Source: Streptomyces sp. NBC_00461
GTDB lineage: Bacteria; Actinomycetota; Actinomycetes; Streptomycetales; Streptomycetaceae
NCBI RefSeq assembly: GCF_036013935.1
Contig: NZ_CP107902.1
Location: forward strand, 5,241,001-5,305,000
Direction of reading: 5' to 3'
Length of the DNA: 64,000 nt
The notes under the pieces were generated by a model, which saw nothing but the letters and a program-made list of their open reading frames with translations, was not told the origin of the DNA and did no database searches. Shown one piece after another: positions 1 through 64,000 of the stretch (position 1 is the stretch's first letter; the number at the start of each line of letters is the position of its first letter). The position numbers and the translations under genes are program-made.

Positions 1-1
1 G

Positions 2-1129
2 GTGCTGGTGCACCGGACCACCGCTGCCGACCAGCTGGCCACCGCCCGCTCCGGCCTGGACCAGGAGTTGCTGAGCGCCGCCGGTGACCACGCCGACGGA
101 CGCAGGTCGGACGCCCGGCTCGACCCGTCCGACCTGCCCGGACCGGTGGCACGGGCGGTGCGCGACGACGTCCGGGTGACCTACCTGCAGGAGGGCGGTG
201 AGGGTCCGGTGCTGTGGGCGGCGACCCGGGTCTCGGACCGCAAGGTGCTCGCGATCCGCCGTTCGTACGCCCCCGAGGAGCGGTCCCTGGCCGCACTCGA
301 CCGGACGCTGCTCGCCACGGGCGCGGCCGTCACCGTCCTGGTGTCCCTGGCCGGACTGCTGCTCGGGGTGCGGATGGGACGGCGGGCCACGGCCGCCGCA
401 CGGACGGCGGAACGCATCGCCGACGGCGACCTCGACGCCCGGGTCCGCCCCCACGGCCATGACGAGATCGCCCGGCTCGCCGCCTCCGTCGACACCATGG
501 CGGACGCGCTCGGCGCCCGTCTGGAGGCCGAGCGCCGCGTGACCGCCGACATCGCGCACGAACTGCGCACACCGGTCGCGGGCATGTCGACAGCGGTCGG
601 CCTGCTGCCGCCAGGCCGGGCGTCCGACCTGGTGGCGGGCAGCGTGCAGAAGCTGCGCGGGCTGGTGGAGGACGTGCTGGAAGTGGCCCGGCTGGATTCC
701 CAGGTGGCGGCGGTGGAGACCGAGGAACGTGAGGTGAGCGCGATGACCCGGCGCGCGGTCGCGGGGCTCGACAACGTGTCCGTGACGGTCCTGGCGGACG
801 CGGTCGTGGCCACCGACCCGCGCCGAGTCGAGAGGATCCTCGCCAACCTGGCCGCCAACGCCCTGCGGCACGGCGCCCCGCCCGTGGAGATCGAGGTCGA
901 CGGCCCCGTGGTCCGGGTCCGCGACCACGGCCCCGGTTTCCCGTCCGACCTGCTCGCGGTGCTGCACACCTCCGGCCCCCAGCGCTTCCGCACCGGCTCC
1001 CGGACCGGCGGCACCGGCCTCGGCCTGACCATCGCCACCGGCCAGGCCCGCCTCCTGGGCGCCCGCCTGACCTTCCGCAACCGCCCGGAGGGGGGCGCGG
1101 AGACGGAGCTGTGGCTGCCGGCGGACTGA
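2..1129 (+). CDS. Sensor histidine kinase, 5' end outside window
   Basis: This is the C-terminal 375 or so residues of a membrane histidine kinase of a two-component system; the true start lies upstream of base 1. In order one sees an extracytoplasmic stretch, a membrane segment near residues 103-125, a HAMP linker (about 125-178), the HisKA H-box DIAHELRTP with the phosphorylated His near residue 189, an N-box (NLAANALRHG) and the ATP-lid glycine motifs RDHGPGF and GGTGLGL. All catalytic motifs are intact. The partner response regulator is presumably upstream, outside the window. The ligand is unknown. The gene ends in front of a convergent minus-strand gene, with a short CTCCTGA/TCAGGAG inverted repeat between them. 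Confidence 0.93.
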   Translation: MLVHRTTAADQLATARSGLDQELLSAAGDHADGRRSDARLDPSDLPGPVARAVRDDVRVTYLQEGGEGPVLWAATRVSDRKVLAIRRSYAPEERSLAALDRTLLATGAAVTVLVSLAGLLLGVRMGRRATAAARTAERIADGDLDARVRPHGHDEIARLAASVDTMADALGARLEAERRVTADIAHELRTPVAGMSTAVGLLPPGRASDLVAGSVQKLRGLVEDVLEVARLDSQVAAVETEEREVSAMTRRAVAGLDNVSVTVLADAVVATDPRRVERILANLAANALRHGAPPVEIEVDGPVVRVRDHGPGFPSDLLAVLHTSGPQRFRTGSRTGGTGLGLTIATGQARLLGARLTFRNRPEGGAETELWLPAD

Positions 1130-1220
1130 TCCGACGGGCGCGGGCGGGGCTTCTCCTGAAGGGCCGGGTGTCGTCAGGAGAGCTTGATCAGGGTGTAGCC
1201 GTCATCAGTGGCTTCTTGCG

Positions 1221-2075
1221 TCAGTTCACGGGGACGCTGTCGTAGATGCCGTGCGCGACGGTCGTCCTGGCCGTCCGGGCCAGCCTGTTTGTCATCGCCT
1301 GGTAGCGGTCGTGGACGTATGCCTGTCGGACCTGTGCGGCCACTTCGCCGAACGGCGGCGTGGTGATGTTCCCGCTCTTGTTTTCCTGCCGGCGGAAGGT
1401 GTCGGGGTGGTCGCGGTAGTAGGCGCGCAGTGCGCTCTCGGGGGTGGGGATGGTGCCGGCCTTGACGAGGACCTGTTCGAGGCGTGCGTCGAGGTCGTGC
1501 AGGACGTACGTGAAGTAGTTGGCCTCGGTGTACTGCACGGGGCCGTAGATGACCTGGTGGGCGGCGACGGCCTGGCGGCGACGGGCGTTCTCGGCCGTCC
1601 AGGCGGCGAGGAAGGCGTCGTATCCGGGGTCGGCGATCAGGTGGTGCTGGTGCGCCAGTGCGAGGACGACCGTGCTCTGGGCGGCGTCGGCGAGGGCGTG
1701 CTGCTTCAGATAGGCGGCAGGGGTGGTGCCGGCGTGCGGGGTGGTCCAGAAGCCGGGGCCGTCGCCGACGCCGTAGGCCTTGTCGAAGTAGGCGAAGGTG
1801 GCAGCCCGCTCCTGTGTCAGGTAGAGGGCGAACTGGCGTACGGGGATTTTCTGGCCGTTGATCTCGGCGACCACGGCGGTGGGCGGGGGCGGGAGAGCGG
1901 TCGGTGTCGTGTCGGTTCGCTGTTGTCCGCCTGTGAGCAGGGCGGTGGCCGTGATCACCAGCGTGGCGAGGAGGCCCACGACGGCGATGGCCCATCCGGG
2001 GACCGCCCGGCGGGGGGCCGTGCGGCGCTGTGGAACTGCTGCGGGGCGGCGTGCCTGGCGCACCGACGTGGTCAT
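1221..2075 (-). CDS. Membrane-anchored SurA-N-like (peptidyl-prolyl isomerase-type) protein
   Basis: A protein of 284 residues with a proline/arginine-rich cytoplasmic start, one hydrophobic segment (VPGWAIAVVGLLATLVITA) and an extracytoplasmic domain that begins VAEINGQKIPVRQF. That opening resembles the N-terminal region of SurA/parvulin-type foldases, but no parvulin catalytic domain is evident. The ATG at 2075 is preferred because GAAGGAG lies just upstream; an in-frame start 25 codons earlier lacks this. It lies directly downstream of the secreted beta-helix protein on the same strand, so a role in folding exported hydrolases is a reasonable guess. Function is inferred from fold resemblance only. 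Confidence 0.6.
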   Translation of the reverse strand: MTTSVRQARRPAAVPQRRTAPRRAVPGWAIAVVGLLATLVITATALLTGGQQRTDTTPTALPPPPTAVVAEINGQKIPVRQFALYLTQERAATFAYFDKAYGVGDGPGFWTTPHAGTTPAAYLKQHALADAAQSTVVLALAHQHHLIADPGYDAFLAAWTAENARRRQAVAAHQVIYGPVQYTEANYFTYVLHDLDARLEQVLVKAGTIPTPESALRAYYRDHPDTFRRQENKSGNITTPPFGEVAAQVRQAYVHDRYQAMTNRLARTARTTVAHGIYDSVPVN

Positions 2076-2169
2076 CGTTGACTCCTTCGCGCGGTGGAGG
2101 TGGAGAGGGGTGCCCGGCCCGGGCCGAGTTGCGCGCTCCGGACCGGGCACCCGCTGACTCGTCGTCGGC

Positions 2170-4968
2170 TCAGCCGGCGGCGAGGGTCTGGATCTCGGAG
2201 GTGCTGAGCACCCGGTTGTAGAAGTGGACGTTGTCGATCTGGCCGTTGGTGAAGTCGACGGGTCCCTGGTTGTAGGTGCCGGCCCCGATCACGGTGGCGC
2301 CCCGGGCAGTCCAGGGGCTGCTGAAGGAGGCGCTGCCCTGGAGGGTGCCGTTGACGTACAGCGAGATCGTCTGGGCGCCGCTGTCATAGACGCCGAGCAC
2401 GTGGTACCAGGTGCCGGTGGACGCCGACGAGGTCGCCGTGACGATGGTGGCCGTCGAGTTGTTGGTGTCCGCGGCACGAGTGACGAAGGTGAACTTGCCG
2501 CCCGACAGCTGAAGGTAGAACGGGCTGACCTTGAAGCCCACGAGGCCGGCGAAGGTCTGGTTGCCGCCGCTGACGGAGTTCAGCTTCACCCAGGCACCCG
2601 CCGAGTAGCTCTGGCCCGTGTCGATCACGGAGGCCGGGATCACGCCCAGCGTGCCCGCGGAACCGTCGAAGGCGAGCGAGTCGCCGCCGACCTTGCCGCT
2701 ACCCGCCCAGGTGGTGTTGCCCTCCCGGTAGCCGTCGACGGTGTTGCCGAGGAGGTTGGAGAAGGTCTGGCCGCTGCCTTCGTCGAGTTGGTAGTAGCCG
2801 GCCGCGCCGGTGCCGAGGGCGTACGCCTCCCGCGCGTTGAGCGCTCGGGGGGTCATACGGACGTCGTCGATCGCCGCGGAGGCGAAGTCGGTGTTGCTGC
2901 CGTTCCACTTGGCGCGGCCGATCGTGGTGTGGCCGGTCGCCTTCCAGGGTGAGGAGAAGGCGGTGGTGCCCTGGAGTGTGCCGTTGACGTACAGGGCGAT
3001 GGTGTGGGCGCTGTTGTCGTACACACCGGTCAGGTGGTACCAGGTGCCGGTGGCCGGTGTGCCGCCGGTGACCTGCTTCCAGGTCGCGCTGGTCGAGTCG
3101 GAGCTACGTACGGTGAACGCGAAGGTGCCGCTCGTCAGTTGCAGGTAGAAGGGGCTGATGGCGTTGCCGTCGATGGAGGCGTAGGTCTGGTTGCCGGTGA
3201 GGCTGCTCGGCTTTACCCACGCCGAGACCGAGTAGCTGCCGCTGGTGTCGACGGCCGTGGTGGGGACGTCGACCCAGGAGTTGCTCGCGCCGCTCAGACT
3301 GATGGCGCCGGCGCCCGTCTTGCCGGTGGTCCAGGAGGCCCCGGCCTGCAGCGTGCCGTTGTTGGAGCCGCCGCTGATGTCGGCGGTCGCGGTGCCGCTG
3401 CCTTCGTCGAGCGGCCAGTAGCCGCCGGGGGTCGCGGTGGGCCCGGACACGGCGGCCCCGTTGTAGGCGCCGATGTTGGGAGCTGTGCTGGAGGAGACGG
3501 TGTTGCCGAAGTAGTCCTGGCTGCCGTTGTTCGCGATGACGGCGCCCGCGCCGAACGCCGGGGAGCCGCTTCGCAGTTTGTAGGCGGCTGCGCTGGCGCG
3601 CCCGGCACTGCCGCCGCCGGGCTTGACGAACAGCGGGTCGGAGGTGATCTTGGCGGAGTCGGACGGCTCGGTGGACGGGTGGTCGCCGTAGAAGAGGTTG
3701 TGGGTCCAGGTGGTTCTCGTGTTGGAGTAGCCGCCCGTTCCGAGCTTGTAGATGATGTTGTTGGAGAAGGTGACGGTGCTGTTGGGTGTGCCGTCGGTGA
3801 TCTTCCCGTTATTGCCCCGGGGCATGTAGATCGTGTTGTTGTACACCTGGGCGGTGGTGCCGCTGTCGACGCCGGACATCGTCGGGAAGATCGCGTTGGA
3901 CGCCCCGTCGTTCTGGCTGATGTTGTAGCGGATCACAGAGGTCTTGGCCGCGAAGCCGCTGCTGCAGCACCATTCGGTGAAACCGAACGGGTTGTCGTGG
4001 CTCCAGTTGTACTGGATGACCGTTCCGCTGGTGTTGTTGTCGATGTCGAAGGCCTGACCGTCCACGAAGCTGCGGTACTGGCGGGCGACCTCGTTGTTCT
4101 GGAACACGGCGTTGGTCGTCCAGCCGCTCCACATGCCGGCCCCGGAGTAGCGGTAGCCGTTGTCGGTGGCGACGTTGTTCTGGATGACCGGTGAGGCGCA
4201 GAACACACAGACGATGTCGTTGCCGCCCGCGTCGGTGATGGTGTTGCCGTCGATCACCACGTTGTTGGTGTTGATGTTGTGGTTCAGGCCCTGGAGCGAG
4301 CCGATGTAGATGCCGCCGGCGTCAGTGCGCGTCAGCGTGTTGCCCTGGAGCAGGACGTCGTTCCAGGCGCTGGTGGTGTTGCTGTCGGTGACGTCGAAGG
4401 CGATGCCCGAGGACCGGCTGGGCTGGACTCCGGCGCTGTTGGTCCACAGGCCTTTCACGTCGTGGATGTTGTTGTTGACGATGTGGATGCCGTTGAAGGT
4501 GCCGCTGGTGTCGTTCTCCAGCTGGATGCCGCTGCGCACCGCGGCGCTGGAGGCCGGGTTGGTGATCTCCAGGTTCTGGATGGTCCAGTACTGCTGGTCG
4601 GTCAGGAGGATGGTGGCCGCCGCGCCGCCGCCGTTGAGGATCGGGGCCGCTCCGCTGCCGTAGCTGGAGATGACGATCGGGCTGCCGCTGGAGCCGGAGC
4701 CGTGCGGCTGGAGTTCGCCGGTCCAGGAGCCGCCGGCCTGGAACTGGATCTGGTTGCCGGCGGTGAACGTGGTGGAGTTGACGTTGGTGAGCGTCCTCCA
4801 GGGGGTGCTGGAAGTGCATCCGTCGTTGCTGTCGCTGCCTGACGACGACGAGACGAAGTACGTGGTGCACGTCGTCGCGTGCGCCTCCGTAGCGGGAAGC
4901 ATGACGAGTCCCAGCGCGGCCGCCGCGCTTCCTGTGGCCGCTATGAGGCGGCGTTGCCATCTTCGCAT
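2170..4968 (-). CDS. Secreted right-handed beta-helix protein with two LamG domains
   Basis: A 932-residue exported protein. The Sec signal peptide is MRRWQRRLIAATG to about residue 31, ending in ATEAHA. Residues about 35-480 have the Asn/Gly/Thr-rich repeats of a right-handed parallel beta-helix (IHIVNNNIHD, VVIDGNTITDAGG), a fold typical of polysaccharide lyases and hydrolases. Two LamG/concanavalin-like jellyroll modules follow (about 515-715 and 725-930), each with the W-YHL/YHV...YVNGTLQG signature and nearly duplicate sequence, probably carbohydrate-binding. It is the largest secreted protein of the polysaccharide island and probably attacks a plant or algal polymer. The substrate and the catalytic residues cannot be assigned from sequence. 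Confidence 0.8.
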   Translation of the reverse strand: MRRWQRRLIAATGSAAAALGLVMLPATEAHATTCTTYFVSSSSGSDSNDGCTSSTPWRTLTNVNSTTFTAGNQIQFQAGGSWTGELQPHGSGSSGSPIVISSYGSGAAPILNGGGAAATILLTDQQYWTIQNLEITNPASSAAVRSGIQLENDTSGTFNGIHIVNNNIHDVKGLWTNSAGVQPSRSSGIAFDVTDSNTTSAWNDVLLQGNTLTRTDAGGIYIGSLQGLNHNINTNNVVIDGNTITDAGGNDIVCVFCASPVIQNNVATDNGYRYSGAGMWSGWTTNAVFQNNEVARQYRSFVDGQAFDIDNNTSGTVIQYNWSHDNPFGFTEWCCSSGFAAKTSVIRYNISQNDGASNAIFPTMSGVDSGTTAQVYNNTIYMPRGNNGKITDGTPNSTVTFSNNIIYKLGTGGYSNTRTTWTHNLFYGDHPSTEPSDSAKITSDPLFVKPGGGSAGRASAAAYKLRSGSPAFGAGAVIANNGSQDYFGNTVSSSTAPNIGAYNGAAVSGPTATPGGYWPLDEGSGTATADISGGSNNGTLQAGASWTTGKTGAGAISLSGASNSWVDVPTTAVDTSGSYSVSAWVKPSSLTGNQTYASIDGNAISPFYLQLTSGTFAFTVRSSDSTSATWKQVTGGTPATGTWYHLTGVYDNSAHTIALYVNGTLQGTTAFSSPWKATGHTTIGRAKWNGSNTDFASAAIDDVRMTPRALNAREAYALGTGAAGYYQLDEGSGQTFSNLLGNTVDGYREGNTTWAGSGKVGGDSLAFDGSAGTLGVIPASVIDTGQSYSAGAWVKLNSVSGGNQTFAGLVGFKVSPFYLQLSGGKFTFVTRAADTNNSTATIVTATSSASTGTWYHVLGVYDSGAQTISLYVNGTLQGSASFSSPWTARGATVIGAGTYNQGPVDFTNGQIDNVHFYNRVLSTSEIQTLAAG

Positions 4969-5080
4969 TGCGTTCCTCTTCGAACGGGAGCGGATAGGTG
5001 AGGTGGGGCAGACCGGTGCGTGCGGCGCGCAAACGAGGGGAGGAGGGGGCGTGCGGCACGTACCGGTCGTCTAGGGGGCC

Positions 5081-5319
5081 TCAGGCGAGGCGGATCATGT
5101 TCCAGGAGAGAGCGGGGAGGGTGGCGCGCAGCACGGCATCGTCGAGGACGGTGCCCGCGGCGGTGGGTGTGACGCGTTCCGGCCGGTCGAGGGGGTTGCG
5201 GGCGTCCGGGTCGGGGTCGGTGAGCACGAAGTGCTCGACGAACGAGCCGAACAGCCGGGGGTCGACGTCTCCGACCACAAATGCGCCGGATCAAGAACAA
5301 ACCGGTCGGCAGGAGACAT
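5081..5319 (-). pseudogene. Decayed GH51 alpha-L-arabinofuranosidase (internal deletion plus frameshift)
   Basis: Two pieces of a GH51 arabinofuranosidase are joined. The start reads MSPADRFVLDPA, then the frame changes near 5278-5285 and continues as VVGDVDPRLFGSFVEH, the N-terminal signature of the family. It jumps almost at once to NPLDRPERVTP...LPALSWNMIRLA, the family's C-terminal strand. About 400 internal residues, with both catalytic glutamates, are gone. A full enzyme is about 500 residues; this remnant encodes about 79. It therefore cannot be an active enzyme. Its place between a secreted polysaccharide protein and a GH43-like gene suggests that the island once had a complete arabinan pathway. 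Confidence 0.75.
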
Positions 5320-5416
5320 GGCGGGATCCCTTCGTGGCGGGGCCGGGAAGTGGCGGCACGGGTGCTGGCTGTCGGTGCGGTGAGGGAGGCACGGTGTGGA
5401 CGGCGTGCGGCAGCCG

Positions 5417-6349
5417 TCAGGATTCGGGTGCCAGGCCGAGTTCGACGGGCTCGTCCCGGTCGCAGGTCAGCCGGCCGGCGGTCACCCGCAGGGCGGCCAC
5501 CTGGAGCGAGGACCGGCGGTACGCGTAGTCCGCTTCGTCGCTCTCCGGCGTCCGGTCGGGGTGCGTGAAGTAGAAGACGTACGCCGTCTCCCCCTGGACG
5601 ACCACGTCGGCGTGGTAACCGAATCCGCCGTCGTCGGGGCGGCTGCCGGGAGCGTCGAGGATCAGCCCCTGGTACTCCCAGCGCCCCAGGTCGTCGGAGC
5701 GCAGGACGCCCTGCCCGCGCCATTCGTCGACGATCATCCAGTGGGTGCCGCCGAGTTCGAAGACGTTGGGGCCCTCGTGCGGCCGGTGGGTGACGGCCGG
5801 GCCGGTCGGCCGCCACTGGTAGAGGTCGGGGCTGTCGGCCGCGTAGGTGACCGAGCCGTGCGTCTCGTCCTTGAACCACATCCGGAAGCCGCCGCCGGGC
5901 AGTGGGAGGACACAGGCGTCGATCGCGCGGTCGGAGTCGAGGTCCAGGGGGCCGTGGTACGTCCAGTCGAGCAGGTCGGAGCTGGTGTAGTGGCGGATCT
6001 CGGCGCGTCCCGTCCAGGCGTCGGGCACGCCGCGGATCCAGCTGACGTACATGTGGTGGAGCCCGTCGTGCCAGATGATCTCCGGCGCCCAGAAGGTGTT
6101 GCGCCCCCATTCCGGGTCGGGGAGGTCCAGGGTGCCGCGGTAGGTCCAGGTGCGGCCGCCGTCGGCGGACGACGCGACTCCCAGGTCGGTGCCGTGCACC
6201 CAGGCGACACCGGGGCCGGGGGCGGTGACCCGGCGGCTTGTGTAGACGAGCCACCATTCGCGTGCCTGACGGTTCCAGACGGCCACCGGGTCGGCGGCAC
6301 CGTCGTGGACCGGGTCACGGAACAGCGGTCCGCTCGCTGCACCTGTCAC
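5417..6349 (-). CDS. GH43/GH32-like five-bladed propeller glycosidase, cytoplasmic
   Basis: A 310-residue protein with the blade pattern of clan GH-F/GH-J hydrolases: FRDPVHDGAADPVAVW near the start (candidate catalytic Asp), NTFWAPEIIWHDGLHHMYVSW, and repeated SSDLLDW/RSDDLGRWEYQG motifs. There is no signal peptide, so it should act inside the cell on imported oligosaccharides. The start is taken as GTG at 6349, which has GGGAGA about 8 bases upstream and lies 13 bases after the stop of the permease gene; longer readings run into that gene. It is the last gene of the ABC-transporter operon. The family is confident, the exact substrate is not. Confidence 0.8.
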   Translation of the reverse strand: MTGAASGPLFRDPVHDGAADPVAVWNRQAREWWLVYTSRRVTAPGPGVAWVHGTDLGVASSADGGRTWTYRGTLDLPDPEWGRNTFWAPEIIWHDGLHHMYVSWIRGVPDAWTGRAEIRHYTSSDLLDWTYHGPLDLDSDRAIDACVLPLPGGGFRMWFKDETHGSVTYAADSPDLYQWRPTGPAVTHRPHEGPNVFELGGTHWMIVDEWRGQGVLRSDDLGRWEYQGLILDAPGSRPDDGGFGYHADVVVQGETAYVFYFTHPDRTPESDEADYAYRRSSLQVAALRVTAGRLTCDRDEPVELGLAPES

Positions 6350-6362
6350 GTGAACATCTCCC

Positions 6363-7253
6363 TTACTTGAGGCCGGAGTTGACGAAGCCGCGGACGTAGG
6401 AGCGCTGGGCGGCGAGGAAGAGCAGGATGACGGGGACGAGATACAGCACCGCACCGCCGGCGAGGCGGTTGGGCAACGGGAAGCCCCTGTCGTTGACGTA
6501 GCCCTGCCCGACGCCGACCGCGAGGGTGGTGTTCGACTGGTCGAGCAGGAGGTTCGGGGCGATGAAGTCGCCCCACACCGCGTTGAACGCCAGGACGAAG
6601 GCCGTGACCATCAGCGGGCGGGACAGGGGCAGGAAGATCTGGAAGAAGACGCGGATGCGGCCGGCGCCGTCGATGACCGCGGCCTCCTCCAGCTCCTTGG
6701 GGAAACTGGAGAAGAACTGCCGGTACAGGAAGATGGCGTACGGCGCTCCGGCGGAGCCCCACAGGACCCACGGCCAGTACGTGCCGACCATGCCGACCTG
6801 GGCGAACATCAGGTAGGTGGGGATGAGCGTGACGATCTGCGGCACCATCATGGTCGAGATGAGCAGGCCGAACAGCAGGCCCTTGCCCGGGGCGCGCAGC
6901 CGGGCGAAGCCGTAGCCGACGAGCGCCGAGCTGATGGTGGTCAGGAAGGCGTTGACGACGGCCAGGATCAGGGAGTTGCGGCCGAACCGCCAGAACGGGA
7001 TGGTCTTCACCGCGTCGGCGTAGTTGTGCCAGTCGAGCACCGACGGGAGCCAGGTGTCGGAGGACATCTCGTTGGCCGGCCGTAGCGAGCTGATCATCAG
7101 CTCGACGAAGGGCAGGGAGATCAGCACCGAGACGACGAGCAGGACCGTGAACACCAGCGTCTGCTTGCGGTTGCGGGGGCGCCGGGCCGGTGCCGTGGGG
7201 GCGGGCTCCGGGGCGGCCGGGTTGGCCGGGGTGGCGGGCACGGTCGCGGTCAT
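6363..7253 (-). CDS. Carbohydrate ABC transporter permease, MalG type
   Basis: The second inner-membrane subunit of a binding-protein-dependent sugar importer. About six hydrophobic segments are present, after a Pro/Ala-rich cytoplasmic N-terminus (PANPAAPEPAPTAP). The EAA loop that contacts the ATPase is visible as EEAAVIDGAGRIRVFFQIFLPL. ATG 7253 has GGAAAG 5 bases upstream; ATG 7274 is an alternative using the upstream GGAGGG. It follows the MalF-type permease closely in one operon (binding protein, permease, permease, GH43-like enzyme). No ATPase gene is present. Streptomyces often use one shared MsiK-type ATPase for such systems, so this is expected rather than a defect. Confidence 0.93.
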   Translation of the reverse strand: MTATVPATPANPAAPEPAPTAPARRPRNRKQTLVFTVLLVVSVLISLPFVELMISSLRPANEMSSDTWLPSVLDWHNYADAVKTIPFWRFGRNSLILAVVNAFLTTISSALVGYGFARLRAPGKGLLFGLLISTMMVPQIVTLIPTYLMFAQVGMVGTYWPWVLWGSAGAPYAIFLYRQFFSSFPKELEEAAVIDGAGRIRVFFQIFLPLSRPLMVTAFVLAFNAVWGDFIAPNLLLDQSNTTLAVGVGQGYVNDRGFPLPNRLAGGAVLYLVPVILLFLAAQRSYVRGFVNSGLK

Positions 7254-7280
7254 GGAGCTTTCCTTGAGCGGCATGGCGGA

Positions 7281-8258
7281 TCAGCCCTCCTTCGCGGCGG
7301 CGTTCGGGTCGACGGCGTAGAACACGCTCCGTCCGGCCACCTTGAAGATCAGGACGGTCAGCGCGACGATGACCAGGAAGAAGATCGTGAGCATCGCCGA
7401 GCCGTAGCCGTACCGGGAGTAGGAGAAGAACTGCGAGTAGACGTCGACCATGTAGACCCGGTTGGCGTTGGGGATGTTGGTGTAGACGTTGGCGACGCCG
7501 TCGCTGATCGGCGAGAGCAGCAGGACCGGGACGAACGTCTGCAGCGTGGTGATGGTGACCAGGACCGTCTGGAAGAGCAGGACCGGCGAGATCACCGGGA
7601 GGGTCACGTGCCGGAAGGCGGTGAAGGCGCCTCCGCCGTCCAGCCTGACGGCCTCCAGTTGTTCGGCCGGCACCGTCTGCAGGGCGGCGAGGTTGATGAT
7701 GAGGCCCGCGCCGATGCCCCACAGCAGCACGATGACCAGGACGATGAAGGCCCGGTTGCCGGTCAGCCACATCAGCGCGTTGACGCCGAAGATGTGCAGG
7801 AACCGGTTGACGCCCCCGGAGTTCTGGTCGAACGCCACTTTCCAGATGAGGGACGCAGCGACCGGCGGCACGATCGCCGGGATGTAGATGAGGGTCCGGA
7901 AGACAGTGCGTCCGCGGACGCGCTCGTTGAGCAGCAGGGCCAGCAGCAGGCTGCCGGCGATCGTCGTGGGGACGATGATGGCCACCAGCGTCAGCGTCCT
8001 GGCCAGCGACGACAGGGTGTCCGCCGATGTGAGGACCTCACGGTAGTTGTCCAGGCCGACCCATGGCTTGAACGGCGCGATGCCGTCCCAGGCGGTGAAG
8101 CTCAGGTAGAAGGCGTAACCCACCGGGAAGACGGTCAGCACCGCGGTGCCGATCAGCCAGGGCGAGACGAAGCCGTAGAAGGCCAGCGCCTCGCCCCGCC
8201 GCCCGCTGCGCCGACGCCGTCGGGCCGGCCCAGTGGGCCGGGCACTTTTCAGTCGCAT
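7281..8258 (-). CDS. Carbohydrate ABC transporter permease, MalF type
   Basis: The first permease subunit of the sugar importer, 325 residues. An Arg-rich cytoplasmic start is followed by six predicted membrane helices. The EAA motif is LEAVRLDGGGAFTAFRHVTLP. ATG 8258 is chosen; GTG 8264 lies two codons earlier in the same frame. The start is only about 10 bases after the stop of the solute-binding protein gene, so the two genes are transcribed together and probably translationally coupled. It should pair with the downstream MalG-type protein to form the membrane channel. Substrate is inferred from the island to be a pentose-rich oligosaccharide. Confidence 0.93.
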   Translation of the reverse strand: MRLKSARPTGPARRRRRSGRRGEALAFYGFVSPWLIGTAVLTVFPVGYAFYLSFTAWDGIAPFKPWVGLDNYREVLTSADTLSSLARTLTLVAIIVPTTIAGSLLLALLLNERVRGRTVFRTLIYIPAIVPPVAASLIWKVAFDQNSGGVNRFLHIFGVNALMWLTGNRAFIVLVIVLLWGIGAGLIINLAALQTVPAEQLEAVRLDGGGAFTAFRHVTLPVISPVLLFQTVLVTITTLQTFVPVLLLSPISDGVANVYTNIPNANRVYMVDVYSQFFSYSRYGYGSAMLTIFFLVIVALTVLIFKVAGRSVFYAVDPNAAAKEG

Positions 8259-8267
8259 GAACACGGC

Positions 8268-9617
8268 CTACTTTCCGGCGAGCTTCTTGCCGCTGGCCAG
8301 CACCGCGTTGACGTCCTTGGTGAGCTGGTCGGCCAGCTTGGCCACCGAGGCGCCCGAGCCCACCGTGGCGGTGAACGCCTTGGCGAGGGTGGTGTCCAGC
8401 GCGGTGGTCTGCGCGTAGGGCGTGGCGTTGTGCAGGACGTCCACGTAGTGGAGTTCGTCGGACTGCACCTTGAACGAGGCCTTCTCGAACGCGGTGGACT
8501 GCGGCACGAGGGACAGCATCGACTTCAGCGAGGGCAGGCCGTTGCCGGCCGCGATGCGCTTCTGGGCTCCCGCGCCGCCGCAGTACCACTCGAGGAACTG
8601 GAAGGCGGCGCCGGCGTTCTTGGACTTGGCCGGTATCCAGTAGCCGACGGCGCCGAAGGACGGACTGACCCGCTTCTTGCCCAGCGTCGGGGCGGCGGCG
8701 AACACGCTCTTGGACTGGTACTCCTTGGCGGTGCTGCCGAGGAAGCCGCCGAACCAGAAGCCCTGCCCGGACGTGGCCTGCTTGCCCGCGACGTACTCGG
8801 GGCCGTCCCAGTCGGGGCTGGGGTTGATCAGGGAGTAGCCGATCTTGGACTTCGCCACGTCGACCAGCCAGGTCAGCGCGGCGATCGCCTCCGGTGAGGT
8901 GAAGTCGGCGCTGCCCAGGTCCGCGGAGAGGATCCGGCCGCCGGCGGACGCCACCATGGACCCGATGCGGTTCATGCTCGCGGTGGTCGTGAAGAGCCCG
9001 TGGACGCTGGTCTTGCCGCCCTGGGTCCTGGTGAGCTTCTTGGCGGCGTCGGCCAGCTCGTCGTAGCTGATGGGCTTGGACGGGTCCGGGGCCTTCAGGC
9101 CGGCGGCGGACCACATGTCCGCGTTGTACCACCACATGGCGTCCTGCGACCAGTCCTTGGCGATGCCGTACCGGGAGCCCTTGCCCTGGGTGGTGCCGTC
9201 CCACTTCCAGACGTCGTTGATGGGCAGGATGTCGGCTTCCTTGAGCACGGTGCTCTGGGCGAAGTACTCGTCCAGGTTCAGGGCCACGCCCCGGCTCGCG
9301 ATGTAGGGGGTGACGTCGGTACCGGCGTCACGGACCACGTCCGGCGGGTTGCCGGCGGCCAGCATGGCGTTGAGCCGGGTCACGTCGGTGTTGATCTGCT
9401 TGATCTTGACGCCCGGGTGGGCCTTCTCGAACGCGGCGACCTCGGCGTCGGTGATCTCACCCTGGACGCTCATGATGGTCAGCGTCCCGCCCTTGGCCTT
9501 GACGGGGGTCTTGGACGCCGTCGTGGCGCTGTTCCCGCATGCGCTGAGGGCGGCGGCGCCGGCCAGGAACCCGGCGCTCGCGAGGACGGAGCGTCTGCTG
9601 ATAGCCGATGAGGACAT
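8268..9617 (-). CDS. Extracellular sugar-binding lipoprotein of ABC importer
   Basis: A 449-residue solute-binding protein of the cluster-B (SBP_bac_1/UgpB-like) type. The N-terminus carries an SRRSVLA Tat-like motif followed by the lipobox LSAC, so it is exported and lipid-anchored outside the membrane. Body motifs include LTIMSVQGEITDAEVAAFEKAHPGV (first strand) and YWIPAKSKNAGAAFQFLEW, typical of the family. It is the first gene of the import operon, so its promoter controls the set; a candidate LacI-type operator lies about 150 bases upstream. It should capture the oligosaccharides released by the secreted enzymes. Confidence 0.93.
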   Translation of the reverse strand: MSSSAISRRSVLASAGFLAGAAALSACGNSATTASKTPVKAKGGTLTIMSVQGEITDAEVAAFEKAHPGVKIKQINTDVTRLNAMLAAGNPPDVVRDAGTDVTPYIASRGVALNLDEYFAQSTVLKEADILPINDVWKWDGTTQGKGSRYGIAKDWSQDAMWWYNADMWSAAGLKAPDPSKPISYDELADAAKKLTRTQGGKTSVHGLFTTTASMNRIGSMVASAGGRILSADLGSADFTSPEAIAALTWLVDVAKSKIGYSLINPSPDWDGPEYVAGKQATSGQGFWFGGFLGSTAKEYQSKSVFAAAPTLGKKRVSPSFGAVGYWIPAKSKNAGAAFQFLEWYCGGAGAQKRIAAGNGLPSLKSMLSLVPQSTAFEKASFKVQSDELHYVDVLHNATPYAQTTALDTTLAKAFTATVGSGASVAKLADQLTKDVNAVLASGKKLAGK

Positions 9618-10059
9618 GGGGCCAACTCCTATGGCAGATGGGTGACGACGCCGACCGGGCGATGCGAAGTGAGGGGCGATCTGGCAGCGGGAAGTCGGAC
9701 GCGGCGGCGGCCTTCTTCCCTCCCCCGACCTGGGCGGCTACATCGGGCGATGGGGGCCGGAGCCGGTTAAACCGGAAGTCACGGCTGGAAGCGGCATCAG
9801 AATGTAGCGCCAGTTCATCGTAGTCAACCCTTTACGGCGACGTTTCTGTTTGATGTCAGTCGACGCACGGACGGAATCTCGCGCCTCTCGCTCGCATTTG
9901 TGCAGCTGAGCAGCCACTTCACGTGGATGCCCCCTCGGGTGAATCTCGGCCATGGATGATCTCCAGCCATGGCAGCGGCAGTCCGATCCGTTGACATCGA
10001 TGAACTAGAAGTGCGACGCTCACGCCACTCCAGGGCACAGCCACCATGAGGAGACCCCC
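9618..10059. other. Divergent promoter region between importer operon and GH43-like gene
   Basis: These 440 bases hold no credible gene. They separate two divergent transcription units of the polysaccharide island and should carry both promoters. They contain a perfect 6-1-6 inverted repeat (9763-9775) and an A/T-richer stretch around 9800-9860 that could hold the importer promoter. Confidence 0.6.
9763..9775. promoter_or_regulatory. Candidate LacI-family operator CCGGTTAAACCGG
   Basis: A perfect 6-bp inverted repeat around one central base, CCGGTT-A-AACCGG, lies about 150 bases upstream of the sugar-binding protein gene. LacI-family repressors bind such short palindromes, and two LacI genes are encoded at the end of the divergent unit. 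The assignment is inference from position and symmetry. Confidence 0.4.
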
Positions 10060-11103
10060 TTGCCTCCACCCACTCTGAACGGCGCTCAGGCTGCGGCCGC
10101 CTCGCCCACTTCCGCAGACGCCCGGCCGGGGCAGCCCGCCGGCTACCTGTTCGCCCACTTCACCGGTGAACATCTGGCCGACGGCGAATGCGTCCGCTTC
10201 GCGCTCTGCGATGGTCCTCGCATGGACCGCTGGAAGCAGCTCGACGGCATCGCGCCGCTCGCGCCCGCCGACGGCGGTGCCAGGGACCCGTTCCTGATCC
10301 GCGCCGCGGACGGCAGCGGCTTCCACCTGATCGCCACCGACCTGCGCATCCACGGTGACGGCAGCTGGGAGCGGGCCATCGCGCACGGCAGCCGCGACCT
10401 GCTGGTGTGGCACTCCACCGACCTGAGCCACTGGGACGGCCCCCACCGGGTGGAGGTCATGCCGGAGCAGGCGGGCTGCGTCTGGGCACCCGAGGCCGTC
10501 TGGGATCCCGGCCGTGCCGAGTACCTGGTGTTCTGGGCCTCGACCGTCTACCCGGAGGACGACCCGGAGCGCGCCGACCCCTCGTACCACCGCATGTTCC
10601 GCGCCACCACCAAGGACTTCCGCACCTTCTCCGCCCCCCAGGTGTGGCTGGACACGGGCTACCCCGTGATCGACTCCACCGTCGTCGAGCACGAGGGCTG
10701 GTTCTACCGCTTCACCAAGGACGAGCGGATGCCCGGCACCCCAGGCGCCCCGGACGCCAAGTTCGTCTTCGTGGAGCGCTCGCGGACTCTGGACTCCCCG
10801 CACTACGAACCCGTCACTCAGGGCGTGGGACGCGGCGTCGACGGGCGGCCCGGCCTGGCGCACGCCGAAGGCCCCATCGTGCTGCCCGCCCCTGAAGGGG
10901 ACGGCTGGCTGCTGCTCCTGGACGAGTTCGAGGGCCGCGGATACGTGCCCTTCCACGCCGACCGCCTGGACAGCCCGGTATGGCTGCCCGCCGCCGGCCC
11001 GGCGGGCTGCGCGGTGCCCAAGGGGCTGCGCCACGGGTCGGTGCTCGCGCTGACAGCGGCCGAGTGCGCCGGGCTTCGCGACCTCGCCCCGGCCGAAGTC
11101 TAA
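10060..11103 (+). CDS. GH43-family glycoside hydrolase (arabinosidase/xylosidase-like)
   Basis: A 347-residue cytoplasmic hydrolase. The family features are GGARDPFLIRAADG with HLIATDL (region of the catalytic base Asp and pKa-modulating Asp), GCVWAPEAVWD (general acid Glu region) and YPVIDSTVVEHEGWFYRFTKDE. The start is an unusual TTG at 10060, chosen because GAGGAGA sits 5 bases upstream and there is no better initiator. It heads the unit that also encodes the two LacI repressors, with only 9 bases to the next gene, so it is probably autoregulated with them. It would trim imported arabinose- or xylose-containing oligomers. Confidence 0.8.
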   Translation: MPPPTLNGAQAAAASPTSADARPGQPAGYLFAHFTGEHLADGECVRFALCDGPRMDRWKQLDGIAPLAPADGGARDPFLIRAADGSGFHLIATDLRIHGDGSWERAIAHGSRDLLVWHSTDLSHWDGPHRVEVMPEQAGCVWAPEAVWDPGRAEYLVFWASTVYPEDDPERADPSYHRMFRATTKDFRTFSAPQVWLDTGYPVIDSTVVEHEGWFYRFTKDERMPGTPGAPDAKFVFVERSRTLDSPHYEPVTQGVGRGVDGRPGLAHAEGPIVLPAPEGDGWLLLLDEFEGRGYVPFHADRLDSPVWLPAAGPAGCAVPKGLRHGSVLALTAAECAGLRDLAPAEV

Positions 11104-11112
11104 GGTTCTGCC

Positions 11113-12153
11113 ATGTCCACGATGCATGACGTAGCCCAGCGGGCCGGGGTGTCACCCAAGACGGTCTCCCGGGTGGTCAACGGTGAATCCGGCGTCAGCG
11201 AGCGGACCCGGCACAAGGTCGACGCCGCCATAGCGGAACTGGGCTTCCGCCCCAACCCGATCGCCCGCAACCTGCGCACCGGCCGGACCGGACTCGTCGG
11301 CCTGGCCCTGCCCCACCTGTCGCAGCCCTTCTACGCGGAACTCGCCGAAGCGGTCATGCGCGAGGCCGAACGCCACGATCTGACCGTGCTCACCGAACTC
11401 ACCGGCGGCGTGGCGGAAGCGGAACTCGCCCTGGTGAGCGAGCACGGCCCGTACCTGGCAGGATTGTTGATGTACCCGGTCGGCCTGTCGGACGAGCAGG
11501 CGCGCTCCGTCGCCCGGACCGTGCCGACCGTGTTCATGTCGGAACGGGCCTACGAGGCACCCGTCGACCGCGTCGCCATGGCCAACCGGGACGGCGTAAG
11601 GGCCATGGTCAGCCACATGGCCTCGCTCGGCTACACCCGGATCGCCGCCCTCGGCGCCGACCACACCGGACGGCCCGAGCGGGCAGCGGCCCACCTGCGC
11701 CTGGACGGCTACCGGGACGGGCTGCGCGACGCCGGCCTGCCCTACCTGCCCGAACTCGTCTGCGAGGTGGGCACCCCCGACTGGGACCGGCAGCACGGAG
11801 CGGAGGCGACACGCGGACTGATCGAGCGCGGTGTCCCCTTCGACGCCCTGGTGGCCTTCGCCGACGCCTTGGCACTGGGCGCCCTGCACGCGGTCCAGGA
11901 GGCAGACCTCACCATCCCGGACCAGGTGGCCGTCGCAGGATTCGACGACCTCGACGACGCACGCTACGCCTGTCCGTCGCTCACCTCCATCGCCCCCGGC
12001 ACGGCGCAGATCGCCCGCGAGGCACTGTCCCTGCTGAACGACCGTATGGCCCTTACGGCCCCCCAGGACACAGGCCGGCTGGTCGTCGCCGACTTCGACC
12101 TGATGGCTCGTGAATCGACTTTGGGAGGGGTGGCCGCATGGCGCACAGCGTGA
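11113..12153 (+). CDS. LacI-family transcriptional repressor (first of pair)
   Basis: A 346-residue LacI/GalR protein. The N-terminal helix-turn-helix and hinge read MHDVAQRAGVSPKTVSRVVNGE, followed by a periplasmic-binding-protein-like effector domain (GLALPHLSQPFYAELAEAV; DQVAVAGFDDLDDARY). It should bind an operator near the sugar genes and release it on binding a sugar. It starts 9 bases after the GH43-like gene, and its last 16 bases overlap the next LacI gene, so the two regulators are probably made in a fixed ratio. Effector identity is unknown. Confidence 0.92.
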   Translation: MSTMHDVAQRAGVSPKTVSRVVNGESGVSERTRHKVDAAIAELGFRPNPIARNLRTGRTGLVGLALPHLSQPFYAELAEAVMREAERHDLTVLTELTGGVAEAELALVSEHGPYLAGLLMYPVGLSDEQARSVARTVPTVFMSERAYEAPVDRVAMANRDGVRAMVSHMASLGYTRIAALGADHTGRPERAAAHLRLDGYRDGLRDAGLPYLPELVCEVGTPDWDRQHGAEATRGLIERGVPFDALVAFADALALGALHAVQEADLTIPDQVAVAGFDDLDDARYACPSLTSIAPGTAQIAREALSLLNDRMALTAPQDTGRLVVADFDLMARESTLGGVAAWRTA

Positions 12154-13172
12154 CGATGCGCACGGTGGCCGAACGCGCCGGGGTGTCCACGAAGACCGTC
12201 TCCAACGTCATCAACGGCACCGGCTCGTACAGCCCCGAGACCGAACAGCGCGTGCGCGAGGCCGTCGAGGAACTCGGCTACCGCATGAACCCCTTCGCCC
12301 GCGGTCTGCGCTCGCGCCGCACCGACACCATCGCACTGGTCCTGCCCAACCTCGGCCAGCCCTTCTACGCGGAACTCGCCGAGCAGATCATGAGGGCACC
12401 CCAGACGCAGGGACTGAAGGTGGTGCTCCAATCGACCCACGGGGACGCCCGGCGGGAGCGGGCCGTCCTGTCCGCGCACCAGGAACTGGTGGACGGCGTC
12501 ATCTACGTACCCCACGCCCTCGGCCCGGAGGACTACCTGCACCTGCCGGTCACCCGGCCCACGGTCGTACTCGGCGAACGCCCCGCCGACGCCACCACGC
12601 TGAGCCTGGACTACGTCGAGACCGCCGACGAACAGGGCGCCCGCGCAGTGGTGAGCCATCTCCTCTCCCAAGGCCGGCACCGCATCGCCGTCATCGGCGA
12701 ACGAACCGGCCCCATGGCCGGAGCCCGCCGACTGCGCGGCTATCGAGCAGCTCTCGCCGAAGCCGGCGTGGACTACGACGACTCCCTGGTCATCGGCGTG
12801 GACGACGCGGACCTGTGGTCGTCCGGCGTCGGGGCGGCCACCCGGCTGCTGCGCACCCGGGTCCGGTTCGACGCCCTCTTCTGCTTCAACGACGTCGTGG
12901 CCGTCGCCGCGCTGTCCGTCCTGACCCGCAGCGGCATCAAGGTGCCCAACGACGTGGCCCTGGCCGGCTTCGACGACATCGAGGCGGCCCGCTTCGCCTC
13001 GCCGCCCCTGACCACCGTCGACCTACGACGCGAGTCGATCGCCCGCACCGCCATGACGCTGCTGCGCTCACGCCTGAACCTGGAGGACTTCCGGAACCTG
13101 CCCGGCCGCAGCGAAAGCATCGGGTACGACCTTCGCGTACGGGCATCGTCGGGAGTGCCTTCGTCCCGCTGA
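12138..13172 (+). CDS. LacI-family transcriptional repressor (second of pair)
   Basis: A 344-residue LacI protein, clearly a paralogue of the upstream gene (MRTVAERAGVSTKTVSNVINGTG; LVLPNLGQPFYAELAEQI; NDVALAGFDDIEAARF). The ATG at 12138 has GGGAGGGG upstream and lies inside the tail of the first gene, which indicates translational coupling. The recognition helix differs at the variable positions (SPKTVSRV against STKTVSNV). The two repressors may therefore bind related but distinct operators, or form mixed dimers. It closes the polysaccharide unit; a strong hairpin follows at 13268. Confidence 0.92.
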   Translation: MAHSVTMRTVAERAGVSTKTVSNVINGTGSYSPETEQRVREAVEELGYRMNPFARGLRSRRTDTIALVLPNLGQPFYAELAEQIMRAPQTQGLKVVLQSTHGDARRERAVLSAHQELVDGVIYVPHALGPEDYLHLPVTRPTVVLGERPADATTLSLDYVETADEQGARAVVSHLLSQGRHRIAVIGERTGPMAGARRLRGYRAALAEAGVDYDDSLVIGVDDADLWSSGVGAATRLLRTRVRFDALFCFNDVVAVAALSVLTRSGIKVPNDVALAGFDDIEAARFASPPLTTVDLRRESIARTAMTLLRSRLNLEDFRNLPGRSESIGYDLRVRASSGVPSSR

Positions 13173-13267
13173 GCCCGATCACCTGCACGTTTACGCCGTG
13201 TCGGCGGTGCCTGTGCACCACCCGCGACGAAGCACGTCGCAGAACCCGGCAACGGCTCCCGGTGAAA

Positions 13268-13296
13268 CAAGCCCCAGGCCGATGACCTGGGGCTTG
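13268..13296 (+). terminator. Hairpin after LacI unit
   Basis: A perfect 11-bp stem (CAAGCCCCAGG, loop CCGATGA, CCTGGGGCTTG) lies 96 bases after the LacI stop and 81 bases beyond the stop of the convergent XRE gene. It can terminate transcription from both sides. No U-tract follows, which is usual in Streptomyces. Confidence 0.65.
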
Positions 13297-13376
13297 AGGA
13301 GGAGCGGGCGGCGGGGGGCGAACTCGCACGCTCAGCCGTCGAGCCATGCGTGCGCTTGTGCTGTGCCGATGGCGCG

Positions 13377-14285
13377 TCAGGGTGCCGGTGGCTTGTCGGT
13401 CGGGGTGCATTCCTGGTCGTGCTGGCTGGGGATTCTGCCGCAGATGGTGATGGTGGAGGCGGGGGCGGAGGCCGTGGAGAGCATGCGGGTGTAGGTGTCG
13501 GTGCCGACGCGGATGGTGGCGTCCTCGGTGCGGCCCCAACGGTCGGTGATGGAGACGGAGTCGCCGATGGTGCCGTTCTCTATGCGGCCCCACGCGGCCT
13601 TGCAGCTGGGGCTGTAGCGGAGCTGGATCTGAAGGCCTCTCAGCCAGGTCTCGTGGGCGGTGCGCGCGTCCCACTGGCAGTTCTTGGCCTGAGGTTCCGC
13701 TTCGAGACAGCTGTCGCCCTGGCAGCCGGGCCTGGAGGCGGTGGCCGCGACGGGGGCGGCGAGTTCGCGGGTCGGGCTGGTCCGGGGCGCGGCAGCGGCC
13801 GGGTGCCCGTCGTCCGTGAACAGGGCGGTGCCGAGGGCGCCGAGGAGGGCGCCGGAAGCGACGTAGCACAGGGGCAGGGCCCGGCGCAGCCAGCGGTTGC
13901 CGCCGCCCCGGCTCCCGGCGGGGGCGACCGGCGCCCAGGTGTCGTCCTTGGGCGGGAGCGCGTCCTGCCGTGTCTCGCCGAGTTCGCGGGACGTCGTGTC
14001 GAGGGTGTCCCAGAGGGCGAGGAGGGCGGTGGACTCCTCGCCCACGGCGGCCGCCAGTTGCTCCATCGCGACACGGGTGGGCAGTTGCTCGCCGTTCAGA
14101 AACCGTTCCCAGGACGAGCGGCTGTAGTGCGTGCGACTGGCGAGGCGCCCGAAGCTGAGTCCGGACGCGTCCTTCATCCGGCGCATCTCCGCGAGCAGCA
14201 ACTGTCTTGCATCGGTGGGCGTACCGCTCTCGCCCCTGACCACTTCGGTCACAGAATCCCCCTGGTTTTCACTGGTCATGAGCAT
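13377..14285 (-). CDS. XRE-family regulator with membrane segment and DUF2690-like ectodomain
   Basis: A 302-residue predicted membrane-bound regulator. Residues about 18-75 form an XRE helix-turn-helix (LSFGRLASRTHYSRSSWERFLNG). A linker leads to one membrane segment near residues 125-147 (LPLCYVASGALLGALGTAL). The outer part contains the DUF2690-type signature: paired cysteines (CQGDSC), then CQWDARTAHETWL and LQIQLRYSPSCKAAWGR. The same ectodomain occurs as free secreted proteins 2.5-3.4 kb away. ATG 14285 has GGGAGA at suitable distance; GTG 14306 and ATG 14279 are alternatives. The layout suggests a one-component sensor linking an outside signal to DNA binding, with the cell-wall genes nearby as candidate targets. 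Confidence 0.85.
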   Translation of the reverse strand: MLMTSENQGDSVTEVVRGESGTPTDARQLLLAEMRRMKDASGLSFGRLASRTHYSRSSWERFLNGEQLPTRVAMEQLAAAVGEESTALLALWDTLDTTSRELGETRQDALPPKDDTWAPVAPAGSRGGGNRWLRRALPLCYVASGALLGALGTALFTDDGHPAAAAPRTSPTRELAAPVAATASRPGCQGDSCLEAEPQAKNCQWDARTAHETWLRGLQIQLRYSPSCKAAWGRIENGTIGDSVSITDRWGRTEDATIRVGTDTYTRMLSTASAPASTITICGRIPSQHDQECTPTDKPPAP

Positions 14286-14334
14286 TTTGCGGTCGTCTCC
14301 CGCCACACCAACGGCGCGTTGGCGGTGATGTGTG

Positions 14335-14370
14335 TCACGGGATGTCCCAGACGTCTCTGGGATCCCGTGA
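14335..14370. promoter_or_regulatory. Large inverted repeat between XRE regulator and M15 peptidase
   Basis: TCACGGGAT-gt-CCCAGA, loop CGTC, then TCTGGGATCCCGTGA: a 15-bp stem with a two-base bulge. It lies between two divergent genes rather than after a gene end, so an operator, perhaps for the adjacent XRE protein, is likelier than a terminator. Confidence 0.5.
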
Positions 14371-14439
14371 GCCCTGGTGGGACGCCGCCCCGCGGACCAC
14401 GCTGATGGAGGTTTCCCACCTCTCGTTCAGGAGCGTCAC

Positions 14440-15207
14440 GTGACCTATTCCTCCCTCGACCGCCGCGGCTTCTTCCGCCTAGGCGCCGGCGCCGTGGCCA
14501 CCGCGGCCGGCCTCGCCGTCGTCGCGGACCTCGGCCTGGCCGGCCCGGCCGCCGCCTACGGCTGGGGCCGCAACCTCTCGCAGGGTTCCTCCGGCAACGA
14601 CGTCGCCGAACTCCAGATCCGCGTCGCGGGCTGGGCCGCGGACTCCGCGTCGCAGACGTACGTCGCCGTCGACGGTTCGTTCGGGGCGGGCACGGCTGCG
14701 GCGCTGCGGCGCTTCCAGTCGGCGTACGGCCTGTCGGCGGACGGCGTCGCCGGGCCCCAGACCTTCTCCGTCCTCAACAGCCTTGAGAAGTCCGACGGTT
14801 CGACCGCGCACTTCGACTTCTCGGAGTTCACCAGCCACGACGGCTCCGGCTTCGGTGGCGGCAACGTCGGCGCGAGCGAGGTGAAGGAGAACGTACGGCG
14901 GACCATGTACAAACTGGAGGCGCTGCGCAAGAAGGCCGGCAACAGCTCGGTCACCATCAACTCCGGCTTCCGCAGCACCGCGTACAACTCCTCGATCGGC
15001 GGTGCGGGCAACTCGATGCACACCTACGGGGTGGCGGCCGACCTCGCCGTCTCCGGTCACTCCACGCTGCAGGTGTACCGGATCGCCGAGACGTGCGGCT
15101 TCTCGGGCCTGGAGACGCACACCGTTTCCTGGCAGCACGTGGACAGCCGGGTCGAGCACTCCAGCTACGGATCCGGCTTCTGGTGGTGGCAGGACGGCGT
15201 GGCGTAG
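14440..15207 (+). CDS. Tat-exported M15 peptidase with peptidoglycan-binding domain
   Basis: A 255-residue secreted cell-wall enzyme. The Tat signal is DRRGFFRLGAGAVATAAG, with a cleavage site near AAAYG. A peptidoglycan-binding domain follows (VDGSFGAGTAAALRRFQ...GLSADGVAGPQTF). The M15 D,D-carboxypeptidase-like domain holds the zinc motif SMHTYGVAADLAV (SxHxxGxxxD) and WQHVDSR (third zinc His). It should cleave peptide cross-links of peptidoglycan outside the cell. GTG 14440 has AGGAG 6 bases upstream, which decides the start over a GTG 21 codons earlier. It converges on the amidase gene across a strong terminator. Confidence 0.88.
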   Translation: MTYSSLDRRGFFRLGAGAVATAAGLAVVADLGLAGPAAAYGWGRNLSQGSSGNDVAELQIRVAGWAADSASQTYVAVDGSFGAGTAAALRRFQSAYGLSADGVAGPQTFSVLNSLEKSDGSTAHFDFSEFTSHDGSGFGGGNVGASEVKENVRRTMYKLEALRKKAGNSSVTINSGFRSTAYNSSIGGAGNSMHTYGVAADLAVSGHSTLQVYRIAETCGFSGLETHTVSWQHVDSRVEHSSYGSGFWWWQDGVA

Positions 15208-15217
15208 GCACGCCCCA

Positions 15218-15267
15218 CACATGAGGGTGCCCCCGCAGAACCGACTCTGCGGGGGCACCCTCATGTG
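15218..15267. terminator. Strong bidirectional terminator hairpin
   Basis: A perfect 22-bp stem from CACATGAGGG to CCCTCATGTG with a 6-base loop (ACCGAC) lies exactly between the convergent M15 peptidase and amidase genes. It should end transcription in both directions. Confidence 0.9.
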
Positions 15268-15287
15268 CGCGGGACGGACGATGCGTG

Positions 15288-16355
15288 TCACGCCACCAGG
15301 CGGCTCCAGGTCCGTACGTCCACGACGCCGTTGGCGGGCAGGCCCGCCCCGGACTGGAAGGACGTCACACCGGCCGCGGTGCCCGGCCCGAAGGCGCCGT
15401 CCACCGTGGTGGCGATGCCGTGCGCGGTGAGCTGGCTCTGCACCGCCTTCACGGCGCTGCCCGAGGCGCCGTTCGCGAGCGGCGCCACCGCCTGGTTCCA
15501 CGTCTGGTTGCCCGCGATGCCGTCGGCGGCGGCGTGCGTGGTGTTCTGGAATGAGGTGACCGCGGTCCGCGTGGCCGGCCCGTAGGAGCCGTCGACGGTG
15601 AGCGACAGCCCGCGCTGCACGAGCAGGTACTGCAGCGTCCGTACCCGCTCGCCGGTGGCACCGTTGGACAGCATCGGCCAGACCGGGCCCGTCGGGTCGC
15701 CGCCGATACGGGCGGCGACGTCCTTGCGGATCTGCGGGATGAGCGCGTAGAGGCGGTCGCCGGGGCATTCGGTGTTGTTGAAGTCCCGGTGCCCGTACAC
15801 CTGGTAGGCCCGCAGGCCGTACTGCCGGCAGATGTGGGTGATCAGGTCCACCAGCGCCGTGTACTGCGTGCCGAGTGGGTCGACCGTGCTGTACGTGCCC
15901 TCGTTCTCGATGCCGATCGCCACCGTGTTCTGCGCCGTGCAGTGCGCCGACTCCACGTGCTGCGTGCCTGACTGCAGCGTGGACAGGCTGCTGTGGCGGC
16001 CCTCCGTGATGTAGCCGCCCCGGCTGATCGTGAAGTGCTGCCCGGTGTCGATCCAGCCCTCGCTGTCCATCTGGTACGTCTGCATCGCGCGGGCCAGCGC
16101 GTAGGCGTGTGCCTGCGAGTAGTCGGTGACGTTGTCGGTCGCGGTGTGGTGGACGATGACCTTGTCCGGGGCGCCGCCGATGACGTTGAGCGGCTTCGAG
16201 GGCGGCCGGGCGCCCCATGTGTCGGTCCCGGCGATCGTCGGACCGCTCGCGGCTCGCGCGGTCCCGGCGCCGAGCGCGGAAGCCGCCAGGGCGCCGGCGC
16301 CGATCGTGAGCGCCCCGGTGAGGACCGTACGGCGGCGGGGCGTGGGCATCGGCAT
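15288..16355 (-). CDS. Secreted N-acetylmuramoyl-L-alanine amidase with two peptidoglycan-binding domains
   Basis: A 355-residue exported amidase. The signal region is TPRRRTVLTGALTIG, with a cleavage site near ARAA. The amidase_2/PGRP fold (about 35-200) shows the zinc ligands in VIVHHTATDN and GHRDFNNTECPGD (His and Cys). Two tandem peptidoglycan-binding modules follow (VDGSYGPATRTAVTSFQ and VDGAFGPGTAAGVTSFQ). It cuts the bond between MurNAc and L-alanine. The start at 16355 uses GGAGG 7 bases upstream, and its ATG overlaps the TGA of the preceding small gene, so the pair is coupled. It is the last gene of a four-gene secreted-protein operon. Confidence 0.92.
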   Translation of the reverse strand: MPMPTPRRRTVLTGALTIGAGALAASALGAGTARAASGPTIAGTDTWGARPPSKPLNVIGGAPDKVIVHHTATDNVTDYSQAHAYALARAMQTYQMDSEGWIDTGQHFTISRGGYITEGRHSSLSTLQSGTQHVESAHCTAQNTVAIGIENEGTYSTVDPLGTQYTALVDLITHICRQYGLRAYQVYGHRDFNNTECPGDRLYALIPQIRKDVAARIGGDPTGPVWPMLSNGATGERVRTLQYLLVQRGLSLTVDGSYGPATRTAVTSFQNTTHAAADGIAGNQTWNQAVAPLANGASGSAVKAVQSQLTAHGIATTVDGAFGPGTAAGVTSFQSGAGLPANGVVDVRTWSRLVA

Positions 16356-16732
16356 CAGCAGGCCTCCAGTCCGGCGGGCGGGTCGGAGGGGGTGTTGACG
16401 TTGCCGCCCCACGACCAGACGTCGTAGTGCTGGGTCTTGATGCCCGGGTCGTAGACGTTGCCCTTGTACCAGATGTTCGTCTGGTAGTGCCCGTCGTCCA
16501 CGTAAGTGCCGCGGGAGTAGCAGTAGATCCAGAAGTCCAGCGACTGGGTGGTGATCCCTCTGGACGAGCTGCTGGTGGAAGGCCCGTTACGCAGGCGGGA
16601 GTTGGCGTCGATGCTGTAGTTCTGGAAGGTGTACGCCTGCGCGGGCGACGCGGAGACGATGAGGCCGGCCGTCGAGGCGAGGGCGACGGCGAGGGAGGCG
16701 GCCGTGGTGGCGGCCTTGTGCCGGAAACGCAT
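16355..16732 (-). CDS. Small secreted SH3-like protein
   Basis: A 125-residue exported protein with a clear signal peptide (AATTAASLAVALASTAGLIVSASPAQA). The mature part has the bacterial SH3 signature IDANSRLRNGPSTSSSSRG, followed by an aromatic-rich strand region (WIYCYSRGTYVDDG, WSWGGNVN). Such domains usually bind peptidoglycan or stabilise secreted proteins. ATG 16732 has GGAG at good distance; an ATG four codons earlier is possible. Its stop overlaps the amidase start, so the two products may act together at the wall. Confidence 0.75.
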   Translation of the reverse strand: MRFRHKAATTAASLAVALASTAGLIVSASPAQAYTFQNYSIDANSRLRNGPSTSSSSRGITTQSLDFWIYCYSRGTYVDDGHYQTNIWYKGNVYDPGIKTQHYDVWSWGGNVNTPSDPPAGLEAC

Positions 16733-16767
16733 GTTCAGCTCCATGGGTGGCTTCAGAACCGGTCTGC

Positions 16768-17214
16768 TCAGAACCAGTCAGTGCAGATGGGGTGGTTGCC
16801 GTGGTCGTCGTACTGGCAGGCGTGGGACTGGAGGTCGGCGTCCTGGATCATGGCCGTCCACTGGGAGTAGGTGCCGGTGGGGATGAAGGAGTAGCCGAAG
16901 TACCGGTTGTTCATGACCTCGTACTTGAAGAACGGCACGGGGTGTTGCACCCGGGCCCAGGCGGTGCGGCAGTACGGGCTGTAGCGCAGTTCGACGCCGG
17001 TGTACGTGGTGTGCACGGTCTTCGCGTCGTCCTGGCAGACGGTGTCGGCGGGGTCCAGGCCGTCGCACAGGTCCGTACGGCACCAGGTGGCCGCGGACGA
17101 GGGCGAGGCCGCTCCGAGGACCACTCCCGACGCGGCGAGGAGCAGTGAGGCAGCGAGCGGGGCGAGGCGCCGGGTGAGGGTGCGCCCGGCGGCCGGTTTC
17201 CTGCCGGCGGCCAT
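16768..17214 (-). CDS. Secreted DUF2690-like protein A
   Basis: A 148-residue exported protein. The signal peptide ends near PSSAATW. The mature domain has the spaced pattern CRTDLCDGLDPADTVC...KTVHTTYTGVELRYSPYCRTAWAR, ending in CQYDDHGNHPICTDWF, with several cysteines. The same pattern occurs in the next gene and in the ectodomain of the XRE regulator at 13377. No enzymatic motif is present. The start codon overlaps the stop of the upstream paralogue (TGATG), so the two are translated together. Function is unknown; a secreted ligand or partner for the XRE protein is one possibility. Confidence 0.75.
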   Translation of the reverse strand: MAAGRKPAAGRTLTRRLAPLAASLLLAASGVVLGAASPSSAATWCRTDLCDGLDPADTVCQDDAKTVHTTYTGVELRYSPYCRTAWARVQHPVPFFKYEVMNNRYFGYSFIPTGTYSQWTAMIQDADLQSHACQYDDHGNHPICTDWF

Positions 17215-17645
17215 CAGTACTTGGCCGTGCAGTTGTAGCCGCCGTCGTCGCCGAGGTTGTCGCAGGCCCGGGACCAGAGGTCCTTGTCGTCAACCATCGC
17301 GGTGTAGTAGGTCCCCGACGCGTTGCTCGGGATGTCCACGGAGTACGTGCGGCCCTTCGAGTTCTCGGCCCAGATCGTGTCCGTGGCGCCGTTGATCCCG
17401 CCCACGCGTCGCGCCCAGGCCGCACGGCAGGTGGGGCTGTAACGCAGCTCGACGCCGCTCCAGGTGGTGTCGATCGTTCTCGCGTCGTTCGCGCAGACCG
17501 TGTTGGCGGGATTGAGGCCGTTGCAGCCGGGCCCGAGGCAACTGGTCGCGGCGGAGGCGGGCGAGGCGGTGCCGAACAGCAGGCCGGAAACGGCGAGCGC
17601 CAGGACGGCGCCGCTCGTGCCGAGACGGCGGGGCAGGGAGGGCAT
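17214..17645 (-). CDS. Secreted DUF2690-like protein B
   Basis: A 143-residue exported paralogue of the next gene. The signal peptide is PRRLGTSGAVLALAVSGLLFG, with a cleavage site near ASAAT. The domain reads CLGPGCNGLNPANTVCANDARTIDTTWSGVELRYSPTCRAAWAR and ends CDNLGDDGGYNCTAKY. ATG 17645 is chosen since GGAG precedes it and it gives a proper signal peptide; a longer in-frame extension of 59 codons has no such signal. It is the first gene of the operon that continues through protein A, the SH3-like protein and the amidase. Confidence 0.75.
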   Translation of the reverse strand: MPSLPRRLGTSGAVLALAVSGLLFGTASPASAATSCLGPGCNGLNPANTVCANDARTIDTTWSGVELRYSPTCRAAWARRVGGINGATDTIWAENSKGRTYSVDIPSNASGTYYTAMVDDKDLWSRACDNLGDDGGYNCTAKY

Positions 17646-17888
17646 GCGGAACTCCGTTGTCTTCAGAGGGAGTTGGAGAGAGAAAGCCGTAGCCGGCTGG
17701 AGAGGCGGGCTCGGATGCCGAGCCCGTTCAATCTCCAACGCCGCCCCGCGTCCCGACAACCGTCCCGCGTCCAGGGGACGTCCCAGAGACGGCCGTGCCG
17801 TCGGCCGGGAATCCGTTGGCATCCGGCCCCGGGCTGCTGATGCCTGATCAACCGTCGCGGTGGGCGGTCAGGTGGCCGACCATGAGGT

Positions 17889-18509
17889 GTGCGATTCGAC
17901 TCCGTTCCCATGCCGGCGACCGTCGAGGCCAGACCTCGTGACAGCCGTGGCTATCCCGTCCCCGCCATCACGCCGTGGGAGGGCGACGAGCCCCAGTTCG
18001 CGCTCACCGACTACGGCCGAAGCACGGAGTGCGCGAGACAGCGTCTGTGTTCCGTCTGCAACACCCTGATGCCCAGGGGGCCTGTGTGGCGGGTGGTCGG
18101 CGGCGCGGAGAGTTCCGCGATCCGCGAGGCGCTTGCCGCCGGGCGGCCGTACCGCAACCTGGCGGCGACACTGGAGGCTCCGGGGCACCGCGCGTGCATG
18201 CTCTACGCCTCGATGGTCTGCCCGTACCTGGCTCGCCCCAACGCGCGGCGGGGGCTGACAGCACAAAGCCCGGACGACATGACCGCGCATGTCGTCCGGG
18301 GCGCTGTTCGCGGTGATATGGGTGCCGTGGTGGGGTACGGCGACTACGAGTTCGCCGTCACCAAGACCAAGGTCCTGTTCCGTTTCCTCGATGTGGTCGA
18401 GTATCTGCCGCACGACACGGCCGACCAGCACCTGCCGGAGCTCCAGGCCGAACTCGCCCGCTCCGGCGGCCGGTTGGACGGCCGGTCGGACGGCGGTCAG
18501 CCGCGGTAG
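17889..18509 (+). CDS. Conserved hypothetical protein with CxxC motif
   Basis: A protein of up to 206 residues, not recognised. It has an early ITPWEGDEPQFALTDYGRSTEC segment, then CSVCNTLM and, further on, CMLYASMVCPYLARP. The spaced cysteines could bind a metal. There is no signal peptide. GTG 17889 is the longest start; ATG 17910 is equally possible, and neither has a good ribosome site. Its last 13 bases overlap tail to tail with the convergent propeller gene. The amino-acid make-up and third-position G+C fit a real gene. Confidence 0.6.
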   Translation: MRFDSVPMPATVEARPRDSRGYPVPAITPWEGDEPQFALTDYGRSTECARQRLCSVCNTLMPRGPVWRVVGGAESSAIREALAAGRPYRNLAATLEAPGHRACMLYASMVCPYLARPNARRGLTAQSPDDMTAHVVRGAVRGDMGAVVGYGDYEFAVTKTKVLFRFLDVVEYLPHDTADQHLPELQAELARSGGRLDGRSDGGQPR

Positions 18510-19483
18510 GCGGGCAGGCCGGTGTGCTTGGAGACCTTGACGGGACTGCCGAATCCGTGGGCGCCCTTCGTGATGGTGTACGTACCGCTCGGGGCGCGGA
18601 AGGCGATGGTCTTGCCGTTGGGCGACCAGGTGGGCTCGGTGCAGTCGGTGGTGGCGTGGGGAGTGACGTCCTTGATGACGTTGGTGGAGCCGCCGAAGTC
18701 CTCGACGAAGAGGTGGTCGTGTCCGTGGACGGAGCGGACGAAGACGACCTCTTCGTTGTCGGGGGAGAGCGCGGGCTCGGAACCCTTGGTCAGCGCGCCG
18801 CCTTGCTGCCGCAGGTAGTCGTCGCGGATGTAGACCTCGCCGGTGTGGGTGTTCTCGTAGACGGATGAGCCGTAGCTGCCGCCGACGTTCGGCCAGGTGT
18901 TGTTGGTCTGGGGGACGTTGTGCTCCCCGTCGCCGTTCAGGCTGATCCTGGCCGGCCTGCCGTGGTTGCTGGTGGCCTTGACGCCCTCCAGGACGGTGCT
19001 GCCGTGGATCTTGGCCGAGAAGATGAGGTTGTTCTTCGCGGGGACCTGGTTCGCCCGGTCGGCGGCGGTCACCTGCCAGGTGGGGTGGGACCAGGTCTGC
19101 CCGCCCGGGTTGGCGGCGACGGTGAGGCGGTGGCTGCCGTCCGGGTTGGAGACGACGAGGTTGCCGTGCCCGTCGATGAAGGCGGCCTTGCTGCCGCTGG
19201 GGTTCCAGGCCAGGTCACGGACGGCGGTGCCGAAGTCGATCGACTTGCCGTTGACCACGACGTGGCGGGTGCCGTTGCTGATGGTGAGTCCCCTGGGCAC
19301 GGTGAGCGTGTGGGCGGACGCGGCCGCGGCGACCATCGCGGCGCTGCCCCTGGCGTGGGCGCCGAAGGAGGGGGCGGCCGGAGCGGCCATCGCGGTGGCG
19401 GCGGCCGTACCGGACAGGGTGAGCAGTGCGGCGGCACCCGCGGTGAAGACGGCTGCGGCGCTCCGACGGTTACGAGCGGACAC
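18497..19483 (-). CDS. Secreted PD40/TolB-like beta-propeller protein
   Basis: A 328-residue exported protein with an Ala-rich signal region (about 1-33). Propeller blades are seen as VRDLAWNPSGSKAAFIDGHGNLVV, GSEPALSPDNEEVVFVRSV and CTEPTWSPNGKTIAFRAPSG, the typical WD40-like/PD40 pattern found in TolB. No catalytic domain is attached, so a binding role outside the cell is most likely. GTG 19483 has GGGGGA upstream. It is a single gene, facing the hypothetical gene at 17889 and divergent from the serine hydrolase. Confidence 0.75.
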   Translation of the reverse strand: MSARNRRSAAAVFTAGAAALLTLSGTAAATAMAAPAAPSFGAHARGSAAMVAAAASAHTLTVPRGLTISNGTRHVVVNGKSIDFGTAVRDLAWNPSGSKAAFIDGHGNLVVSNPDGSHRLTVAANPGGQTWSHPTWQVTAADRANQVPAKNNLIFSAKIHGSTVLEGVKATSNHGRPARISLNGDGEHNVPQTNNTWPNVGGSYGSSVYENTHTGEVYIRDDYLRQQGGALTKGSEPALSPDNEEVVFVRSVHGHDHLFVEDFGGSTNVIKDVTPHATTDCTEPTWSPNGKTIAFRAPSGTYTITKGAHGFGSPVKVSKHTGLPAYRG

Positions 19484-19859
19484 TTAGGTTCCCCCAGGGA
19501 TGTGAATGACGCTGCGACCAGAGTTTCGCGGGAACCGCCCGCCGTCCCCGGAACCGGAACCGGTCCGCTCGGCTTGCTGCCCTTCGCTGTACAACGGAGT
19601 CTTCCCACAGAGGGTGACGGAGCCATGCGCTCACCGTCACAATTGTGCAATAACGGGTCGGATGACATGAAGAAACGTGGCCCGCCCCAGATCAGCCGTC
19701 GGGGCACGCCGTAGGGGCACGGCGTCGGGGCGCGGTCGGGGCGCGGTCAGGGTTCGCTCAGGGGCGTTCCCTGATGATCCGGGCTGTCGGGCTGGAAGAG
19801 ACTCTTGGCCGGGCCGTTCGACCGCCGGTCCCACCGCCACCACCCTGGAGAGCCTCACT
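19484..19859. other. Divergent intergenic region, no gene
   Basis: About 375 bases between the propeller gene and the serine hydrolase. It holds the palindrome at 19638-19647 and a short TCAGGG/CCCTGA repeat at about 19757-19773. No coding potential was seen. Confidence 0.5.
19638..19647. promoter_or_regulatory. Palindrome CACAATTGTG
   Basis: A perfect 10-bp palindrome, unusually A/T-rich for this genome, lies about 210 bases upstream of the serine hydrolase gene. It could be an operator; no regulator can be named. Confidence 0.3.
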
Positions 19860-21110
19860 GTGAACTTCTCTGCCCTCAGCCCCCGTTGGTCCGCCGTGGC
19901 GGCGTCCGGCGCCGTGCTGGTCGCCCTGGCCGCGGGTATGGCCGCTCCCGCCTCCGCCGCCACCCCGGCTCCCGTGCCCGCCACGGCGTCCGGCGCGCCG
20001 TTGCCCGCGCTCGACCCGGCCAAGCTCCGGGCGGCCATCGGTGGCCTGCCGGACGCGGACGTCACCGGCGCGCTGCTGCGGATCACGGGTCGCGCGGGCC
20101 ACTGGTCGGGCACCTCCGGCGTGGGCGACCTGGAGACGGGTCAGGGCGTTCCGCCCGACGCGCACATCCGGATCGGCAGTATTTCCAAGGTCTTCACCGC
20201 CACCATCGTTCTCCAGCTCGCCGCCGAGCACCGCATCGACCTGGACAAGCCGGTCCAGCAGTACCTGCCGGGGGTCCTGCCCGCCGGCCTCCCGCCCGTC
20301 GAGGTCGGCCAGTTGCTCAACCACACCAGCGGCCTGCCGCGCGGCGCCGACAACCCCGACTTCGGCGACGGCAGTCCCGAATGGTTCGCCGCCAACCGCC
20401 TCAAAAGCTTCACACCGCAGCAGGTGATCGACCTGATGGCAGGCCGGCCGATGCAGTTCGCACCGGGCACCGCGCAGCAGTACAACGGGATGAACTACTA
20501 CGTCGCCGGTCTCCTGGTCGAGAAGATCACCGGGCACACCTTCGCCCACGAGGTGCGCTCCCGCATCACCCGGCCCCTCGGACTGCACGACACCCAGGTC
20601 CCCGACGCCGACGACCCGCGCCTGCCCGGCCCGCACTCCCACGGCTACCTGACGGTCACCTCCCCGGACGGCACCTCGCATCCGGTGGACGTCACGGAGC
20701 AGAGCCCCTGGCCCTGGGCCGAGGGCGGCATGATCTCCACTCCCGCCGACCTCGACCGTTTCCTGACCGCTCTCTTCCGCGGCCGTTTCCTCCCGCCGGC
20801 CCAGCAGGCCGAGCTGTTCACCGTCCCGGACGTCCCCAGCTTCCACAGCAGCCAGTGCCGCACCCAGGCCGACGCCGGCCGTGCCTGCATGACCATGGGC
20901 ATCATGAGGGTGACGGCATCCAACGGTGTCGTGGTCTGGGGCAAGACCGGCTCCCGCCCCGGCTACACCAGCGGCGTCTTCGCCACTCGCGACCTCTCCC
21001 GCAAGCTCGTCTACTCGGTCAACCCGACCAATCTCAACGGCACCGAGATGCGCTCCATCCAGCAGATCGCCGCCGCCTCCTTCGGCCCCTTGGTCCCGGC
21101 CACGAACTGA
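19860..21110 (+). CDS. Secreted serine hydrolase (beta-lactamase / D-Ala-D-Ala carboxypeptidase family)
   Basis: A 416-residue exported class C beta-lactamase-fold protein. The signal peptide ends near ASAAT. The active-site motifs are SISK (SxxK, in RIGSISKVFTAT), YNGMNYY (YxN) and a late WGKTGSRPGY region (KTG). LLNHTSGLPRG is also typical of the family. Substrates may be peptidoglycan stem peptides or D-amino-acid peptides; members also include esterases. The GTG at 19860 has GGAGAG upstream and gives a proper signal peptide; the open frame extends further 5' but with poor composition. Confidence 0.9.
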   Translation: MNFSALSPRWSAVAASGAVLVALAAGMAAPASAATPAPVPATASGAPLPALDPAKLRAAIGGLPDADVTGALLRITGRAGHWSGTSGVGDLETGQGVPPDAHIRIGSISKVFTATIVLQLAAEHRIDLDKPVQQYLPGVLPAGLPPVEVGQLLNHTSGLPRGADNPDFGDGSPEWFAANRLKSFTPQQVIDLMAGRPMQFAPGTAQQYNGMNYYVAGLLVEKITGHTFAHEVRSRITRPLGLHDTQVPDADDPRLPGPHSHGYLTVTSPDGTSHPVDVTEQSPWPWAEGGMISTPADLDRFLTALFRGRFLPPAQQAELFTVPDVPSFHSSQCRTQADAGRACMTMGIMRVTASNGVVVWGKTGSRPGYTSGVFATRDLSRKLVYSVNPTNLNGTEMRSIQQIAAASFGPLVPATN

Positions 21111-21264
21111 CCCCTCCGAAGAGCATTTCGCCTGCGATCGGCCCGCTCCGGACGGCGTGAGCCGGGTGCATGAGTTGCTGTCCGGGACCCGTCACCTGGA
21201 ACCACGAAGGCGCCGGGCACACTCTGCGGTGTTGTAGTCCCTTTGAGACGAGGACGAGCCATAC

Positions 21265-21849
21265 ATGATCACGCTCACCAAGGAAGACGGCCCGGCAGAC
21301 CTGGACGGAGTGACCCACCTGTCCATCGGGGTCTCCTGGGATCCCACCGCCGGCAGCAGCGGCGGGGTGATGGGCAAGCTTCGCCGCAAGAAGGGCACCG
21401 ACCTCGACCTGATCGCCATCGCCATGCAGGGCGGGGACCCGGTCCGCCTCGCGGGTCTCGACTCGCTCGACCCCATGGGCAACGGCTCGCTGGTCCACAG
21501 CGGCGACAACCAGACCGGCCACGGCGACGGCGACGACGAGACGGTGACCGTCGAGTTCGCCCGCATCCCGCCCAACATCACGGCGATCGTGTTCGTCGCC
21601 GCCGCATACAAGAAGGGCAGTTCCTTCCAGCTGGCGCGCAACATCAGCTTCAAGGTCTACGACGCGACCGGGGGCAGCGCTCAGCAGGTCGCCGACATCT
21701 GGCCGAGCCTGCTCACGAAGGACAACGGCTGCGCCGTGGCCAAGGCGGTGCGGATCGGCGGCACTTGGAAGCTTGAGGTCATCAACACGACGGGCAGGAT
21801 CAAGCAGGGTGACGAGCACGCCCTGATGCGCTTCGCTGTCAGCAAGTAG
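21265..21849 (+). CDS. TerD-family tellurium/stress resistance protein
   Basis: A 194-residue cytoplasmic TerD-domain protein. The family features are the start MITLTKEDG, HLSIGVSWDP, the acidic calcium-binding regions KGTDLDLIAIA and HSGDNQTGHGDGDDE, and FVAAAYKKGSSFQLARN. TerD proteins bind calcium and are linked to tellurite, phage and general stress responses; Streptomyces carry many copies. This one stands alone, with no ter operon partners nearby, so a specific resistance role cannot be claimed. Confidence 0.9.
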   Translation: MITLTKEDGPADLDGVTHLSIGVSWDPTAGSSGGVMGKLRRKKGTDLDLIAIAMQGGDPVRLAGLDSLDPMGNGSLVHSGDNQTGHGDGDDETVTVEFARIPPNITAIVFVAAAYKKGSSFQLARNISFKVYDATGGSAQQVADIWPSLLTKDNGCAVAKAVRIGGTWKLEVINTTGRIKQGDEHALMRFAVSK

Positions 21850-22155
21850 GAGTACGCCGGCGTTCGAGGTCAGAGCGGTGTCGCTGCGTGCGGCAGGAGT
21901 AGCAGTGTGACGGCCGAGTTGGCGGAGAGCGTCGCCGACAGGAGGGCTCCGGTGGTGGCAGTCCATTTTGCGGCCCCGGCGTCGCCCTCTCGTGACCGTC
22001 CGTCGGTGCCGCGGCAGCTTGCCCGGATCGTCCACCGCCCGCGACTCGCGCCACGCCACCAGCGCTGCGGGCGGCCCCGACCGGTCATTCAGGGCGCCGC
22101 AGTTCCGGGTGCGAGGTGTCGCCGACACGACGGCTTGCAGATGCGCACCCGGTGT
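21850..22155. other. Intergenic region, no supported gene
   Basis: About 300 bases between the convergent TerD and MBL-fold genes. Open frames on both strands are Arg/Pro-rich and look like composition artefacts. Nothing else was recognised apart from the inverted repeat at its right edge. Confidence 0.4.
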
Positions 22156-22175
22156 ACTCGTGGGGCCGTACGAGT
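22156..22175 (-). terminator. Inverted repeat at end of MBL-fold gene
   Basis: ACTCGT, 8-base loop, ACGAGT directly abuts the stop codon of the minus-strand MBL-fold gene. The 6-bp stem is weak for a terminator, but its position fits one. Confidence 0.35.
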
Positions 22176-23002
22176 CACAGCGGATGCCAGGCCGCTCTCC
22201 GACCGTGCGACCGCACCCGGCCGAAGACCACGTCCGCGAAGTGGATGCCGAAGCCGAGGGTGTCCGGGCGCAGGAGTTCGGAGATCAGGCGGCGGCGATG
22301 GAGCTCCGACCGGGCGGGGTCGGCGTCGGAGGTGGCGGACCACTCGGGGTGCCGTATCTGCAGGGGGGAGAGCATGGCGTCGCCGAAGGCGAGCAGGCGG
22401 ACGCCGTGGGAGGCGATGACGAAGCCTGTGTGACCGGCGGTGTGGCCGGGCAGGGCCACGGCGTGGACGCCGGGGAAGATCTCGTCGCCGGCGAGCACCA
22501 GACGCGTCCGGGCTTCGAGGGCCGCCACCATGGGGTCGCAGTGATCCCATTCGGCCTTGGGGATGACGAAGGTGGCCCGGGTGAACAGGGGCGGGTCGAC
22601 GCAGGCCCAGCCGGTGTGGTCGGGGTGGAGGTGGGTGAAGGCCACCGTCTCGATGTCGTTGGGCGACCGCCCGAGCAGGGCCAGATTGCCGGGCAGCGAG
22701 CCGCCGTGCACCGCGCCCCGGTCGGGGTGGTCGGGGTCCTCCGGTACCGCGCGCGGGCCGAACCCGGCGTCGATCAGCAGCGCCCGGGTGCCGTGCTCGA
22801 CGAGCAGGCCGCCGGTGTTGGCGACGAGTCGGCGGGTGTCGTTGAGATAGGCGCCGTACCTGCTCCAGTGGCGGTCGACGGTCGCGGGCAGACTGCCGGC
22901 CGGCTTCAGCAGCATCGCCCCGTCGGGCACGTAGCTGACCCTGATCTCCCCCACGCGCAGGGTACGCACGGCCGAGGGCCTGCGCAGTCGGCTGTCGTTC
23001 AC
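22175..23002 (-). CDS. MBL-fold metallo-hydrolase
   Basis: A 275-residue metallo-beta-lactamase-fold enzyme of the quorum-quenching lactonase-like type. The metal motifs are THLHPDHTGW (HxHxDH), PGHTAGHTGF and FGDAML. There is no signal peptide. GTG 23002 is preceded by GAGGAG, which settles the start; the frame stays open far upstream by chance. It lies 122 bases downstream of the MFS exporter on the same strand. AHL/GBL-like lactone hydrolysis would be interesting given the GBL locus 5 kb away, but the sequence only supports a hydrolase of this superfamily. Confidence 0.85.
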   Translation of the reverse strand: MNDSRLRRPSAVRTLRVGEIRVSYVPDGAMLLKPAGSLPATVDRHWSRYGAYLNDTRRLVANTGGLLVEHGTRALLIDAGFGPRAVPEDPDHPDRGAVHGGSLPGNLALLGRSPNDIETVAFTHLHPDHTGWACVDPPLFTRATFVIPKAEWDHCDPMVAALEARTRLVLAGDEIFPGVHAVALPGHTAGHTGFVIASHGVRLLAFGDAMLSPLQIRHPEWSATSDADPARSELHRRRLISELLRPDTLGFGIHFADVVFGRVRSHGRRAAWHPL

Positions 23003-23124
23003 GGATGGTCTCCTCGCGGGCGGCGAAGGCGCCCGGCGCGGCGCGGATACGGGGACGGCGCGGATACGCGGACGGCGCGGACGGTTCCGGCGGGCGGTGC
23101 CGTATGTGCCGGACACGGGACGGC

Positions 23125-24594
23125 TTAGGCCGTGGTCCGCTTGCGCAGTACGGCGCCGACGAGCAGGGCACCGGCGAGGGCGACGACACCGGCCGTGACC
23201 ATGCCCGCGTGCAACCCGCCCAGGATGTCGGCGCGGGACGGCGTGGCACCCGACGAGAGGGCGCTCGTGCGGGCCGCGGCGATCGCGCTCAGACCCGAGA
23301 CACCGATCGCGGCCACATACTGCGGCAGCTGCGACAGACCGCCGACGACGCCCTGGTCCTCCTCGGTCACGCCCGTCGTCATCACGGTGATGAAGGAGAC
23401 GACGCTGAAGACGTGGCCGAGTCCCATGACGGAGGAGGTGACGAGCAGGGCGGCCAGGTTCACGTCCTGCGGCAGGGCGAACATCGAGACCGTGCCGACG
23501 CCCTGGATGAGCAGACCCGCGGTGAGTACCTTCACCCCGCCGAATCGGCTGAGCAGCTTCGCGACGTACATGCCGCCGAGGGTCGCGGCCGCGCCCTCGC
23601 CGAGGTAGCTCAGACCCGCCTGAAGAGCGGTGAAGCCCAGCACGTCCTGCATGTACAGGCTCAGCAGCACGGTCGTACCGGCGCACATCCCGAAGGTGAT
23701 GACACCGAACAGCCCCGACCACTTCACGGAGGGCCGGTTCAACACGGACAGCGGCACCAGCGGCTCCGGGTGGCTCCGCTCGACCAGCAGGAACGCGGCC
23801 AGCATCACCAGGCCGCCGACGATCGGGCCGAGCGCCGCGGGACGGGTCCAGCCCTCGTCACCGCCGGTGGAGATGCCGTAGACCAGGCCGAACAGGCCGA
23901 GCGTGGCCAGGATCGCGCCCGGGATGTCCATCCGGCGGGCGGCACCGGACTCGTGGATCGCCGGCAGGGCCAGCGCGCCGGCCAGCGCCAGGGCGCCCAT
24001 CACGCACAGCGCGACCATGGTCCAGCGCCAGCTGAAGCCGTTGGTGATGACACCGCCGCCGAGGGCGCCGAACACGAAGCCCAGCGACATGACGGCGCCG
24101 TTCAGGCCCAGGGCGCGGGCGCGCTTGGGGCCCTCCTGGAAGTAGCCGGTCATCAGGGCGATGGCGGACGGGGCGATCATCGCGGCGGCGGTGCCCTGGC
24201 CGATGCGGGTGGCGATCAGCATGCCGGGGCTGTTGGCGAGGGCGGCGCCGAGCGAGAACAGGGTGAAGACGGCGACGCCGAGGGTGAACAGCCGCTTGCG
24301 GCCGATCAGGTCGGCGACCCGGGCGAACAGGGGCAGCAGGCTCGCCGACGGCAGCAGGCTGGCGGTGGCCACCCACTGCAGGGTGCCGGCCGAGGAGAAG
24401 CCGAGAGCGGTGCCGATGTCGGGCAGGGCGACGGTGACGATGGAGAAGTCCAGGCCGCACATGAAGGTGGCGCAGCACAGAGTGATCAGCACCAGCCACT
24501 CGCGTGCTCCGAGGACGCCGTCGGCGGCGGGCCCGGGTGGTGCGGCGACCTTGTGCGTGGCGTTGGCGGGAGGTGAGGATTCGGTGACGGCCAT
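23125..24594 (-). CDS. MFS drug exporter, DHA2 (14-TM, EmrB/QacA) family
   Basis: A 489-residue membrane transporter with about 14 hydrophobic segments. It has the start LVLITLCCATFMCGLDFSIVTVALP, typical of the DHA2 family, motif A as RVADLIGRKRLF and motif C-like GAVMSLGFVFGALGGG. It would export drugs or metabolites by proton antiport. The divergent LysR gene starts 141 bases away, the usual arrangement for a regulator and its target. No substrate can be assigned. Confidence 0.92.
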   Translation of the reverse strand: MAVTESSPPANATHKVAAPPGPAADGVLGAREWLVLITLCCATFMCGLDFSIVTVALPDIGTALGFSSAGTLQWVATASLLPSASLLPLFARVADLIGRKRLFTLGVAVFTLFSLGAALANSPGMLIATRIGQGTAAAMIAPSAIALMTGYFQEGPKRARALGLNGAVMSLGFVFGALGGGVITNGFSWRWTMVALCVMGALALAGALALPAIHESGAARRMDIPGAILATLGLFGLVYGISTGGDEGWTRPAALGPIVGGLVMLAAFLLVERSHPEPLVPLSVLNRPSVKWSGLFGVITFGMCAGTTVLLSLYMQDVLGFTALQAGLSYLGEGAAATLGGMYVAKLLSRFGGVKVLTAGLLIQGVGTVSMFALPQDVNLAALLVTSSVMGLGHVFSVVSFITVMTTGVTEEDQGVVGGLSQLPQYVAAIGVSGLSAIAAARTSALSSGATPSRADILGGLHAGMVTAGVVALAGALLVGAVLRKRTTA

Positions 24595-24647
24595 GAGCGG
24601 TCCTTCCTGGTGATCTCGCTGGCATGTCCAGCTTCGAATCGGGGGAC

Positions 24648-24674
24648 CTGCGCAACAAGGACGATCTGTGCAAC
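24648..24674. promoter_or_regulatory. Direct repeat CTGYGCAAC in LysR/MFS promoter region
   Basis: CTGCGCAAC (24648) and CTGTGCAAC (24666) are spaced 18 bases start to start in the shared promoter region. They are candidate half-sites for the LysR regulator, by position only. Confidence 0.3.
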
Positions 24675-24735
24675 GATCGATTCGCTGGGCTCATCGTTCG
24701 AGGTCGCGGAAGTGAGGGGCGCGGGAGAACCGGTC

Positions 24736-25680
24736 ATGGAACGCCAGGAGATCGAGATTTTCCTGACCCTCGCGGAAGAGCTGCACTTCGGGCGGACCGC
24801 GGAGCGCGTGGGTGTCTCACAGAGCAGGGTCAGCCAGACCGTGGCCCGGCTGGAGCGCCGTATCGGTGCCAAGTTGTTCGACCGCACCAGCCGCCAGGTC
24901 ACCCTCACGCCCATCGGGGAACAGCTCGGGGACGATCTCGCGCCCGCGTGGCGAGGGGTCGAGGAGGCCGTCGCCAGGGCCATGGCGGCCGGGCGGGGGA
25001 TCACCGGCTCGCTGCGGATCGGTTTCTCCGGCGCGTTCACGGGCCATCTGCTGCACAGCATCGCCGAGGTCTTCGGGCGTCGCTATCCGGGTGTGGACGT
25101 GCAGATACGACAGGTGCAGATCTCGGACCCCTACGGTCCCCTGCGTGCGGGGGACGTCGAGCTCCAGGTCACCGAACCTCCGCTGGCCGAGCCGGATCTG
25201 ACGCTGGGTCCGGTGCTGGTGTCGCAGCAGAGGGTGCTGCTGATGTCGTCCGCGCACCCGTTCGCGCGGCGGGAGTCGGTGAGCGTGGAGGAGCTGGCGG
25301 AGGCGACGCTGCTGACGGTGGCCGGGAACGTGCCGACGCACTGGCTGGACCACCACTTCCCGCGGCAGACGCCGTCGGGGCGGCCCATCCCGCACGGGCA
25401 GGCCATGACGCACTGGGAGGACGCGCTCTCCCTGGTTCTCGCGGGCAAGGGCGTCACACCGGTGGCGGCCGCCGGCGCGCACTACTACAGCCGTCCCGGC
25501 CTGGTCTTCAAGCCGCTCACGGACGCCCCGGGAATCGACTACGCCTTCGTCTGGCCCACCGGCCACGAGACGGCCCGGCTACGGGCCTTCGTCCAGGTGG
25601 CCATGGAGCGGGTACGCGCGGCGGGCGGCCCTTCGCGGGCCGTGGAGAGCCTGTGGACGGACGAGGGCACCGGCAACTAG
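24736..25680 (+). CDS. LysR-family transcriptional regulator
   Basis: A 314-residue LysR protein. The N-terminal winged helix-turn-helix is MERQEIEIFLTLAEELHFGRTAERVGVSQSRVSQTVARLERRIGAKLF in pattern (residues 1-60). A two-lobe effector domain follows. ATG 24736 with GGAG upstream is chosen; the frame stays open 42 codons further 5'. It is divergent from the MFS exporter, its probable target. The stop codon TAG is the first copy of the CTAG that bounds a MITE-like element (25677-25838), so the element inserted exactly at the gene end. Confidence 0.92.
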   Translation: MERQEIEIFLTLAEELHFGRTAERVGVSQSRVSQTVARLERRIGAKLFDRTSRQVTLTPIGEQLGDDLAPAWRGVEEAVARAMAAGRGITGSLRIGFSGAFTGHLLHSIAEVFGRRYPGVDVQIRQVQISDPYGPLRAGDVELQVTEPPLAEPDLTLGPVLVSQQRVLLMSSAHPFARRESVSVEELAEATLLTVAGNVPTHWLDHHFPRQTPSGRPIPHGQAMTHWEDALSLVLAGKGVTPVAAAGAHYYSRPGLVFKPLTDAPGIDYAFVWPTGHETARLRAFVQVAMERVRAAGGPSRAVESLWTDEGTGN

Positions 25681-25838
25681 GGCCCGTCCGGCGGATCGGG
25701 CCGGCTGGAAGGGGCTGGTGCAGCGAGAGTGCGTGCCGGGCGTCGCGCGGCTGGGGCCGGGGGGACCCCCAGAGCACGCGCCGGACGCCGCGCGGCCGCC
25801 CTTCGGGCGACGACGCCACTTTCCGCAACCGACCCTAG
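25677..25838. mobile_element. MITE-like repeat bounded by CTAG, copy 1
   Basis: A 162-base non-coding element begins and ends with CTAG and has only short matching ends (CTAGGGCCC / GGGTCGG read inward). It contains the shared core GAGAGTGCGTGCCGGGCGTC at 25725-25744, also found in the elements at 27.0 and 48.4 kb. The left CTAG contains the LysR stop codon. It encodes no transposase, so it would depend on an enzyme made elsewhere. It is probably a deletion or hybrid of the same family. Confidence 0.6.
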
Positions 25839-25857
25839 GGGCGGCGCGGCGTCGGCG

Positions 25858-26664
25858 TCACCGCAGGGCCCCCGCGCCCGCAGCCGAGAGATAGCGCTGG
25901 TCGGGGTTGTCCTGGAGCATCACGTGGTGGAGCGTCGTGGTGGAGGGGGACGGGGGGATGCCGAGGTCGTCGGTCATACGGCGGTGCAGGGACTGGTAGA
26001 CCTCCAGCGCGGTGGCCCGGCGGCCCGAGGCGTAGAGCGCCCGCATCAACTGGGTGTGCAGGTTCTCGTGGTACGGGTGTTCGGCGACCAGAGCGATGGC
26101 CTCCCCGACCGCCTCCTGGAAGCGTCTGCACAGCAGCAGCGCATCGATCCGCACCTCGCAGGCCGCGAGGTGCGCCTCGTTCAGCACCCGCGCCTGCACG
26201 GTGAGCCGACTGCCGTGCCGGACGTTCCCGAAGGGTGCCCCGCGCCACACGGCCAGTGCTTCTCCGAGCACCTCGGCGGCGGCGTGCGCCTCGCGCCTCT
26301 GCAGCAGGCCACGGGCATCGAGGACCAGCTGCTCGAAGCGGGGACGGTCCCATTCGTCGGGCCGCAGGCGCAGCACGTAGCCGTTGCCGTCGGTGACCAG
26401 CCGGTGTTCGGCGATCTCACGGGCGCTGGTGCCGGTGCCGGCGGCCAGCGCCTTGCGTATCGCCCCGATGTACGTCTGCAGGGCGGTGGTGGCGGTGCGG
26501 GGCGGCTCGCCGTCCCACACCTCGCTCAGCAGCGCCGGCACGGACACACGGTGGTTGGCCTTCGCCATGAGCAGGGCGAGCACCTGCCGCTGCTTGGGCG
26601 CGCGGGGGGTGACGTCACGCCCCTGCTCGCGGATGTCGATCGGTCCAAGGACACGGAACTCCAC
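25858..26664 (-). CDS. SARP-family (AfsR/ActII-ORF4-type) pathway activator
   Basis: A 268-residue protein with exactly the two domains of a cluster-situated SARP: an N-terminal OmpR-type winged helix (MEFRVLGPIDI...PKQRQVLALLMAKANHRVSV, about 1-95) and a bacterial transcriptional activation domain (RPRFEQLVLDARGLL to the end). SARPs bind direct heptamer repeats at about 11-bp spacing near -35 regions and recruit RNA polymerase to antibiotic genes. It sits at the edge of the biosynthetic cluster. No TTA (bldA) codon was noticed. The likely targets are the promoters around 42.5 and 44.4 kb. Confidence 0.93.
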   Translation of the reverse strand: MEFRVLGPIDIREQGRDVTPRAPKQRQVLALLMAKANHRVSVPALLSEVWDGEPPRTATTALQTYIGAIRKALAAGTGTSAREIAEHRLVTDGNGYVLRLRPDEWDRPRFEQLVLDARGLLQRREAHAAAEVLGEALAVWRGAPFGNVRHGSRLTVQARVLNEAHLAACEVRIDALLLCRRFQEAVGEAIALVAEHPYHENLHTQLMRALYASGRRATALEVYQSLHRRMTDDLGIPPSPSTTTLHHVMLQDNPDQRYLSAAGAGALR

Positions 26665-26725
26665 AGCCCCTCCTCAAGGTTGGGTGTCACCGGATGGCGA
26701 GCGGTGTACGGGCGAACGGATCGGC

Positions 26726-26753
26726 GGGAGCCCCGCGTCGCTGCGGGGTTCCC
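26726..26753 (-). terminator. Hairpin between IS701-type gene and SARP
   Basis: GGGAGCCCCGC, 6-base loop, GCGGGGTTCCC forms an 11-bp stem with one G-U pair, 57 bases beyond the stop of the transposase-like gene. It separates that gene from the SARP gene that follows on the same strand. Confidence 0.6.
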
Positions 26754-26809
26754 GTGGTGCTGTGGGGGGAAGGGCCGTCGATCGGCGGTCGCCGACCGGC
26801 ATACGGCGG

Positions 26810-28162
26810 TCAGCTGTCGCCCGGGGCCAGGCACACCTCGTGCCCGAGCCTGCGATGCGCCGAGGCGATGGAGACCAGCGTGGCGTGGCGGTGCCAGCCG
26901 GGGTAGGACCGCCCCGCGAAGTCGTGCAGGCCCAGTTCGGCCTCCGCGATCCCGACCCGAGCGGCGGTGGCGGAGCCGATGACCGCCAGGGCCTGTTGCG
27001 AAAGTCCCGTCGTCCGCCCGTAGGGCGGGCCCTGCGGCGGCATGGGGGTCCCGTCGTTCGGGCTGCGCCGAGAGTGGGGGAGCGTGTTCTCGGCATGCCG
27101 GGTGCAAGCCCTCGTACCGGACGTACTCGGGCCTGTGTCCGGTGCGGCGAGAGCATGTGCCGGGCGTCGCGGGGCTGGGGGCACCCCCTCTGGGGGAGGG
27201 ACTTTCGCAACACGCCCCGGGGTCAGGGCGCGCCACGCCGGGGGCAGGTTGGTCAGCCAGATCCGGTCGGGCTGTGGGCGTGCGCCGGTCCAGACGCCGA
27301 CCAGCAGGGCCGGGCGGTTCAGTGCCGGCAGCAGCACCCGTACGGTGCCGATCCGGGGCCGCCCGGGGGCGAGGGGGGCGGTGACGGCGGGCTGGGCGTG
27401 TCGCCGCAGCAGGGCGCCCGCCGGCTCCGGGGCTGCGTGGAGTGCTGCCGTATCGGCCGGGTGGGGCGCGGCGGCCGGGGCGAGCGACAGGGGCAGGCTG
27501 TCGGGCACGCCCACGACCCAGTCCAGACCGCGGGCCCCAAGGCCCTCGATCACGACCACGGCGTCGATGTGACCGTCGGTGTGGACGACCACCGGCGGCA
27601 TCTCGGGTGTGATCCGCGGCAGTTGGTCGGCGAGGGCGAGGCACAGATCGGCCGCGGTGGCATGACCGGTCGGCTCGGGGATGCGGGCCTGGTGCCGCAG
27701 CGCGGCGTCCTCGGTCCAGCGGCGAGGCAGGTACAGCCGCCAGTCCACGGAGAGGTCGCCGAGATCGCCGGAGAGGAACGCGCCCACGGCGAGCTGGCAG
27801 TTGACGGTACGTCCGAAGGCGGGCACGAAGCGTCGGTGGACGCCGGCGGACAGCTCGCCCCGCTTGGGGATGACCACGGGGGACAGCGTCCAGGCGTGCG
27901 CGGCGGTGTGCTCGGCGACCCAGCGGGCGAGCTCGGCGCGGACCGGGCGCCACCGCCAGGCGCTGTCGTTGACGAACTGCTGCAGCGACTGGGCCGCCGT
28001 CGGGGACGGCGTCACCGAGGCCGCTATGCGCCGCAGCGACTTCTTGCCCTGGGTGGCCAGAAGTCCCTTCAAGTAGACGCCGGCCCAACGCCGTTGGTCG
28101 GCCCGCGGCAGATGGGCGAAGAGCCGCTGGGCCGGCGGGACGTGCTCTGTGGCCGGATGCAT
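26810..28162 (-). CDS. IS701-type transposase-like protein carrying an in-frame MITE insertion
   Basis: A 450-residue protein related to DDE transposases of the IS701 group, with HLPRADQRRWAGVYLKGLL near the start, WRWRPVRAELARWVAEH, VVIPKRGELSAGVHRRF, and ELGLHDFAGRSYPGWHRHATLVSIAS near the end. Residues about 317-389 are encoded by a 219-base MITE-like element (26994-27212) that keeps the frame open, adding about 73 residues of Pro/Arg/Ser-rich sequence just before the conserved C-terminal block. No terminal inverted repeats of a full IS were found around it. Its promoter holds a GBL-receptor-like operator. It may be a domesticated regulator or simply a dead transposase. Confidence 0.75.
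   Translation of the reverse strand: MHPATEHVPPAQRLFAHLPRADQRRWAGVYLKGLLATQGKKSLRRIAASVTPSPTAAQSLQQFVNDSAWRWRPVRAELARWVAEHTAAHAWTLSPVVIPKRGELSAGVHRRFVPAFGRTVNCQLAVGAFLSGDLGDLSVDWRLYLPRRWTEDAALRHQARIPEPTGHATAADLCLALADQLPRITPEMPPVVVHTDGHIDAVVVIEGLGARGLDWVVGVPDSLPLSLAPAAAPHPADTAALHAAPEPAGALLRRHAQPAVTAPLAPGRPRIGTVRVLLPALNRPALLVGVWTGARPQPDRIWLTNLPPAWRALTPGRVAKVPPPEGVPPAPRRPAHALAAPDTGPSTSGTRACTRHAENTLPHSRRSPNDGTPMPPQGPPYGRTTGLSQQALAVIGSATAARVGIAEAELGLHDFAGRSYPGWHRHATLVSIASAHRRLGHEVCLAPGDS
26994..27212. mobile_element. MITE-like repeat, copy 2, inserted in transposase-like gene
   Basis: A 219-base element with perfect 15-bp terminal inverted repeats TGTTGCGAAAGTCCC and GGGACTTTCGCAACA. The core (27149-27168) matches the copies at 25.7 and 48.4 kb with three base changes. 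The 219 bases are 73 codons, so the host gene is not shifted. No target duplication is clear. It contains no gene of its own. Confidence 0.7.
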
Positions 28163-28191
28163 GGACGGACTCCTCTCTCCCGGTCAGCCGC

Positions 28192-28217
28192 AAATATACA
28201 GAACATTCTCTATGTTT
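28192..28217. promoter_or_regulatory. Candidate ARE (GBL-receptor operator) upstream of IS701-type gene
   Basis: A 26-base A/T-rich imperfect palindrome; its halves are AAATATACAGAAC and (reverse strand) AAACATAGAGAAT, matching at 10 of 13 positions. It resembles the ARE sites bound by ScbR/ArpA-type receptors and shares AGAAC-N4-TCTATGTT with the second site at 31455. It lies 30 bases upstream of the transposase-like gene start, so that gene is a likely GBL-responsive target. Confidence 0.65.
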
Positions 28218-28389
28218 CTAGGCCGAGCGCCGGGAAGGCGGCGATGAGGAGGGTCGTGCGGCGATGCACTCAGCGGCTCTGAGCTGCGGCGCGAGTGGCG
28301 CGCCCGGCGGTGGACCGGGCACGGAAAATTCCGTACTACGCGTGGAGCGTGTCGATCGAGCGATACGGCACGTGTGCGGAACTGCGCAT

Positions 28390-28986
28390 TCAGTGAGGGT
28401 CGTTGGGGGCGAGAAGGGTGCCCAGCGCCTTCAGGGCCTGGGTCAGGCCCTCCTCGGGACCGTCGCCGGTGATCGTGCGCACCGCGTCCGGGGCGGTGGC
28501 GGCGGCTTCGACGCCGAGCAGGACGTGGGAGAGCAGGGAGGCGGCCGCCAGCGGGGTCAGCCCGCCGTCCAGGCGCTCCTCGCGCCAGGCCCGCTCCAGC
28601 GCCTCGCGCAGGCCGGGGGCCCAGGAGTCGTACCAGCCGTGGTCGGCGGCGTGCCCCTCGCGGGTGAGCCGGGCGGCCGCACGGATGCTCTGCGTGGTGC
28701 GCAGGGCGTCGGCCAGTGTCAGCACCTCGTCGAGTACGCCCCGCAGTCCCGGTGCGGGGGCGGTGTCGAGCATCACCTCGCGGGTGGCGGTCGTGCCCGC
28801 TTCCTGGACGGCGTCGGCCAGGGCCGACTTGCTGGGGAAGTGGAAGGTCAGTGCGCCCATGGTGACACCGGCCGATCTGACGATCCGGTGCAGGGAGGTG
28901 CCGTCGTAGCCGTGCTCGGCGAATTCGGCGGCCGCGGCCCTGACGATCCGCTGACGGGTCTGCTCGGCCCTCTCCTGTCGCGCCAC
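28390..28986 (-). CDS. TetR-family regulator, GBL-receptor-like (pseudo-receptor type)
   Basis: A 198-residue TetR protein. The helix-turn-helix reads TRQRIVRAAAAEFAEHGYDGTSLHRIVRSAGVTMGALTFHFPSK, with the Phe/His-Phe signature shared by ArpA/ScbR-type receptors. The ligand domain (LRTTQSIRAAARLTREG, GWYDSWAPGLREAL) also fits that group. GTG 28986 has GAGGAGG upstream. It is the more divergent of the two receptor-type proteins here, so it may be a pseudo-receptor that senses antibiotics or intermediates rather than the GBL. It is divergent from the SDR gene. Confidence 0.8.
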   Translation of the reverse strand: MARQERAEQTRQRIVRAAAAEFAEHGYDGTSLHRIVRSAGVTMGALTFHFPSKSALADAVQEAGTTATREVMLDTAPAPGLRGVLDEVLTLADALRTTQSIRAAARLTREGHAADHGWYDSWAPGLREALERAWREERLDGGLTPLAAASLLSHVLLGVEAAATAPDAVRTITGDGPEEGLTQALKALGTLLAPNDPH

Positions 28987-29167
28987 GTGTGCTCGCACCT
29001 CCTCCCGCCCCCGTGCGCCGCGGTCGGCCCGCGACGGCACCACCATAGGTCAAGAAATTCCCAAGAGATCCGGAAAACGAGCAGCTCGGAACGTTCTTGG
29101 CAGGTTGGCCGGTAACGACTGCCCAATCCGGCTGACGGTCTGCCAGGTGCCTGTTTGACTGGCCGTC

Positions 29168-29938
29168 ATGATCGAACAAGCGTGCGTAATGAGCGACCGT
29201 GTAGTCATGATCACCGGAGCTTCGTCGGGCATCGGCGCGGCGGCGGCACGTCTCTTCGCCGAGCACGGCGCGGCCGTCGTGCTCACGGCACGCCGCCAGG
29301 AGCAACTCGCCTCGGTGGCCGAGGAGATCGAGGCCAAGGGCGGCCGGGCGGCGTATGTCACCGGCGACATACGCCGTGGCGAGGACGTCGAACGGGTCGT
29401 GGACACCGCGGTGGAGCGCTTCGGCCGCCTCGACGCCGCCTTCAACAACGCCGGCCACGCGACGCTCGGCGTCGATCTGCACGAGATGTCGGACGACGAC
29501 TACGACACCGTCATGGACGTCAACGTCCGGGGCGTGTGGAACTGCATGCGCCACCAGATCCGCGCCATGCTCGGCACCGGTGGCGGCACGATCGTCAACA
29601 CCGCGAGCGTGGCCGGCCTCATCGCCACCGGCGTGGGCGCGCCCTACGTGGCCGCGAAGCACGCGGTGATCGGCCTCACCAAGGCCGCGGCGGCCTCGTA
29701 CGGGGACCGGGGCATCCGGGTCAACGCCCTGGCCGTGGGCAGCACGTTCACCGAGATGATGGAGTCGGTCGTCGAGCAGATGCCGGGCGTGGAGCAGGCG
29801 TTCTTCGCGCGTGCCGTCCAGAAGCGGTTCGCCGCCCCGGTCGAGGTGGCGCAGGCGGCGCTGTGGCTGTGCAGTGGTGCGTCGTCCTTCGTGACCGGCG
29901 CGACGGTCCCGGTCGACGGCGGCACGCTGGCCGTCTGA
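29168..29938 (+). CDS. SDR-family oxidoreductase (possible GBL/ketone reductase)
   Basis: A 256-residue classical short-chain dehydrogenase. Motifs are MITGASSGIG (cofactor), NNAG, the catalytic Ser in NTASVAG and YVAAK (Tyr/Lys). Arg/Arg after the second strand (LTARRQ) favours NADPH. Starts at 29168 or, seven codons later, ATG 29189 (MSDRVVMITG) are both possible. It lies divergent from one receptor-like gene and near the AfsA-type gene; in some Streptomyces a GBL-locus SDR reduces the ketone of the signalling precursor. This role is inferred from location. Confidence 0.88.
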   Translation: MIEQACVMSDRVVMITGASSGIGAAAARLFAEHGAAVVLTARRQEQLASVAEEIEAKGGRAAYVTGDIRRGEDVERVVDTAVERFGRLDAAFNNAGHATLGVDLHEMSDDDYDTVMDVNVRGVWNCMRHQIRAMLGTGGGTIVNTASVAGLIATGVGAPYVAAKHAVIGLTKAAAASYGDRGIRVNALAVGSTFTEMMESVVEQMPGVEQAFFARAVQKRFAAPVEVAQAALWLCSGASSFVTGATVPVDGGTLAV

Positions 29939-30026
29939 GATGTCGTACGACTGTCCGGGCGGCCGATGGGCCGCCCGTGGCCGCTTCCACCAGCGGCGTC
30001 CGGACGGCCCAGGGAACGAGAGGGCC

Positions 30027-30752
30027 CTAACGGGCCGTCGGCACCGGTTCGTCGGCCCCCGTCGGCCACAACGTGCCGTCCGTCGCCTCCTCGTCCACCG
30101 TGCGCAGCAGCGTGTCGTCGATCTCGTCCAGTCCGTCCACCAGATGGCGTGCCCCGGCCTGACGCATCAGCTCGGCCTGGTGGCTGTGCTCGAACCGGCT
30201 GGGTCGGCCGATGAACGGTGCCCCGAGGGCCCTCGCCGCCTCGGCGACCCGGGCCACGTCGTCGATGAAGAGCACCTGCCCGTGCTCCAGCCCGAAGTGC
30301 GCGGTGATCTCCCGCAGTCCGGGGCGCACGTCGTTGGTGCAGATGTAGGAGGGAGGGGTGAACAGCCCGGCATACGCCCCGAGATGCTCGTCGAAGTGGG
30401 ACTTGGCCAGACCGCCGTAGCAGACCACGTCGAGCCCGGCGGCGCGCAGTCGCCGCAGCAGTGCCCCGGTTCCCTCGGTGACCTCCACGGGGTGGTCGGC
30501 GAGGTAGGCGGCACGCTCCTCGAAGTAGGCGGCCAGGGCCTCCTCGCCGGTCAGCGCCTGCGGCACCGCGGCCGCCATGGCGCGGCCGGCGTCGGCCTGC
30601 CGCTGCGAGAAGACGCGGCGCTCGACATCGGCCGAGTAGACGCCGCCGCGGCGGGTGACGAACCGGTGGATGAGCGGGCTGAAGGTGTCGTTGAGCAGGA
30701 CGCCGTCGATGTTGACGGCCGCCAGTCTCAACGTGTGGAGTCGGTTGGTCAT
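30027..30752 (-). CDS. HAD-superfamily hydrolase with altered nucleophile motif
   Basis: A 241-residue HAD-like protein. The later motifs are present: a Lys-containing segment (YGGLAKSHF), DVRPGLREI and the acidic motif VLFIDDVARV. Motif I, however, reads AAVNIDGVLL: the first Asp, normally the phosphate-accepting nucleophile of DxD, is Asn. It may be inactive as a phosphatase or have another role. Its ATG overlaps the stop of the GBL-receptor gene (ATGA), so the two are translated together. HAD phosphatases are known in furan/GBL signal synthesis (MmfP type), which makes the change notable. Confidence 0.8.
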   Translation of the reverse strand: MTNRLHTLRLAAVNIDGVLLNDTFSPLIHRFVTRRGGVYSADVERRVFSQRQADAGRAMAAAVPQALTGEEALAAYFEERAAYLADHPVEVTEGTGALLRRLRAAGLDVVCYGGLAKSHFDEHLGAYAGLFTPPSYICTNDVRPGLREITAHFGLEHGQVLFIDDVARVAEAARALGAPFIGRPSRFEHSHQAELMRQAGARHLVDGLDEIDDTLLRTVDEEATDGTLWPTGADEPVPTAR

Positions 30753-31435
30753 GATCGGGTTCCCTCCCCTTGGCCGGGCGCGCTCACGGACGTCCAAAGG
30801 GACCGAGCGCGCTCCTCGCTGTTCTCCATCCGGTCGAGAGCCGGGTCGGCGGCGACGCTGGGCAGCAGCAGGCGCCACATGTTCACCGTGCGGCGGGGGA
30901 GGTCGGCCCGCCTGGAGACGACTTGCGCGTACTCCTGCATGCCGGTGCACGCGCCGACGACGAACTCGGCCAGCTCCTCGATCCGCACGTGCTCCCGCAA
31001 CTCGCCCTGGGCGCGCGCCACTTCGAGGCAGTCCTCGAAGCTGCGGGCCCAGACCGTGTACGGCGTGGCGTCCTGCAGGCCGAAGGCGGCCTGCTCGCCG
31101 GTGAGCCGGACGCCGGCCCGCAGCAGCGGGTCGGCCTGGAGCGAGTGCGACCAGATGAGGGTGATGTCCACCAGGCGCTGCAGGCCGGTCGTGGGCACAT
31201 GCGGCTCGATGGTGCTGCGCTGGGCGTTCATCACCTCCATCGCGAGGCTCTGCTTGTCCTTGAAGTGGAAGTACAGGGCCCCCGCCGTCACGCCCGCACG
31301 CTGCAGGATCTTGTTGATCCCGGCGCCGGCGTAGCCGTACTCGTCGAAGACCTCCGCGGCCGCCTTCAAGAGCTGCTCTCGGGTCTGAATCGCGCGCTCC
31401 TGCTTGAGTGCGCGATTCGTGTTCGCTCGTGCCAT
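30749..31435 (-). CDS. Gamma-butyrolactone receptor, ScbR/ArpA-type TetR repressor
   Basis: A 228-residue TetR repressor of the GBL-receptor group. The DNA-binding domain reads REQLLKAAAEVFDEYGYAGAGINKILQRAGVTAGALYFHFKDK, with YFHF shared by known receptors. The ligand domain has WSHSLQADPLLRAGVRLTGE, including the conserved Trp region. It is divergent from an afsA-type synthase gene with a palindromic operator between them (31455-31480), the classical self-regulating arrangement. Binding of the GBL should release the operator and switch on the synthase and cluster regulators. Confidence 0.92.
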   Translation of the reverse strand: MARANTNRALKQERAIQTREQLLKAAAEVFDEYGYAGAGINKILQRAGVTAGALYFHFKDKQSLAMEVMNAQRSTIEPHVPTTGLQRLVDITLIWSHSLQADPLLRAGVRLTGEQAAFGLQDATPYTVWARSFEDCLEVARAQGELREHVRIEELAEFVVGACTGMQEYAQVVSRRADLPRRTVNMWRLLLPSVAADPALDRMENSEERARSLWTSVSAPGQGEGTRS

Positions 31436-31454
31436 GGCTGCACCCCGGTCTCGA

Positions 31455-31480
31455 CAAGAAAAAGAACGTCCTCTATGTTA
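31455..31480. promoter_or_regulatory. Candidate ARE between receptor and AfsA-type gene
   Basis: An imperfect palindrome with halves CAAGAAAAAGAAC and (reverse) TAACATAGAGGAC, 20 bases upstream of the receptor start. It shares AGAACRTYCTCTATGTT with the site at 28192. It would serve autoregulation of the receptor and control of the divergent synthase. Confidence 0.65.
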
Positions 31481-31551
31481 CTGGCTGTGGTGCGGCTCCG
31501 CCAGTTCGTGGGAGCAGCGCATGTCGATGCGGGAAAACAGGGGGATTCCAC

Positions 31552-32481
31552 ATGAACGAGATGGTGACGGCTGCTGGTTCGAGATCGGCCCGGGTCGCGA
31601 AGGCCCTCGTCCACAAGCACGACGCAGGCCAGGTACTGCTCTCGGGCCTGAAGCGCCTGGCGGAGGACGAGTTCCTGGTCGCGGCCGACTGGACGGACAC
31701 CGGCGATCTCCTGGCCACCGGGGACCGCCGCGAGGACGGCGCCGTACTGCTCACGGAAACGATTCGGCAGGCCTTTCCGCTGCTGTCGCACGCCGGTTAC
31801 GACGTCCCGTTCGGCCACCGTCTGCTCTGGAGCGAGTACCGCTACGCGCTCAACCTCAGGACGCTGCGCGAGGCGGGCATCGGCGGCCGGCCCGATCTGC
31901 ACATCCGCTGCTACGACGTGGTCCGCCGCCGCGGCCGGGTCTCGGCCCTGTCCCTGAACATCACCGTGCTGCGCGACGGCGAGCAACTGGCCACCGCCCA
32001 CACCCGGTTCACCATTCAGCCGCCCGCCATCTACGAGCGGCTGCGCGGCTCCTGCGGCGACGCCCACCGCATGCTGGAGCTGGCCCGCAGCCGCCCGCTG
32101 CCGCCCCCGGTCTCCGGCGCCGGCGAGGAGTTCCGGGACGTGGTGCTCTCACCCACCGACGCGACGGACCGCTGGCAGCTGCGGGTCGACACCCACCACC
32201 CGATGTACTTCGACCACCCCAGCGACCACGCCCCGGGCATCCTCCTGCTGGAGGCGGCCAAGCAGGCCGTGCGCACCCTGCGGCACCCCCGGGTCGGAGT
32301 CGCCGAGGCGATGGAGACCGTCTTCCACCGCTACGTCGAACTCGACTCCCCCTGCTGGGTGGACGCACAGCAGCTGCCCGACGATCAACTCGGCCGTGCG
32401 CGTTTCCTGGTGACGATGCATCAGGAGGGCATGCTGTGCTTCACCGCACTGGTGTCGGTCGCGAAGGAGCAGACCGGCTGA
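31552..32481 (+). CDS. AfsA/ScbA-type gamma-butyrolactone synthase
   Basis: A 309-residue protein with the two AfsA hot-dog repeats. Motifs are LVHKHDAGQVLLSG at the start, RQAFPLLSHAGYDVPFGHR, TRFTIQPPAIYERLR, and in the second repeat VDTHHPMYFDHPSDHAPGILLLEAAKQ, the hallmark of the family. It condenses dihydroxyacetone phosphate with a beta-ketoacyl-ACP to start GBL synthesis. It faces the receptor gene across the ARE. Its tail overlaps the convergent HAD-IB gene by 41 bases, so the opposing transcripts interfere or are antisense to each other there. Confidence 0.93.
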   Translation: MNEMVTAAGSRSARVAKALVHKHDAGQVLLSGLKRLAEDEFLVAADWTDTGDLLATGDRREDGAVLLTETIRQAFPLLSHAGYDVPFGHRLLWSEYRYALNLRTLREAGIGGRPDLHIRCYDVVRRRGRVSALSLNITVLRDGEQLATAHTRFTIQPPAIYERLRGSCGDAHRMLELARSRPLPPPVSGAGEEFRDVVLSPTDATDRWQLRVDTHHPMYFDHPSDHAPGILLLEAAKQAVRTLRHPRVGVAEAMETVFHRYVELDSPCWVDAQQLPDDQLGRARFLVTMHQEGMLCFTALVSVAKEQTG

Positions 32482-33181
32482 CGTCCATCACCCGGCCGAC
32501 CCCCGGCAGCGTGCCTCCGCCCACCCGGGCGACATGGGCGCCGAGCACCATGTCGTCGCCGACGGCGACGGGATGGCCCACGGAGCGCAGGAGGTCGAGG
32601 TCGGAGGCGTGATCGGCGTAGGCGGCGGCGCGCGACGGGGACACCGCGCGCCGCCGCATCAGCGTGCGCGCCAGCCGGCCCTTCTCGACGCCGATGACCG
32701 GGCGCTCCACCAGACCCGTGCAGTACCCGCCGACGTACTCCGGCTCGCTGCACAGGATCTCGTCGGCGCCGAGCAGCTCCGCGACCGGCTCCAGACACGG
32801 CCGGAACGAGCCCGACACCAGCACGGTCAGCGCGCCCTTTTCCCGGTGCCGGCGCAGGGCGGACACCACCGGCTGATGCAGCAGCGTGCCGGTGGCCAGC
32901 TCCGCGTCGAACCAGGCGCGGCCGTGTGCGAACAGCTCCTCGCGCGGGCGGTCCGCGTACAGGCGGTAGTACTCACGGTTGGTGACCAGCCGTGAGACAC
33001 CCGCCGCCGACCTGCGTCGCAGCGTGCCTGCCGCCTCCTCGTAGGCGGACGGCGGCAGACCGCGTTCGCGGTAGTGGAACTCCAGGAAGCGGAACATGCT
33101 CTTGACGTTGATCAGTGTCTCGTCGACGTCGAAGAAGGCGATCTCGACGGGGGCGTTCGGTGAGCCGGGGACAGCGGTCAT
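32441..33181 (-). CDS. HAD-IB family phosphatase (SerB-like)
   Basis: A 246-residue HAD subfamily IB hydrolase. Motif I FFDVDETLI (DxDxT) is intact, motif II is VLVSGSF, the Lys is in GVEKGRLA and motif III is AYADHASDLDLL. Members act on phosphoserine or similar phosphates. It is the last gene of the ten-gene operon. A role in removing phosphate from an AfsA-derived butenolide phosphate is attractive, because the neighbouring HAD at 30027 has lost its nucleophile, but it could equally serve the cluster product. Confidence 0.87.
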   Translation of the reverse strand: MTAVPGSPNAPVEIAFFDVDETLINVKSMFRFLEFHYRERGLPPSAYEEAAGTLRRRSAAGVSRLVTNREYYRLYADRPREELFAHGRAWFDAELATGTLLHQPVVSALRRHREKGALTVLVSGSFRPCLEPVAELLGADEILCSEPEYVGGYCTGLVERPVIGVEKGRLARTLMRRRAVSPSRAAAYADHASDLDLLRSVGHPVAVGDDMVLGAHVARVGGGTLPGVGRVMDVSRSAPSRPTPVR

Positions 33182-33215
33182 GGGGTACGGCCTTCCGTGC
33201 GGGTGGGAGGGGGAA

Positions 33216-33264
33216 GCCGGGCGGCGGCCCCACCTGGGGGGAGGGGGAGGAGCCGCCGCCCGGC
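33216..33264. repeat. GC-rich inverted repeat between operon genes
   Basis: GCCGGGCGGCGG and CCGCCGCCCGGC form a 12-bp stem with a 25-base purine-rich loop between the hydroxyacyl-CoA dehydrogenase and HAD-IB genes. It could attenuate or process the operon mRNA before the last gene. Confidence 0.5.
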
Positions 33265-33268
33265 GGGA

Positions 33269-34981
33269 TCAGACGGACGCGGGGACCGGCGCGGTGGGGC
33301 GGGAGGCCAGGTAGGTGCGGGTGCCCTTGCCGGGCGTCTTACGGCCCAGATGCCCCGCGGCCACCAGCTGCCTCAGCAGGGGGGCGGTCTCCGGTGCCCG
33401 GCAGCGCGGGTCGGCCTGGAGCCGGCGCTGCACCTCCAGAGCCACATCGGCGCCGACCGTGTCGAGCAGCCGTACCGGACCGATCGGCTGGCCGCCCACG
33501 GTCCGCGCGGTCGCGTCCAGCGCCGCGGTCGTCGTCTCGCCCGCGTCCAGCAGTTCGAGAGCCTGGTTCAGATACGGGAAGAGCAGCGCGTTGACGATGA
33601 AACCGGCCCGGTCGCCGCACTGCACGGTCTGCTTGCCGAGCCGTTCGGCCACCGCGCGGGCACGGGCCAGGCTGTGCTTGCTGGTGCCCTTCGCCGGGAC
33701 CAGCTCCACCAGGCGCATCACCGCAGCCGGGTTGAAGAAGTGCAGGCCCAGCACGTCCGCGGGACGGCCCGCCGGCTCGGTGCAGGCGGCCACCGGCAGG
33801 CTGGAGGTGGACGTGGCCAGCAGGGTGCGCGGCGCGCAGACCGCGCCCAGCTCGGCGAAGAGCCGCCGCTTGACCTCCAGGTCCTCCACCACGGCCTCGA
33901 CGACGATGTCCACCGTGCCCAGCACCGAGCGGTCCGCGGTCGCCCTGAAGCCGCCCCGCCCTCCCTCCTCGTCGGTGCGCCCCAGCGCGAACTCCACGCG
34001 TTCCGCGGCGCCTTGTGCCTTCTCCTCGGTCCGGGCCAGCAGTGTGGTGTCGAAGCCGCCGCGCACGAAGGACTCCGCGATGCCGGTGGCCATGGTCCCG
34101 GAGCCCACGACCACCACCCGGCGGCCGGGCGCGGCGGTCGGCTCGGCCGGCCGGCGCGGCCCCTCGCCCAGGTCGTGGCGGTGGAAGCCGTGGCCCGTCT
34201 TGCGGCCGAGCGCGCCCCGGGCGATCAGTTCGTCGAGGACCGGGGCCGGCGCCGGGTGCCCGTCGGCCGTCTCGGTGAGGCGGGAGAGCAGGTCGCGTGC
34301 CGTGTCCAGGCCGATCGCGTCCAGCACGGCCAGCGGACCCTCGCGCCAGCCGCAGCCCAGCCGCAGCGCGGTGTCGATGTCCTCGGCGGTGGCGTATCCG
34401 TCGTGGACCATCCACGCGGCCCGGTTCAGCAGGCCGAGCAGCAGGCCGGGGGCGAGCGAGCCCGGCCGGTCGACGACCTGGTGCGCCGTGATTCCGGCCG
34501 CCGTCAGTATCTGTTCCACCCGCTCGGCCGCCGCATCCCCGGCGCCGGGAGCGCGGGCGATCTCCACGGCGTCCAGGTCGTCCGCGCGCAGGAAGCGCAG
34601 CGCGAACAGGTCCGGGCCCGCGGCCTCTTCGAGGTCGGCGAGCGGCGTGGTCAGCGCGGTGGTGAGCACCGGGGTACCGGGCCTGATGCGCTGTCGCACC
34701 TTGGCCAGCACCAGCCGCTTCAGTGCCGCCGGTTCCGGTACCGCCTCGATGACCAGGTCGGCCGCGGTGACCCCCGCCGGGAAGCGGGTCACCGTGCGGG
34801 GGCGCTCGGACGGGCTCAGTTCCTGGGCGCGGACCAGGGCCGCCGGGTCGTCGTCGACGCCGACGACGGTGAGCCCCGCGCCGGCCAGTCGGCGCACCAG
34901 GGTCAGTCCGGTGCCGCCCAGACCGACGACGGCCACGGTGTACGGGGACGGCGCGGGGGCGCCGTCCGGCTGATCGGGCAT
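33269..34981 (-). CDS. Double-module 3-hydroxyacyl-CoA dehydrogenase
   Basis: A 570-residue protein made of two tandem 3-hydroxyacyl-CoA dehydrogenase units; a single enzyme is usually about 285-290 residues. The first unit opens VAVVGLGGTGLTLVRRLAGAG and is divergent in its active-site region. The second, from about residue 285, opens VVVVGSGTMATGIAESFVRGG and keeps STSSLPV, LHFFNPAAVMRLVELV and DRAGFIVN, so it should be active with NAD(P)H. The enzyme would interconvert 3-keto- and 3-hydroxyacyl thioesters on the growing chain. The first unit may be structural or bind another acyl group. Confidence 0.88.
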   Translation of the reverse strand: MPDQPDGAPAPSPYTVAVVGLGGTGLTLVRRLAGAGLTVVGVDDDPAALVRAQELSPSERPRTVTRFPAGVTAADLVIEAVPEPAALKRLVLAKVRQRIRPGTPVLTTALTTPLADLEEAAGPDLFALRFLRADDLDAVEIARAPGAGDAAAERVEQILTAAGITAHQVVDRPGSLAPGLLLGLLNRAAWMVHDGYATAEDIDTALRLGCGWREGPLAVLDAIGLDTARDLLSRLTETADGHPAPAPVLDELIARGALGRKTGHGFHRHDLGEGPRRPAEPTAAPGRRVVVVGSGTMATGIAESFVRGGFDTTLLARTEEKAQGAAERVEFALGRTDEEGGRGGFRATADRSVLGTVDIVVEAVVEDLEVKRRLFAELGAVCAPRTLLATSTSSLPVAACTEPAGRPADVLGLHFFNPAAVMRLVELVPAKGTSKHSLARARAVAERLGKQTVQCGDRAGFIVNALLFPYLNQALELLDAGETTTAALDATARTVGGQPIGPVRLLDTVGADVALEVQRRLQADPRCRAPETAPLLRQLVAAGHLGRKTPGKGTRTYLASRPTAPVPASV

Positions 34982-35015
34982 GGTGTGCTCCTGCTTGTCG
35001 AGGGAGGACGTGCGG

Positions 35016-35981
35016 TCAGTAGCGGCTGCCGGTGGCGGCGGGGGCGGTGTCCAGGTCCCGCACATCCCGCTCGGTCAGGCGCAGTTCGGCCGCCGCCAGG
35101 TTGTCCGCCAGATAGCGGGGCTGTTTGGTGCCGGGGACGGGGACGACGTGGTCGCCCTGGGCGAGGGTCCAGGCCAGGGCGACCTGGGCGGCGGTGGCGC
35201 CGTGCCGGGCGGCGACCTTCTCCACCGCGTGCGTGATGCGCAGGTTGGCGGTGAACGCCGTCCCCGCGAAACGGGGGTTGGTGGCCCGGAAGTCGCCGGC
35301 CTCGAAGTCCTCGGGCCGGGTGTAGCGGCCGGTGAGGAAACCCCGGCCCAGCGGTGCGAACGGCACGAAGGCGGCGCCGTGTTCGGCGCACCAGCCGGAG
35401 ATCCCGGAGTCGGGGTCGAGCGGTTCCCTTGTCCACAGGGACAGTTCGGACTGCACCGCCGCCACCGGATGGACGCGGTGGGCGGCGTCGGCCTGCTCCC
35501 GGGTCACCTCCGACAGCCCGAGGTGGCGCACCTTGCCCGCGCGCACCAGCTCGGACAGCGCGCCCCAGGACTCCTCCAGCGGTACGGCGGGGTCGACGCG
35601 GTGCAGGTAGTACAGGTCGATGACGTCGACGCCGAGCCGCCTCAGGGAGGCGTCGGCCGAGCGCCGGATGTGCTCGCGGGAACCGTCGCGGCTCAGGGTG
35701 CGGGTGGTGAGGTCGTCCACGACGATGCCGGTCTTGGTCGCGACCACGGCGTCGCCACGGCGTCCGGCGAGGGCGCGGCCGACGAGGATCTCGTTGTGAC
35801 CCGCGCCGTAGGCGTCGGCCGTGTCCAGCAGAACCGGCCCGGCGTCCAGGGCTTGCCGGATCACCGCGACCGAGACCGTGTCGTCGCGCTGGGACTCGGC
35901 ATAGCCCCAGCTCATTCCCATGCACCCGAGGCCGACGGGGTGGACGTCGAATCCGGTCGGGCCGAGGCCACGCGTGTTCAC
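35016..35981 (-). CDS. Aldo/keto reductase
   Basis: A 321-residue AKR with the catalytic tetrad visible: DTADAYG (Asp, Tyr), VVATKTG (Lys) and YYLHRVD (His). The C-terminal cofactor region reads VPVPGTKQPRYLADN. GTG 35981 with GGAAG upstream is preferred over a start 17 codons earlier. It is part of the ten-gene operon and probably reduces a carbonyl of the product or an intermediate with NADPH. A related AKR (61859), sharing the [14 protein letters not shown] region, is encoded 26 kb away. Confidence 0.92.
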   Translation of the reverse strand: MNTRGLGPTGFDVHPVGLGCMGMSWGYAESQRDDTVSVAVIRQALDAGPVLLDTADAYGAGHNEILVGRALAGRRGDAVVATKTGIVVDDLTTRTLSRDGSREHIRRSADASLRRLGVDVIDLYYLHRVDPAVPLEESWGALSELVRAGKVRHLGLSEVTREQADAAHRVHPVAAVQSELSLWTREPLDPDSGISGWCAEHGAAFVPFAPLGRGFLTGRYTRPEDFEAGDFRATNPRFAGTAFTANLRITHAVEKVAARHGATAAQVALAWTLAQGDHVVPVPGTKQPRYLADNLAAAELRLTERDVRDLDTAPAATGSRY

Positions 35982-36042
35982 GTGAACTTCCTTCCTGTCA
36001 GGGGGGATTGGAGGGGCCGGGGTGCGGGACACCCCGGCCCCG

Positions 36043-37287
36043 TCAGGCCGCGGCGGTGAGGACCAGGGCGGCGTTGTGCCCCCCGAACCCGAGGGACGTG
36101 CTCGCGGCGACGCTCATCCGCCGGTGCCGCGCCGCGCCGGTGACGACGTCGATGTCGACGTCGATCGCCGGGTCCAGCGACTCGACGTTGGCGGTGGGCG
36201 GCATGGCGCCGTGGTACAGCGCCAGCGCGGTGTACGCGGCCTCCACGGCACCCGCCGCGGCGAGGGTGTGGCCGGTGACGCCCTTGGTGGAGGTGACCGC
36301 CGCGCGGTCGCCGAGCACCGAGTGCAGGGCACGGGCCTCCGTGAGGTCGTTCATCGGGGTGGACGTGCCGTGTGCGTTGACGTGCTCCACTTCGTCGGGG
36401 AGCACTCCGGCGTCGTCCAGGGCGGCCCGCAGCGCCCGCGCCAGGCCCTCGCCCTGCGGGTGCGGGGCGGTGGCGTGGTGCGCGTCGGACGTGGCGCTGA
36501 AGCCGGCGATGTCCGCATAGCGCCGGGCGCCCCGGGCGGTGGCGTCGGCGCACCGTTCCAGTACCAGGATCGCCGAGCCCTCGCCGGCCACGAAGCCGTC
36601 CCGGTCCGCCGCGAACGGGCGGGACGCCGCGGCCGGTTGGTCGGTACGGCCCGACAGCGCGCCCATCCGGGACAGCCCGTTGAGCGTGCCGGGGCTGATC
36701 GCCGACTCGGTGCCACCGGCCAGGACCACGTCGCACAGCCCCGACAGCAGCCATTCGCGGGCCGTGCCGATCGCGGACGCCCCCGACGCGCACGCGGTCG
36801 CCGTGACCAGGCTGGGACCGTGGATGCGCAGGTCCATCGCGACGTATCCGGCGACCATGTTGACCATGCTCATGGGGATCATCAGCGCCGACACGTCCTC
36901 GGGGGTGCCCTCCGAGTACGTGCGCAGCTGCTTCTCCAGGGTGGCCGCGCCGCCCAGCGAGTTGCCGATGACCACACCCACCCGGGTGCAGTCCCAGGAC
37001 CCGGTGTCCAGGCCGGAGTCGGCGACCGCCTGCCGGGCGCTGACCACGGCGAGCTGGGTGAAGCGGTCCAGCTTCCAGGCGGTGCGCCGGCCCAGCTCGG
37101 CCGTGGGGTCGAAGCCGGGAACCCGACAGGAGATGTCGACCTTCTCGCCCTTCAGCTCGGGGTCGGTGGCCCCTGCGGAGACGCCGGACAGCACCCGCCG
37201 CCAGTTCTCCTCGACTCCGATGCCGGCCGGTGTGACCAGGCCCATGCCGGTGACCGCGACTCCGCGGCCCCGGGCCACGCCGCTCAC
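36043..37287 (-). CDS. Beta-ketoacyl-ACP synthase II (FabF-like)
   Basis: A 414-residue KAS II. The active-site Cys is in TATACASGASA, the two His are in NAHGTSTPMND and TGHTLAAAGAVE, and STSLGFGGHNA closes the fold, so the catalytic triad is complete. It performs decarboxylative condensation of malonyl-ACP with an acyl-ACP. No chain-length-factor partner is present, which argues for FAS-like elongation rather than an aromatic type II polyketide. The GTG start overlaps the TGA of the KAS III-ACP gene (GTGA), so the two are translationally coupled. Confidence 0.94.
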   Translation of the reverse strand: MSGVARGRGVAVTGMGLVTPAGIGVEENWRRVLSGVSAGATDPELKGEKVDISCRVPGFDPTAELGRRTAWKLDRFTQLAVVSARQAVADSGLDTGSWDCTRVGVVIGNSLGGAATLEKQLRTYSEGTPEDVSALMIPMSMVNMVAGYVAMDLRIHGPSLVTATACASGASAIGTAREWLLSGLCDVVLAGGTESAISPGTLNGLSRMGALSGRTDQPAAASRPFAADRDGFVAGEGSAILVLERCADATARGARRYADIAGFSATSDAHHATAPHPQGEGLARALRAALDDAGVLPDEVEHVNAHGTSTPMNDLTEARALHSVLGDRAAVTSTKGVTGHTLAAAGAVEAAYTALALYHGAMPPTANVESLDPAIDVDIDVVTGAARHRRMSVAASTSLGFGGHNAALVLTAAA

Positions 37288-38591
37288 GCCTGATCCGCCT
37301 TCGCACGGATCACGGCGACGGCCTCGTCCAGGGTGAACGCGGACTTCAGCTCGCCCTCCTGCAGGACGATGTCCATCTCCTTGCGCAGGATCAGGCTCAG
37401 CTCCACGAGGATCAGGGAGTCGATCTCCAGCTCGTCGAAGGTGGCGCCGGAGAGCAGCTCCGCCTCGTCGAGGCCGAACTTCTCGCTGATCAGGGCGGAG
37501 ACGCGGTGCTTGAGGGTTTCCTGGATCTTGATGACGGGAGTGCTCATGGTGGTTTCCTCTCGTTGTTCGTTCTCGGGGTTCTCGTTGAGGTCGGTCGGTT
37601 CCAGGGCCGGCCAGACCAGCGCGGCCGAGCCCCAGGTGAGGCCGCCGCCGAAGCCGGTGAGGAGCACGCGGTGGCCGGGCTGCAGGTCGCCGTCGGCGGC
37701 GGCGTCACGCAGGGCGAGCGGGATCGAGGCGGCGACGGTGTTGCCGACCCGGTCCAGGTTGGCCACGATCTGCTTCTCCTCCAGGCCGAGTTGCTCGCCC
37801 ACGGCGTTGAGGATGCGGATGTTGGCCTGGTGCGCCACGACCTTGTCCACCTCGGCGGGAGTCCAGCCGATCCGGTCGAGGAGGGTCTGCGAGGAACGGC
37901 TCATGTTCAGCACGGCCTGGGTGAACACGGGCCGGCCGTCCATGGTGAAGAAGTGGTCCCCGGCGCCCGGGGGTTCGGGCGCGGAGCGCTGCCGGGAACC
38001 TCCGGCGCGTACGGTGATCAGGTCGCCGCCCGAGCCGTCGCTGCCCAGGTCGAAGCCGAGCAGCGCGCCCGGCTCGTCCGCCTCGCCCGCCCGCAGGACC
38101 ACGGCTCCGGCTCCGTCGCCGAAGATGGCCCGGGTGGTGCGGTCGGCCGGGTCGAGGATGGTGGAGAAGGTGTCCGCTCCGATCACCAGGGCCCGTTCGG
38201 CGAGCCCCGCGGTGATCATGGAGGACGCGGCGGCCAGCGCGTACACGAACCCGGTGCACACGGCGGACAGGTCGAAGGCGGGCACCGTCCCGAGCCCGAG
38301 CCGGTGGGCGACGTCCGGCGCGGTGGCCGGGCACGGCCGGTCCGGTGTGCTGGTGGCCAGCACGACCAGGTCCACGTCGCTGCGACGGGCCGAGGCCAGC
38401 GCATCCCGTCCGGCCGCCACCGCGAGGTCGGAGGTGGCCTCGCCCGGGGCGACGACATGACGCCGACCGATCCCGGTCCGGGTACGGATCCACCGGTCGG
38501 AGGTGTCCAGCCGCTCCGCCAACTCCTCATTGGACACGGCCCTCTCCGGCAGAGCACCACCCAGACCGCACAGCACCGCGGCGCGGCTCAT
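37284..38591 (-). CDS. KAS III - acyl carrier protein fusion
   Basis: One uninterrupted frame of 435 residues. Residues 1 to about 330 are a FabH-type KAS III with the active Cys in DLSAVCTGFVYAL, VAHQANIRI (His) and VGNTVAASIP (Asn). A hydrophilic linker (EPTDLNENPENEQREE) leads into an 87-residue ACP from Met349, with the phosphopantetheine Ser in LEIDSLILVEL. The linker DNA also contains GAGAGG 6 bases before the ATG at 37547, so free ACP may be made as well. KAS III and ACP are normally separate proteins. A lost stop codon cannot be excluded, but no stop is near in the other frames either. Confidence 0.9.
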   Translation of the reverse strand: MSRAAVLCGLGGALPERAVSNEELAERLDTSDRWIRTRTGIGRRHVVAPGEATSDLAVAAGRDALASARRSDVDLVVLATSTPDRPCPATAPDVAHRLGLGTVPAFDLSAVCTGFVYALAAASSMITAGLAERALVIGADTFSTILDPADRTTRAIFGDGAGAVVLRAGEADEPGALLGFDLGSDGSGGDLITVRAGGSRQRSAPEPPGAGDHFFTMDGRPVFTQAVLNMSRSSQTLLDRIGWTPAEVDKVVAHQANIRILNAVGEQLGLEEKQIVANLDRVGNTVAASIPLALRDAAADGDLQPGHRVLLTGFGGGLTWGSAALVWPALEPTDLNENPENEQREETTMSTPVIKIQETLKHRVSALISEKFGLDEAELLSGATFDELEIDSLILVELSLILRKEMDIVLQEGELKSAFTLDEAVAVIRAKADQA

Positions 38592-40276
38592 GAGGCCAGC
38601 TCCTCGGCATCGTCGGCCGTACGGGTGGAGGACACCGCCAGGGTCGTCAGCCGGGTGCCCGGGGCGTCCGGGACCTGAGGGGTCCGCACCGTGCCGCCCG
38701 CCCGGAAGCTGCTCCCCGCCCTGCGCAGTGCCGTACGCACGGCGGCCGGTTCAGGGGCGACGATCGCCGCCACATGTCCGTCGGGGCGGACCACGAGGGC
38801 CCTCGGGGTGGTGCCGAGCAGTGGGGTGAAGCCCGGCCAGGCGGAGATGTCCCGTACCGGTACACCGTCGGGGGCGGCCCTCGACACGGACTGGCGGGTG
38901 GCCAGCCAGGTGGCGTCCTGGCGTTCGCCCGCCCAGAGCAGCAGCGTCAGCCGCGCCGGGTCGATCGAGGGCCAGCGTTCGGCGCCCGGCTGGGGCTCGT
39001 CGTGCGCGGCGAACACCGGCAGCCGGTCGCCGACGCGGATCCTGCTGGTCAGCCCCGGCAGCGTGTCGCGCAGGGACTCGGCCGGCCGGTAGCTGACGTC
39101 GTGCTGCGCCATCAGCGGGGCGCCGAACCGCTGCAGCACTCCGGTCCGGTGGGCCAGCCGTACGGTGGCGTCGCGCAGGGCGAGTTCGTGGCGCCGCTTG
39201 AACAGCCCCCAGCTGGTCTGCTTGGCGGTGGTCAGCACGATGCGCTCCGCGGCCAGGTGGCGGTCGCTGTCGTAGGTGTCGAGGATGCCTGGTTCGAAGG
39301 CGCCCTTGACCACGCCTGCCAGCTTCCAGGCGAGGTTGACCGCGTCCTGGATGCCGGTGTTCATGCCCTGCGCGCCGGCCGCGCTGAACACATGGGCGGC
39401 GTCGCCCGCGAGGAAGACCCGGCCCGCGCGCATGGTCTCGGCCACCCGGCGCCGTGCCCGGAAGATGGTGGACCAGTCGAGCTCGCCGACGATGCCGGGC
39501 CGCGGGGAACGCTCGTCGACGAACCGCTGGAACAGCTCCGGCGGCGGCCCCTGCTCCTCGCGCCAGTCCGGCACGCTGATGGCGAGCCGGTACCGGCCGC
39601 CGCCGAAGGGGGCGATTCCCAGAGCGCCGGAGCGGGAGTAGCCGTACACCAGCGCGTGCTGGTCCAGGTCGCCGGCCACGGGACCGTCACCGATCGCGAA
39701 CAGCACGTCGTTGCCGGTGCCCAGCAGCTCGATCCCGGCGAGGCGGCGGACCGCGCTGCGCGCACCGTCCGCGCCGATCACCCAGTCCGCCTCGACATGA
39801 TCGGTGCGCCCGTCGGCCCGCTGCACCTGAGCGACCGGCCGGGACCCCGAGGTGTCGAGCCCGGTGAGGGAGCCGAACTCGATCTCGCCGCCGTACGCGG
39901 CCAGCCGGGTGCGGATCACCTCCTCGGTGGTGTCCTGCGGGACGACCACGCCGAAGGGGTACGGGGTGTCGGAGAGCCGGCTCATCTCGATGGAGCCGAG
40001 GTGCCGCTTGTCGGAGTAGTACTGCACCGAGTCCAGCCGGTTGCCCAGCTCGATCAGCGGCTCGGAGGCGCCGATACGGCCGAGGAGTTCCAGGCTGCGC
40101 GGCCAGACGACGCTGGCCCGGGAGTGCTGGACGGGGCCGGCGGCCGAGTCGTCGATCAGCCGGACCGGAACACCCTGCGCGAGCAGTTCGGTGGCCAGCA
40201 CCAGTCCCACGGGGCCGGCGCCCACGACGAGGACGGGACGCCGCTCACCGGGGCCCTCGCGCTGAGGGAACGTCAT
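38588..40276 (-). CDS. FAD-dependent aromatic-hydroxylase-type monooxygenase
   Basis: A 562-residue class A flavoprotein monooxygenase of the PheA/TfdB/RdmE group. Motifs are VVGAGPVGLVLATELL (FAD Rossmann), VIGADGARSAVRRLAG (DG motif) and FLAGDAAHVFSAAGAQGMNTGIQDAVNLAWKL (GD motif region), plus a C-terminal thioredoxin-like domain. It would hydroxylate or epoxidise an electron-rich ring or perform a Baeyer-Villiger-like step, using NAD(P)H and oxygen. Its ATG is 4 bases inside the downstream operon order (overlap with the KAS III-ACP start). It shows that the product is oxidatively tailored. Confidence 0.92.
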   Translation of the reverse strand: MTFPQREGPGERRPVLVVGAGPVGLVLATELLAQGVPVRLIDDSAAGPVQHSRASVVWPRSLELLGRIGASEPLIELGNRLDSVQYYSDKRHLGSIEMSRLSDTPYPFGVVVPQDTTEEVIRTRLAAYGGEIEFGSLTGLDTSGSRPVAQVQRADGRTDHVEADWVIGADGARSAVRRLAGIELLGTGNDVLFAIGDGPVAGDLDQHALVYGYSRSGALGIAPFGGGRYRLAISVPDWREEQGPPPELFQRFVDERSPRPGIVGELDWSTIFRARRRVAETMRAGRVFLAGDAAHVFSAAGAQGMNTGIQDAVNLAWKLAGVVKGAFEPGILDTYDSDRHLAAERIVLTTAKQTSWGLFKRRHELALRDATVRLAHRTGVLQRFGAPLMAQHDVSYRPAESLRDTLPGLTSRIRVGDRLPVFAAHDEPQPGAERWPSIDPARLTLLLWAGERQDATWLATRQSVSRAAPDGVPVRDISAWPGFTPLLGTTPRALVVRPDGHVAAIVAPEPAAVRTALRRAGSSFRAGGTVRTPQVPDAPGTRLTTLAVSSTRTADDAEELAS

Positions 40277-40325
40277 GACAGTACCTTTCGGGGAAGTCGG
40301 AACAGGGTGGGAAATTCCGGGCGGT

Positions 40326-41366
40326 TCAGGTCCGTCGCACCACGACCGCGCTCCACGTGAACCCGGCGCCCGCGCTCAGCACCGCGGCGTACTCTCCGCG
40401 TTCGAGGCGGTGCGGGCCGGTGTCCGCGGACAGGGCGGCCAGGTTGGACAGCAGGTCACCGGCGCCGAGATGACCGGTGTTCTCGCCCAGGTCGGCCAGG
40501 GGCGCGTCGGTGACCTCGGCGACGGCGGGGCCGTACACCTTCAGTGCGGTGGCCCGGCCGAGCCGCGGCAGCAGTACGGCGCTCAGCCGATGCCCGCCGG
40601 TGCCGATGCCCGCCTCGGTCAGCGCGGCGGCCAGGACGGCCGTGGTCTCCTGGCGCAGCCGGTCGAGGAAGCGCTGTTTGCCGTGCTCGGCGAGGAACGC
40701 CTTCTTGGTGCGGCGGACGTCCACGGCCACGCTGCGGATGTGGGGTGCCGGGTGGAAGGCACCGGTGTCACGGTGGGCGCTCTCCAGCTCCGGCGCCGCT
40801 CGTGTGTGCAGGGCGCACAGGGTGAGCGCGCCCTCCGGGACGCCCGTGGGGCCGGCGCCGACGACGGCCGCGGTGGCACCGTCGCCGTACCAGACGCCGT
40901 AGTCACCGCCCCACCGGTCGAAACCCGGCGGTGCGAAACGGTCGGCTGTGGTCACCAGGACCGGGCCGTCACCGGGCCGCGCGGCGAGCTGGTGCGCTGC
41001 CGTGCGCAGGGCTGCCGCCGCGCCGTTGCACATCTGCTGGACGCCGGTCGGGATCGCGTTCAGGGCGCCGATCCGGGCGGCCACGTAGTGCGCGGGCGAC
41101 CAGAAGTCGTGGCCCTGGTGGTAGGTCCAGGCGTGCAGGACGGCGGCGAGGTCACCGGCGGGGACACCGGCCCGGGACAGGGCGTGCCGGGCGGCACGCA
41201 CCGCCATCTGAGGCGCGGACAGGTCGGGGGAGGCGGGCAGTTGCCCGTAGCCCATCGCGTCCGCCTCGTCGGTGGTCACCCGGCCGGTGTCCAGCGCGTC
41301 CGCCGTCTTCTCGGTGGTGGGCGGCAGCCACTCGGCGGGCGCGAGCCATATGTCGTCGGGGGTCAT
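40326..41366 (-). CDS. Non-canonical KAS III-like acyltransferase
   Basis: A 346-residue thiolase-fold protein of the KAS III/CerJ-like group. The nucleophile Cys is in VQQMCNGAAAALR. The usual HQxN segment is missing: the region reads VLLPRLGRATALKVYG, while ENTGHLGAGDLLSN keeps a His/Asn pair near the end. Such proteins often transfer acyl groups (C-O or C-N bond formation) instead of making C-C bonds. It overlaps by 4 bases the second AfsA-type gene, so the two products probably act together on one substrate. Confidence 0.82.
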   Translation of the reverse strand: MTPDDIWLAPAEWLPPTTEKTADALDTGRVTTDEADAMGYGQLPASPDLSAPQMAVRAARHALSRAGVPAGDLAAVLHAWTYHQGHDFWSPAHYVAARIGALNAIPTGVQQMCNGAAAALRTAAHQLAARPGDGPVLVTTADRFAPPGFDRWGGDYGVWYGDGATAAVVGAGPTGVPEGALTLCALHTRAAPELESAHRDTGAFHPAPHIRSVAVDVRRTKKAFLAEHGKQRFLDRLRQETTAVLAAALTEAGIGTGGHRLSAVLLPRLGRATALKVYGPAVAEVTDAPLADLGENTGHLGAGDLLSNLAALSADTGPHRLERGEYAAVLSAGAGFTWSAVVVRRT

Positions 41367-42412
41367 ACGCACTCCTCGCCGTCGAGCAGCGGGACGCCCG
41401 TCGACGCCGTGGTCGTGTGCATCCGGCCGGAGGCGATGACGTCGCCGTCCTGCTCGAAGTCGATGTGGAAGGTCCTGAGGTCGGGCAGCATCAGGCTGAG
41501 GTTGTCCTCGTGCGCGTACGGCTCGGTCTTGCGGATGTGCACCGTCGTGGGGGCGTCCAGCTCGGCGTAGCGGAGGAAGGAGAACTCGAAGCCGGCCACC
41601 GTGCTGCGGCTGACCGAGGCGCCCCACAGGTCGGACACGCCGAGCATGCACAGCTGGCGGGCGGCCTCCATGAGCACCATGCCGGGCACGTGGTCCTGGC
41701 CGTGGTCGAACATGCTGCGGTTCTCCAGCGGGACCCGTACGGTCGCGGTGGCGTTGTCGCTGCCCACGGTGGCGGAGCTGAGCACGACGTTCGCCGGGTC
41801 GCTGCGGCCGACCAGGTGCGGGTCGACGTAGGCGCTCTGGCGGGGCAGGTCCTTGAACGGCACCAGCGGCCGGCCGCGGCCCTGCAGGCGGACCGTGTCG
41901 TACACCTCGGCGGGGATGTAGCCGACGTCCATGTGGACGAAGCCGAGGCAGCGCTGGGCGAGCTTCATGTCGATGCCGAAGGACAGCCGGCGCACATCGC
42001 CGGGGGTGCCGCGGCGGTTGCTGGTGCGCACCGAGATCCGCAGCTCGCCGGGCTGCTCCTGCTGCGGGAGGGTGAGCAGCCCCGGCAGCTCCATCGACCA
42101 GGACCGCAGCAGGAACTTGCTCTTGCGCGAGACCCCGGCGTACTCGTGGCCGCCGTAGGTCTCGGCCTGCCGGCAGCACTCCAGCAGCAGCATCGGGTCC
42201 GGGCTGCCGAGCCGTGAGGTGTTCTCGGTGTAGTAGGCGTGCAGCGGGGGCAGTTGCGCGGCGGCGAGATATTCCTCCTCGCCGGTCTTGCGGGCGTCCG
42301 TGAGGAATACCTCGGAAAGCGCCCAACGGTGCAGCAGAGAGCGGTCCACGGTGCGCATGAATTCGAGGTTCGCCGCACCCGGCAGGCAGGCCTTCTTCTC
42401 ATTGGAGGTCAT
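41363..42412 (-). CDS. Second AfsA-fold (double hot-dog) protein
   Basis: A 349-residue protein with two AfsA-type hot-dog repeats but clearly diverged from the ScbA-like gene at 31552. The recognisable segments are TVDRSLLHRWALSEVFLTDARKTGEEEY, and FDHGQDHVPGMVLMEAARQLCML in the second repeat. In known cases such proteins condense a beta-ketoacyl thioester with a glycerol-type phosphate or act as dehydratases. ATG 42412 is chosen; an ATG 12 codons earlier exists. Being inside the biosynthetic operon, it is more likely part of product assembly than of signalling. Confidence 0.8.
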   Translation of the reverse strand: MTSNEKKACLPGAANLEFMRTVDRSLLHRWALSEVFLTDARKTGEEEYLAAAQLPPLHAYYTENTSRLGSPDPMLLLECCRQAETYGGHEYAGVSRKSKFLLRSWSMELPGLLTLPQQEQPGELRISVRTSNRRGTPGDVRRLSFGIDMKLAQRCLGFVHMDVGYIPAEVYDTVRLQGRGRPLVPFKDLPRQSAYVDPHLVGRSDPANVVLSSATVGSDNATATVRVPLENRSMFDHGQDHVPGMVLMEAARQLCMLGVSDLWGASVSRSTVAGFEFSFLRYAELDAPTTVHIRKTEPYAHEDNLSLMLPDLRTFHIDFEQDGDVIASGRMHTTTASTGVPLLDGEECV

Positions 42413-42479
42413 GGGGATCCAATTCCCTTTTCTCTCGCGTGATTTCATTGTCGGGGGAGGTGGCAAAGCGCTCACTAAA

Positions 42480-42504
42480 AGCGAACTCAAGGGGGCTGTT
42501 CGCT
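42480..42504 (-). promoter_or_regulatory. Hairpin with CTTGAGT motif upstream of AfsA-fold gene
   Basis: AGCGAAC and GTTCGCT form a 7-bp stem that ends in the stop codon of the epsilon-subunit gene. On the minus strand the loop side reads CTTGAGTTCGC, and TTTAGTG follows 11 bases later. That is the spacing of SARP-bound direct repeats, so an internal promoter for the genes downstream is possible. Confidence 0.35.
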
Positions 42505-42708
42505 AGACCACCCAGGCCAGCGGACTGCGATAGCCGTTGCCGGCCCGGTCCCAGCTCGCGCGGGGTGCGCACGGCTCGGCGACAGCGTCGTCGGCTGCCT
42601 CGGCGCGAGCCCGCAGTACGGTCAACACGGCCATCAGCGCGCCCAGTTCGTCGGGTGTGGGGTCGCCGCGCACCACACGGAAGGCGGCCTCGCGCAACAC
42701 GTCGGCGC

Positions 42709-42712
<4 letters not shown>
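42503..42712 (-). CDS. Acyl-CoA carboxylase epsilon subunit
   Basis: A 69-residue protein with the typical start VLREAAFRVVRGDPTPDELGALMAVLTVLRARA and C-terminal aromatic tail (RAGNGYRSPLAW). It matches the AccE/PccE subunit that, in actinomycetes, bridges the beta and biotinylated alpha subunits and increases activity. Its ATG overlaps the TGA of the beta-subunit gene by 4 bases, a universal arrangement for these pairs. Confidence 0.88.
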
Positions 42713-44331
<1,619 letters not shown>

Positions 44332-44551
44332 GCCTTGTCCTCCCATCCGGACGCCCTCTGGACCGAGGCCGCCCGCAAGAAGGGTTCGGGGCCCTGGGCA
44401 ATGCCTGACTCAAGCCGTGAAAAAATCGCCGACTTCTATTCCGGGCCTTGAGTGAAAGGCAGGCCGGTTGTGAGGGAAAAGCGGTCCGGAACTTGAGTGG
44501 CCCCCTCGGACGATGTTCCCGACCGTCGTCGGAATATCGAGAGGGCAGATC
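44332..44551. promoter_or_regulatory. Divergent promoter region with repeated CTTGAGT motif
   Basis: This 220-base region must hold the promoters of both main operons. CTTGAGT occurs three times: reversed at 44408-44414 and forward at 44447-44453 and 44492-44498; the two forward copies extend to CTTGAGTG. A fourth copy is upstream of the second AfsA-fold gene (42485). They may be binding sites for the cluster SARP, though the spacing here is not the textbook 11 or 22 bp. Confidence 0.45.
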
Positions 44552-45499
44552 ATGGTCGCGCACGTTCACGGGTCCACAGCCGAGCCGCGGTACGCCGTCC
44601 TGTTTCCCGGACAGGGGGTGCAGCGCCCCGGTATGGGCGAGCCGTGGCGGGACACGGCGTCCTGGGAGTTCGTCGACTCCGTCTCCCGGGCCTCCGGCTT
44701 CGACGTCGCCGAGCTGCTGCTGACGGCGGACCAGGAGACCCTGTCCCGCACCGACCACGCCCAGATCTCGGTGTTCACCGCGTCCCTGCTGGCCTGGTCG
44801 GAGTTCCACCGGCACGATCCGTTCGCGCAGGTGGTGGCCGTCGCCGGGCACAGCCTCGGCGAGTACACGGCGCTGGTGGCCGCCGGGGTGCTGTCGGTGA
44901 CGGACGGCGCCTGGCTGGTGGGCGAGCGGGGCCGGGCCATGGCCGAGGCGGCCCGCGCGCGGCCCGGAGCGATGGCCGCCTTGATGGGCGGCGACCCGGA
45001 GCAGGTCACGGCCCTGGTGGCGGAGGCTCGCCGGGACGGCGGCGACCTGTGGGTGGCCAACCACAACAGCCCCCAGCAGACGGTGATCGCCGGCAGTCGT
45101 ACGGCCGTGGAGGCCACCGCCGCCCGTGCGGCCGGGGCCGGCCTGCGCTACAGCGTCCTGCCGGTCAACGCCGCCTGCCACAGCCCCTACATGGAGCCCG
45201 CCGGCACGGCCCTGCGCCGGGCCCTGGAACTGACGGGCTTCGCGACCGGGGCGGTCCCCGTGGTGGCCAACGTGGACGCCCGCGCCCACCAAGGTGGCGG
45301 CCACTGGCGTGACCTGTGCGCCCGTCAGCTGGTCAGCCCGGTCCGCTGGGCGGACACCCTGCACGTCCTCCACGAACAGCTGGACTCCACCGCGTTCCTG
45401 GACATCGGTCCCGGCGCCACCCTCGCCGGCCTGGCGCGGCGCGCCCTGCCGGAGGTCCCCTCCCACCGCTTCAAGGCACCGGTCCCGCACGCGGCCTGA
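44552..45499 (+). CDS. Malonyl-CoA:ACP transacylase (FabD-like)
   Basis: A 315-residue malonyltransferase. The start AVLFPGQGVQRPGMGE, the nucleophile in VAGHSLGEYTALVAAGVL (Ser), HNSPQQTVIAG and NAACHSPYM (catalytic His) are all present. It loads malonyl groups onto the ACP; the obvious partner is the ACP domain of the KAS III-ACP fusion. ATG 44552 has GAGGG upstream. It opens the plus-strand unit, divergent from the carboxylase gene, so extender supply and loading are co-regulated. Confidence 0.94.
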   Translation: MVAHVHGSTAEPRYAVLFPGQGVQRPGMGEPWRDTASWEFVDSVSRASGFDVAELLLTADQETLSRTDHAQISVFTASLLAWSEFHRHDPFAQVVAVAGHSLGEYTALVAAGVLSVTDGAWLVGERGRAMAEAARARPGAMAALMGGDPEQVTALVAEARRDGGDLWVANHNSPQQTVIAGSRTAVEATAARAAGAGLRYSVLPVNAACHSPYMEPAGTALRRALELTGFATGAVPVVANVDARAHQGGGHWRDLCARQLVSPVRWADTLHVLHEQLDSTAFLDIGPGATLAGLARRALPEVPSHRFKAPVPHAA

Positions 45500-45527
45500 C
45501 CTGCCGTCGACGCCGAAGGAAGAGGTC

Positions 45528-48368
45528 ATGACAACGATTCAGGAGATACCCGTCGGTCGAGCGGCCGAGGCCGAAGTGGAGGTCGCGCGTGAGGCCGGCA
45601 ACGGGGTCGAGGCCGGAGAAGCAGCCGACCTGGGCGGGCTGTTGGTGCGGGCGGCGGCACGGTTCCCCGAGCACGGGGTGCGCTACCTCTCCGGGGAGCG
45701 AACCCTCGGTCACACCTATCCGCAGCTCCTGGCGGAGTCGCTTCGCCTGCTGAACGCCCTGCGCAGGAAGGGAGTCCGTCCGGGCAGCGTCGTGGCGCTG
45801 CTGCTGGAGCGGCCCGAGGACTTCGTTCCGGCCCTCTGGGCCTGCCTGCTCGGCGGCATCCCCGTCTGCCCAATGGTCCCCGTCCGCGATGATCCGCAGC
45901 GCTGGACAGCCCAGTTGAGCCACATCGACACGCTGCTCGACGGCCCGCTCGTGATCACCGACCGCCGCACGCGCGAGGAGCTCCCCGCGGTCCAGGGGCT
46001 GTCGGTCACCACGATCGAGGACCTGGCCCCGACCGCGACCGAGACGGACGCGCGCACGGTCACGCCGACCGCCGCCGCCCCGGACGACACCGCCCTCCTG
46101 GTCCTCACGTCCGGTTCCACCGGCGCCGCCAAGGCGGTCCGGCTCACCCACGGAAACCTGCTGGCCGCCATGGCGGCGAAGGCCGGTACGCAGTCGCTCA
46201 CCCCGGCGGACGTGACGCTCAACTGGATCTCCTACGACCATGTCGCCGCACTGCTGGAGGCACACCTGCTGCCCCTGTCCGTGGGGGCCGTGCAACTGCA
46301 CACGTCACCGGAGTCGGTACTGGCCGACCCCACGCACTTCCTCGAATTGATCGACGCCCACCGGGTGACGATGACGTTCACCCCCAACTTCCTGCTGGGG
46401 CTGATCAACAAGGCCCTCGACCAGCTGCAGCACCCTCTGCCGCTGGACCTGTCCTGCGTACGGCACATCATCTCCGGCGGTGAGGCGAATCCGGTCGCCA
46501 CGGGTGTCGGCTTCCTCGACCGGACGGCCCCGTACGGACTGCACCGCGGGGCCCTGTGGCCCGCGTTCGGGATGACCGAGACCTGCGCCGGCAGCATCTA
46601 CAACCGGGAGTTCCCCGACGCCGACCACGGCGGCGAGTTCGCCTCGGTCGGCCGGCCGGTCAGTGGGCTGCGGATCAGGGTCGCGGCTCAGGACGGCGAG
46701 GTCGGCGAGGTCGGCGAGGTGCAGCTCACGGGACCGATGATCACGCGCGGGTACTGGAACAACGAGGAGGCGACCGCGGCCGCGTTCACGGCGGACGGCT
46801 GGTTCCGCACCGGTGACCTCGGCCGGCTCGACGGGGAGCGGCTGACCCTCGTGGGGCGGAGCAAGGACAGCGTCATCGTCAACGGCGTCAACTACTACAG
46901 TCACGAACTGGAGTCGGTGCTCGGCGACCTCGACGGCATCGAGAAGTCCTTCGTCGCCGCGTTCCCGACCCGCCCGGTGGGCGGCGACACCGAGCAGCTC
47001 GCGGTCGCGTTCGCCGTCACCTCCGACATGGCCGGCGACGAGGCGGCGCTCCACCGTCTGATCGTCGCGGTCAGGAACAGTGTCGTACTGCTCTGGGGGT
47101 TCCGCCCGGCGCTGCTGCTGCCGCTTCCCAAGGACGCCTTCCCGAAGACGAGCCTGGGCAAGATCCCGCGATCGCTCATGCGGCGTCGTCTGGAGGCCGG
47201 TGACTACGCAGGGCACCTGGAGTCCGTCCAGGAGCTGATCACGCGTCAACTCGGCGGCCACGTCACCCCCGTGGGCGCGGTCGAGGAGACGCTCACGGAG
47301 CTGTACGGCGAGCTCTTCGACGCCGAACCGTCCCTGATCAGTGCCACCGCGAGCTTCTTCGACCTCGGCGGGACCTCGCTGGACATCCTGCGCCTCAAGA
47401 GCCTGGTGGCCCAGCGCTTCCCCGGCGCCGACCTGCCGGTCCTCGCGATCCTCACCTCACCCAGCGTCCGCGAACTGGCCGCACGCATCGAGGCGGGCCG
47501 AAGCGGCGAGAACGCCCCCTACGATCCGGTCGTCGCGCTGCAGACCAGCGGGGACGGGACGCCGCTCTTCTGTGTCCACCCCGGCGTCGGCGAGGTGCTG
47601 GTCTTCGTGAACCTGGCCAAGTACTTCGTGCACGAGCGGCCCTTCTACGCCCTTCGGGCGCGCGGGTTCGACCCGGGGGAGAAGCCGTTCGAGAGCTTCG
47701 CGGAGATGGTGCGCGTCTACGCGGACGCCATCCGCTCCAGGCAGCCGCACGGCCCCTACGCGATCGCCGGGTACTCCTTCGGCGCGGCGGTGGCCTTCGA
47801 GGTGGCCAGGCTGCTGGAGGCGGAGGGCGAGCGGGTGGACTTCCTCGGCAGCTTCAACCTGCCCCCGCACATCAAGTACCGCATGGACGAGCTCGACTTC
47901 GTCGAGACCGCGGTCAACCTGGCGATGTTCCTCGACCTGGTCCCCGAGCGGCAGGCGAAGACGCTGCCGGCCGAGTTGCGCCCGCTGACCAGGCAGGAGC
48001 AGCTCGCCCGTCTGATCGCCCTCGCCGCCCCGCACCGGCTCGCCGAACTCGATCTGGATCTTGACAGGTTCGCCGCCTGGGCGGACCTCGCCGACGGCCT
48101 GACCAGCCTCGGCCGGACCTACCGGCCCTCCGGCACGGTCGCGCGGATGAGCGTCTTCTACGCCGTCCCGCTGCGCGGCAGCAAGCAGGACTGGCTCGAC
48201 AACGAACTCAGTCGCTGGGAGGACTTCACCCGCGAGGCACCCCGATACCTCGATGTGCCCGGTGAGCACTACACCCTCATGGGGCCGAAGCATGTGGCCG
48301 CCTTCCAGTCGGTCCTGCGGGCGGAACTCGACCGGTCGCTGGGAGCAGGCGGTGCACCCCAGTGCTAG
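45528..48368 (+). CDS. A-T-TE tridomain synthetase of atromentin/polyporic-acid type
   Basis: A 946-residue NRPS-like protein without condensation domain. Adenylation motifs are [18 protein letters not shown] (A3), FGMTETCAG (A5), the RTGDLGRL region (A7) and [12 protein letters not shown] (A10). The carrier Ser is in [14 protein letters not shown], and the thioesterase has [14 protein letters not shown] and a late GEHYTLMG His. The A domain segment [18 protein letters not shown]...[10 protein letters not shown] resembles enzymes that activate arylpyruvates and dimerise them to quinones or furanones. Size and order match that family (about 950 residues). ATG 45528 has AAGGAAGAGG. Its stop TAG lies in a CTAG that was the target of a MITE. 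Confidence 0.88.
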
Positions 48369-49474
48369 TGCCCCGGCAGGCAACGTTCGCCCCGTCGCGA
48401 CGCCCGGCACGCACTCTCGCCGCACCGGGCACAGACCCAAGTACGTCCAGTACGAGGGCCCGCACCCGGCACGCCGAGAGCACGCACCGGACGCCGCTCC
48501 TTTGCGGGCAAACGTTGCCTGCCGGGGCACTAGCCGGGAAGAAGATCCTGATCACCGGGGCGACCGGCCTGGTGGCGCGCACCGCGGCCGAGACGCTCGC
48601 GGAGCACAACGAGGTGTGGTGTCTTGGCCGCTTCTGCGACCCGGAGGCGGAGCGGCGGTTGAAGGACCGGGGGATACGGACGTGGCGCTGGGACATGGCC
48701 GTGGACGAACTCGACGGTCTTCCCGACGACTTCACGCATGTCCTGCACGCGGCGGTCGAGCGCGGCGGCAGTGACTTCGAGGAGGTCGTGGCGGTGAACT
48801 CCGTCGCCACCGGCCGTCTGATGGCCCATTGCCGCAGCGCCGAAGCCTTGCTGTTCGTCTCCACCAGCGCGGTCTACGCGCCCCAGGCACCGGCCCACCT
48901 GTACACCGAGGACGACCCGCTCGGCACCGTGTCGGCATGGCTGCCGACGTACCCGGTCGGCAAGCTGGCCACCGAGGGCGCCGTGCGTGCGCTCGCCGTG
49001 ACGCTCGGCCTGCCCACTACCATCGCCCGGCTCAACGTCGCCTACGGCCCCCATGGGCACGGCGGGCTCCCGGTGATCCTGCACCGGCAGATGCTCGCCG
49101 GGAAGCCCATCGCCGTACCCCACGGAGAACAGCACTACTGCTCCCCGATCCACACCGACGACATCGCGCGGCACGTGCCCCGGCTGTGGGCCGCGGCTCG
49201 GACCCCCGCGACCGTCGTGAACTGGGGAGGGGACGAGGTCGTGGGCGTGCGCGACCTCATGACGTACGTCTCCGAACTGACCGGCGTGCCGGCCGACTTC
49301 GTGCCGAGCGACGTCACCCGTGCCGTCGTCGCGTACGACGGCACCCGCCGCAGGAGCATCGCCGGTGCCTGCGGAACGTCCTGGCGCGACGGCGTCCGGC
49401 AGGTCCTGGAGGCGCACTTTCCCGGCACCGTCGAAGCCCGCCCCGACAGAGAGATCTCCCACCGTGACCAGTGA
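48362..49474 (+). CDS. NAD-dependent epimerase/dehydratase with MITE-encoded N-terminus
   Basis: An extended-SDR protein. The real domain starts [22 protein letters not shown] (NAD motif), with catalytic YPVGKLATE (YxxxK) and Ser in VSTSAVYAP. The only plausible start is GTG 48362, which leaves 370 residues. Codons 3-57 come from the inserted element 48365-48533. Removing 165 bases gives GTG CTA GCC GGG AAG AAG, a normal start overlapping the synthetase stop. The insertion is 55 codons long and has no stop in this frame, so the gene may still be expressed with a foreign 55-residue leader. It may act on the synthetase product or on a sugar nucleotide. Confidence 0.8.
48365..48533. mobile_element. 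MITE-like repeat bounded by CTAG, copy 3
   Basis: A 169-base element with perfect 23-bp terminal inverted repeats that start with CTAG (CTAGTGCCCCGGCAGGCAAC, then GTT). CTAG is present on both sides and was probably the target. The shared core lies at 48399-48418 on the minus strand. It inserted in the 7-base overlap GTGCTAG of two genes. No transposase is encoded. Confidence 0.85.
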
Positions 49475-50489
49475 AACGTCCACCGAACCGCAGGTGCTGG
49501 GGCTACTGGAACGCTCACTGAGCGCCGGCTGCGCGGCCTCGTTGCGCGCGGCCGTGAAACTCGGCCTGGCCGACGTCCTCGGCGACACCCCGGCGAAGGC
49601 GGACAGCCTCGCCGTGGCGGTCGACGCCGACCCGGACGCGCTGCGGCGACTGCTGCGCTCGCTCACCGGCCACGGTGTCTTCGCCGAGACCTCCGAGGGC
49701 CGGTTCGTCCACACGGAGCTTTCGCGACTGCTGCGCGAGGACGCCCCGGATCGGCTCGACCAGCTGGTGCTGTGGATGACCGAACCATGGACCTGGGAGC
49801 TGTGGGGCCGTCTGGACGAGTCGGTGCGCACCGGCAAGGACGTGTTCGCCGACACGTACGGCGGTGAGTTCTTCGAGCACGTGCACACGGTCTGGCCTCA
49901 GTCCGCGGCGGTGTTCGACCGCGCCATGACCCAGGCCAGCAGGCAGTCCGCCGCGGCCGTCGCGAGCGTCCTGCCGCTGTCCGGCGCGCGGACCGTCGCC
50001 GACATCGGCGGCGGACAGGGCTTCCTGCTGGCCTCGCTCCTGGAGCGCCACCCCGGCGTACGGGGGATCCTGTTCGACCGGCCCGACGTGGTCGCGGGCG
50101 CTGACGCCCGGTTGCGCGAAGGCGGTGAACTGGCCGACCGGGTAAGGCTGTTGGCCGGAGACTGCCGCGAGCAGCTGCCGGCCGACGCCGACGTGTACGT
50201 CTTCAAGAACATCCTGGGGATGAACGACGAGGACGCCGCCGTCGTGCTCGGCAACCTCGTGCGGACGGCGCCCGCCGGAGCCCGGGTGGTCATCGTGGAG
50301 AACCTCGTCGACAACGGCCCGGGACAGCGGTTCAGCACCGCGATGGATCTGCGGATGCTGCTCACCGTCGGCGGGCGCAAGCACACCCGGGAGAGTCTGC
50401 TCGGGCTCGTGGAGCGGGCGGGCCTCGTCGTCCGGGACGTACGGCCGGTCAACTCGTACCAGCACGTGATCGAGGCGACGACGCCATGA
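49464..50489 (+). CDS. SAM-dependent methyltransferase, O-MT fold, altered catalytic motif
   Basis: A 341-residue protein of the plant-type O-methyltransferase/RdmB group, with an N-terminal dimerisation domain ([23 protein letters not shown]) and the SAM motif [17 protein letters not shown]. The segment that normally holds the catalytic His (HDW) reads [12 protein letters not shown], so the general base is missing. It could still methylate, or act like the RdmB-type members that hydroxylate or decarboxylate. GTG 49464 lies within the last 11 bases of the epimerase gene and has GAGAGA upstream. It is followed, with overlap, by the monooxygenase. Confidence 0.85.
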
Positions 50490-51955
50490 CCGGTACCGCC
50501 GATGTCCTGGTGGTGGGCGCGGGGCCCACCGGCCTCCTCCTGGCCGGGGACCTGGCCGCGGCCGGGGTGCGGGTCACCCTGCTGGAGCGGCGGGAGCACG
50601 CCGCTGACCCCGGCATGACCCGTGCCTTCGCGGTGCACGCCCGCACCCTGGAGGTACTGGACGCGCGCGGCCTCGCCGACGAACTGGTCGCCCTCGGCAG
50701 GACGGCACCCGTGGTGGGGCTCTTCGGCAGGATCGAGCTGCACCTGCACCGGCTGCGCACCCGCTTCCCCTTTGTGCTGATCACTCCGCAGTACCACGTC
50801 GAGGAGCTGCTGGAACGGCGTGCGCTCGCCGCCGGCGTGCGGATCGTGCGGGGCGCCGAGGCCGTGGCGCTGAGACAGCGGGCCGACGGCGTCGACGTGG
50901 ACACGGCGGCCAAGGGCACCTTCGGTGCCTCGTACGTGATCGGATGCGACGGCGTGCGCAGCGCTGTGCGCCGGCTGACCGGGATCGCCTTCCCCGGCCG
51001 CTCTGTGGTGCGTTCGGTGATGCTGGCCGACGTCCGGCTGCAGGAGGTGCCCGTCGACGCGGTGACCACCAACTCCAACAAGTACGGCTTCGCCTCACTC
51101 GTGCCCTTCGGCGACGGCTGGTACCGCGCGATCGGCAGGATCGCCGGCGACGACCGCCCCGATGACGCACCCGTGGTGGCCGAGGAACTGTCCGGCCTGT
51201 TGCGCCGCGTCCTCGGCTCCGACCATGGCATGCACGACCCGCGCTGGATCTCGCGCTTCCACAGCGACGAGCGGCAGGCGGTCCGCTACCGCGAGGGCCG
51301 GGTGCTGCTGGCGGGAGACGCCGCGCACGTCCACTCGCCCGCCGGAGGCATGGGAATGAACACGGGGCTGCAGGACGCCGCCAACCTGGGTTGGAAGCTG
51401 GCCGCGGTCGTGCAGGGCCGGGCCGGGGAGCCGCTGCTCGACTCCTACGAGGCGGAGCGCCACCCGGTCGGGAAGCAGGCGCTGCGGGTCTCCGGGGCGA
51501 TCACCCGAGGAGTGCTGAACGCCCCGGGCAACGGCCTGGTGCGACAACTCCGGGAGGTCGCCCTGCCGTTGCTCTCCCTGGCGAACTCGCTCACCGATGC
51601 CGGGGAGCACCTGCTCTCCGGCATCGGCATCGCCTACCCGTCCCCGCCCGGCAGCCACCGCCTCACCGGCCGCCGGGCCCCCGATCTGCGGATCGCGGGC
51701 GGGCAGCGGCTGTACGAGGTGCTGCGCGACGGCCGTTTCGTCCTGATCACCAGAGGCCACCCGGTACCCGAGACGGACCGGCTGCGAGTAGCCGCCCCCA
51801 CCGGCACCCTGCGTACCACCCTCCTGATCCGCCCGGACGGCCACATCGCCTGGGCCGCCGACACCCCGCACCCCGAGCAACTGCACGCGGCGCTGGAACG
51901 CTGGCCGCTAGGAGCACACCGACGCGGGCACAGGTCCGGGCTGCACCGCTGTTGA
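50486..51955 (+). CDS. FAD-dependent monooxygenase, end of plus-strand unit
   Basis: A 489-residue class A flavin monooxygenase. Motifs are VVGAGPTGLLLAGDLAAAG, VIGCDGVRSAVRRLTG and LLAGDAAHVHSPAGGMGMNTGLQDAANLGWKL, with a short thioredoxin-like C-terminal domain (FVLITRGHP...LIRPDGHIAW). It is related to, but distinct from, the enzyme at 38588. Its ATG overlaps the methyltransferase stop by 4 bases. It should oxidise the ring of the product released by the A-T-TE enzyme. It is the last recognisable gene of the cluster. Confidence 0.92.
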   Translation: MTGTADVLVVGAGPTGLLLAGDLAAAGVRVTLLERREHAADPGMTRAFAVHARTLEVLDARGLADELVALGRTAPVVGLFGRIELHLHRLRTRFPFVLITPQYHVEELLERRALAAGVRIVRGAEAVALRQRADGVDVDTAAKGTFGASYVIGCDGVRSAVRRLTGIAFPGRSVVRSVMLADVRLQEVPVDAVTTNSNKYGFASLVPFGDGWYRAIGRIAGDDRPDDAPVVAEELSGLLRRVLGSDHGMHDPRWISRFHSDERQAVRYREGRVLLAGDAAHVHSPAGGMGMNTGLQDAANLGWKLAAVVQGRAGEPLLDSYEAERHPVGKQALRVSGAITRGVLNAPGNGLVRQLREVALPLLSLANSLTDAGEHLLSGIGIAYPSPPGSHRLTGRRAPDLRIAGGQRLYEVLRDGRFVLITRGHPVPETDRLRVAAPTGTLRTTLLIRPDGHIAWAADTPHPEQLHAALERWPLGAHRRGHRSGLHRC

Positions 51956-52324
51956 CCGTGCTTGTCCGCCCTGGGAGTTGGCCTTCTCGTAGGTTTCGCG
52001 GCCGGCCACCGACCCCGTTGGTACCCAGACCGATGAGCAGGACCTGGTTCAGGTGGCCGGTCTCGCGCGGCCGGGGCCACGATGCCGGCCCGCCGCCGGG
52101 GTCAGCGGCAGCGAGCCGGCACTCAGTTGAACAGACGATGATCCTCACGCCGGTGAGCACGGCGACTGATCACAGCGGACAGCAAAACAGCTCCCCGAAC
52201 CGCCCGGGACCATGCGCTGGACCGTCGTCACCACGGCACCGAACCACCGGCCATGTCACACACCGTTCCTCGCGGTGGCACGCCCGGTGGGACGGCGCAG
52301 GAAGTACGCCGTGGCGCGGCGGGA
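51956..52324. other. Right border of gene cluster, no supported gene
   Basis: About 370 bases between the convergent monooxygenase and secreted-protein genes. On the minus strand near 52000-52060 a short segment reads LLIGLGTNG, which might be a remnant of some exported enzyme, too short to assign. No hairpin of note was seen. Confidence 0.35.
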
Positions 52325-53020
52325 TCAGTCGCCCAGTCGGTTGACGGCACCGGCGGTGATGCCTTCCATGTAGCCGGGGTCGTCGCTGGGCTGACCGGAG
52401 AGTTCGACGATGCCGAACCTGTGGCCACTGCGGATCACCGCGACGCCGCCGGCGACCTTGCCGTCGCCGTTGAAGGCCGGGTACCAACTGCCGTTGCCGG
52501 CCTTGACGGTGATCGCGTGTCCCTTGCCGTAGTACCAGTGACCTCGCGGCTCGTCCTGGCAGGTGCGCACCATCTTGTTGAGCTGCTTCTCGTACGAGGC
52601 CGCCGACGTGTCGGTGGAACCGTCCGCGACGGATTCGGTCAGCGAGGTGCCGTTGGTGTCGAAGGCCCAGGTCACGTCGGCATAGGCGGCGGCCTTCCCC
52701 TTGGTCAGCGATCGCATCGTCTCCTCGCCGGAGCACGCCGAAAGAGCTTGCTTCCCGGCCAAGTTCACGGTCGCGCCGACCGGGGTCAGACCCTGCTGGA
52801 AGAAGTCGTCACTCTGCATCAGGGCGGCGGAGCCGAGACCGGGCGCGGCAGCGGCGGCGGTGAGCGCGGTTGCCGACCGGCTCGCAGCGCTCGTGTCCGC
52901 GCCTGCGGCGGGAATCGCGCCGATCCCGACCGCGATCAGGGCGGCCCCGACTGAGGCGGCTACTCCTGCGCTACGAGCGCGACGTGAGAACTTCCTGCCG
53001 GCTGCCTGGTTGTCGGACAT
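52325..53020 (-). CDS. Secreted protein, paralogue of sigma-factor-linked anchored protein
   Basis: A 231-residue exported protein of unknown function. Signal region: ARSAGVAASVGAALIAVGIGAIPAAGA. The mature part has CSGEETMR, later CQDEPRGHWYYGKGHAIT and GGVAVIRSGHRFGIVELSG. Nearly the same pattern (CTGEKT, CQSEPATHWIYGPTHTI, GGIAILRNGSHYGVLEV) is in the next gene, so the two are paralogues with one conserved Cys pair. ATG 53020 has AGGAG upstream. It is downstream of the ECF sigma gene and probably part of its regulon or sensing apparatus. Confidence 0.7.
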   Translation of the reverse strand: MSDNQAAGRKFSRRARSAGVAASVGAALIAVGIGAIPAAGADTSAASRSATALTAAAAAPGLGSAALMQSDDFFQQGLTPVGATVNLAGKQALSACSGEETMRSLTKGKAAAYADVTWAFDTNGTSLTESVADGSTDTSAASYEKQLNKMVRTCQDEPRGHWYYGKGHAITVKAGNGSWYPAFNGDGKVAGGVAVIRSGHRFGIVELSGQPSDDPGYMEGITAGAVNRLGD

Positions 53021-53153
53021 CTCATCTCCTGTCTGGTCGCGACGCGGTTGGCGTCGTCGTACACCTGGGAGATGCCGGAGGTGCGGGAGATGTTGGACAG
53101 AGGTCTGCCGCGATCGGTGTGATCCACCTCACGTCGGTCGGGTGGCAGCGGTC

Positions 53154-53900
53154 TCAGAGCCGTGTCACGGCCGCACGGACGATCCGTGTCATCGCAGCCG
53201 TGTCCAGGCAGGCATCAACCTCCAGGACCCCGTAGTGAGAGCCGTTGCGGAGTATGGCGATGCCTCCACAGGGCTCCTTGCCTCGTGGTGCGGTCCCAGT
53301 GGTGTTCAGGTCGCCGTCGTAGATACCCATCCAGCTCGCGGTGATGTCCGCGGCGACGTCGATCGTGTGCGTCGGCCCGTAGATCCAGTGGGTGGCTGGT
53401 TCGCTCTGGCACGGCACTTCCTCCAACAGCAGGCGTTCGGCGAAGTTCTGGGCCAGTGTCCGGCTTCCGGCGTCGTCGGCGACTTCGCGTGCGACCTGAT
53501 CGTCGCTGTTCGCCGCCGTGGTGGGGTCGCCGTTGCCCGCGCCCCTGCTCGTCATCAACCCGCGGAAGTGCACGTCGGACGAGCCCAGGGTCTGGCCGAT
53601 GGTCTTCTCGCCGGTGCAGACCGCGTTGGCGTACTTGCCGTCTCCGACACGATCCCGCACGTAGATGCGCTTGGCGAGCCCCACCTTCCTGAACTCGGCC
53701 GCTGTCAACAAGTGCCGGTTCGTCACGGGTCCGCTCGCGGGCTTCGGCGCCGGAGAGCCGTGACCCGACGAGGAGACCGCAGCGCCCGGCGTTACCGTCG
53801 GGGTGGCCGTGGCAGAGGGCGGGGGCAGGACGAACCGGCCGGTCAGCAGACCGAGTCCGGCGGCTACCGCCAGGATGACGACGATCGTCCGAGTCCGCAC
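53154..53900 (-). CDS. Membrane-anchored extracytoplasmic protein linked to ECF sigma factor
   Basis: A 248-residue protein with a short cytoplasmic start, one membrane anchor (TIVVILAVAAGLGLLTGRFVL), a Pro/Thr/Ser-rich spacer and an extracytoplasmic domain like that of the gene at 52325. The cytoplasmic part is only about 5 residues, too small for a classical anti-sigma domain. GTG 53900 with GGGAGG upstream is preferred. It starts 61 bases after the sigma-factor gene, so they form one operon. A role as sensor or as sigma-controlled output is possible. Confidence 0.72.
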   Translation of the reverse strand: MRTRTIVVILAVAAGLGLLTGRFVLPPPSATATPTVTPGAAVSSSGHGSPAPKPASGPVTNRHLLTAAEFRKVGLAKRIYVRDRVGDGKYANAVCTGEKTIGQTLGSSDVHFRGLMTSRGAGNGDPTTAANSDDQVAREVADDAGSRTLAQNFAERLLLEEVPCQSEPATHWIYGPTHTIDVAADITASWMGIYDGDLNTTGTAPRGKEPCGGIAILRNGSHYGVLEVDACLDTAAMTRIVRAAVTRL

Positions 53901-53961
53901 GGCAGCACCTCCCGGCCCCCGGTCGAGCTGATGCCGGTTGGAAGTGGGGAGTCGGGGCGTC

Positions 53962-54507
53962 TCAGAGGCCACCGCCGAGACGGTCCCGCATGAAGCGACG
54001 AGCCTGATGGATGCGGTCCTTGACCGTGCCCAAGGGAGCATTGGTGATCTCGGCGACCTGAAGATAGGTCAGGTCTCCGAGATCGCGGAGTACGAAGGAC
54101 TCCACCAGGGCCGGGTGCCGCGCCTCCAGCGCGGCCAGCGATTCCATCAGGTCCAGGCGGGTGCCCGCGATGACGCTCGTCGTCCGAGGGTCGACCCCGT
54201 CGGGAACGACCGCATGACTGTCCTCCGCGCGTCGGCGCATCGAGCGATACGTGGACCTGGCGGCGTTCGAGGCGATCACGGTCACCCACCCGAGGAACGA
54301 TCCTCGCCCGCTGTATTCGTGCAGATGTGTGCTGATGGACAACAGGGCATCCTGTGCGGCCTCTTCGGCGTCGGCGTGGTGCGGAAGGAACCTGGAGCAG
54401 CGGCGCATGACCGTGGGCCGAAGCCTGACGAGGAGCCGGTCCAGGGACGCCCGGTCACCTGCCTGGGCGGACGCCACGAGGTGTGTCAGCTCATCCTCTT
54501 CGAGCAC
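53962..54507 (-). CDS. ECF-type RNA polymerase sigma factor
   Basis: A protein of 181 residues with the two ECF domains: region 2 (VMRRCSRFLPHHADAEEAAQDALLSI and GWVTVIASNAARSTYRSMRRR) and region 4 (ALEARHPALVESFVLRDLGDLTYLQVAEITNAPLGTVKDRIHQARRFMRDRL). GTG 54507 is chosen since ECF factors begin about here; a start at 54597 would leave only 9 bases before the divergent kinase gene. No anti-sigma factor of the zinc-binding type is adjacent. The divergent gene encodes a Ser/Thr kinase, which suggests control by phosphorylation, as known for some ECF groups. Confidence 0.9.
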   Translation of the reverse strand: MLEEDELTHLVASAQAGDRASLDRLLVRLRPTVMRRCSRFLPHHADAEEAAQDALLSISTHLHEYSGRGSFLGWVTVIASNAARSTYRSMRRRAEDSHAVVPDGVDPRTTSVIAGTRLDLMESLAALEARHPALVESFVLRDLGDLTYLQVAEITNAPLGTVKDRIHQARRFMRDRLGGGL

Positions 54508-54606
54508 CCTGCTTGTCCCCCCGCTATCGTCCGACCTGGATCCCACAGGGTCGCACAGTAGTTCCCAGCCACATCCGCCACATCTCCTCAGGGACAATGT
54601 TGCCGC

Positions 54607-55515
54607 ATGCAGAAGCTAGGTCGTTATCTCCTTGAGGACAGGCTGGGAGCCGGTTCGTTCGCCACTGTCTGGAAGGCATACGACCCCGAACTCGACACCG
54701 ATGTCGCGGTCAAGGTGCTGGCCGACAACTGGGCCTCGAACGCCGATGTGCGACAACGCTTTCTGGCGGAGGCGAGGCTGCTCCGCAGGATCTCCAGCCC
54801 ACGCGTCGTGCGTGTCCACGACGTCGGCGTCCAGGACGACCGACCGTATTTCGTCATGGACTATGTCCGAGGTGGCACGCTGGCCGAGAAGATAGGGCAC
54901 TGCCGGCCCGCGGAGGCGCTCCAGCTGGCGGCCGAGGCCGGGTACGCCGTTCAGGTGCTCCACGACTCGGGCGTCATCCACCGCGACATCAAGCCGTCGA
55001 ACCTCCTCCTGGACGCCGACCGTACGCCCACTGCCGTACTTGTCGCGGACCTCGGGAGCGCGAAGCAACTGGCTGACGCGTCGGGGCTGACCGTGACCAC
55101 CGGCACTCCCGCGTACATGGCACCCGAACAGGCCTTCCAGACCAGCGGGTTCGACGGCCGAGCCGACGTGTACGCCCTCGGTGTCGTCGCGTTCGAGCTG
55201 TTGACCGGGTGCAAGCCGTTCGGTTCGCGCGGCCGCACAGTCCTTGCCCCGCAGCAGGCATCGACGTCAACGTTGCCGACAATGCCCAGAGAGCTGGGCG
55301 TCGCGGCCGGCATCGAAACACTTCTTCGCGCTGCGCTGTCCGTAGAACCCGAGGAACGACCGCAAACCGCGCAGGCGTTCGCGGACGCGCTGCTGTCACG
55401 AGGGGAAGAGGAGTGGACGCCGGCCAGGCCTTCGGGGCCGACGCGGCTTGCGGTCTGGCTCGCGGCGGTCGTCGTGTTCCTGATGACAATGGTGCTGACC
55501 TGGTCGTTCCGCTGA
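54607..55515 (+). CDS. Membrane-anchored Ser/Thr protein kinase
   Basis: A 302-residue Hanks-type kinase. Glycine loop LGAGSFATVWKAY, Lys in VAVKVLA, catalytic HRDIKPSNLLL, metal motif as DLGS (usually DFG), and GTPAYMAPEQ in the activation region. It ends in one membrane helix (LAVWLAAVVVFLMTMVLTW) with no outside domain, so any sensing must come from a partner. It is divergent from the ECF sigma gene. The sigma factor is the most obvious substrate. Confidence 0.92.
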   Translation: MQKLGRYLLEDRLGAGSFATVWKAYDPELDTDVAVKVLADNWASNADVRQRFLAEARLLRRISSPRVVRVHDVGVQDDRPYFVMDYVRGGTLAEKIGHCRPAEALQLAAEAGYAVQVLHDSGVIHRDIKPSNLLLDADRTPTAVLVADLGSAKQLADASGLTVTTGTPAYMAPEQAFQTSGFDGRADVYALGVVAFELLTGCKPFGSRGRTVLAPQQASTSTLPTMPRELGVAAGIETLLRAALSVEPEERPQTAQAFADALLSRGEEEWTPARPSGPTRLAVWLAAVVVFLMTMVLTWSFR

Positions 55516-55528
55516 ACCTGGACGGTGA

Positions 55529-55642
55529 CCTGGGCCCTCCCAAGAGTTCATGCAGATGCTCGGCGAATGGGCCTGGTGGCTCCCTGCGCCACTGACCCGA
55601 CAACTGCCCAAGGTGTCCATCGAACGCCCTGAACACACCTGA
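55529..55642 (+). pseudogene. C-terminal remnant of an MMPL-family transporter
   Basis: In one frame, 37 residues read SQEFMQMLGEWAWWLPAPL and then TRQLPKVSIE before a stop. This closely resembles the last part of MMPL transporters (a LLG-NWWLP pattern after the final helix). Nothing of the preceding 700 or more residues is left, and an in-frame stop lies just upstream. It is taken as a gene fragment left by deletion. Confidence 0.5.
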
Positions 55643-55937
55643 CCAGCGCCCCGAGCGTCCAGACACCAAAGGCATGACGGAAGGAACGGGAACGTTCTGT
55701 GGGCTCTCCGGCGGCTGTCGTGCAACCCGTATGGGTGAGGCTTCGCAGCGGCGAGGGACGGGCGTCGACGGGTGTCACCGCTGTCTTCCGAGTGGTGCGG
55801 AGCGCACCGGCGATGCGCGGGCACCGACACTCTCCGCCGACGGGCCAAGGCACCGGTGATCACGTTGTCGCCGGTCGGACAAACCCTGGTCCTGCTCCAC
55901 CCTGGGAACCCCGCGGTCACCTGCAGAGGCGTCACTT
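55643..55937. other. Intergenic region, no supported gene
   Basis: About 300 bases after the transporter remnant. Overlapping open frames exist on both strands but have no recognisable domains or start sites. The terminator at 55938 ends it. Confidence 0.4.
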
Positions 55938-55973
55938 CTCCGCCCACCGGGCCGGGGGACCCGGTGGGCGGAG
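55938..55973 (-). terminator. Strong hairpin downstream of small membrane protein gene
   Basis: CTCCGCCCACCGGG, 8-base loop, CCCGGTGGGCGGAG: a perfect 14-bp stem 15 bases beyond the stop of the minus-strand gene at 55988. Confidence 0.85.
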
Positions 55974-55987
55974 TGGCTTCGGCGGGC

Positions 55988-56269
55988 CTAGCGGGCGGGA
56001 GATCCGTTTTGGGCGTCGGACGTGGACTGCCACGCCTGCATGCCCGCTCGGGACGCCTCCTTGGCCTGCCGCCACTTCATGGCTGCCTGCTGGGTCGGGG
56101 GCACGTCCATGTCGCGGATCATGCGCCGGCCTGCCGCGAACACGGCGGAGGCCGCGATGGCCATGCCTGCGCAGGCCACCACGGCACCGGCCGCGGTGAG
56201 CACCGCACCGGTCGTGACGAGCCGAGTGTCGATCTCTATCGTCCGCTGGGACTGGTGGTGATGGTTCAT
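55988..56269 (-). CDS. Small conserved membrane protein
   Basis: A 93-residue protein with a His-rich start (MNHHHQSQRTIEIDTRL), one long hydrophobic segment (VTTGAVLTAAGAVVACAGMAIAASAVFAAG) and a basic tail with TQQAAMKWRQAKEASRAGMQAW. No known domain was recognised. ATG 56269 has GGTGGAG upstream. It ends at a strong terminator. It stands with other small stress-type genes, and a role in the envelope is likely but unknown. Confidence 0.7.
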   Translation of the reverse strand: MNHHHQSQRTIEIDTRLVTTGAVLTAAGAVVACAGMAIAASAVFAAGRRMIRDMDVPPTQQAAMKWRQAKEASRAGMQAWQSTSDAQNGSPAR

Positions 56270-56450
56270 GACTCCACCATCCAATGGGGGGAACCAGATC
56301 GCATCCTCGCGGGCTACCCGTCGGAGCTCGGCGGACCGTCCGTCGCCGTCCTATTGAGTGCGAACCCGGGCGCCGCCCGCGCGATGAGTGCGGGCAGCGA
56401 CTGAGGTCCGGAGCCGCTACCCAACGGCAGCACCGCGGCGGAGGGTACCG

Positions 56451-56729
56451 TCAGGAGCCGAGAATCCGGCTCTTCTGCTCCTCGAACTCCGCATCGGTGA
56501 GCACCCCTTGGGCTTTGAGCTCACCGAGCTCCTTCAGCTGGGCAATCGTGCTGTTCGGGTCGTCGGCCGACTGGGTGGGCGGAGGAGGCGCTGGGGCTGC
56601 GTCGGGCTGCTCTGCGGCCTGCTGCTGGGCCCAGCGGCCCTGCTGGCGCCGTGACACTCGATTGGAGACGGCGGTTGCGGTTCCGGCGACGGCGGCTGTG
56701 CGCGCGACCCCTCGGATCAGACCTGGCAT
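56451..56729 (-). CDS. SHOCT-domain protein
   Basis: A 92-residue protein. The N-terminus (MPGLIRGVARTAAVAGTATAVSNRVSRRQQ) is a hydrophobic/basic helix common in Streptomyces small proteins. A Gln/Pro/Ala-rich middle leads to a C-terminal SHOCT motif (IAQLKELGELKAQGVLTDAEFEEQKSRIL). SHOCT helices are found at the ends of many small proteins and may mediate oligomerisation. The gene precedes the DUF-type gene at 55988 on the same strand, and a similar motif ends the protein at 60941. Confidence 0.85.
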   Translation of the reverse strand: MPGLIRGVARTAAVAGTATAVSNRVSRRQQGRWAQQQAAEQPDAAPAPPPPTQSADDPNSTIAQLKELGELKAQGVLTDAEFEEQKSRILGS

Positions 56730-56829
56730 TGTTTCTTCTCCCCGGTGTCTCTGGTTCTGGGTGCTGGTTCTTGAGACGACCCCGGCTCCGAAGGCCAGAT
56801 GGTCGCGCTCCGGTGGTGGACCGATCAGC

Positions 56830-57303
56830 TCAGGACTCGGGCCCGGCTACGGAAGAAGAGCCCGGTTCGGCCGCGTCGAGCGACGCCAGGACGGCTTGGA
56901 CCGGGACTCGCCCGTCGGCCACCAGTTGCGCGCCACCGCGCCGGAGAGCCTTGGCGAGCGGCGCTGCCCACAGGTTTTCGTAGACCAGAATGCCTGCGGA
57001 GTCGCCGGGCTCGAGAATGGCGGCCGCCTCCTCCAAGTCGTCCTGGCCGAGCAGGCCGGAGGAAGCCCCTTCGAAGACGGCCAAGTCGGCTTTCCCGTCC
57101 CCGGTCAGGTCGGCGAGCTCCATGGCAACGACGGAGTTGTCGGGCTCCTTCTTGACGAACACCAGATCCATGATCCGGATCGTGCCTCGGTCGGCCAGAT
57201 CGACCAGCAGGGGAAGCCCTTCCCCCGTCATGTGACTGCCCGGAAATTCGACCACCAGGTAGTCGATCGGCCCCATCTCGTCCACATTGATGGCCACGGT
57301 CAT
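56830..57303 (-). CDS. DUF6325-type protein
   Basis: A 157-residue cytoplasmic protein with MGPIDYLVVEFPGSHMTGEGLPLLVDLADRGTIRIMDLVFV, a start typical of a family of small proteins in actinomycetes with a ferredoxin-like fold and a late VYENLWAAPLAKALRRGGAQLVADGRVP segment. Function is not known. Members often sit beside SHOCT and other stress-induced genes, as here, where a SHOCT gene lies 101 bases downstream. The start ATG 57303 is the first in frame after an upstream stop. Confidence 0.85.
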   Translation of the reverse strand: MTVAINVDEMGPIDYLVVEFPGSHMTGEGLPLLVDLADRGTIRIMDLVFVKKEPDNSVVAMELADLTGDGKADLAVFEGASSGLLGQDDLEEAAAILEPGDSAGILVYENLWAAPLAKALRRGGAQLVADGRVPVQAVLASLDAAEPGSSSVAGPES

Positions 57304-57406
57304 CCCTCACTCACTGTCTGGTCCACGGAGTTGCTCGGCCGACGGGGCGACCACAGCAGCCCGGCTTTCGCCGATGGGGAGTTCGTACGCGGCCCGAGAT
57401 CCCTGT

Positions 57407-57541
57407 TCACTGCCGGGCCATGTGCATACGCATCTCGCTGTCCGCGTCGACGATGAGCTCGCCCGCCAGGTCGACGGTCACGCTGTGGAGCGTGCCGGTG
57501 AACCGGAAGGGTGTCCCGTAGTCAAGCGCGACGCGTTCACC
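57407..57541 (-). pseudogene. C-terminal remnant of an arylsulfatase
   Basis: The last 44 residues read VALDYGTPFRFTGTLHSVTV then DLAGELIVDADSEMRMHMARQ and a stop. This is the closing strand pair and tail typical of large arylsulfatases (FTGTL-VTVDL-GEL pattern). No catalytic (C/S)xPxR region exists upstream; the frame runs into the promoter of the divergent membrane protein. It is a decayed gene end. Confidence 0.55.
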
Positions 57542-57693
57542 GGCTGAGCGGGGCAGCCCTCGGCTCCCAGGCCCTGGCGCCACGGCCCCCCGGGAGGTGA
57601 GCGCTCTCGTCCATACGGTCCATCCGGGCGTGCTGACGCGGTGCCAGGCGGTGGGAATGGAGACAAGAACCACCCCGGAGCCCTGGAGCGCCC

Positions 57694-59034
57694 ATGACCG
57701 GTCCGCACGAGCCGTCCGAGCCCGACGACGGCCCGAAGGGAGAGGCGAGTGACGCGGCGGGTGGTGGACACCAGGGTGGCTCCGCGGGTGGACGCATCGC
57801 ACGGAAAACCGTCTCTGCGGTGCTCATCGTGCTCACCTGCATCCTCGTGCCGGTCGCCCTGCTCACGGTCTGGGTGAGCGACATCGTGCTGGACACCGAC
57901 CGGTACGTGGCAACGGTCTCACCGCTGGCCTCGGATCCGGCGATCGAGGACGCGGCGGTCAAGCGCATCACCCATGCCGCCGACGTACGAGTGAATGGCA
58001 ACCAGGTCACCGCGGACATCGCGGCCTGGCTGCAGTCGCAGGGGCTGCCGCCGAAGGCCGCGCAGGCACTGAAGGGGCTGGGCCCGCAGTTCGACTCCGC
58101 GGTCAACGACACGGTCGAGAAGGTGGCCACCCGCTTCGTGCAGAGCGACCGATTCGAGAAGATCTGGACGAACGCCAATCGGAGGGCCCACACAGCGGTC
58201 GTTCATGCGCTCACCGGGGAAGGCAGTGGCGCCGTGGGCGTGAACGGCGGGACGGTCACTCTCGACGTCGGTGAAGCCGTCGACCAGGTCAAACAGGCGC
58301 TCGTGGACGCCGGCGTATCCCCCGCCGCCAAGATCCCCGCGGTCGACAAGCAGATGGTGCTCTTCCAGTCCGACCAACTGGAGAAGATCCGCAAGGGCGC
58401 CCATCTGCTGGACGTGATCGGGAACTGGTTTCCCGTGATCGTCGTGGTGATCGGCGCCGCCGGCGTGCTGTTGGCCCACCGGCGCCGCCGGGCCCTGGCC
58501 CGTACGGCTCTCGGCGCGGCCTTCGCCTGCCTGGTCGTGGCCATCGTCCTGGTCATCGCCCGCCGCTACTACCTGGACCACCTCCCGTCCCAGGTCCAGT
58601 CGGAGGCCGCCGCGGCAGCCGTGTTCGACACCCTGCTGCACTTCCTGCGCGTCAGCCTGCGCACGGCCATCGTGCTCGGCGTGGTGATCGCGCTGGGCGC
58701 CTACCTGATCGGCCCCGGCAGACTCCCGCGCGCCATCCGGGGCACATCCGAGCGCGCCGCGGACTCCACGGCAGTGTGGGCATACGCCCACCAGGTCCGC
58801 ACGGGCCGGGTGGGGACCTGGGTCCAGGCCCACCGCCGGTGGGTTGCCCTAGCCGTCCTGCTGATCGTGGCCCTGGTCTTCGCGCTCTGGAACCACCCCA
58901 CGGCTCTGACCATCCTGCTGCTGGTCGTCATCCTGCTGGCTGCACTCGCGCTGCTCGCACTCCTCGCCGCCTCCGGCCGCGCCACCGTCGACGCCGAGGG
59001 AACGGCACCGCCGCGATCGGACGGCGGCAAGTGA
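57694..59034 (+). CDS. Conserved integral membrane protein
   Basis: A 446-residue protein. After an acidic Gly-rich start comes a membrane helix (TVSAVLIVLTCILVPVALLTVWV), an outside domain of about 180 residues (VLDTDRYVATVSPLASDPAIEDAAVKRITHAAD...), then three or four helices in the second half (WFPVIVVVIGAAGVLLAHRRRR; ALTILLLVVILLAALALLALLAASG). It belongs to a family common in Streptomyces without known function. ATG 57694 is used. It stands alone, next to stress-type genes. Confidence 0.75.
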   Translation: MTGPHEPSEPDDGPKGEASDAAGGGHQGGSAGGRIARKTVSAVLIVLTCILVPVALLTVWVSDIVLDTDRYVATVSPLASDPAIEDAAVKRITHAADVRVNGNQVTADIAAWLQSQGLPPKAAQALKGLGPQFDSAVNDTVEKVATRFVQSDRFEKIWTNANRRAHTAVVHALTGEGSGAVGVNGGTVTLDVGEAVDQVKQALVDAGVSPAAKIPAVDKQMVLFQSDQLEKIRKGAHLLDVIGNWFPVIVVVIGAAGVLLAHRRRRALARTALGAAFACLVVAIVLVIARRYYLDHLPSQVQSEAAAAAVFDTLLHFLRVSLRTAIVLGVVIALGAYLIGPGRLPRAIRGTSERAADSTAVWAYAHQVRTGRVGTWVQAHRRWVALAVLLIVALVFALWNHPTALTILLLVVILLAALALLALLAASGRATVDAEGTAPPRSDGGK

Positions 59035-59347
59035 ACGGCCGGCTCATGGCCTCCCCGCCCCGGCCTCGGCGGGTACGGGATACGGCCGGGTAGACCCTGG
59101 CAGCCCGTTGGCCCAAATGGCTGGGAGCGTCGCCCGAAGATACACTGAAGTGAATAGGTAAATATGCCTATTTCACCCAGCGCGGCAGGGGACGGGGCAC
59201 GATCCGCTAACTGCTACGGCGGCGACCCGGTCGGCCACCGAACTCGACGTCATTCCGCTCGACGTCATGCCGGACGACCCACGACCTCGGCGGCTGCCGA
59301 AGCACCAACGCGCTGTGCGCCGACGACCAGATCGTGGAGCGTCTGCA
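59035..59347. other. Promoter region of DUF2252 gene, no gene
   Basis: About 310 bases. It includes an A/T-rich palindrome (59150-59176), very unlike the surrounding base composition, which is the best promoter/operator candidate for the DUF2252 gene. Confidence 0.5.
59150..59176. promoter_or_regulatory. A/T-rich operator-like palindrome
   Basis: GTGAATAGG, 8-base centre, CCTATTTCAC: the inner AATAGG/CCTATT is perfect and the outer GTG/CAC matches with one extra T. It sits 172 bases before the DUF2252 start. The regulator is unknown. Confidence 0.45.
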
Positions 59348-60766
59348 ATGACCCAGAACCATCTCTCCGGCGACGAGACGCGGCACCTCACTCTCCAGGA
59401 GCGGGTGGCTCGGGGCAAGGCCGCGCGAGCCGACGTACCCCGGTCGAGTCACGCCGAGTTCACGGCTCTGCCGAAGCGAACGGACCCGGTGGAGATCATC
59501 GAGAGGCAGTCCGCGACGCGGGTGCCGGAACTCGTGCCGATCCGCTACGGCAGGATGAGTGAGGCGCCGTTCCGCTTCTATCGAGGGGCCGCCTCCATCA
59601 TGGCCGCGGACCTTGCGGAGACGCCGCGCAGCGGGTTCAGGGTGCAGTGCTGCGGTGACGCGCACATGTTGAACTTCCGGTTGCTGGCCTCGCCGGAACG
59701 CCGTCTGATGTTCGACATCAACGACTTCGACGAGACGCTGGCCGGACCGTGGGAATGGGACGTCAAACGGTTGTCGGCCAGCTTCGTCATCGCGGGCCGG
59801 GCGAACGGCTTCAGCGCCAAGGAGCGGGCGTCGGTGGTGCGGGCGGCGGTGCAGTCCTATCGCGAGCGCATGCGGAGCTTCGCCGGGCTGGGCAATCTCG
59901 AGGTCTGGTACACCCGCTTCGACGCGGACGAGTTGCAGGAGCAGTTCGCCCCGTTGCTGAGTGCGGGGGTGCGCGATCGCTGGGAGAAGACCCGGGAGCG
60001 GGCTCGTGCTCATGACACGCTGCAGGTCTTCGACAAGCTCACGCACGTCGTTGACGGAAGGCGTCTGATCGCTCCCGATCCGCCGCTGCTGATGCGGCTG
60101 CAGGATCTGCTGCCGGACGCCGCACGCGGCGAGTTGGAGAAGGAGCTCAGCCGGCTGATCGAGCGCTATGGCCAGACCCTGCAGACGGACCGCCGGTTCC
60201 TGCTGGACGGCTATCGCTTCGCCGACGTGGCCCGCAAGGTGGTCGGTGTGGGCAGTGTGGGAACCCGCTGCTGGATCATCCTGCTGCTCGGCAAGGACGA
60301 CGAGGATCCCTTGTTCCTCCAGGCCAAGGAGGCCGACGAGTCGGTTCTGGCGCCTTACGTCGGCGGCAGTGCGTTCGCCACCCAGGGCGAGCGCGTCGTC
60401 GCCGGCCAGCGGCTCATGCAGGCCACCAGTGACATCTTCCTGGGCTGGGAACGCCTCACGGGCATGGACGGCAGACAACGGGACTTCTACATACGCCAGT
60501 TGCGGGACTGGAAGGGAATCGCGGTGGCCGAGAACATGTCGCCGAAGAGGATGGCCCTGTTCGGCCGGCTGTGCGGTGCCACGTTGGCCCGCGCCCACGC
60601 CAGGTCCGGGGACCGTATCGCGATCGCCGCCTACCTGGGCGGCGGCGACGTCTTCGACCGCGCGCTGGCGACGTTCGCCGAGCTGTATGCCGACCAGAAC
60701 GAGAAGGACCACCAGGCCCTGGTCGACGCCATCCGGGCCGGACGGGTCCCGGCCGAAGCAGCCTGA
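59348..60766 (+). CDS. DUF2252 family protein
   Basis: A 472-residue cytoplasmic protein of the DUF2252 family, which resembles kinase/phosphotransferase-fold proteins. Signatures are MSEAPFRFYRGAASIMAADLA, CCGDAHMLNF, MFDINDFDETLAGPWEWDVKRL and the late ATLARAHARSGD. Full length for the family. ATG 59348 is chosen over an upstream open stretch that lacks family similarity. Its biochemical function is unknown. The neighbour at 60941 follows on the same strand after 174 bases. Confidence 0.92.
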   Translation: MTQNHLSGDETRHLTLQERVARGKAARADVPRSSHAEFTALPKRTDPVEIIERQSATRVPELVPIRYGRMSEAPFRFYRGAASIMAADLAETPRSGFRVQCCGDAHMLNFRLLASPERRLMFDINDFDETLAGPWEWDVKRLSASFVIAGRANGFSAKERASVVRAAVQSYRERMRSFAGLGNLEVWYTRFDADELQEQFAPLLSAGVRDRWEKTRERARAHDTLQVFDKLTHVVDGRRLIAPDPPLLMRLQDLLPDAARGELEKELSRLIERYGQTLQTDRRFLLDGYRFADVARKVVGVGSVGTRCWIILLLGKDDEDPLFLQAKEADESVLAPYVGGSAFATQGERVVAGQRLMQATSDIFLGWERLTGMDGRQRDFYIRQLRDWKGIAVAENMSPKRMALFGRLCGATLARAHARSGDRIAIAAYLGGGDVFDRALATFAELYADQNEKDHQALVDAIRAGRVPAEAA

Positions 60767-60940
60767 GAAGCCGGCCGCCGGCAGCATCGGCGATGCTTTC
60801 GGGCTTGAGCTTCCTGTCGAGAGGACCGGTTGCGAACGGCCCGGCCGGGGCCGCCCGCCGCGCTTCCGCAAGAGGACCCGCGACCCCCGCCCTCACACGC
60901 ACCGCGACCTCAGCACCGACGACGCCAAACAGGAGGAGCA

Positions 60941-61360
60941 ATGAGCAGCTATGTGAACCTGGCCTACGACTATCCGGTCCTGGGGGCCTTCTGGACGATC
61001 ATGTGGATCTTCCTGTGGGTCATATGGATCTTCCTGCTCTTCCGCGTCATCGTCGACATCTTCCGCGACGACTCCATGAGTGGCTGGGGCAAGACGGGAT
61101 GGCTGGTCTTCACGATCGTCCTCCCCTTCCTGGGCGTCTTCGTCTACCTCATCGCCCGGGGCAAGGACATGGGCAGGCGTGAACAGAAGCACGCCCAGGC
61201 CAAGATGGAGGAGACGGACCGGTACATCCGCGAGACGGCCGGCACCACCGGCCCGGCCAGCGAGGCGGACCAACTCGCCAAGCTCTCGGAGATCCGGGCC
61301 CGCGGCGACATCTCCGACGAGGAGTTCCGCCAGGCCAAGGAGAAGGTCCTCCACCACTGA
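60941..61360 (+). CDS. PLDc_N/SHOCT small membrane protein
   Basis: A 139-residue protein with two membrane helices (FWTIMWIFLWVIWIFLLFRVIVDIF and GWLVFTIVLPFLGVFVYLIA, the PLDc_N pattern with GKTGW between), a polar linker and a C-terminal SHOCT motif (QLAKLSEIRARGDISDEEFRQAKEKVL). ATG 60941 has a perfect AGGAGG. Such proteins are frequent in stress regulons of Streptomyces; the function is unknown. Confidence 0.9.
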   Translation: MSSYVNLAYDYPVLGAFWTIMWIFLWVIWIFLLFRVIVDIFRDDSMSGWGKTGWLVFTIVLPFLGVFVYLIARGKDMGRREQKHAQAKMEETDRYIRETAGTTGPASEADQLAKLSEIRARGDISDEEFRQAKEKVLHH

Positions 61361-61858
61361 AACCGTGTGGGTACGAGTGGAGCCCAGCAGCGGCACGGGC
61401 CGGTGCAGAGCGGGGTTCACGACGTCGACGTACACCGGCGCGAGCTGTTCAGTTGCGAGCTGCTCCCAAGCCCGTCTGTTGACCGTGGCCTGGTTGGGCT
61501 ACCTGACGGTCCGGTGCCCCCTGGCGCTGGGCTGCTCCCGCCACCCCCGGGGCGGGAACTCCGGGAGCATCGCTCCCGGTACAACTTGCTGTGCTGTCCA
61601 GGCGGGTGGTCATCTCCTGTTGGGGGGTGGGGAGTTCGTGGTTCGGGTCGTGCATGGGTCGGTTCTTTGTGGGGTGCTGTTGCCGGGTGCTTCGCTGTGC
61701 GCAATCCCGTGCCCCGGGCTTGTCTGCCCGGGGCACGGGGTGAGCCGGAAGGGAGGGGCGGTCGGTGCGTTCGGTCTGCAGCTGGTCGCGCGGGGCGCGG
61801 GCGCGGCTCTGTCCGATCCGTAGTTCGCTGCGCAGGGCGCTCTGCGGTCAGCCGACAC
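61361..61858. other. Intergenic region, hairpin only
   Basis: Nearly 500 bases between the PLDc_N/SHOCT gene and the aldo/keto reductase. No domain was recognised on either strand. The one clear structure is the hairpin at 61707-61740. Confidence 0.4.
61707..61740. terminator. GC-rich hairpin
   Basis: CCCGTGCCCCGGGC, loop TTGTCT, GCCCGGGGCACGGG: a perfect 14-bp stem in a gene-free region. It could end transcripts from the SHOCT gene 350 bases upstream. Confidence 0.6.
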
Positions 61859-62878
<1,020 letters not shown>

Positions 62879-62999
62879 CGGCGCCCCTGCGCCCGGATCA
62901 GCCCACGCGCCTGGACTTCGCGGGGGGACTGACGCCCCGGCGAAGTTCCTGGCCCGTCACACCCGACCAACCTGCATCCACTCACACTCACCCGTTTCA

Positions 63000-63434
63000 C
63001 TGATCACTGGCACCGACCCCGACTTCCGGACAGACGTCGCCGCCGAGCAGGCACGGCTCGCTGAACACGACGTGATCGTCTTCCAGCACCCGGTGTTCTG
63101 GTACAACACCACCCCGCTCTTCAAGCAGTGGCAGGACAAGGTCTTCACCCTTGGCTGGGCCTTCACCATGGACGGCTCCGCCTCGCGGCTGGCCGGCAAG
63201 AAGGCCGTTGTCGCCGTCACCACCGGCGTCCCCGCCGACCACTACACCCCTGAAGGCGCCAACGAGGCCACCATCGAGACGCTCCTCAGCAACGGGCACG
63301 CCACCCTGCGGCTCTGCCAGTTCGACATCCAGCCGATGGTCAAGCTCTACGGCACGGCATTCGGCCTCTCCGACGAAGACCTGGCCACCGCCGCCAAGCA
63401 GTACAACGAGCTGCTCGCCTCCTTCGCGGCCTGA
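63000..63434 (+). pseudogene. 5'-truncated NAD(P)H quinone reductase (flavodoxin fold)
   Basis: The frame reads DPDFRTDVAAEQARLAEHDV, then IVFQHPVFWYNTTPLFKQW and QDKVFTLGWAFTM to a normal C-terminus (LSDEDLATAAKQYNELLASF), the pattern of KefF/MdaB-like quinone reductases. The first 40 or so residues, with the start codon and FMN-binding HP motif, are missing; upstream sequence shows no ribosome site. If translated at all, it would start at GTG 63072 and lack part of the flavin site. Confidence 0.65.
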
Positions 63435-63506
63435 TCGCACCCTCACGACGCGACGACAGCCCCCCTCGCCGATCGCGACGCAGCGGTGCCGTGCCCCACC
63501 GGTCTT

Positions 63507-63541
63507 CGGTCGCTCTTCGCCGTATCGCCGCCAAGCGACCG
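63507..63541. terminator. Inverted repeat after quinone reductase remnant
   Basis: CGGTCGCT, 19-base loop, AGCGACCG. A weak 8-bp stem, about 70 bases beyond the stop; a possible terminator. Confidence 0.35.
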
Positions 63542-63670
63542 GAGATCTGTTTCGGCGGCGACCGTGTCGTGAAACAGCGACCGCTCGTCGCCGAGCGCTG
63601 TCGGCTCGGTGGATCTGGCTGGAGCACCGGACGTGACTATTGCCATCGACCCACGACTCCCGTATTGTCG

Positions 63671-63695
63671 TACGAGCGTAAGGCATACGAACGTA
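63671..63695. promoter_or_regulatory. Tandem operator-like palindromes before SDR gene
   Basis: TACGAGCGTA and TACGAACGTA, each a TACG-NN-CGTA palindrome, are spaced 15 bases start to start. They lie 23-47 bases before the SDR start, where a repressor would block the promoter. TetR/MarR-type control is likely; no regulator gene is in the window. Confidence 0.55.
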
Positions 63696-63717
63696 AGTCA
63701 ATTCAAAGGAGTCCGTG

Positions 63718-64000
63718 ATGGCGACAACTCGGCCGGTGGCGCTCGTGACAGGTGCCTCATCGGGGATCGGCAAGGAGACGGCCCGCGCCTTCGTCGCGGC
63801 GGGTTTCGAGGTGATCGGAACCGGCCGCAAGACCTCCGGACTCACCCCGCCCGCCGGGGTGACATACCTCGATCTCGACGTGGCCGGCGACGACTCGGCC
63901 ACCGCCGCGGTCGGAAAGGTGATCGACCGGTTCGGACGCATCGACGTCCTGGTCAACAACGCGGGCATCGGCTCGGCGGGCGCGGTCGAGGAGAACTCCG
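63718..64000 (+). CDS. SDR-family oxidoreductase, 3' end outside window
   Basis: The first 94 residues of a classical short-chain dehydrogenase: VALVTGASSGIGKETARAF (cofactor motif), DLDVAG and VLVNNAGIG. ATG 63718 has AAAGGAG upstream. The catalytic Tyr/Lys lie beyond the window. Its promoter has two tandem palindromes, so it is inducible, perhaps by a toxic carbonyl compound. The substrate is unknown. Confidence 0.9.
   Translation, partial: MATTRPVALVTGASSGIGKETARAFVAAGFEVIGTGRKTSGLTPPAGVTYLDLDVAGDDSATAAVGKVIDRFGRIDVLVNNAGIGSAGAVEENS

Follow-up and report, generated by a model that had tools for sequence, protein, structure and literature searches.

A composite Streptomyces gene region with a putative butenolide-type module and a terphenyl-type cassette

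Overview of the region

Positions 25858 to 51955 of the window (the whole 64,000-nucleotide stretch of Streptomyces sp. NBC_00461 analysed here) most likely form, in our moderately confident judgement, a composite cluster in which two separable biosynthetic modules stand under one control circuit and two metabolites are co-produced. Gene content, conservation, separability, a recurrent neighbourhood and conserved boxes were observed, as described below. Every component that an earlier note on this DNA had named was found by Pfam and curated profile searches and by ORF inspection and, as that note had said, no chain-length factor or modular PKS occurred among the 30 proteins in the Pfam scan; a single KASII-type protein was found among them, so that the ketosynthase and chain-length factor pair of a type II PKS was absent. 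In the parts of the literature that were covered we found no matching cluster and no known product, and within that scope the earlier description of a composite cluster lacking a known match was borne out.

Left block

The left block probably encodes a butenolide or butyrolactone pathway that draws on a dedicated small synthase of fatty-acid type, and its gene content supports the FAS-like chain builder that had been proposed. On the minus strand it comprises the HAD-IB phosphatase HAD2 (32441..33181; PF12710, 128 bits), which was matched in several looser relatives; a tandem 3-hydroxyacyl-CoA dehydrogenase (3HCDH, 33269..34981; PF02737/PF00725, two stretches each), of which only the C-terminal unit keeps HFFNP; the aldo/keto reductase AKR (35016..35981; PF00248, 240 bits); the FabF-like KASII (36043..37287), which scored 443 bits with the fabF model TIGR03150 (cut-off 494) and 429 bits with the subfamily model PRK07314, above its cut-off of 387; an 87-aa ACP ORF that has a separate ATG (37284..37547) and is fused in frame to KASIII (37548..38591; TIGR00747, 327 bits, above 292) in an ORF spanning 37284-38591; the FAD-dependent monooxygenase FMO1 (FAD_binding_3, 38588..40276; PF01494, 223.5 bits); a KSIII-like acyltransferase candidate (KS3like, 40326..41366); AfsA2, of the butenolide-synthase family (41363..42412); a candidate AccE-like ORF of 69 aa (42503..42712); and the acyl-CoA carboxylase beta subunit AccB (42709..44331; PF01039, 648 bits; PDB 7w5u, 876 bits). 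MAT, a malonyl-CoA:ACP transacylase (44552..45499, plus strand; PF00698, 124 bits), is the final left-block gene in relatives. The AccE-like ORF had a 60-76% identical match beside AccB in 6/8 AccB-carrying relatives, AccB has Ile at the position of PccB D422 (alignment with 1xnw), and the catalytic C-H-N segments of KASIII are present in an alignment judged by eye.

AfsA2 was recognised by PF03756 (147.7 bits, in two stretches) and scored 189.0 bits with the ScbA model NF041195, below the cut-off of 200; it had no PDB match at E<=1. It was placed apart from AfsA1 in a tree of 55 sequences (30 of 120 database proteins, taken as every fourth, plus AfsA genes of further loci) that came from one FastTree run, with AfsA1 chosen as the root. 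A plasmid search with KS3like, AfsA2 and A-T-TE returned no record above 80% identity. AfsA2 lies in the A-factor synthase family, which in Streptomyces is mostly known for signals, and this would suit a left block that makes another autoregulator only and no end product; however, a ScbA/ScbR pair above the curated cut-offs is already present, AfsA2 falls short of the ScbA cut-off and, to our knowledge, a dedicated carboxylase, a MAT, two ketosynthases, an ACP, a monooxygenase and an acyltransferase exceed any signal pathway, so we consider this reading very improbable. AfsA2 instead probably belongs to the product pathway.

The enzymatic reactions, regulatory events and products that we propose are all inferred. 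AccB/AccE and MAT would supply malonyl-ACP, from which KASIII and KASII with the ACP could build a short beta-ketoacyl-ACP. AfsA2 would then condense this with dihydroxyacetone phosphate, or with another phosphorylated keto-triose of that kind, into a phosphorylated butenolide. HAD2 would take off the phosphate, reductions would fall to AKR and to the active 3HCDH half, and FMO1 would act as an oxygenase. AfsA-family chemistry with DHAP on a 3-ketothioester is known from the gladiostatin PKS product pathway (PMC7756379). The AfsA-like phosphorylated-butenolide-synthase domain of that PKS shares with AfsA2 its family and, probably, its place in a product pathway, whereas AfsA2 is free-standing beside discrete FAS-like enzymes and its reaction is a prediction.

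KSIII-like protein

The unusual KAS III of the earlier note is present, and to that description we add membership in the DpsC/ChlB3/CerJ family. Pairwise alignments with ChlB3 and CerJ revealed a Cys-His-Asp triad (C113-H299-D304) without the second His of FabH-type enzymes; the protein differs from a plain ChlB3/CerJ likeness in that its best score was with DpsC (149 bits, against 117 for ChlB3 and 93 for CerJ), which has Ser where the other three proteins have Cys. Its Arg268 aligns with Asn in ChlB3, Val in CerJ and His in DpsC. The roles of the triad in ChlB3/CerJ-type acyltransferases are taken from PMC9573744. A second condensing enzyme was rejected for this protein on alignment alone; it is a candidate acyltransferase and would move an acyl group by transfer and not by condensation.

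Control genes and promoter region

The left block has its own control genes (AfsA1, ScbR and SARP), and the GBL/SARP-type control genes that had been noticed earlier were found again. Both a ScbA-type synthase and a ScbR-type receptor scored above their curated cut-offs: AfsA1, a ScbA/BarX-type signal synthase (31552..32481, plus strand), had 281.7 bits with NF041195 (cut-off 200), scored from the longer ORF 31408-32481, and the GBL receptor ScbR2 (30749..31369, minus strand) had 200.8 bits with NF041196 (cut-off 150). A second ScbR-like TetR regulator (28390..28986, minus strand) reached 136.6 bits, below the same cut-off of 150, and may be a pseudo-receptor. Nearby are a SARP-type activator (25858..26664, minus strand; PF03704, 128 bits; PF00486, 36 bits), an SDR reductase that perhaps serves the GBL signal pathway (29189..29938, plus strand; PF13561, 207 bits), and the HAD-like hydrolase HAD1 (30027..30752, minus strand; PF00702, 25.3 bits, below the cut-off of 26.4).

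Two unstranded ARE-like palindromes, which like the SARP-like boxes are candidates chosen by eye from script output, lie upstream of the DDE_5/SARP pair (28192..28217; 10/13 positions complementary) and, as an operator candidate, between ScbR2 and AfsA1 (31456..31479; 8/12 complementary). The palindromes at 28192 and 31463 share a 17-base core. The core of the former was also seen in L021, the sole relative with it, and that of the latter scored 16-17/17 in L021, L035, L036, L038, L040 and L051; no ARE-like core was found in L025, the locus of G154, and a search with an ARE consensus gave 0 matches. The divergent, unstranded gap between AccB and MAT (44332..44551) carries the SARP-like boxes, CTTGAG[TC], on both strands in the window and in 8/8 aligned AccB-carrying relatives, and the AfsA2/MAT gap of G154 does likewise. 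In the proposed chain the GBL signal produced by AfsA1 would detach ScbR2 from its operators, SARP would then be expressed, and SARP would activate the AccB/MAT promoter in both directions. Because the cassette lies behind MAT, with A-T-TE beginning 28 bp downstream, activation of the MAT promoter would also activate the cassette.

Right block

The right block, judged from its sequence, is probably a four-gene cassette (A-T-TE, TerB homologue, OMT and FMO) for a terphenylquinone. All four genes are on the plus strand: the 946-aa A-T-TE synthetase of terphenylquinone type (45528..48368; PF00501/PF00550/PF00975; McyG, 351 bits), a TerB homologue whose start is possibly further upstream (48572..49474; PDB 6nd7/6d2v), a 341-aa O-methyltransferase (49464..50489; PF00891, 109 bits from the shorter ORF 49554-50489) that overlaps the TerB homologue by 11 bp, and the FAD-dependent monooxygenase FMO2 (FAD_binding_3, 50486..51955; PF01494, 278.5 bits), which overlaps the methyltransferase gene by 4 bp. 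The pathway type is indicated because the gene after A-T-TE is a TerB homologue (382 bits), a gene that the earlier note did not mention.

Domain order and motifs support the aromatic 2-oxo-acid type of synthetase proposed before; the motifs are nearly those of control enzymes in ech/dat/ter-order loci (not the EchA/DatA sequences themselves). According to PMC9379647, A-T-TE enzymes of the ech/dat/ter type join two arylpyruvates, and polyporic acid is the product that DatA and EchA form from phenylpyruvate. Three differences were fixed between 42 cassette-clade A-T-TE sequences, 35 of which are database proteins placed by identity (77-90%) with neighbourhood unseen (some of them probably identical genes to fetched loci), and 29/31 control sequences. 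Since one of these differences (position 306) lies in the A-domain segment GGEANP and another (743) near the thioesterase serine, a shifted substrate is possible. A-T-TE was 79-93% identical among 7/9 cassette loci.

A TerC-type small gene after TerB was found in 0/9 cassette loci versus 23/31 control A-T-TE loci. The model behind this count was derived from the 23 control genes, which themselves were not matched to the limonene-epoxide-hydrolase (LEH) family of TerC/EchC. Among the controls, 2/31 lacked a recognisable TerB and 6/31 had a gene of ~650 aa in place of the small one; PF07858 matches in this genome lie ~4 Mb from the cassette. A-T-TE would join two arylpyruvates to a terphenylquinone of the polyporic-acid type, the TerB homologue would reduce it, and methylation by OMT and hydroxylation by FMO2 would take the place of the TerC-type step.

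Separability of the modules

Aromatic genes were absent behind MAT in 8/10 close left blocks fetched, in which protein identities were mostly 53-97%. Six of these eight were readable from MAT to HAD2 (one, G154, without AccB), and those of S. beijiangensis and Streptacidiphilus pinicola were read from MAT to KASII, where the contig ends. At E<=1e-100, A-T-TE was not matched in G013; G275 did not figure among the 32 genomes with an A-T-TE match, and in G154 the A-T-TE gene lies 1.8 Mb from the left block. The cassette was found with no AfsA or AvrD gene beside it in G239 and G656. G239 has a G004-type left cluster on another contig, unlinked to the cassette, and an AfsA gene ~11 kb from A-T-TE with UbiA- and nitroreductase-like neighbours, which we did not count as support. 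In G656 the neighbour of the cassette is probably a modular PKS, and the fetched stretch, which runs to the contig end, gave no match to AfsA or AvrD.

Within the tested stretch from SARP to FMO2, each gene recurs in some relative that has one module alone, and because of this separate occurrence two co-regulated products are our first choice over a hybrid. The single pathway suggested earlier, which would link a ring and an acyl chain in one product, was not supported in view of this recurrence, of the left blocks without aromatic genes, of the cassettes of G239 and G656, and of synthetase motifs nearly those of the type joining two arylpyruvates. That the two operons serve separate products, which the earlier note had named as counting against its proposal, is therefore favoured, short of proof.

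Recurrent neighbourhood and a joint product

By a linkage criterion fixed after three loci, the window among them, had been seen, a butenolide-type synthase gene lay 3-6 kb from A-T-TE in 5/7 informative cassette loci (window included) and in 0/31 controls (Fisher p = 4e-5), which makes such neighbours commoner at cassette loci than at controls. The difference persisted without the window and with G004 and G591 counted once (p = 0.0014), and with the controls also collapsed at 90% identity into 22 groups (p = 0.0034). The genome samples (295, 392 and 394) overlapped; control windows were 20 kb in 27/31 cases and shorter in four, three controls had less than 6 kb on one side of A-T-TE (2.7, 3.1 and 5.2 kb), and for G591 and G656 the search took in longer stretches than for the controls. 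Two loci were not counted as support: that of G327, where the contig begins 0.7 kb ahead of A-T-TE, and that of S. coacervatus JCM 17138, which has the arrangement of the window over again.

The linked synthase is AfsA in this genome (G000), G004, G591 and G042, and these proteins occupy three positions in the AfsA tree; in G033 it is the unrelated AvrD, in a one-strand row of AvrD, KASIII, ACP, HAD, ADH and the cassette. The A-T-TE gene of G004 shares 4 bp with the gene for a B12-binding mutase subunit, and the row that holds these two genes diverges from the one with AfsA. The occurrence of the cassette beside lactone-type genes in several other strains suggests joint production, and perhaps joint use, of the products. 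Chance adjacency, in which the cassette drifted in behind MAT within a cluster-rich stretch and has no functional tie, would fit its position behind MAT in one lineage of close left blocks (the window and S. coacervatus) and the AfsA-HAD-P450 set of G042, which may be a separate signal system; we consider it improbable in view of the empty controls and the three Fisher values.

A joint product would predict the same neighbourhood counts equally well. One hybrid, in which a reactive butenolide is attached to, or traps, the methylated/hydroxylated terphenyl or a still open precursor of it, via a shared enzyme or without an enzyme, would also accord with the one-strand row of G033, the 4-bp overlap in G004 and the scattered tree places of the linked AfsA proteins. 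However, the occurrence of each gene in relatives with one module, the eight left blocks without the cassette and the cassettes of G239 and G656 speak against it, and we regard the hybrid as possible but rather unlikely. Its wider form, that a portable TerC-less cassette was repeatedly recruited beside butenolide-forming pathways with AfsA, from several clades, or with AvrD, because the products are chemically joined, is similarly doubtful. If true, it would mean a new hybrid class, aryl-quinone butenolides, whose assembly needs neither a modular PKS nor a conventional multimodular NRPS.

That one cassette accompanies butenolide-type synthases which are not homologous is a testable sign that two natural-product classes usually treated apart are functionally linked. 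TerC-less A-T-TE loci with OMT and FMO give a genomic rule for finding such clusters, and AfsA proteins that probably make end products and not signals are marked in this way. G656 speaks against a general rule, since its cassette probably adjoins a modular PKS and lacks both AfsA and AvrD in the fetched stretch.

Comparison with known systems

In the echoside, daturamycin and terfestatin clusters (EchA-B-C, DatA-B-C and TerA-B-C) A-T-TE is followed by a TerB/EchB-type reductase, as here. In place of their TerC-type small gene the window has OMT and FMO2 and, unlike in the p-terphenyl clusters, the cassette lies behind a butenolide-type module. The dat order is that given in PMC9379647.

The Streptomyces GBL systems (AfsA/ScbA-ScbR with SARP) are matched by AfsA1, ScbR2, the nearby SARP and a conserved palindrome between AfsA1 and ScbR2 that is an operator candidate, but the window has in addition a second AfsA in a row with KASIII, KASII and ACP. 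The methylenomycin system (PMC12593393) has the ACP MmyA, MmyC and the AvrD-like MmyD, with butenolide formation proposed on a beta-ketoacyl-ACP. An ACP, a ketosynthase and a butenolide-forming synthase are the shared features, and AvrD is also encoded in the G033 relative; here, in contrast, AfsA2 stands in place of AvrD, and KASII, AccB and the KSIII-like acyltransferase candidate are added. Membership in the methylenomycin type was rejected, since no match to an AvrD/MmyD-type synthase was found in this genome.

The fusion of KASIII and ACP was seen, among the loci compared, in the window and S. coacervatus only; a stop codon separates the two genes in 7/7 AccB-carrying relatives other than S. 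coacervatus, and in G154. The view that the fusion is an old, inventive enzyme was rejected on the strength of this stop codon, and the fusion looks like a recent stop-codon loss.

Gene content and limits of the two blocks

The window spans bases 5241001-5305000 of a genome assembled as one contig of 10.37 Mb. Its genes were called from codon usage, and Pfam and NCBIfam scans of 30 and 20 proteins, respectively, recovered all of the components that the earlier note had listed. The starts of A-T-TE and of the O-methyltransferase (OMT) were better set at 45528 (946 aa) and 49464 (341 aa). With this revision 28 bp separate MAT from A-T-TE, and there are overlaps of 11 bp (TerB/OMT) and 4 bp (OMT/FMO2), spacing which suggests that the right block forms one operon with MAT. 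A third AfsA gene of this genome lies beyond the window (G000:C1:7559132-7559935).

The cassette recurs beside butenolide-type genes

With FMO2 as the query, 392 genus and 394 family genomes (overlapping samples) were searched, and with A-T-TE 295 genomes; together these placed the cassette in eight genomes, and S. coacervatus brought the total to nine loci. Seven were informative, after leaving out G327, whose contig starts at the cassette, and S. coacervatus, which repeats the window. In five of these seven, AfsA (the window, G004, G591 and G042) or AvrD (G033; PF05655, 279 bits) was located 3-6 kb from A-T-TE; of the other two, G239 had AfsA about 11 kb from A-T-TE and G656 had neither. Among 31 control A-T-TE loci of other types, neither AfsA nor AvrD was found in called genes or by six-frame and tblastn search (Fisher p = 4e-5), nor were the KSIII-like gene and KASIII. 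The p value was 0.0014 without the window and with G004 and G591 counted as one, and 0.0034 when the controls were also collapsed at 90% identity. Mere chance adjacency of cassette and left block, which this statistic speaks against, is thus improbable. As AvrD occurred in 22 of the 295 genomes, its chance placement in G033 is also unlikely.

On a single strand, G033 carries AvrD, AAA_28, KASIII, ACP, HAD, AAA_28 and ADH, running into the cassette (L066:11834-17834). In G004 the cassette comes last in a row of lactamase-fold, ADH, mutase and B12-binding genes that diverges from the AfsA row, on whose side there is one additional ADH; G591 matches this arrangement in gene sizes and order. This divergent two-row layout parallels that of the window.

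A DUF2252 protein adjoins the cassette in G033 and G591 (L066:3713-5155; L112:13695-15125) and lies 7.4 kb past it in the window (59348-60766); it was found in none of the 31 controls, nor in the G004, G042, G239, G327 and G656 regions that were searched. In G656 (L114/L115), A-T-TE shares 4 bp with a ferredoxin reductase gene and lies opposite some very large ORFs that gave ketosynthase matches and are probably a modular PKS, another polyketide partner, without AfsA. In G239, the row that contains AfsA (L080:1008-5648) also encodes a male-sterility-type reductase, an NDK-like protein, a UbiA-like prenyltransferase and a nitroreductase; this may be another biosynthetic AfsA.

The two modules are separable

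Ten close left blocks were compared, namely those with MAT in the window, S. coacervatus, G013, Streptomyces sp. SID10853, S. beijiangensis (G275), A1277, Streptacidiphilus pinicola, NRRL F-5126 and SID12501, and the AccB-less block of G154; the named close relatives are Streptomyces and one Streptacidiphilus. The blocks of S. beijiangensis and S. pinicola were readable only as far as KASII. The cassette followed MAT only in the window and S. coacervatus, at least 5.7 kb past MAT being seen in each of the eight cassette-less blocks; in S. beijiangensis this region holds an AMP-ligase-like ORF, 31% identical to A-T-TE. Looser relatives of the left block occurred in G227, G004, G591, S. himastatinicus, S. 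tateyamensis, Actinokineospora and Williamsia. From SARP to FMO2, every gene has a counterpart in some relative having one module without the other.

Because the modules occur separately elsewhere and each gene has such a counterpart, we lean towards two co-regulated products. A single hybrid product of both modules is distinctly less probable; it would still accommodate the acyl chain on a ring that the earlier note had proposed, a product type that the separability of the modules otherwise disfavours.

A terphenyl-type cassette lacking TerC forms the right block

Judged from its sequence, the right block belongs to the terphenyl type, an assignment based on the match of the gene after A-T-TE to TerB (382 bits) and on those controls that share this gene order. 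EchA and DatA convert phenylpyruvate to polyporic acid (PMC9379647). Between 42 cassette-clade and 29 of the 31 control A-T-TE sequences, only three positions showed fixed differences (306, in the GGEANP segment, 743 and 889), and the adenylation, carrier and thioesterase segments compared were otherwise nearly alike. A small gene of 132-172 aa, assigned as the TerC/EchC counterpart from position and size, directly followed TerB in 23 of 31 controls and in none of the nine cassette loci, where OMT takes its place; by this replacement, the window's cassette is a TerC-less variant. G239 has a weak match to the small gene about 7 kb upstream. A 979-aa A-T-TE in G046 (L099), 72% identical, has no adjoining TerB, OMT or FMO match.

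The left block, a probable butenolide-type pathway

For the left block, a butenolide-type pathway served by a small synthase of its own is the probable reading. KASIII retains its catalytic segments, and the carboxylase has Ile at the place of PccB Asp422, as does chain 1xnw, which we take to be the D422I mutant. Ile at this position favours acetyl-CoA. AfsA2 (41363-42412) belongs to PF03756 but scored below the ScbA/BarX model cut-off, with AfsA1 (31552-32481) above it, and the two are far apart in the AfsA tree; condensation of 3-ketothioesters with DHAP by an AfsA-like domain has been demonstrated (PMC7756379). Cys113, His299 and Asp304 of the KSIII-like protein (40326-41366) align with ChlB3 and CerJ, and Arg268 stands at the place of the first His of DpsC (residue roles from PMC9573744), so that a role in acyl transfer and not in condensation is predicted.

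In the double 3HCDH (33269-34981, a tandem 3-hydroxyacyl-CoA dehydrogenase), HFFNP is intact in the C-terminal unit of the window's protein and of nine relatives, and in the first unit the segment paired with it by eye has Arg instead of the catalytic His, both in the window and in eight readable relatives. Loss of the KASIII stop has fused KASIII and ACP in frame (37284-38591), a fusion seen in the window and S. coacervatus only; the ACP still has an ATG of its own together with a ribosome-site-like stretch, so both the fusion and free ACP may be made.

Putative regulatory elements

A 17-base core is common to two ARE-like palindromes, the first in the gap between ScbR2 (30749-31369) and AfsA1, the second upstream of the DDE_5/SARP pair; this core was present in six relatives and absent from the G154 locus (L025). 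The DDE_5 transposase-like gene (26810-28162) lies between SARP and the palindrome at 28192, an order also seen in G013, so its insertion is not very recent. TTGAGTN occurs six times in the 64-kb window, always intergenic by the gene starts called here, with three copies falling in the AccB/MAT gap and another lying upstream of AfsA2. With the CTTGAG[TC] boxes, these are candidate SARP boxes, by likeness to heptamer repeats; the CTTGAG[TC] boxes are kept in the gap before MAT, on each strand, in the window and in 9/9 relatives examined.
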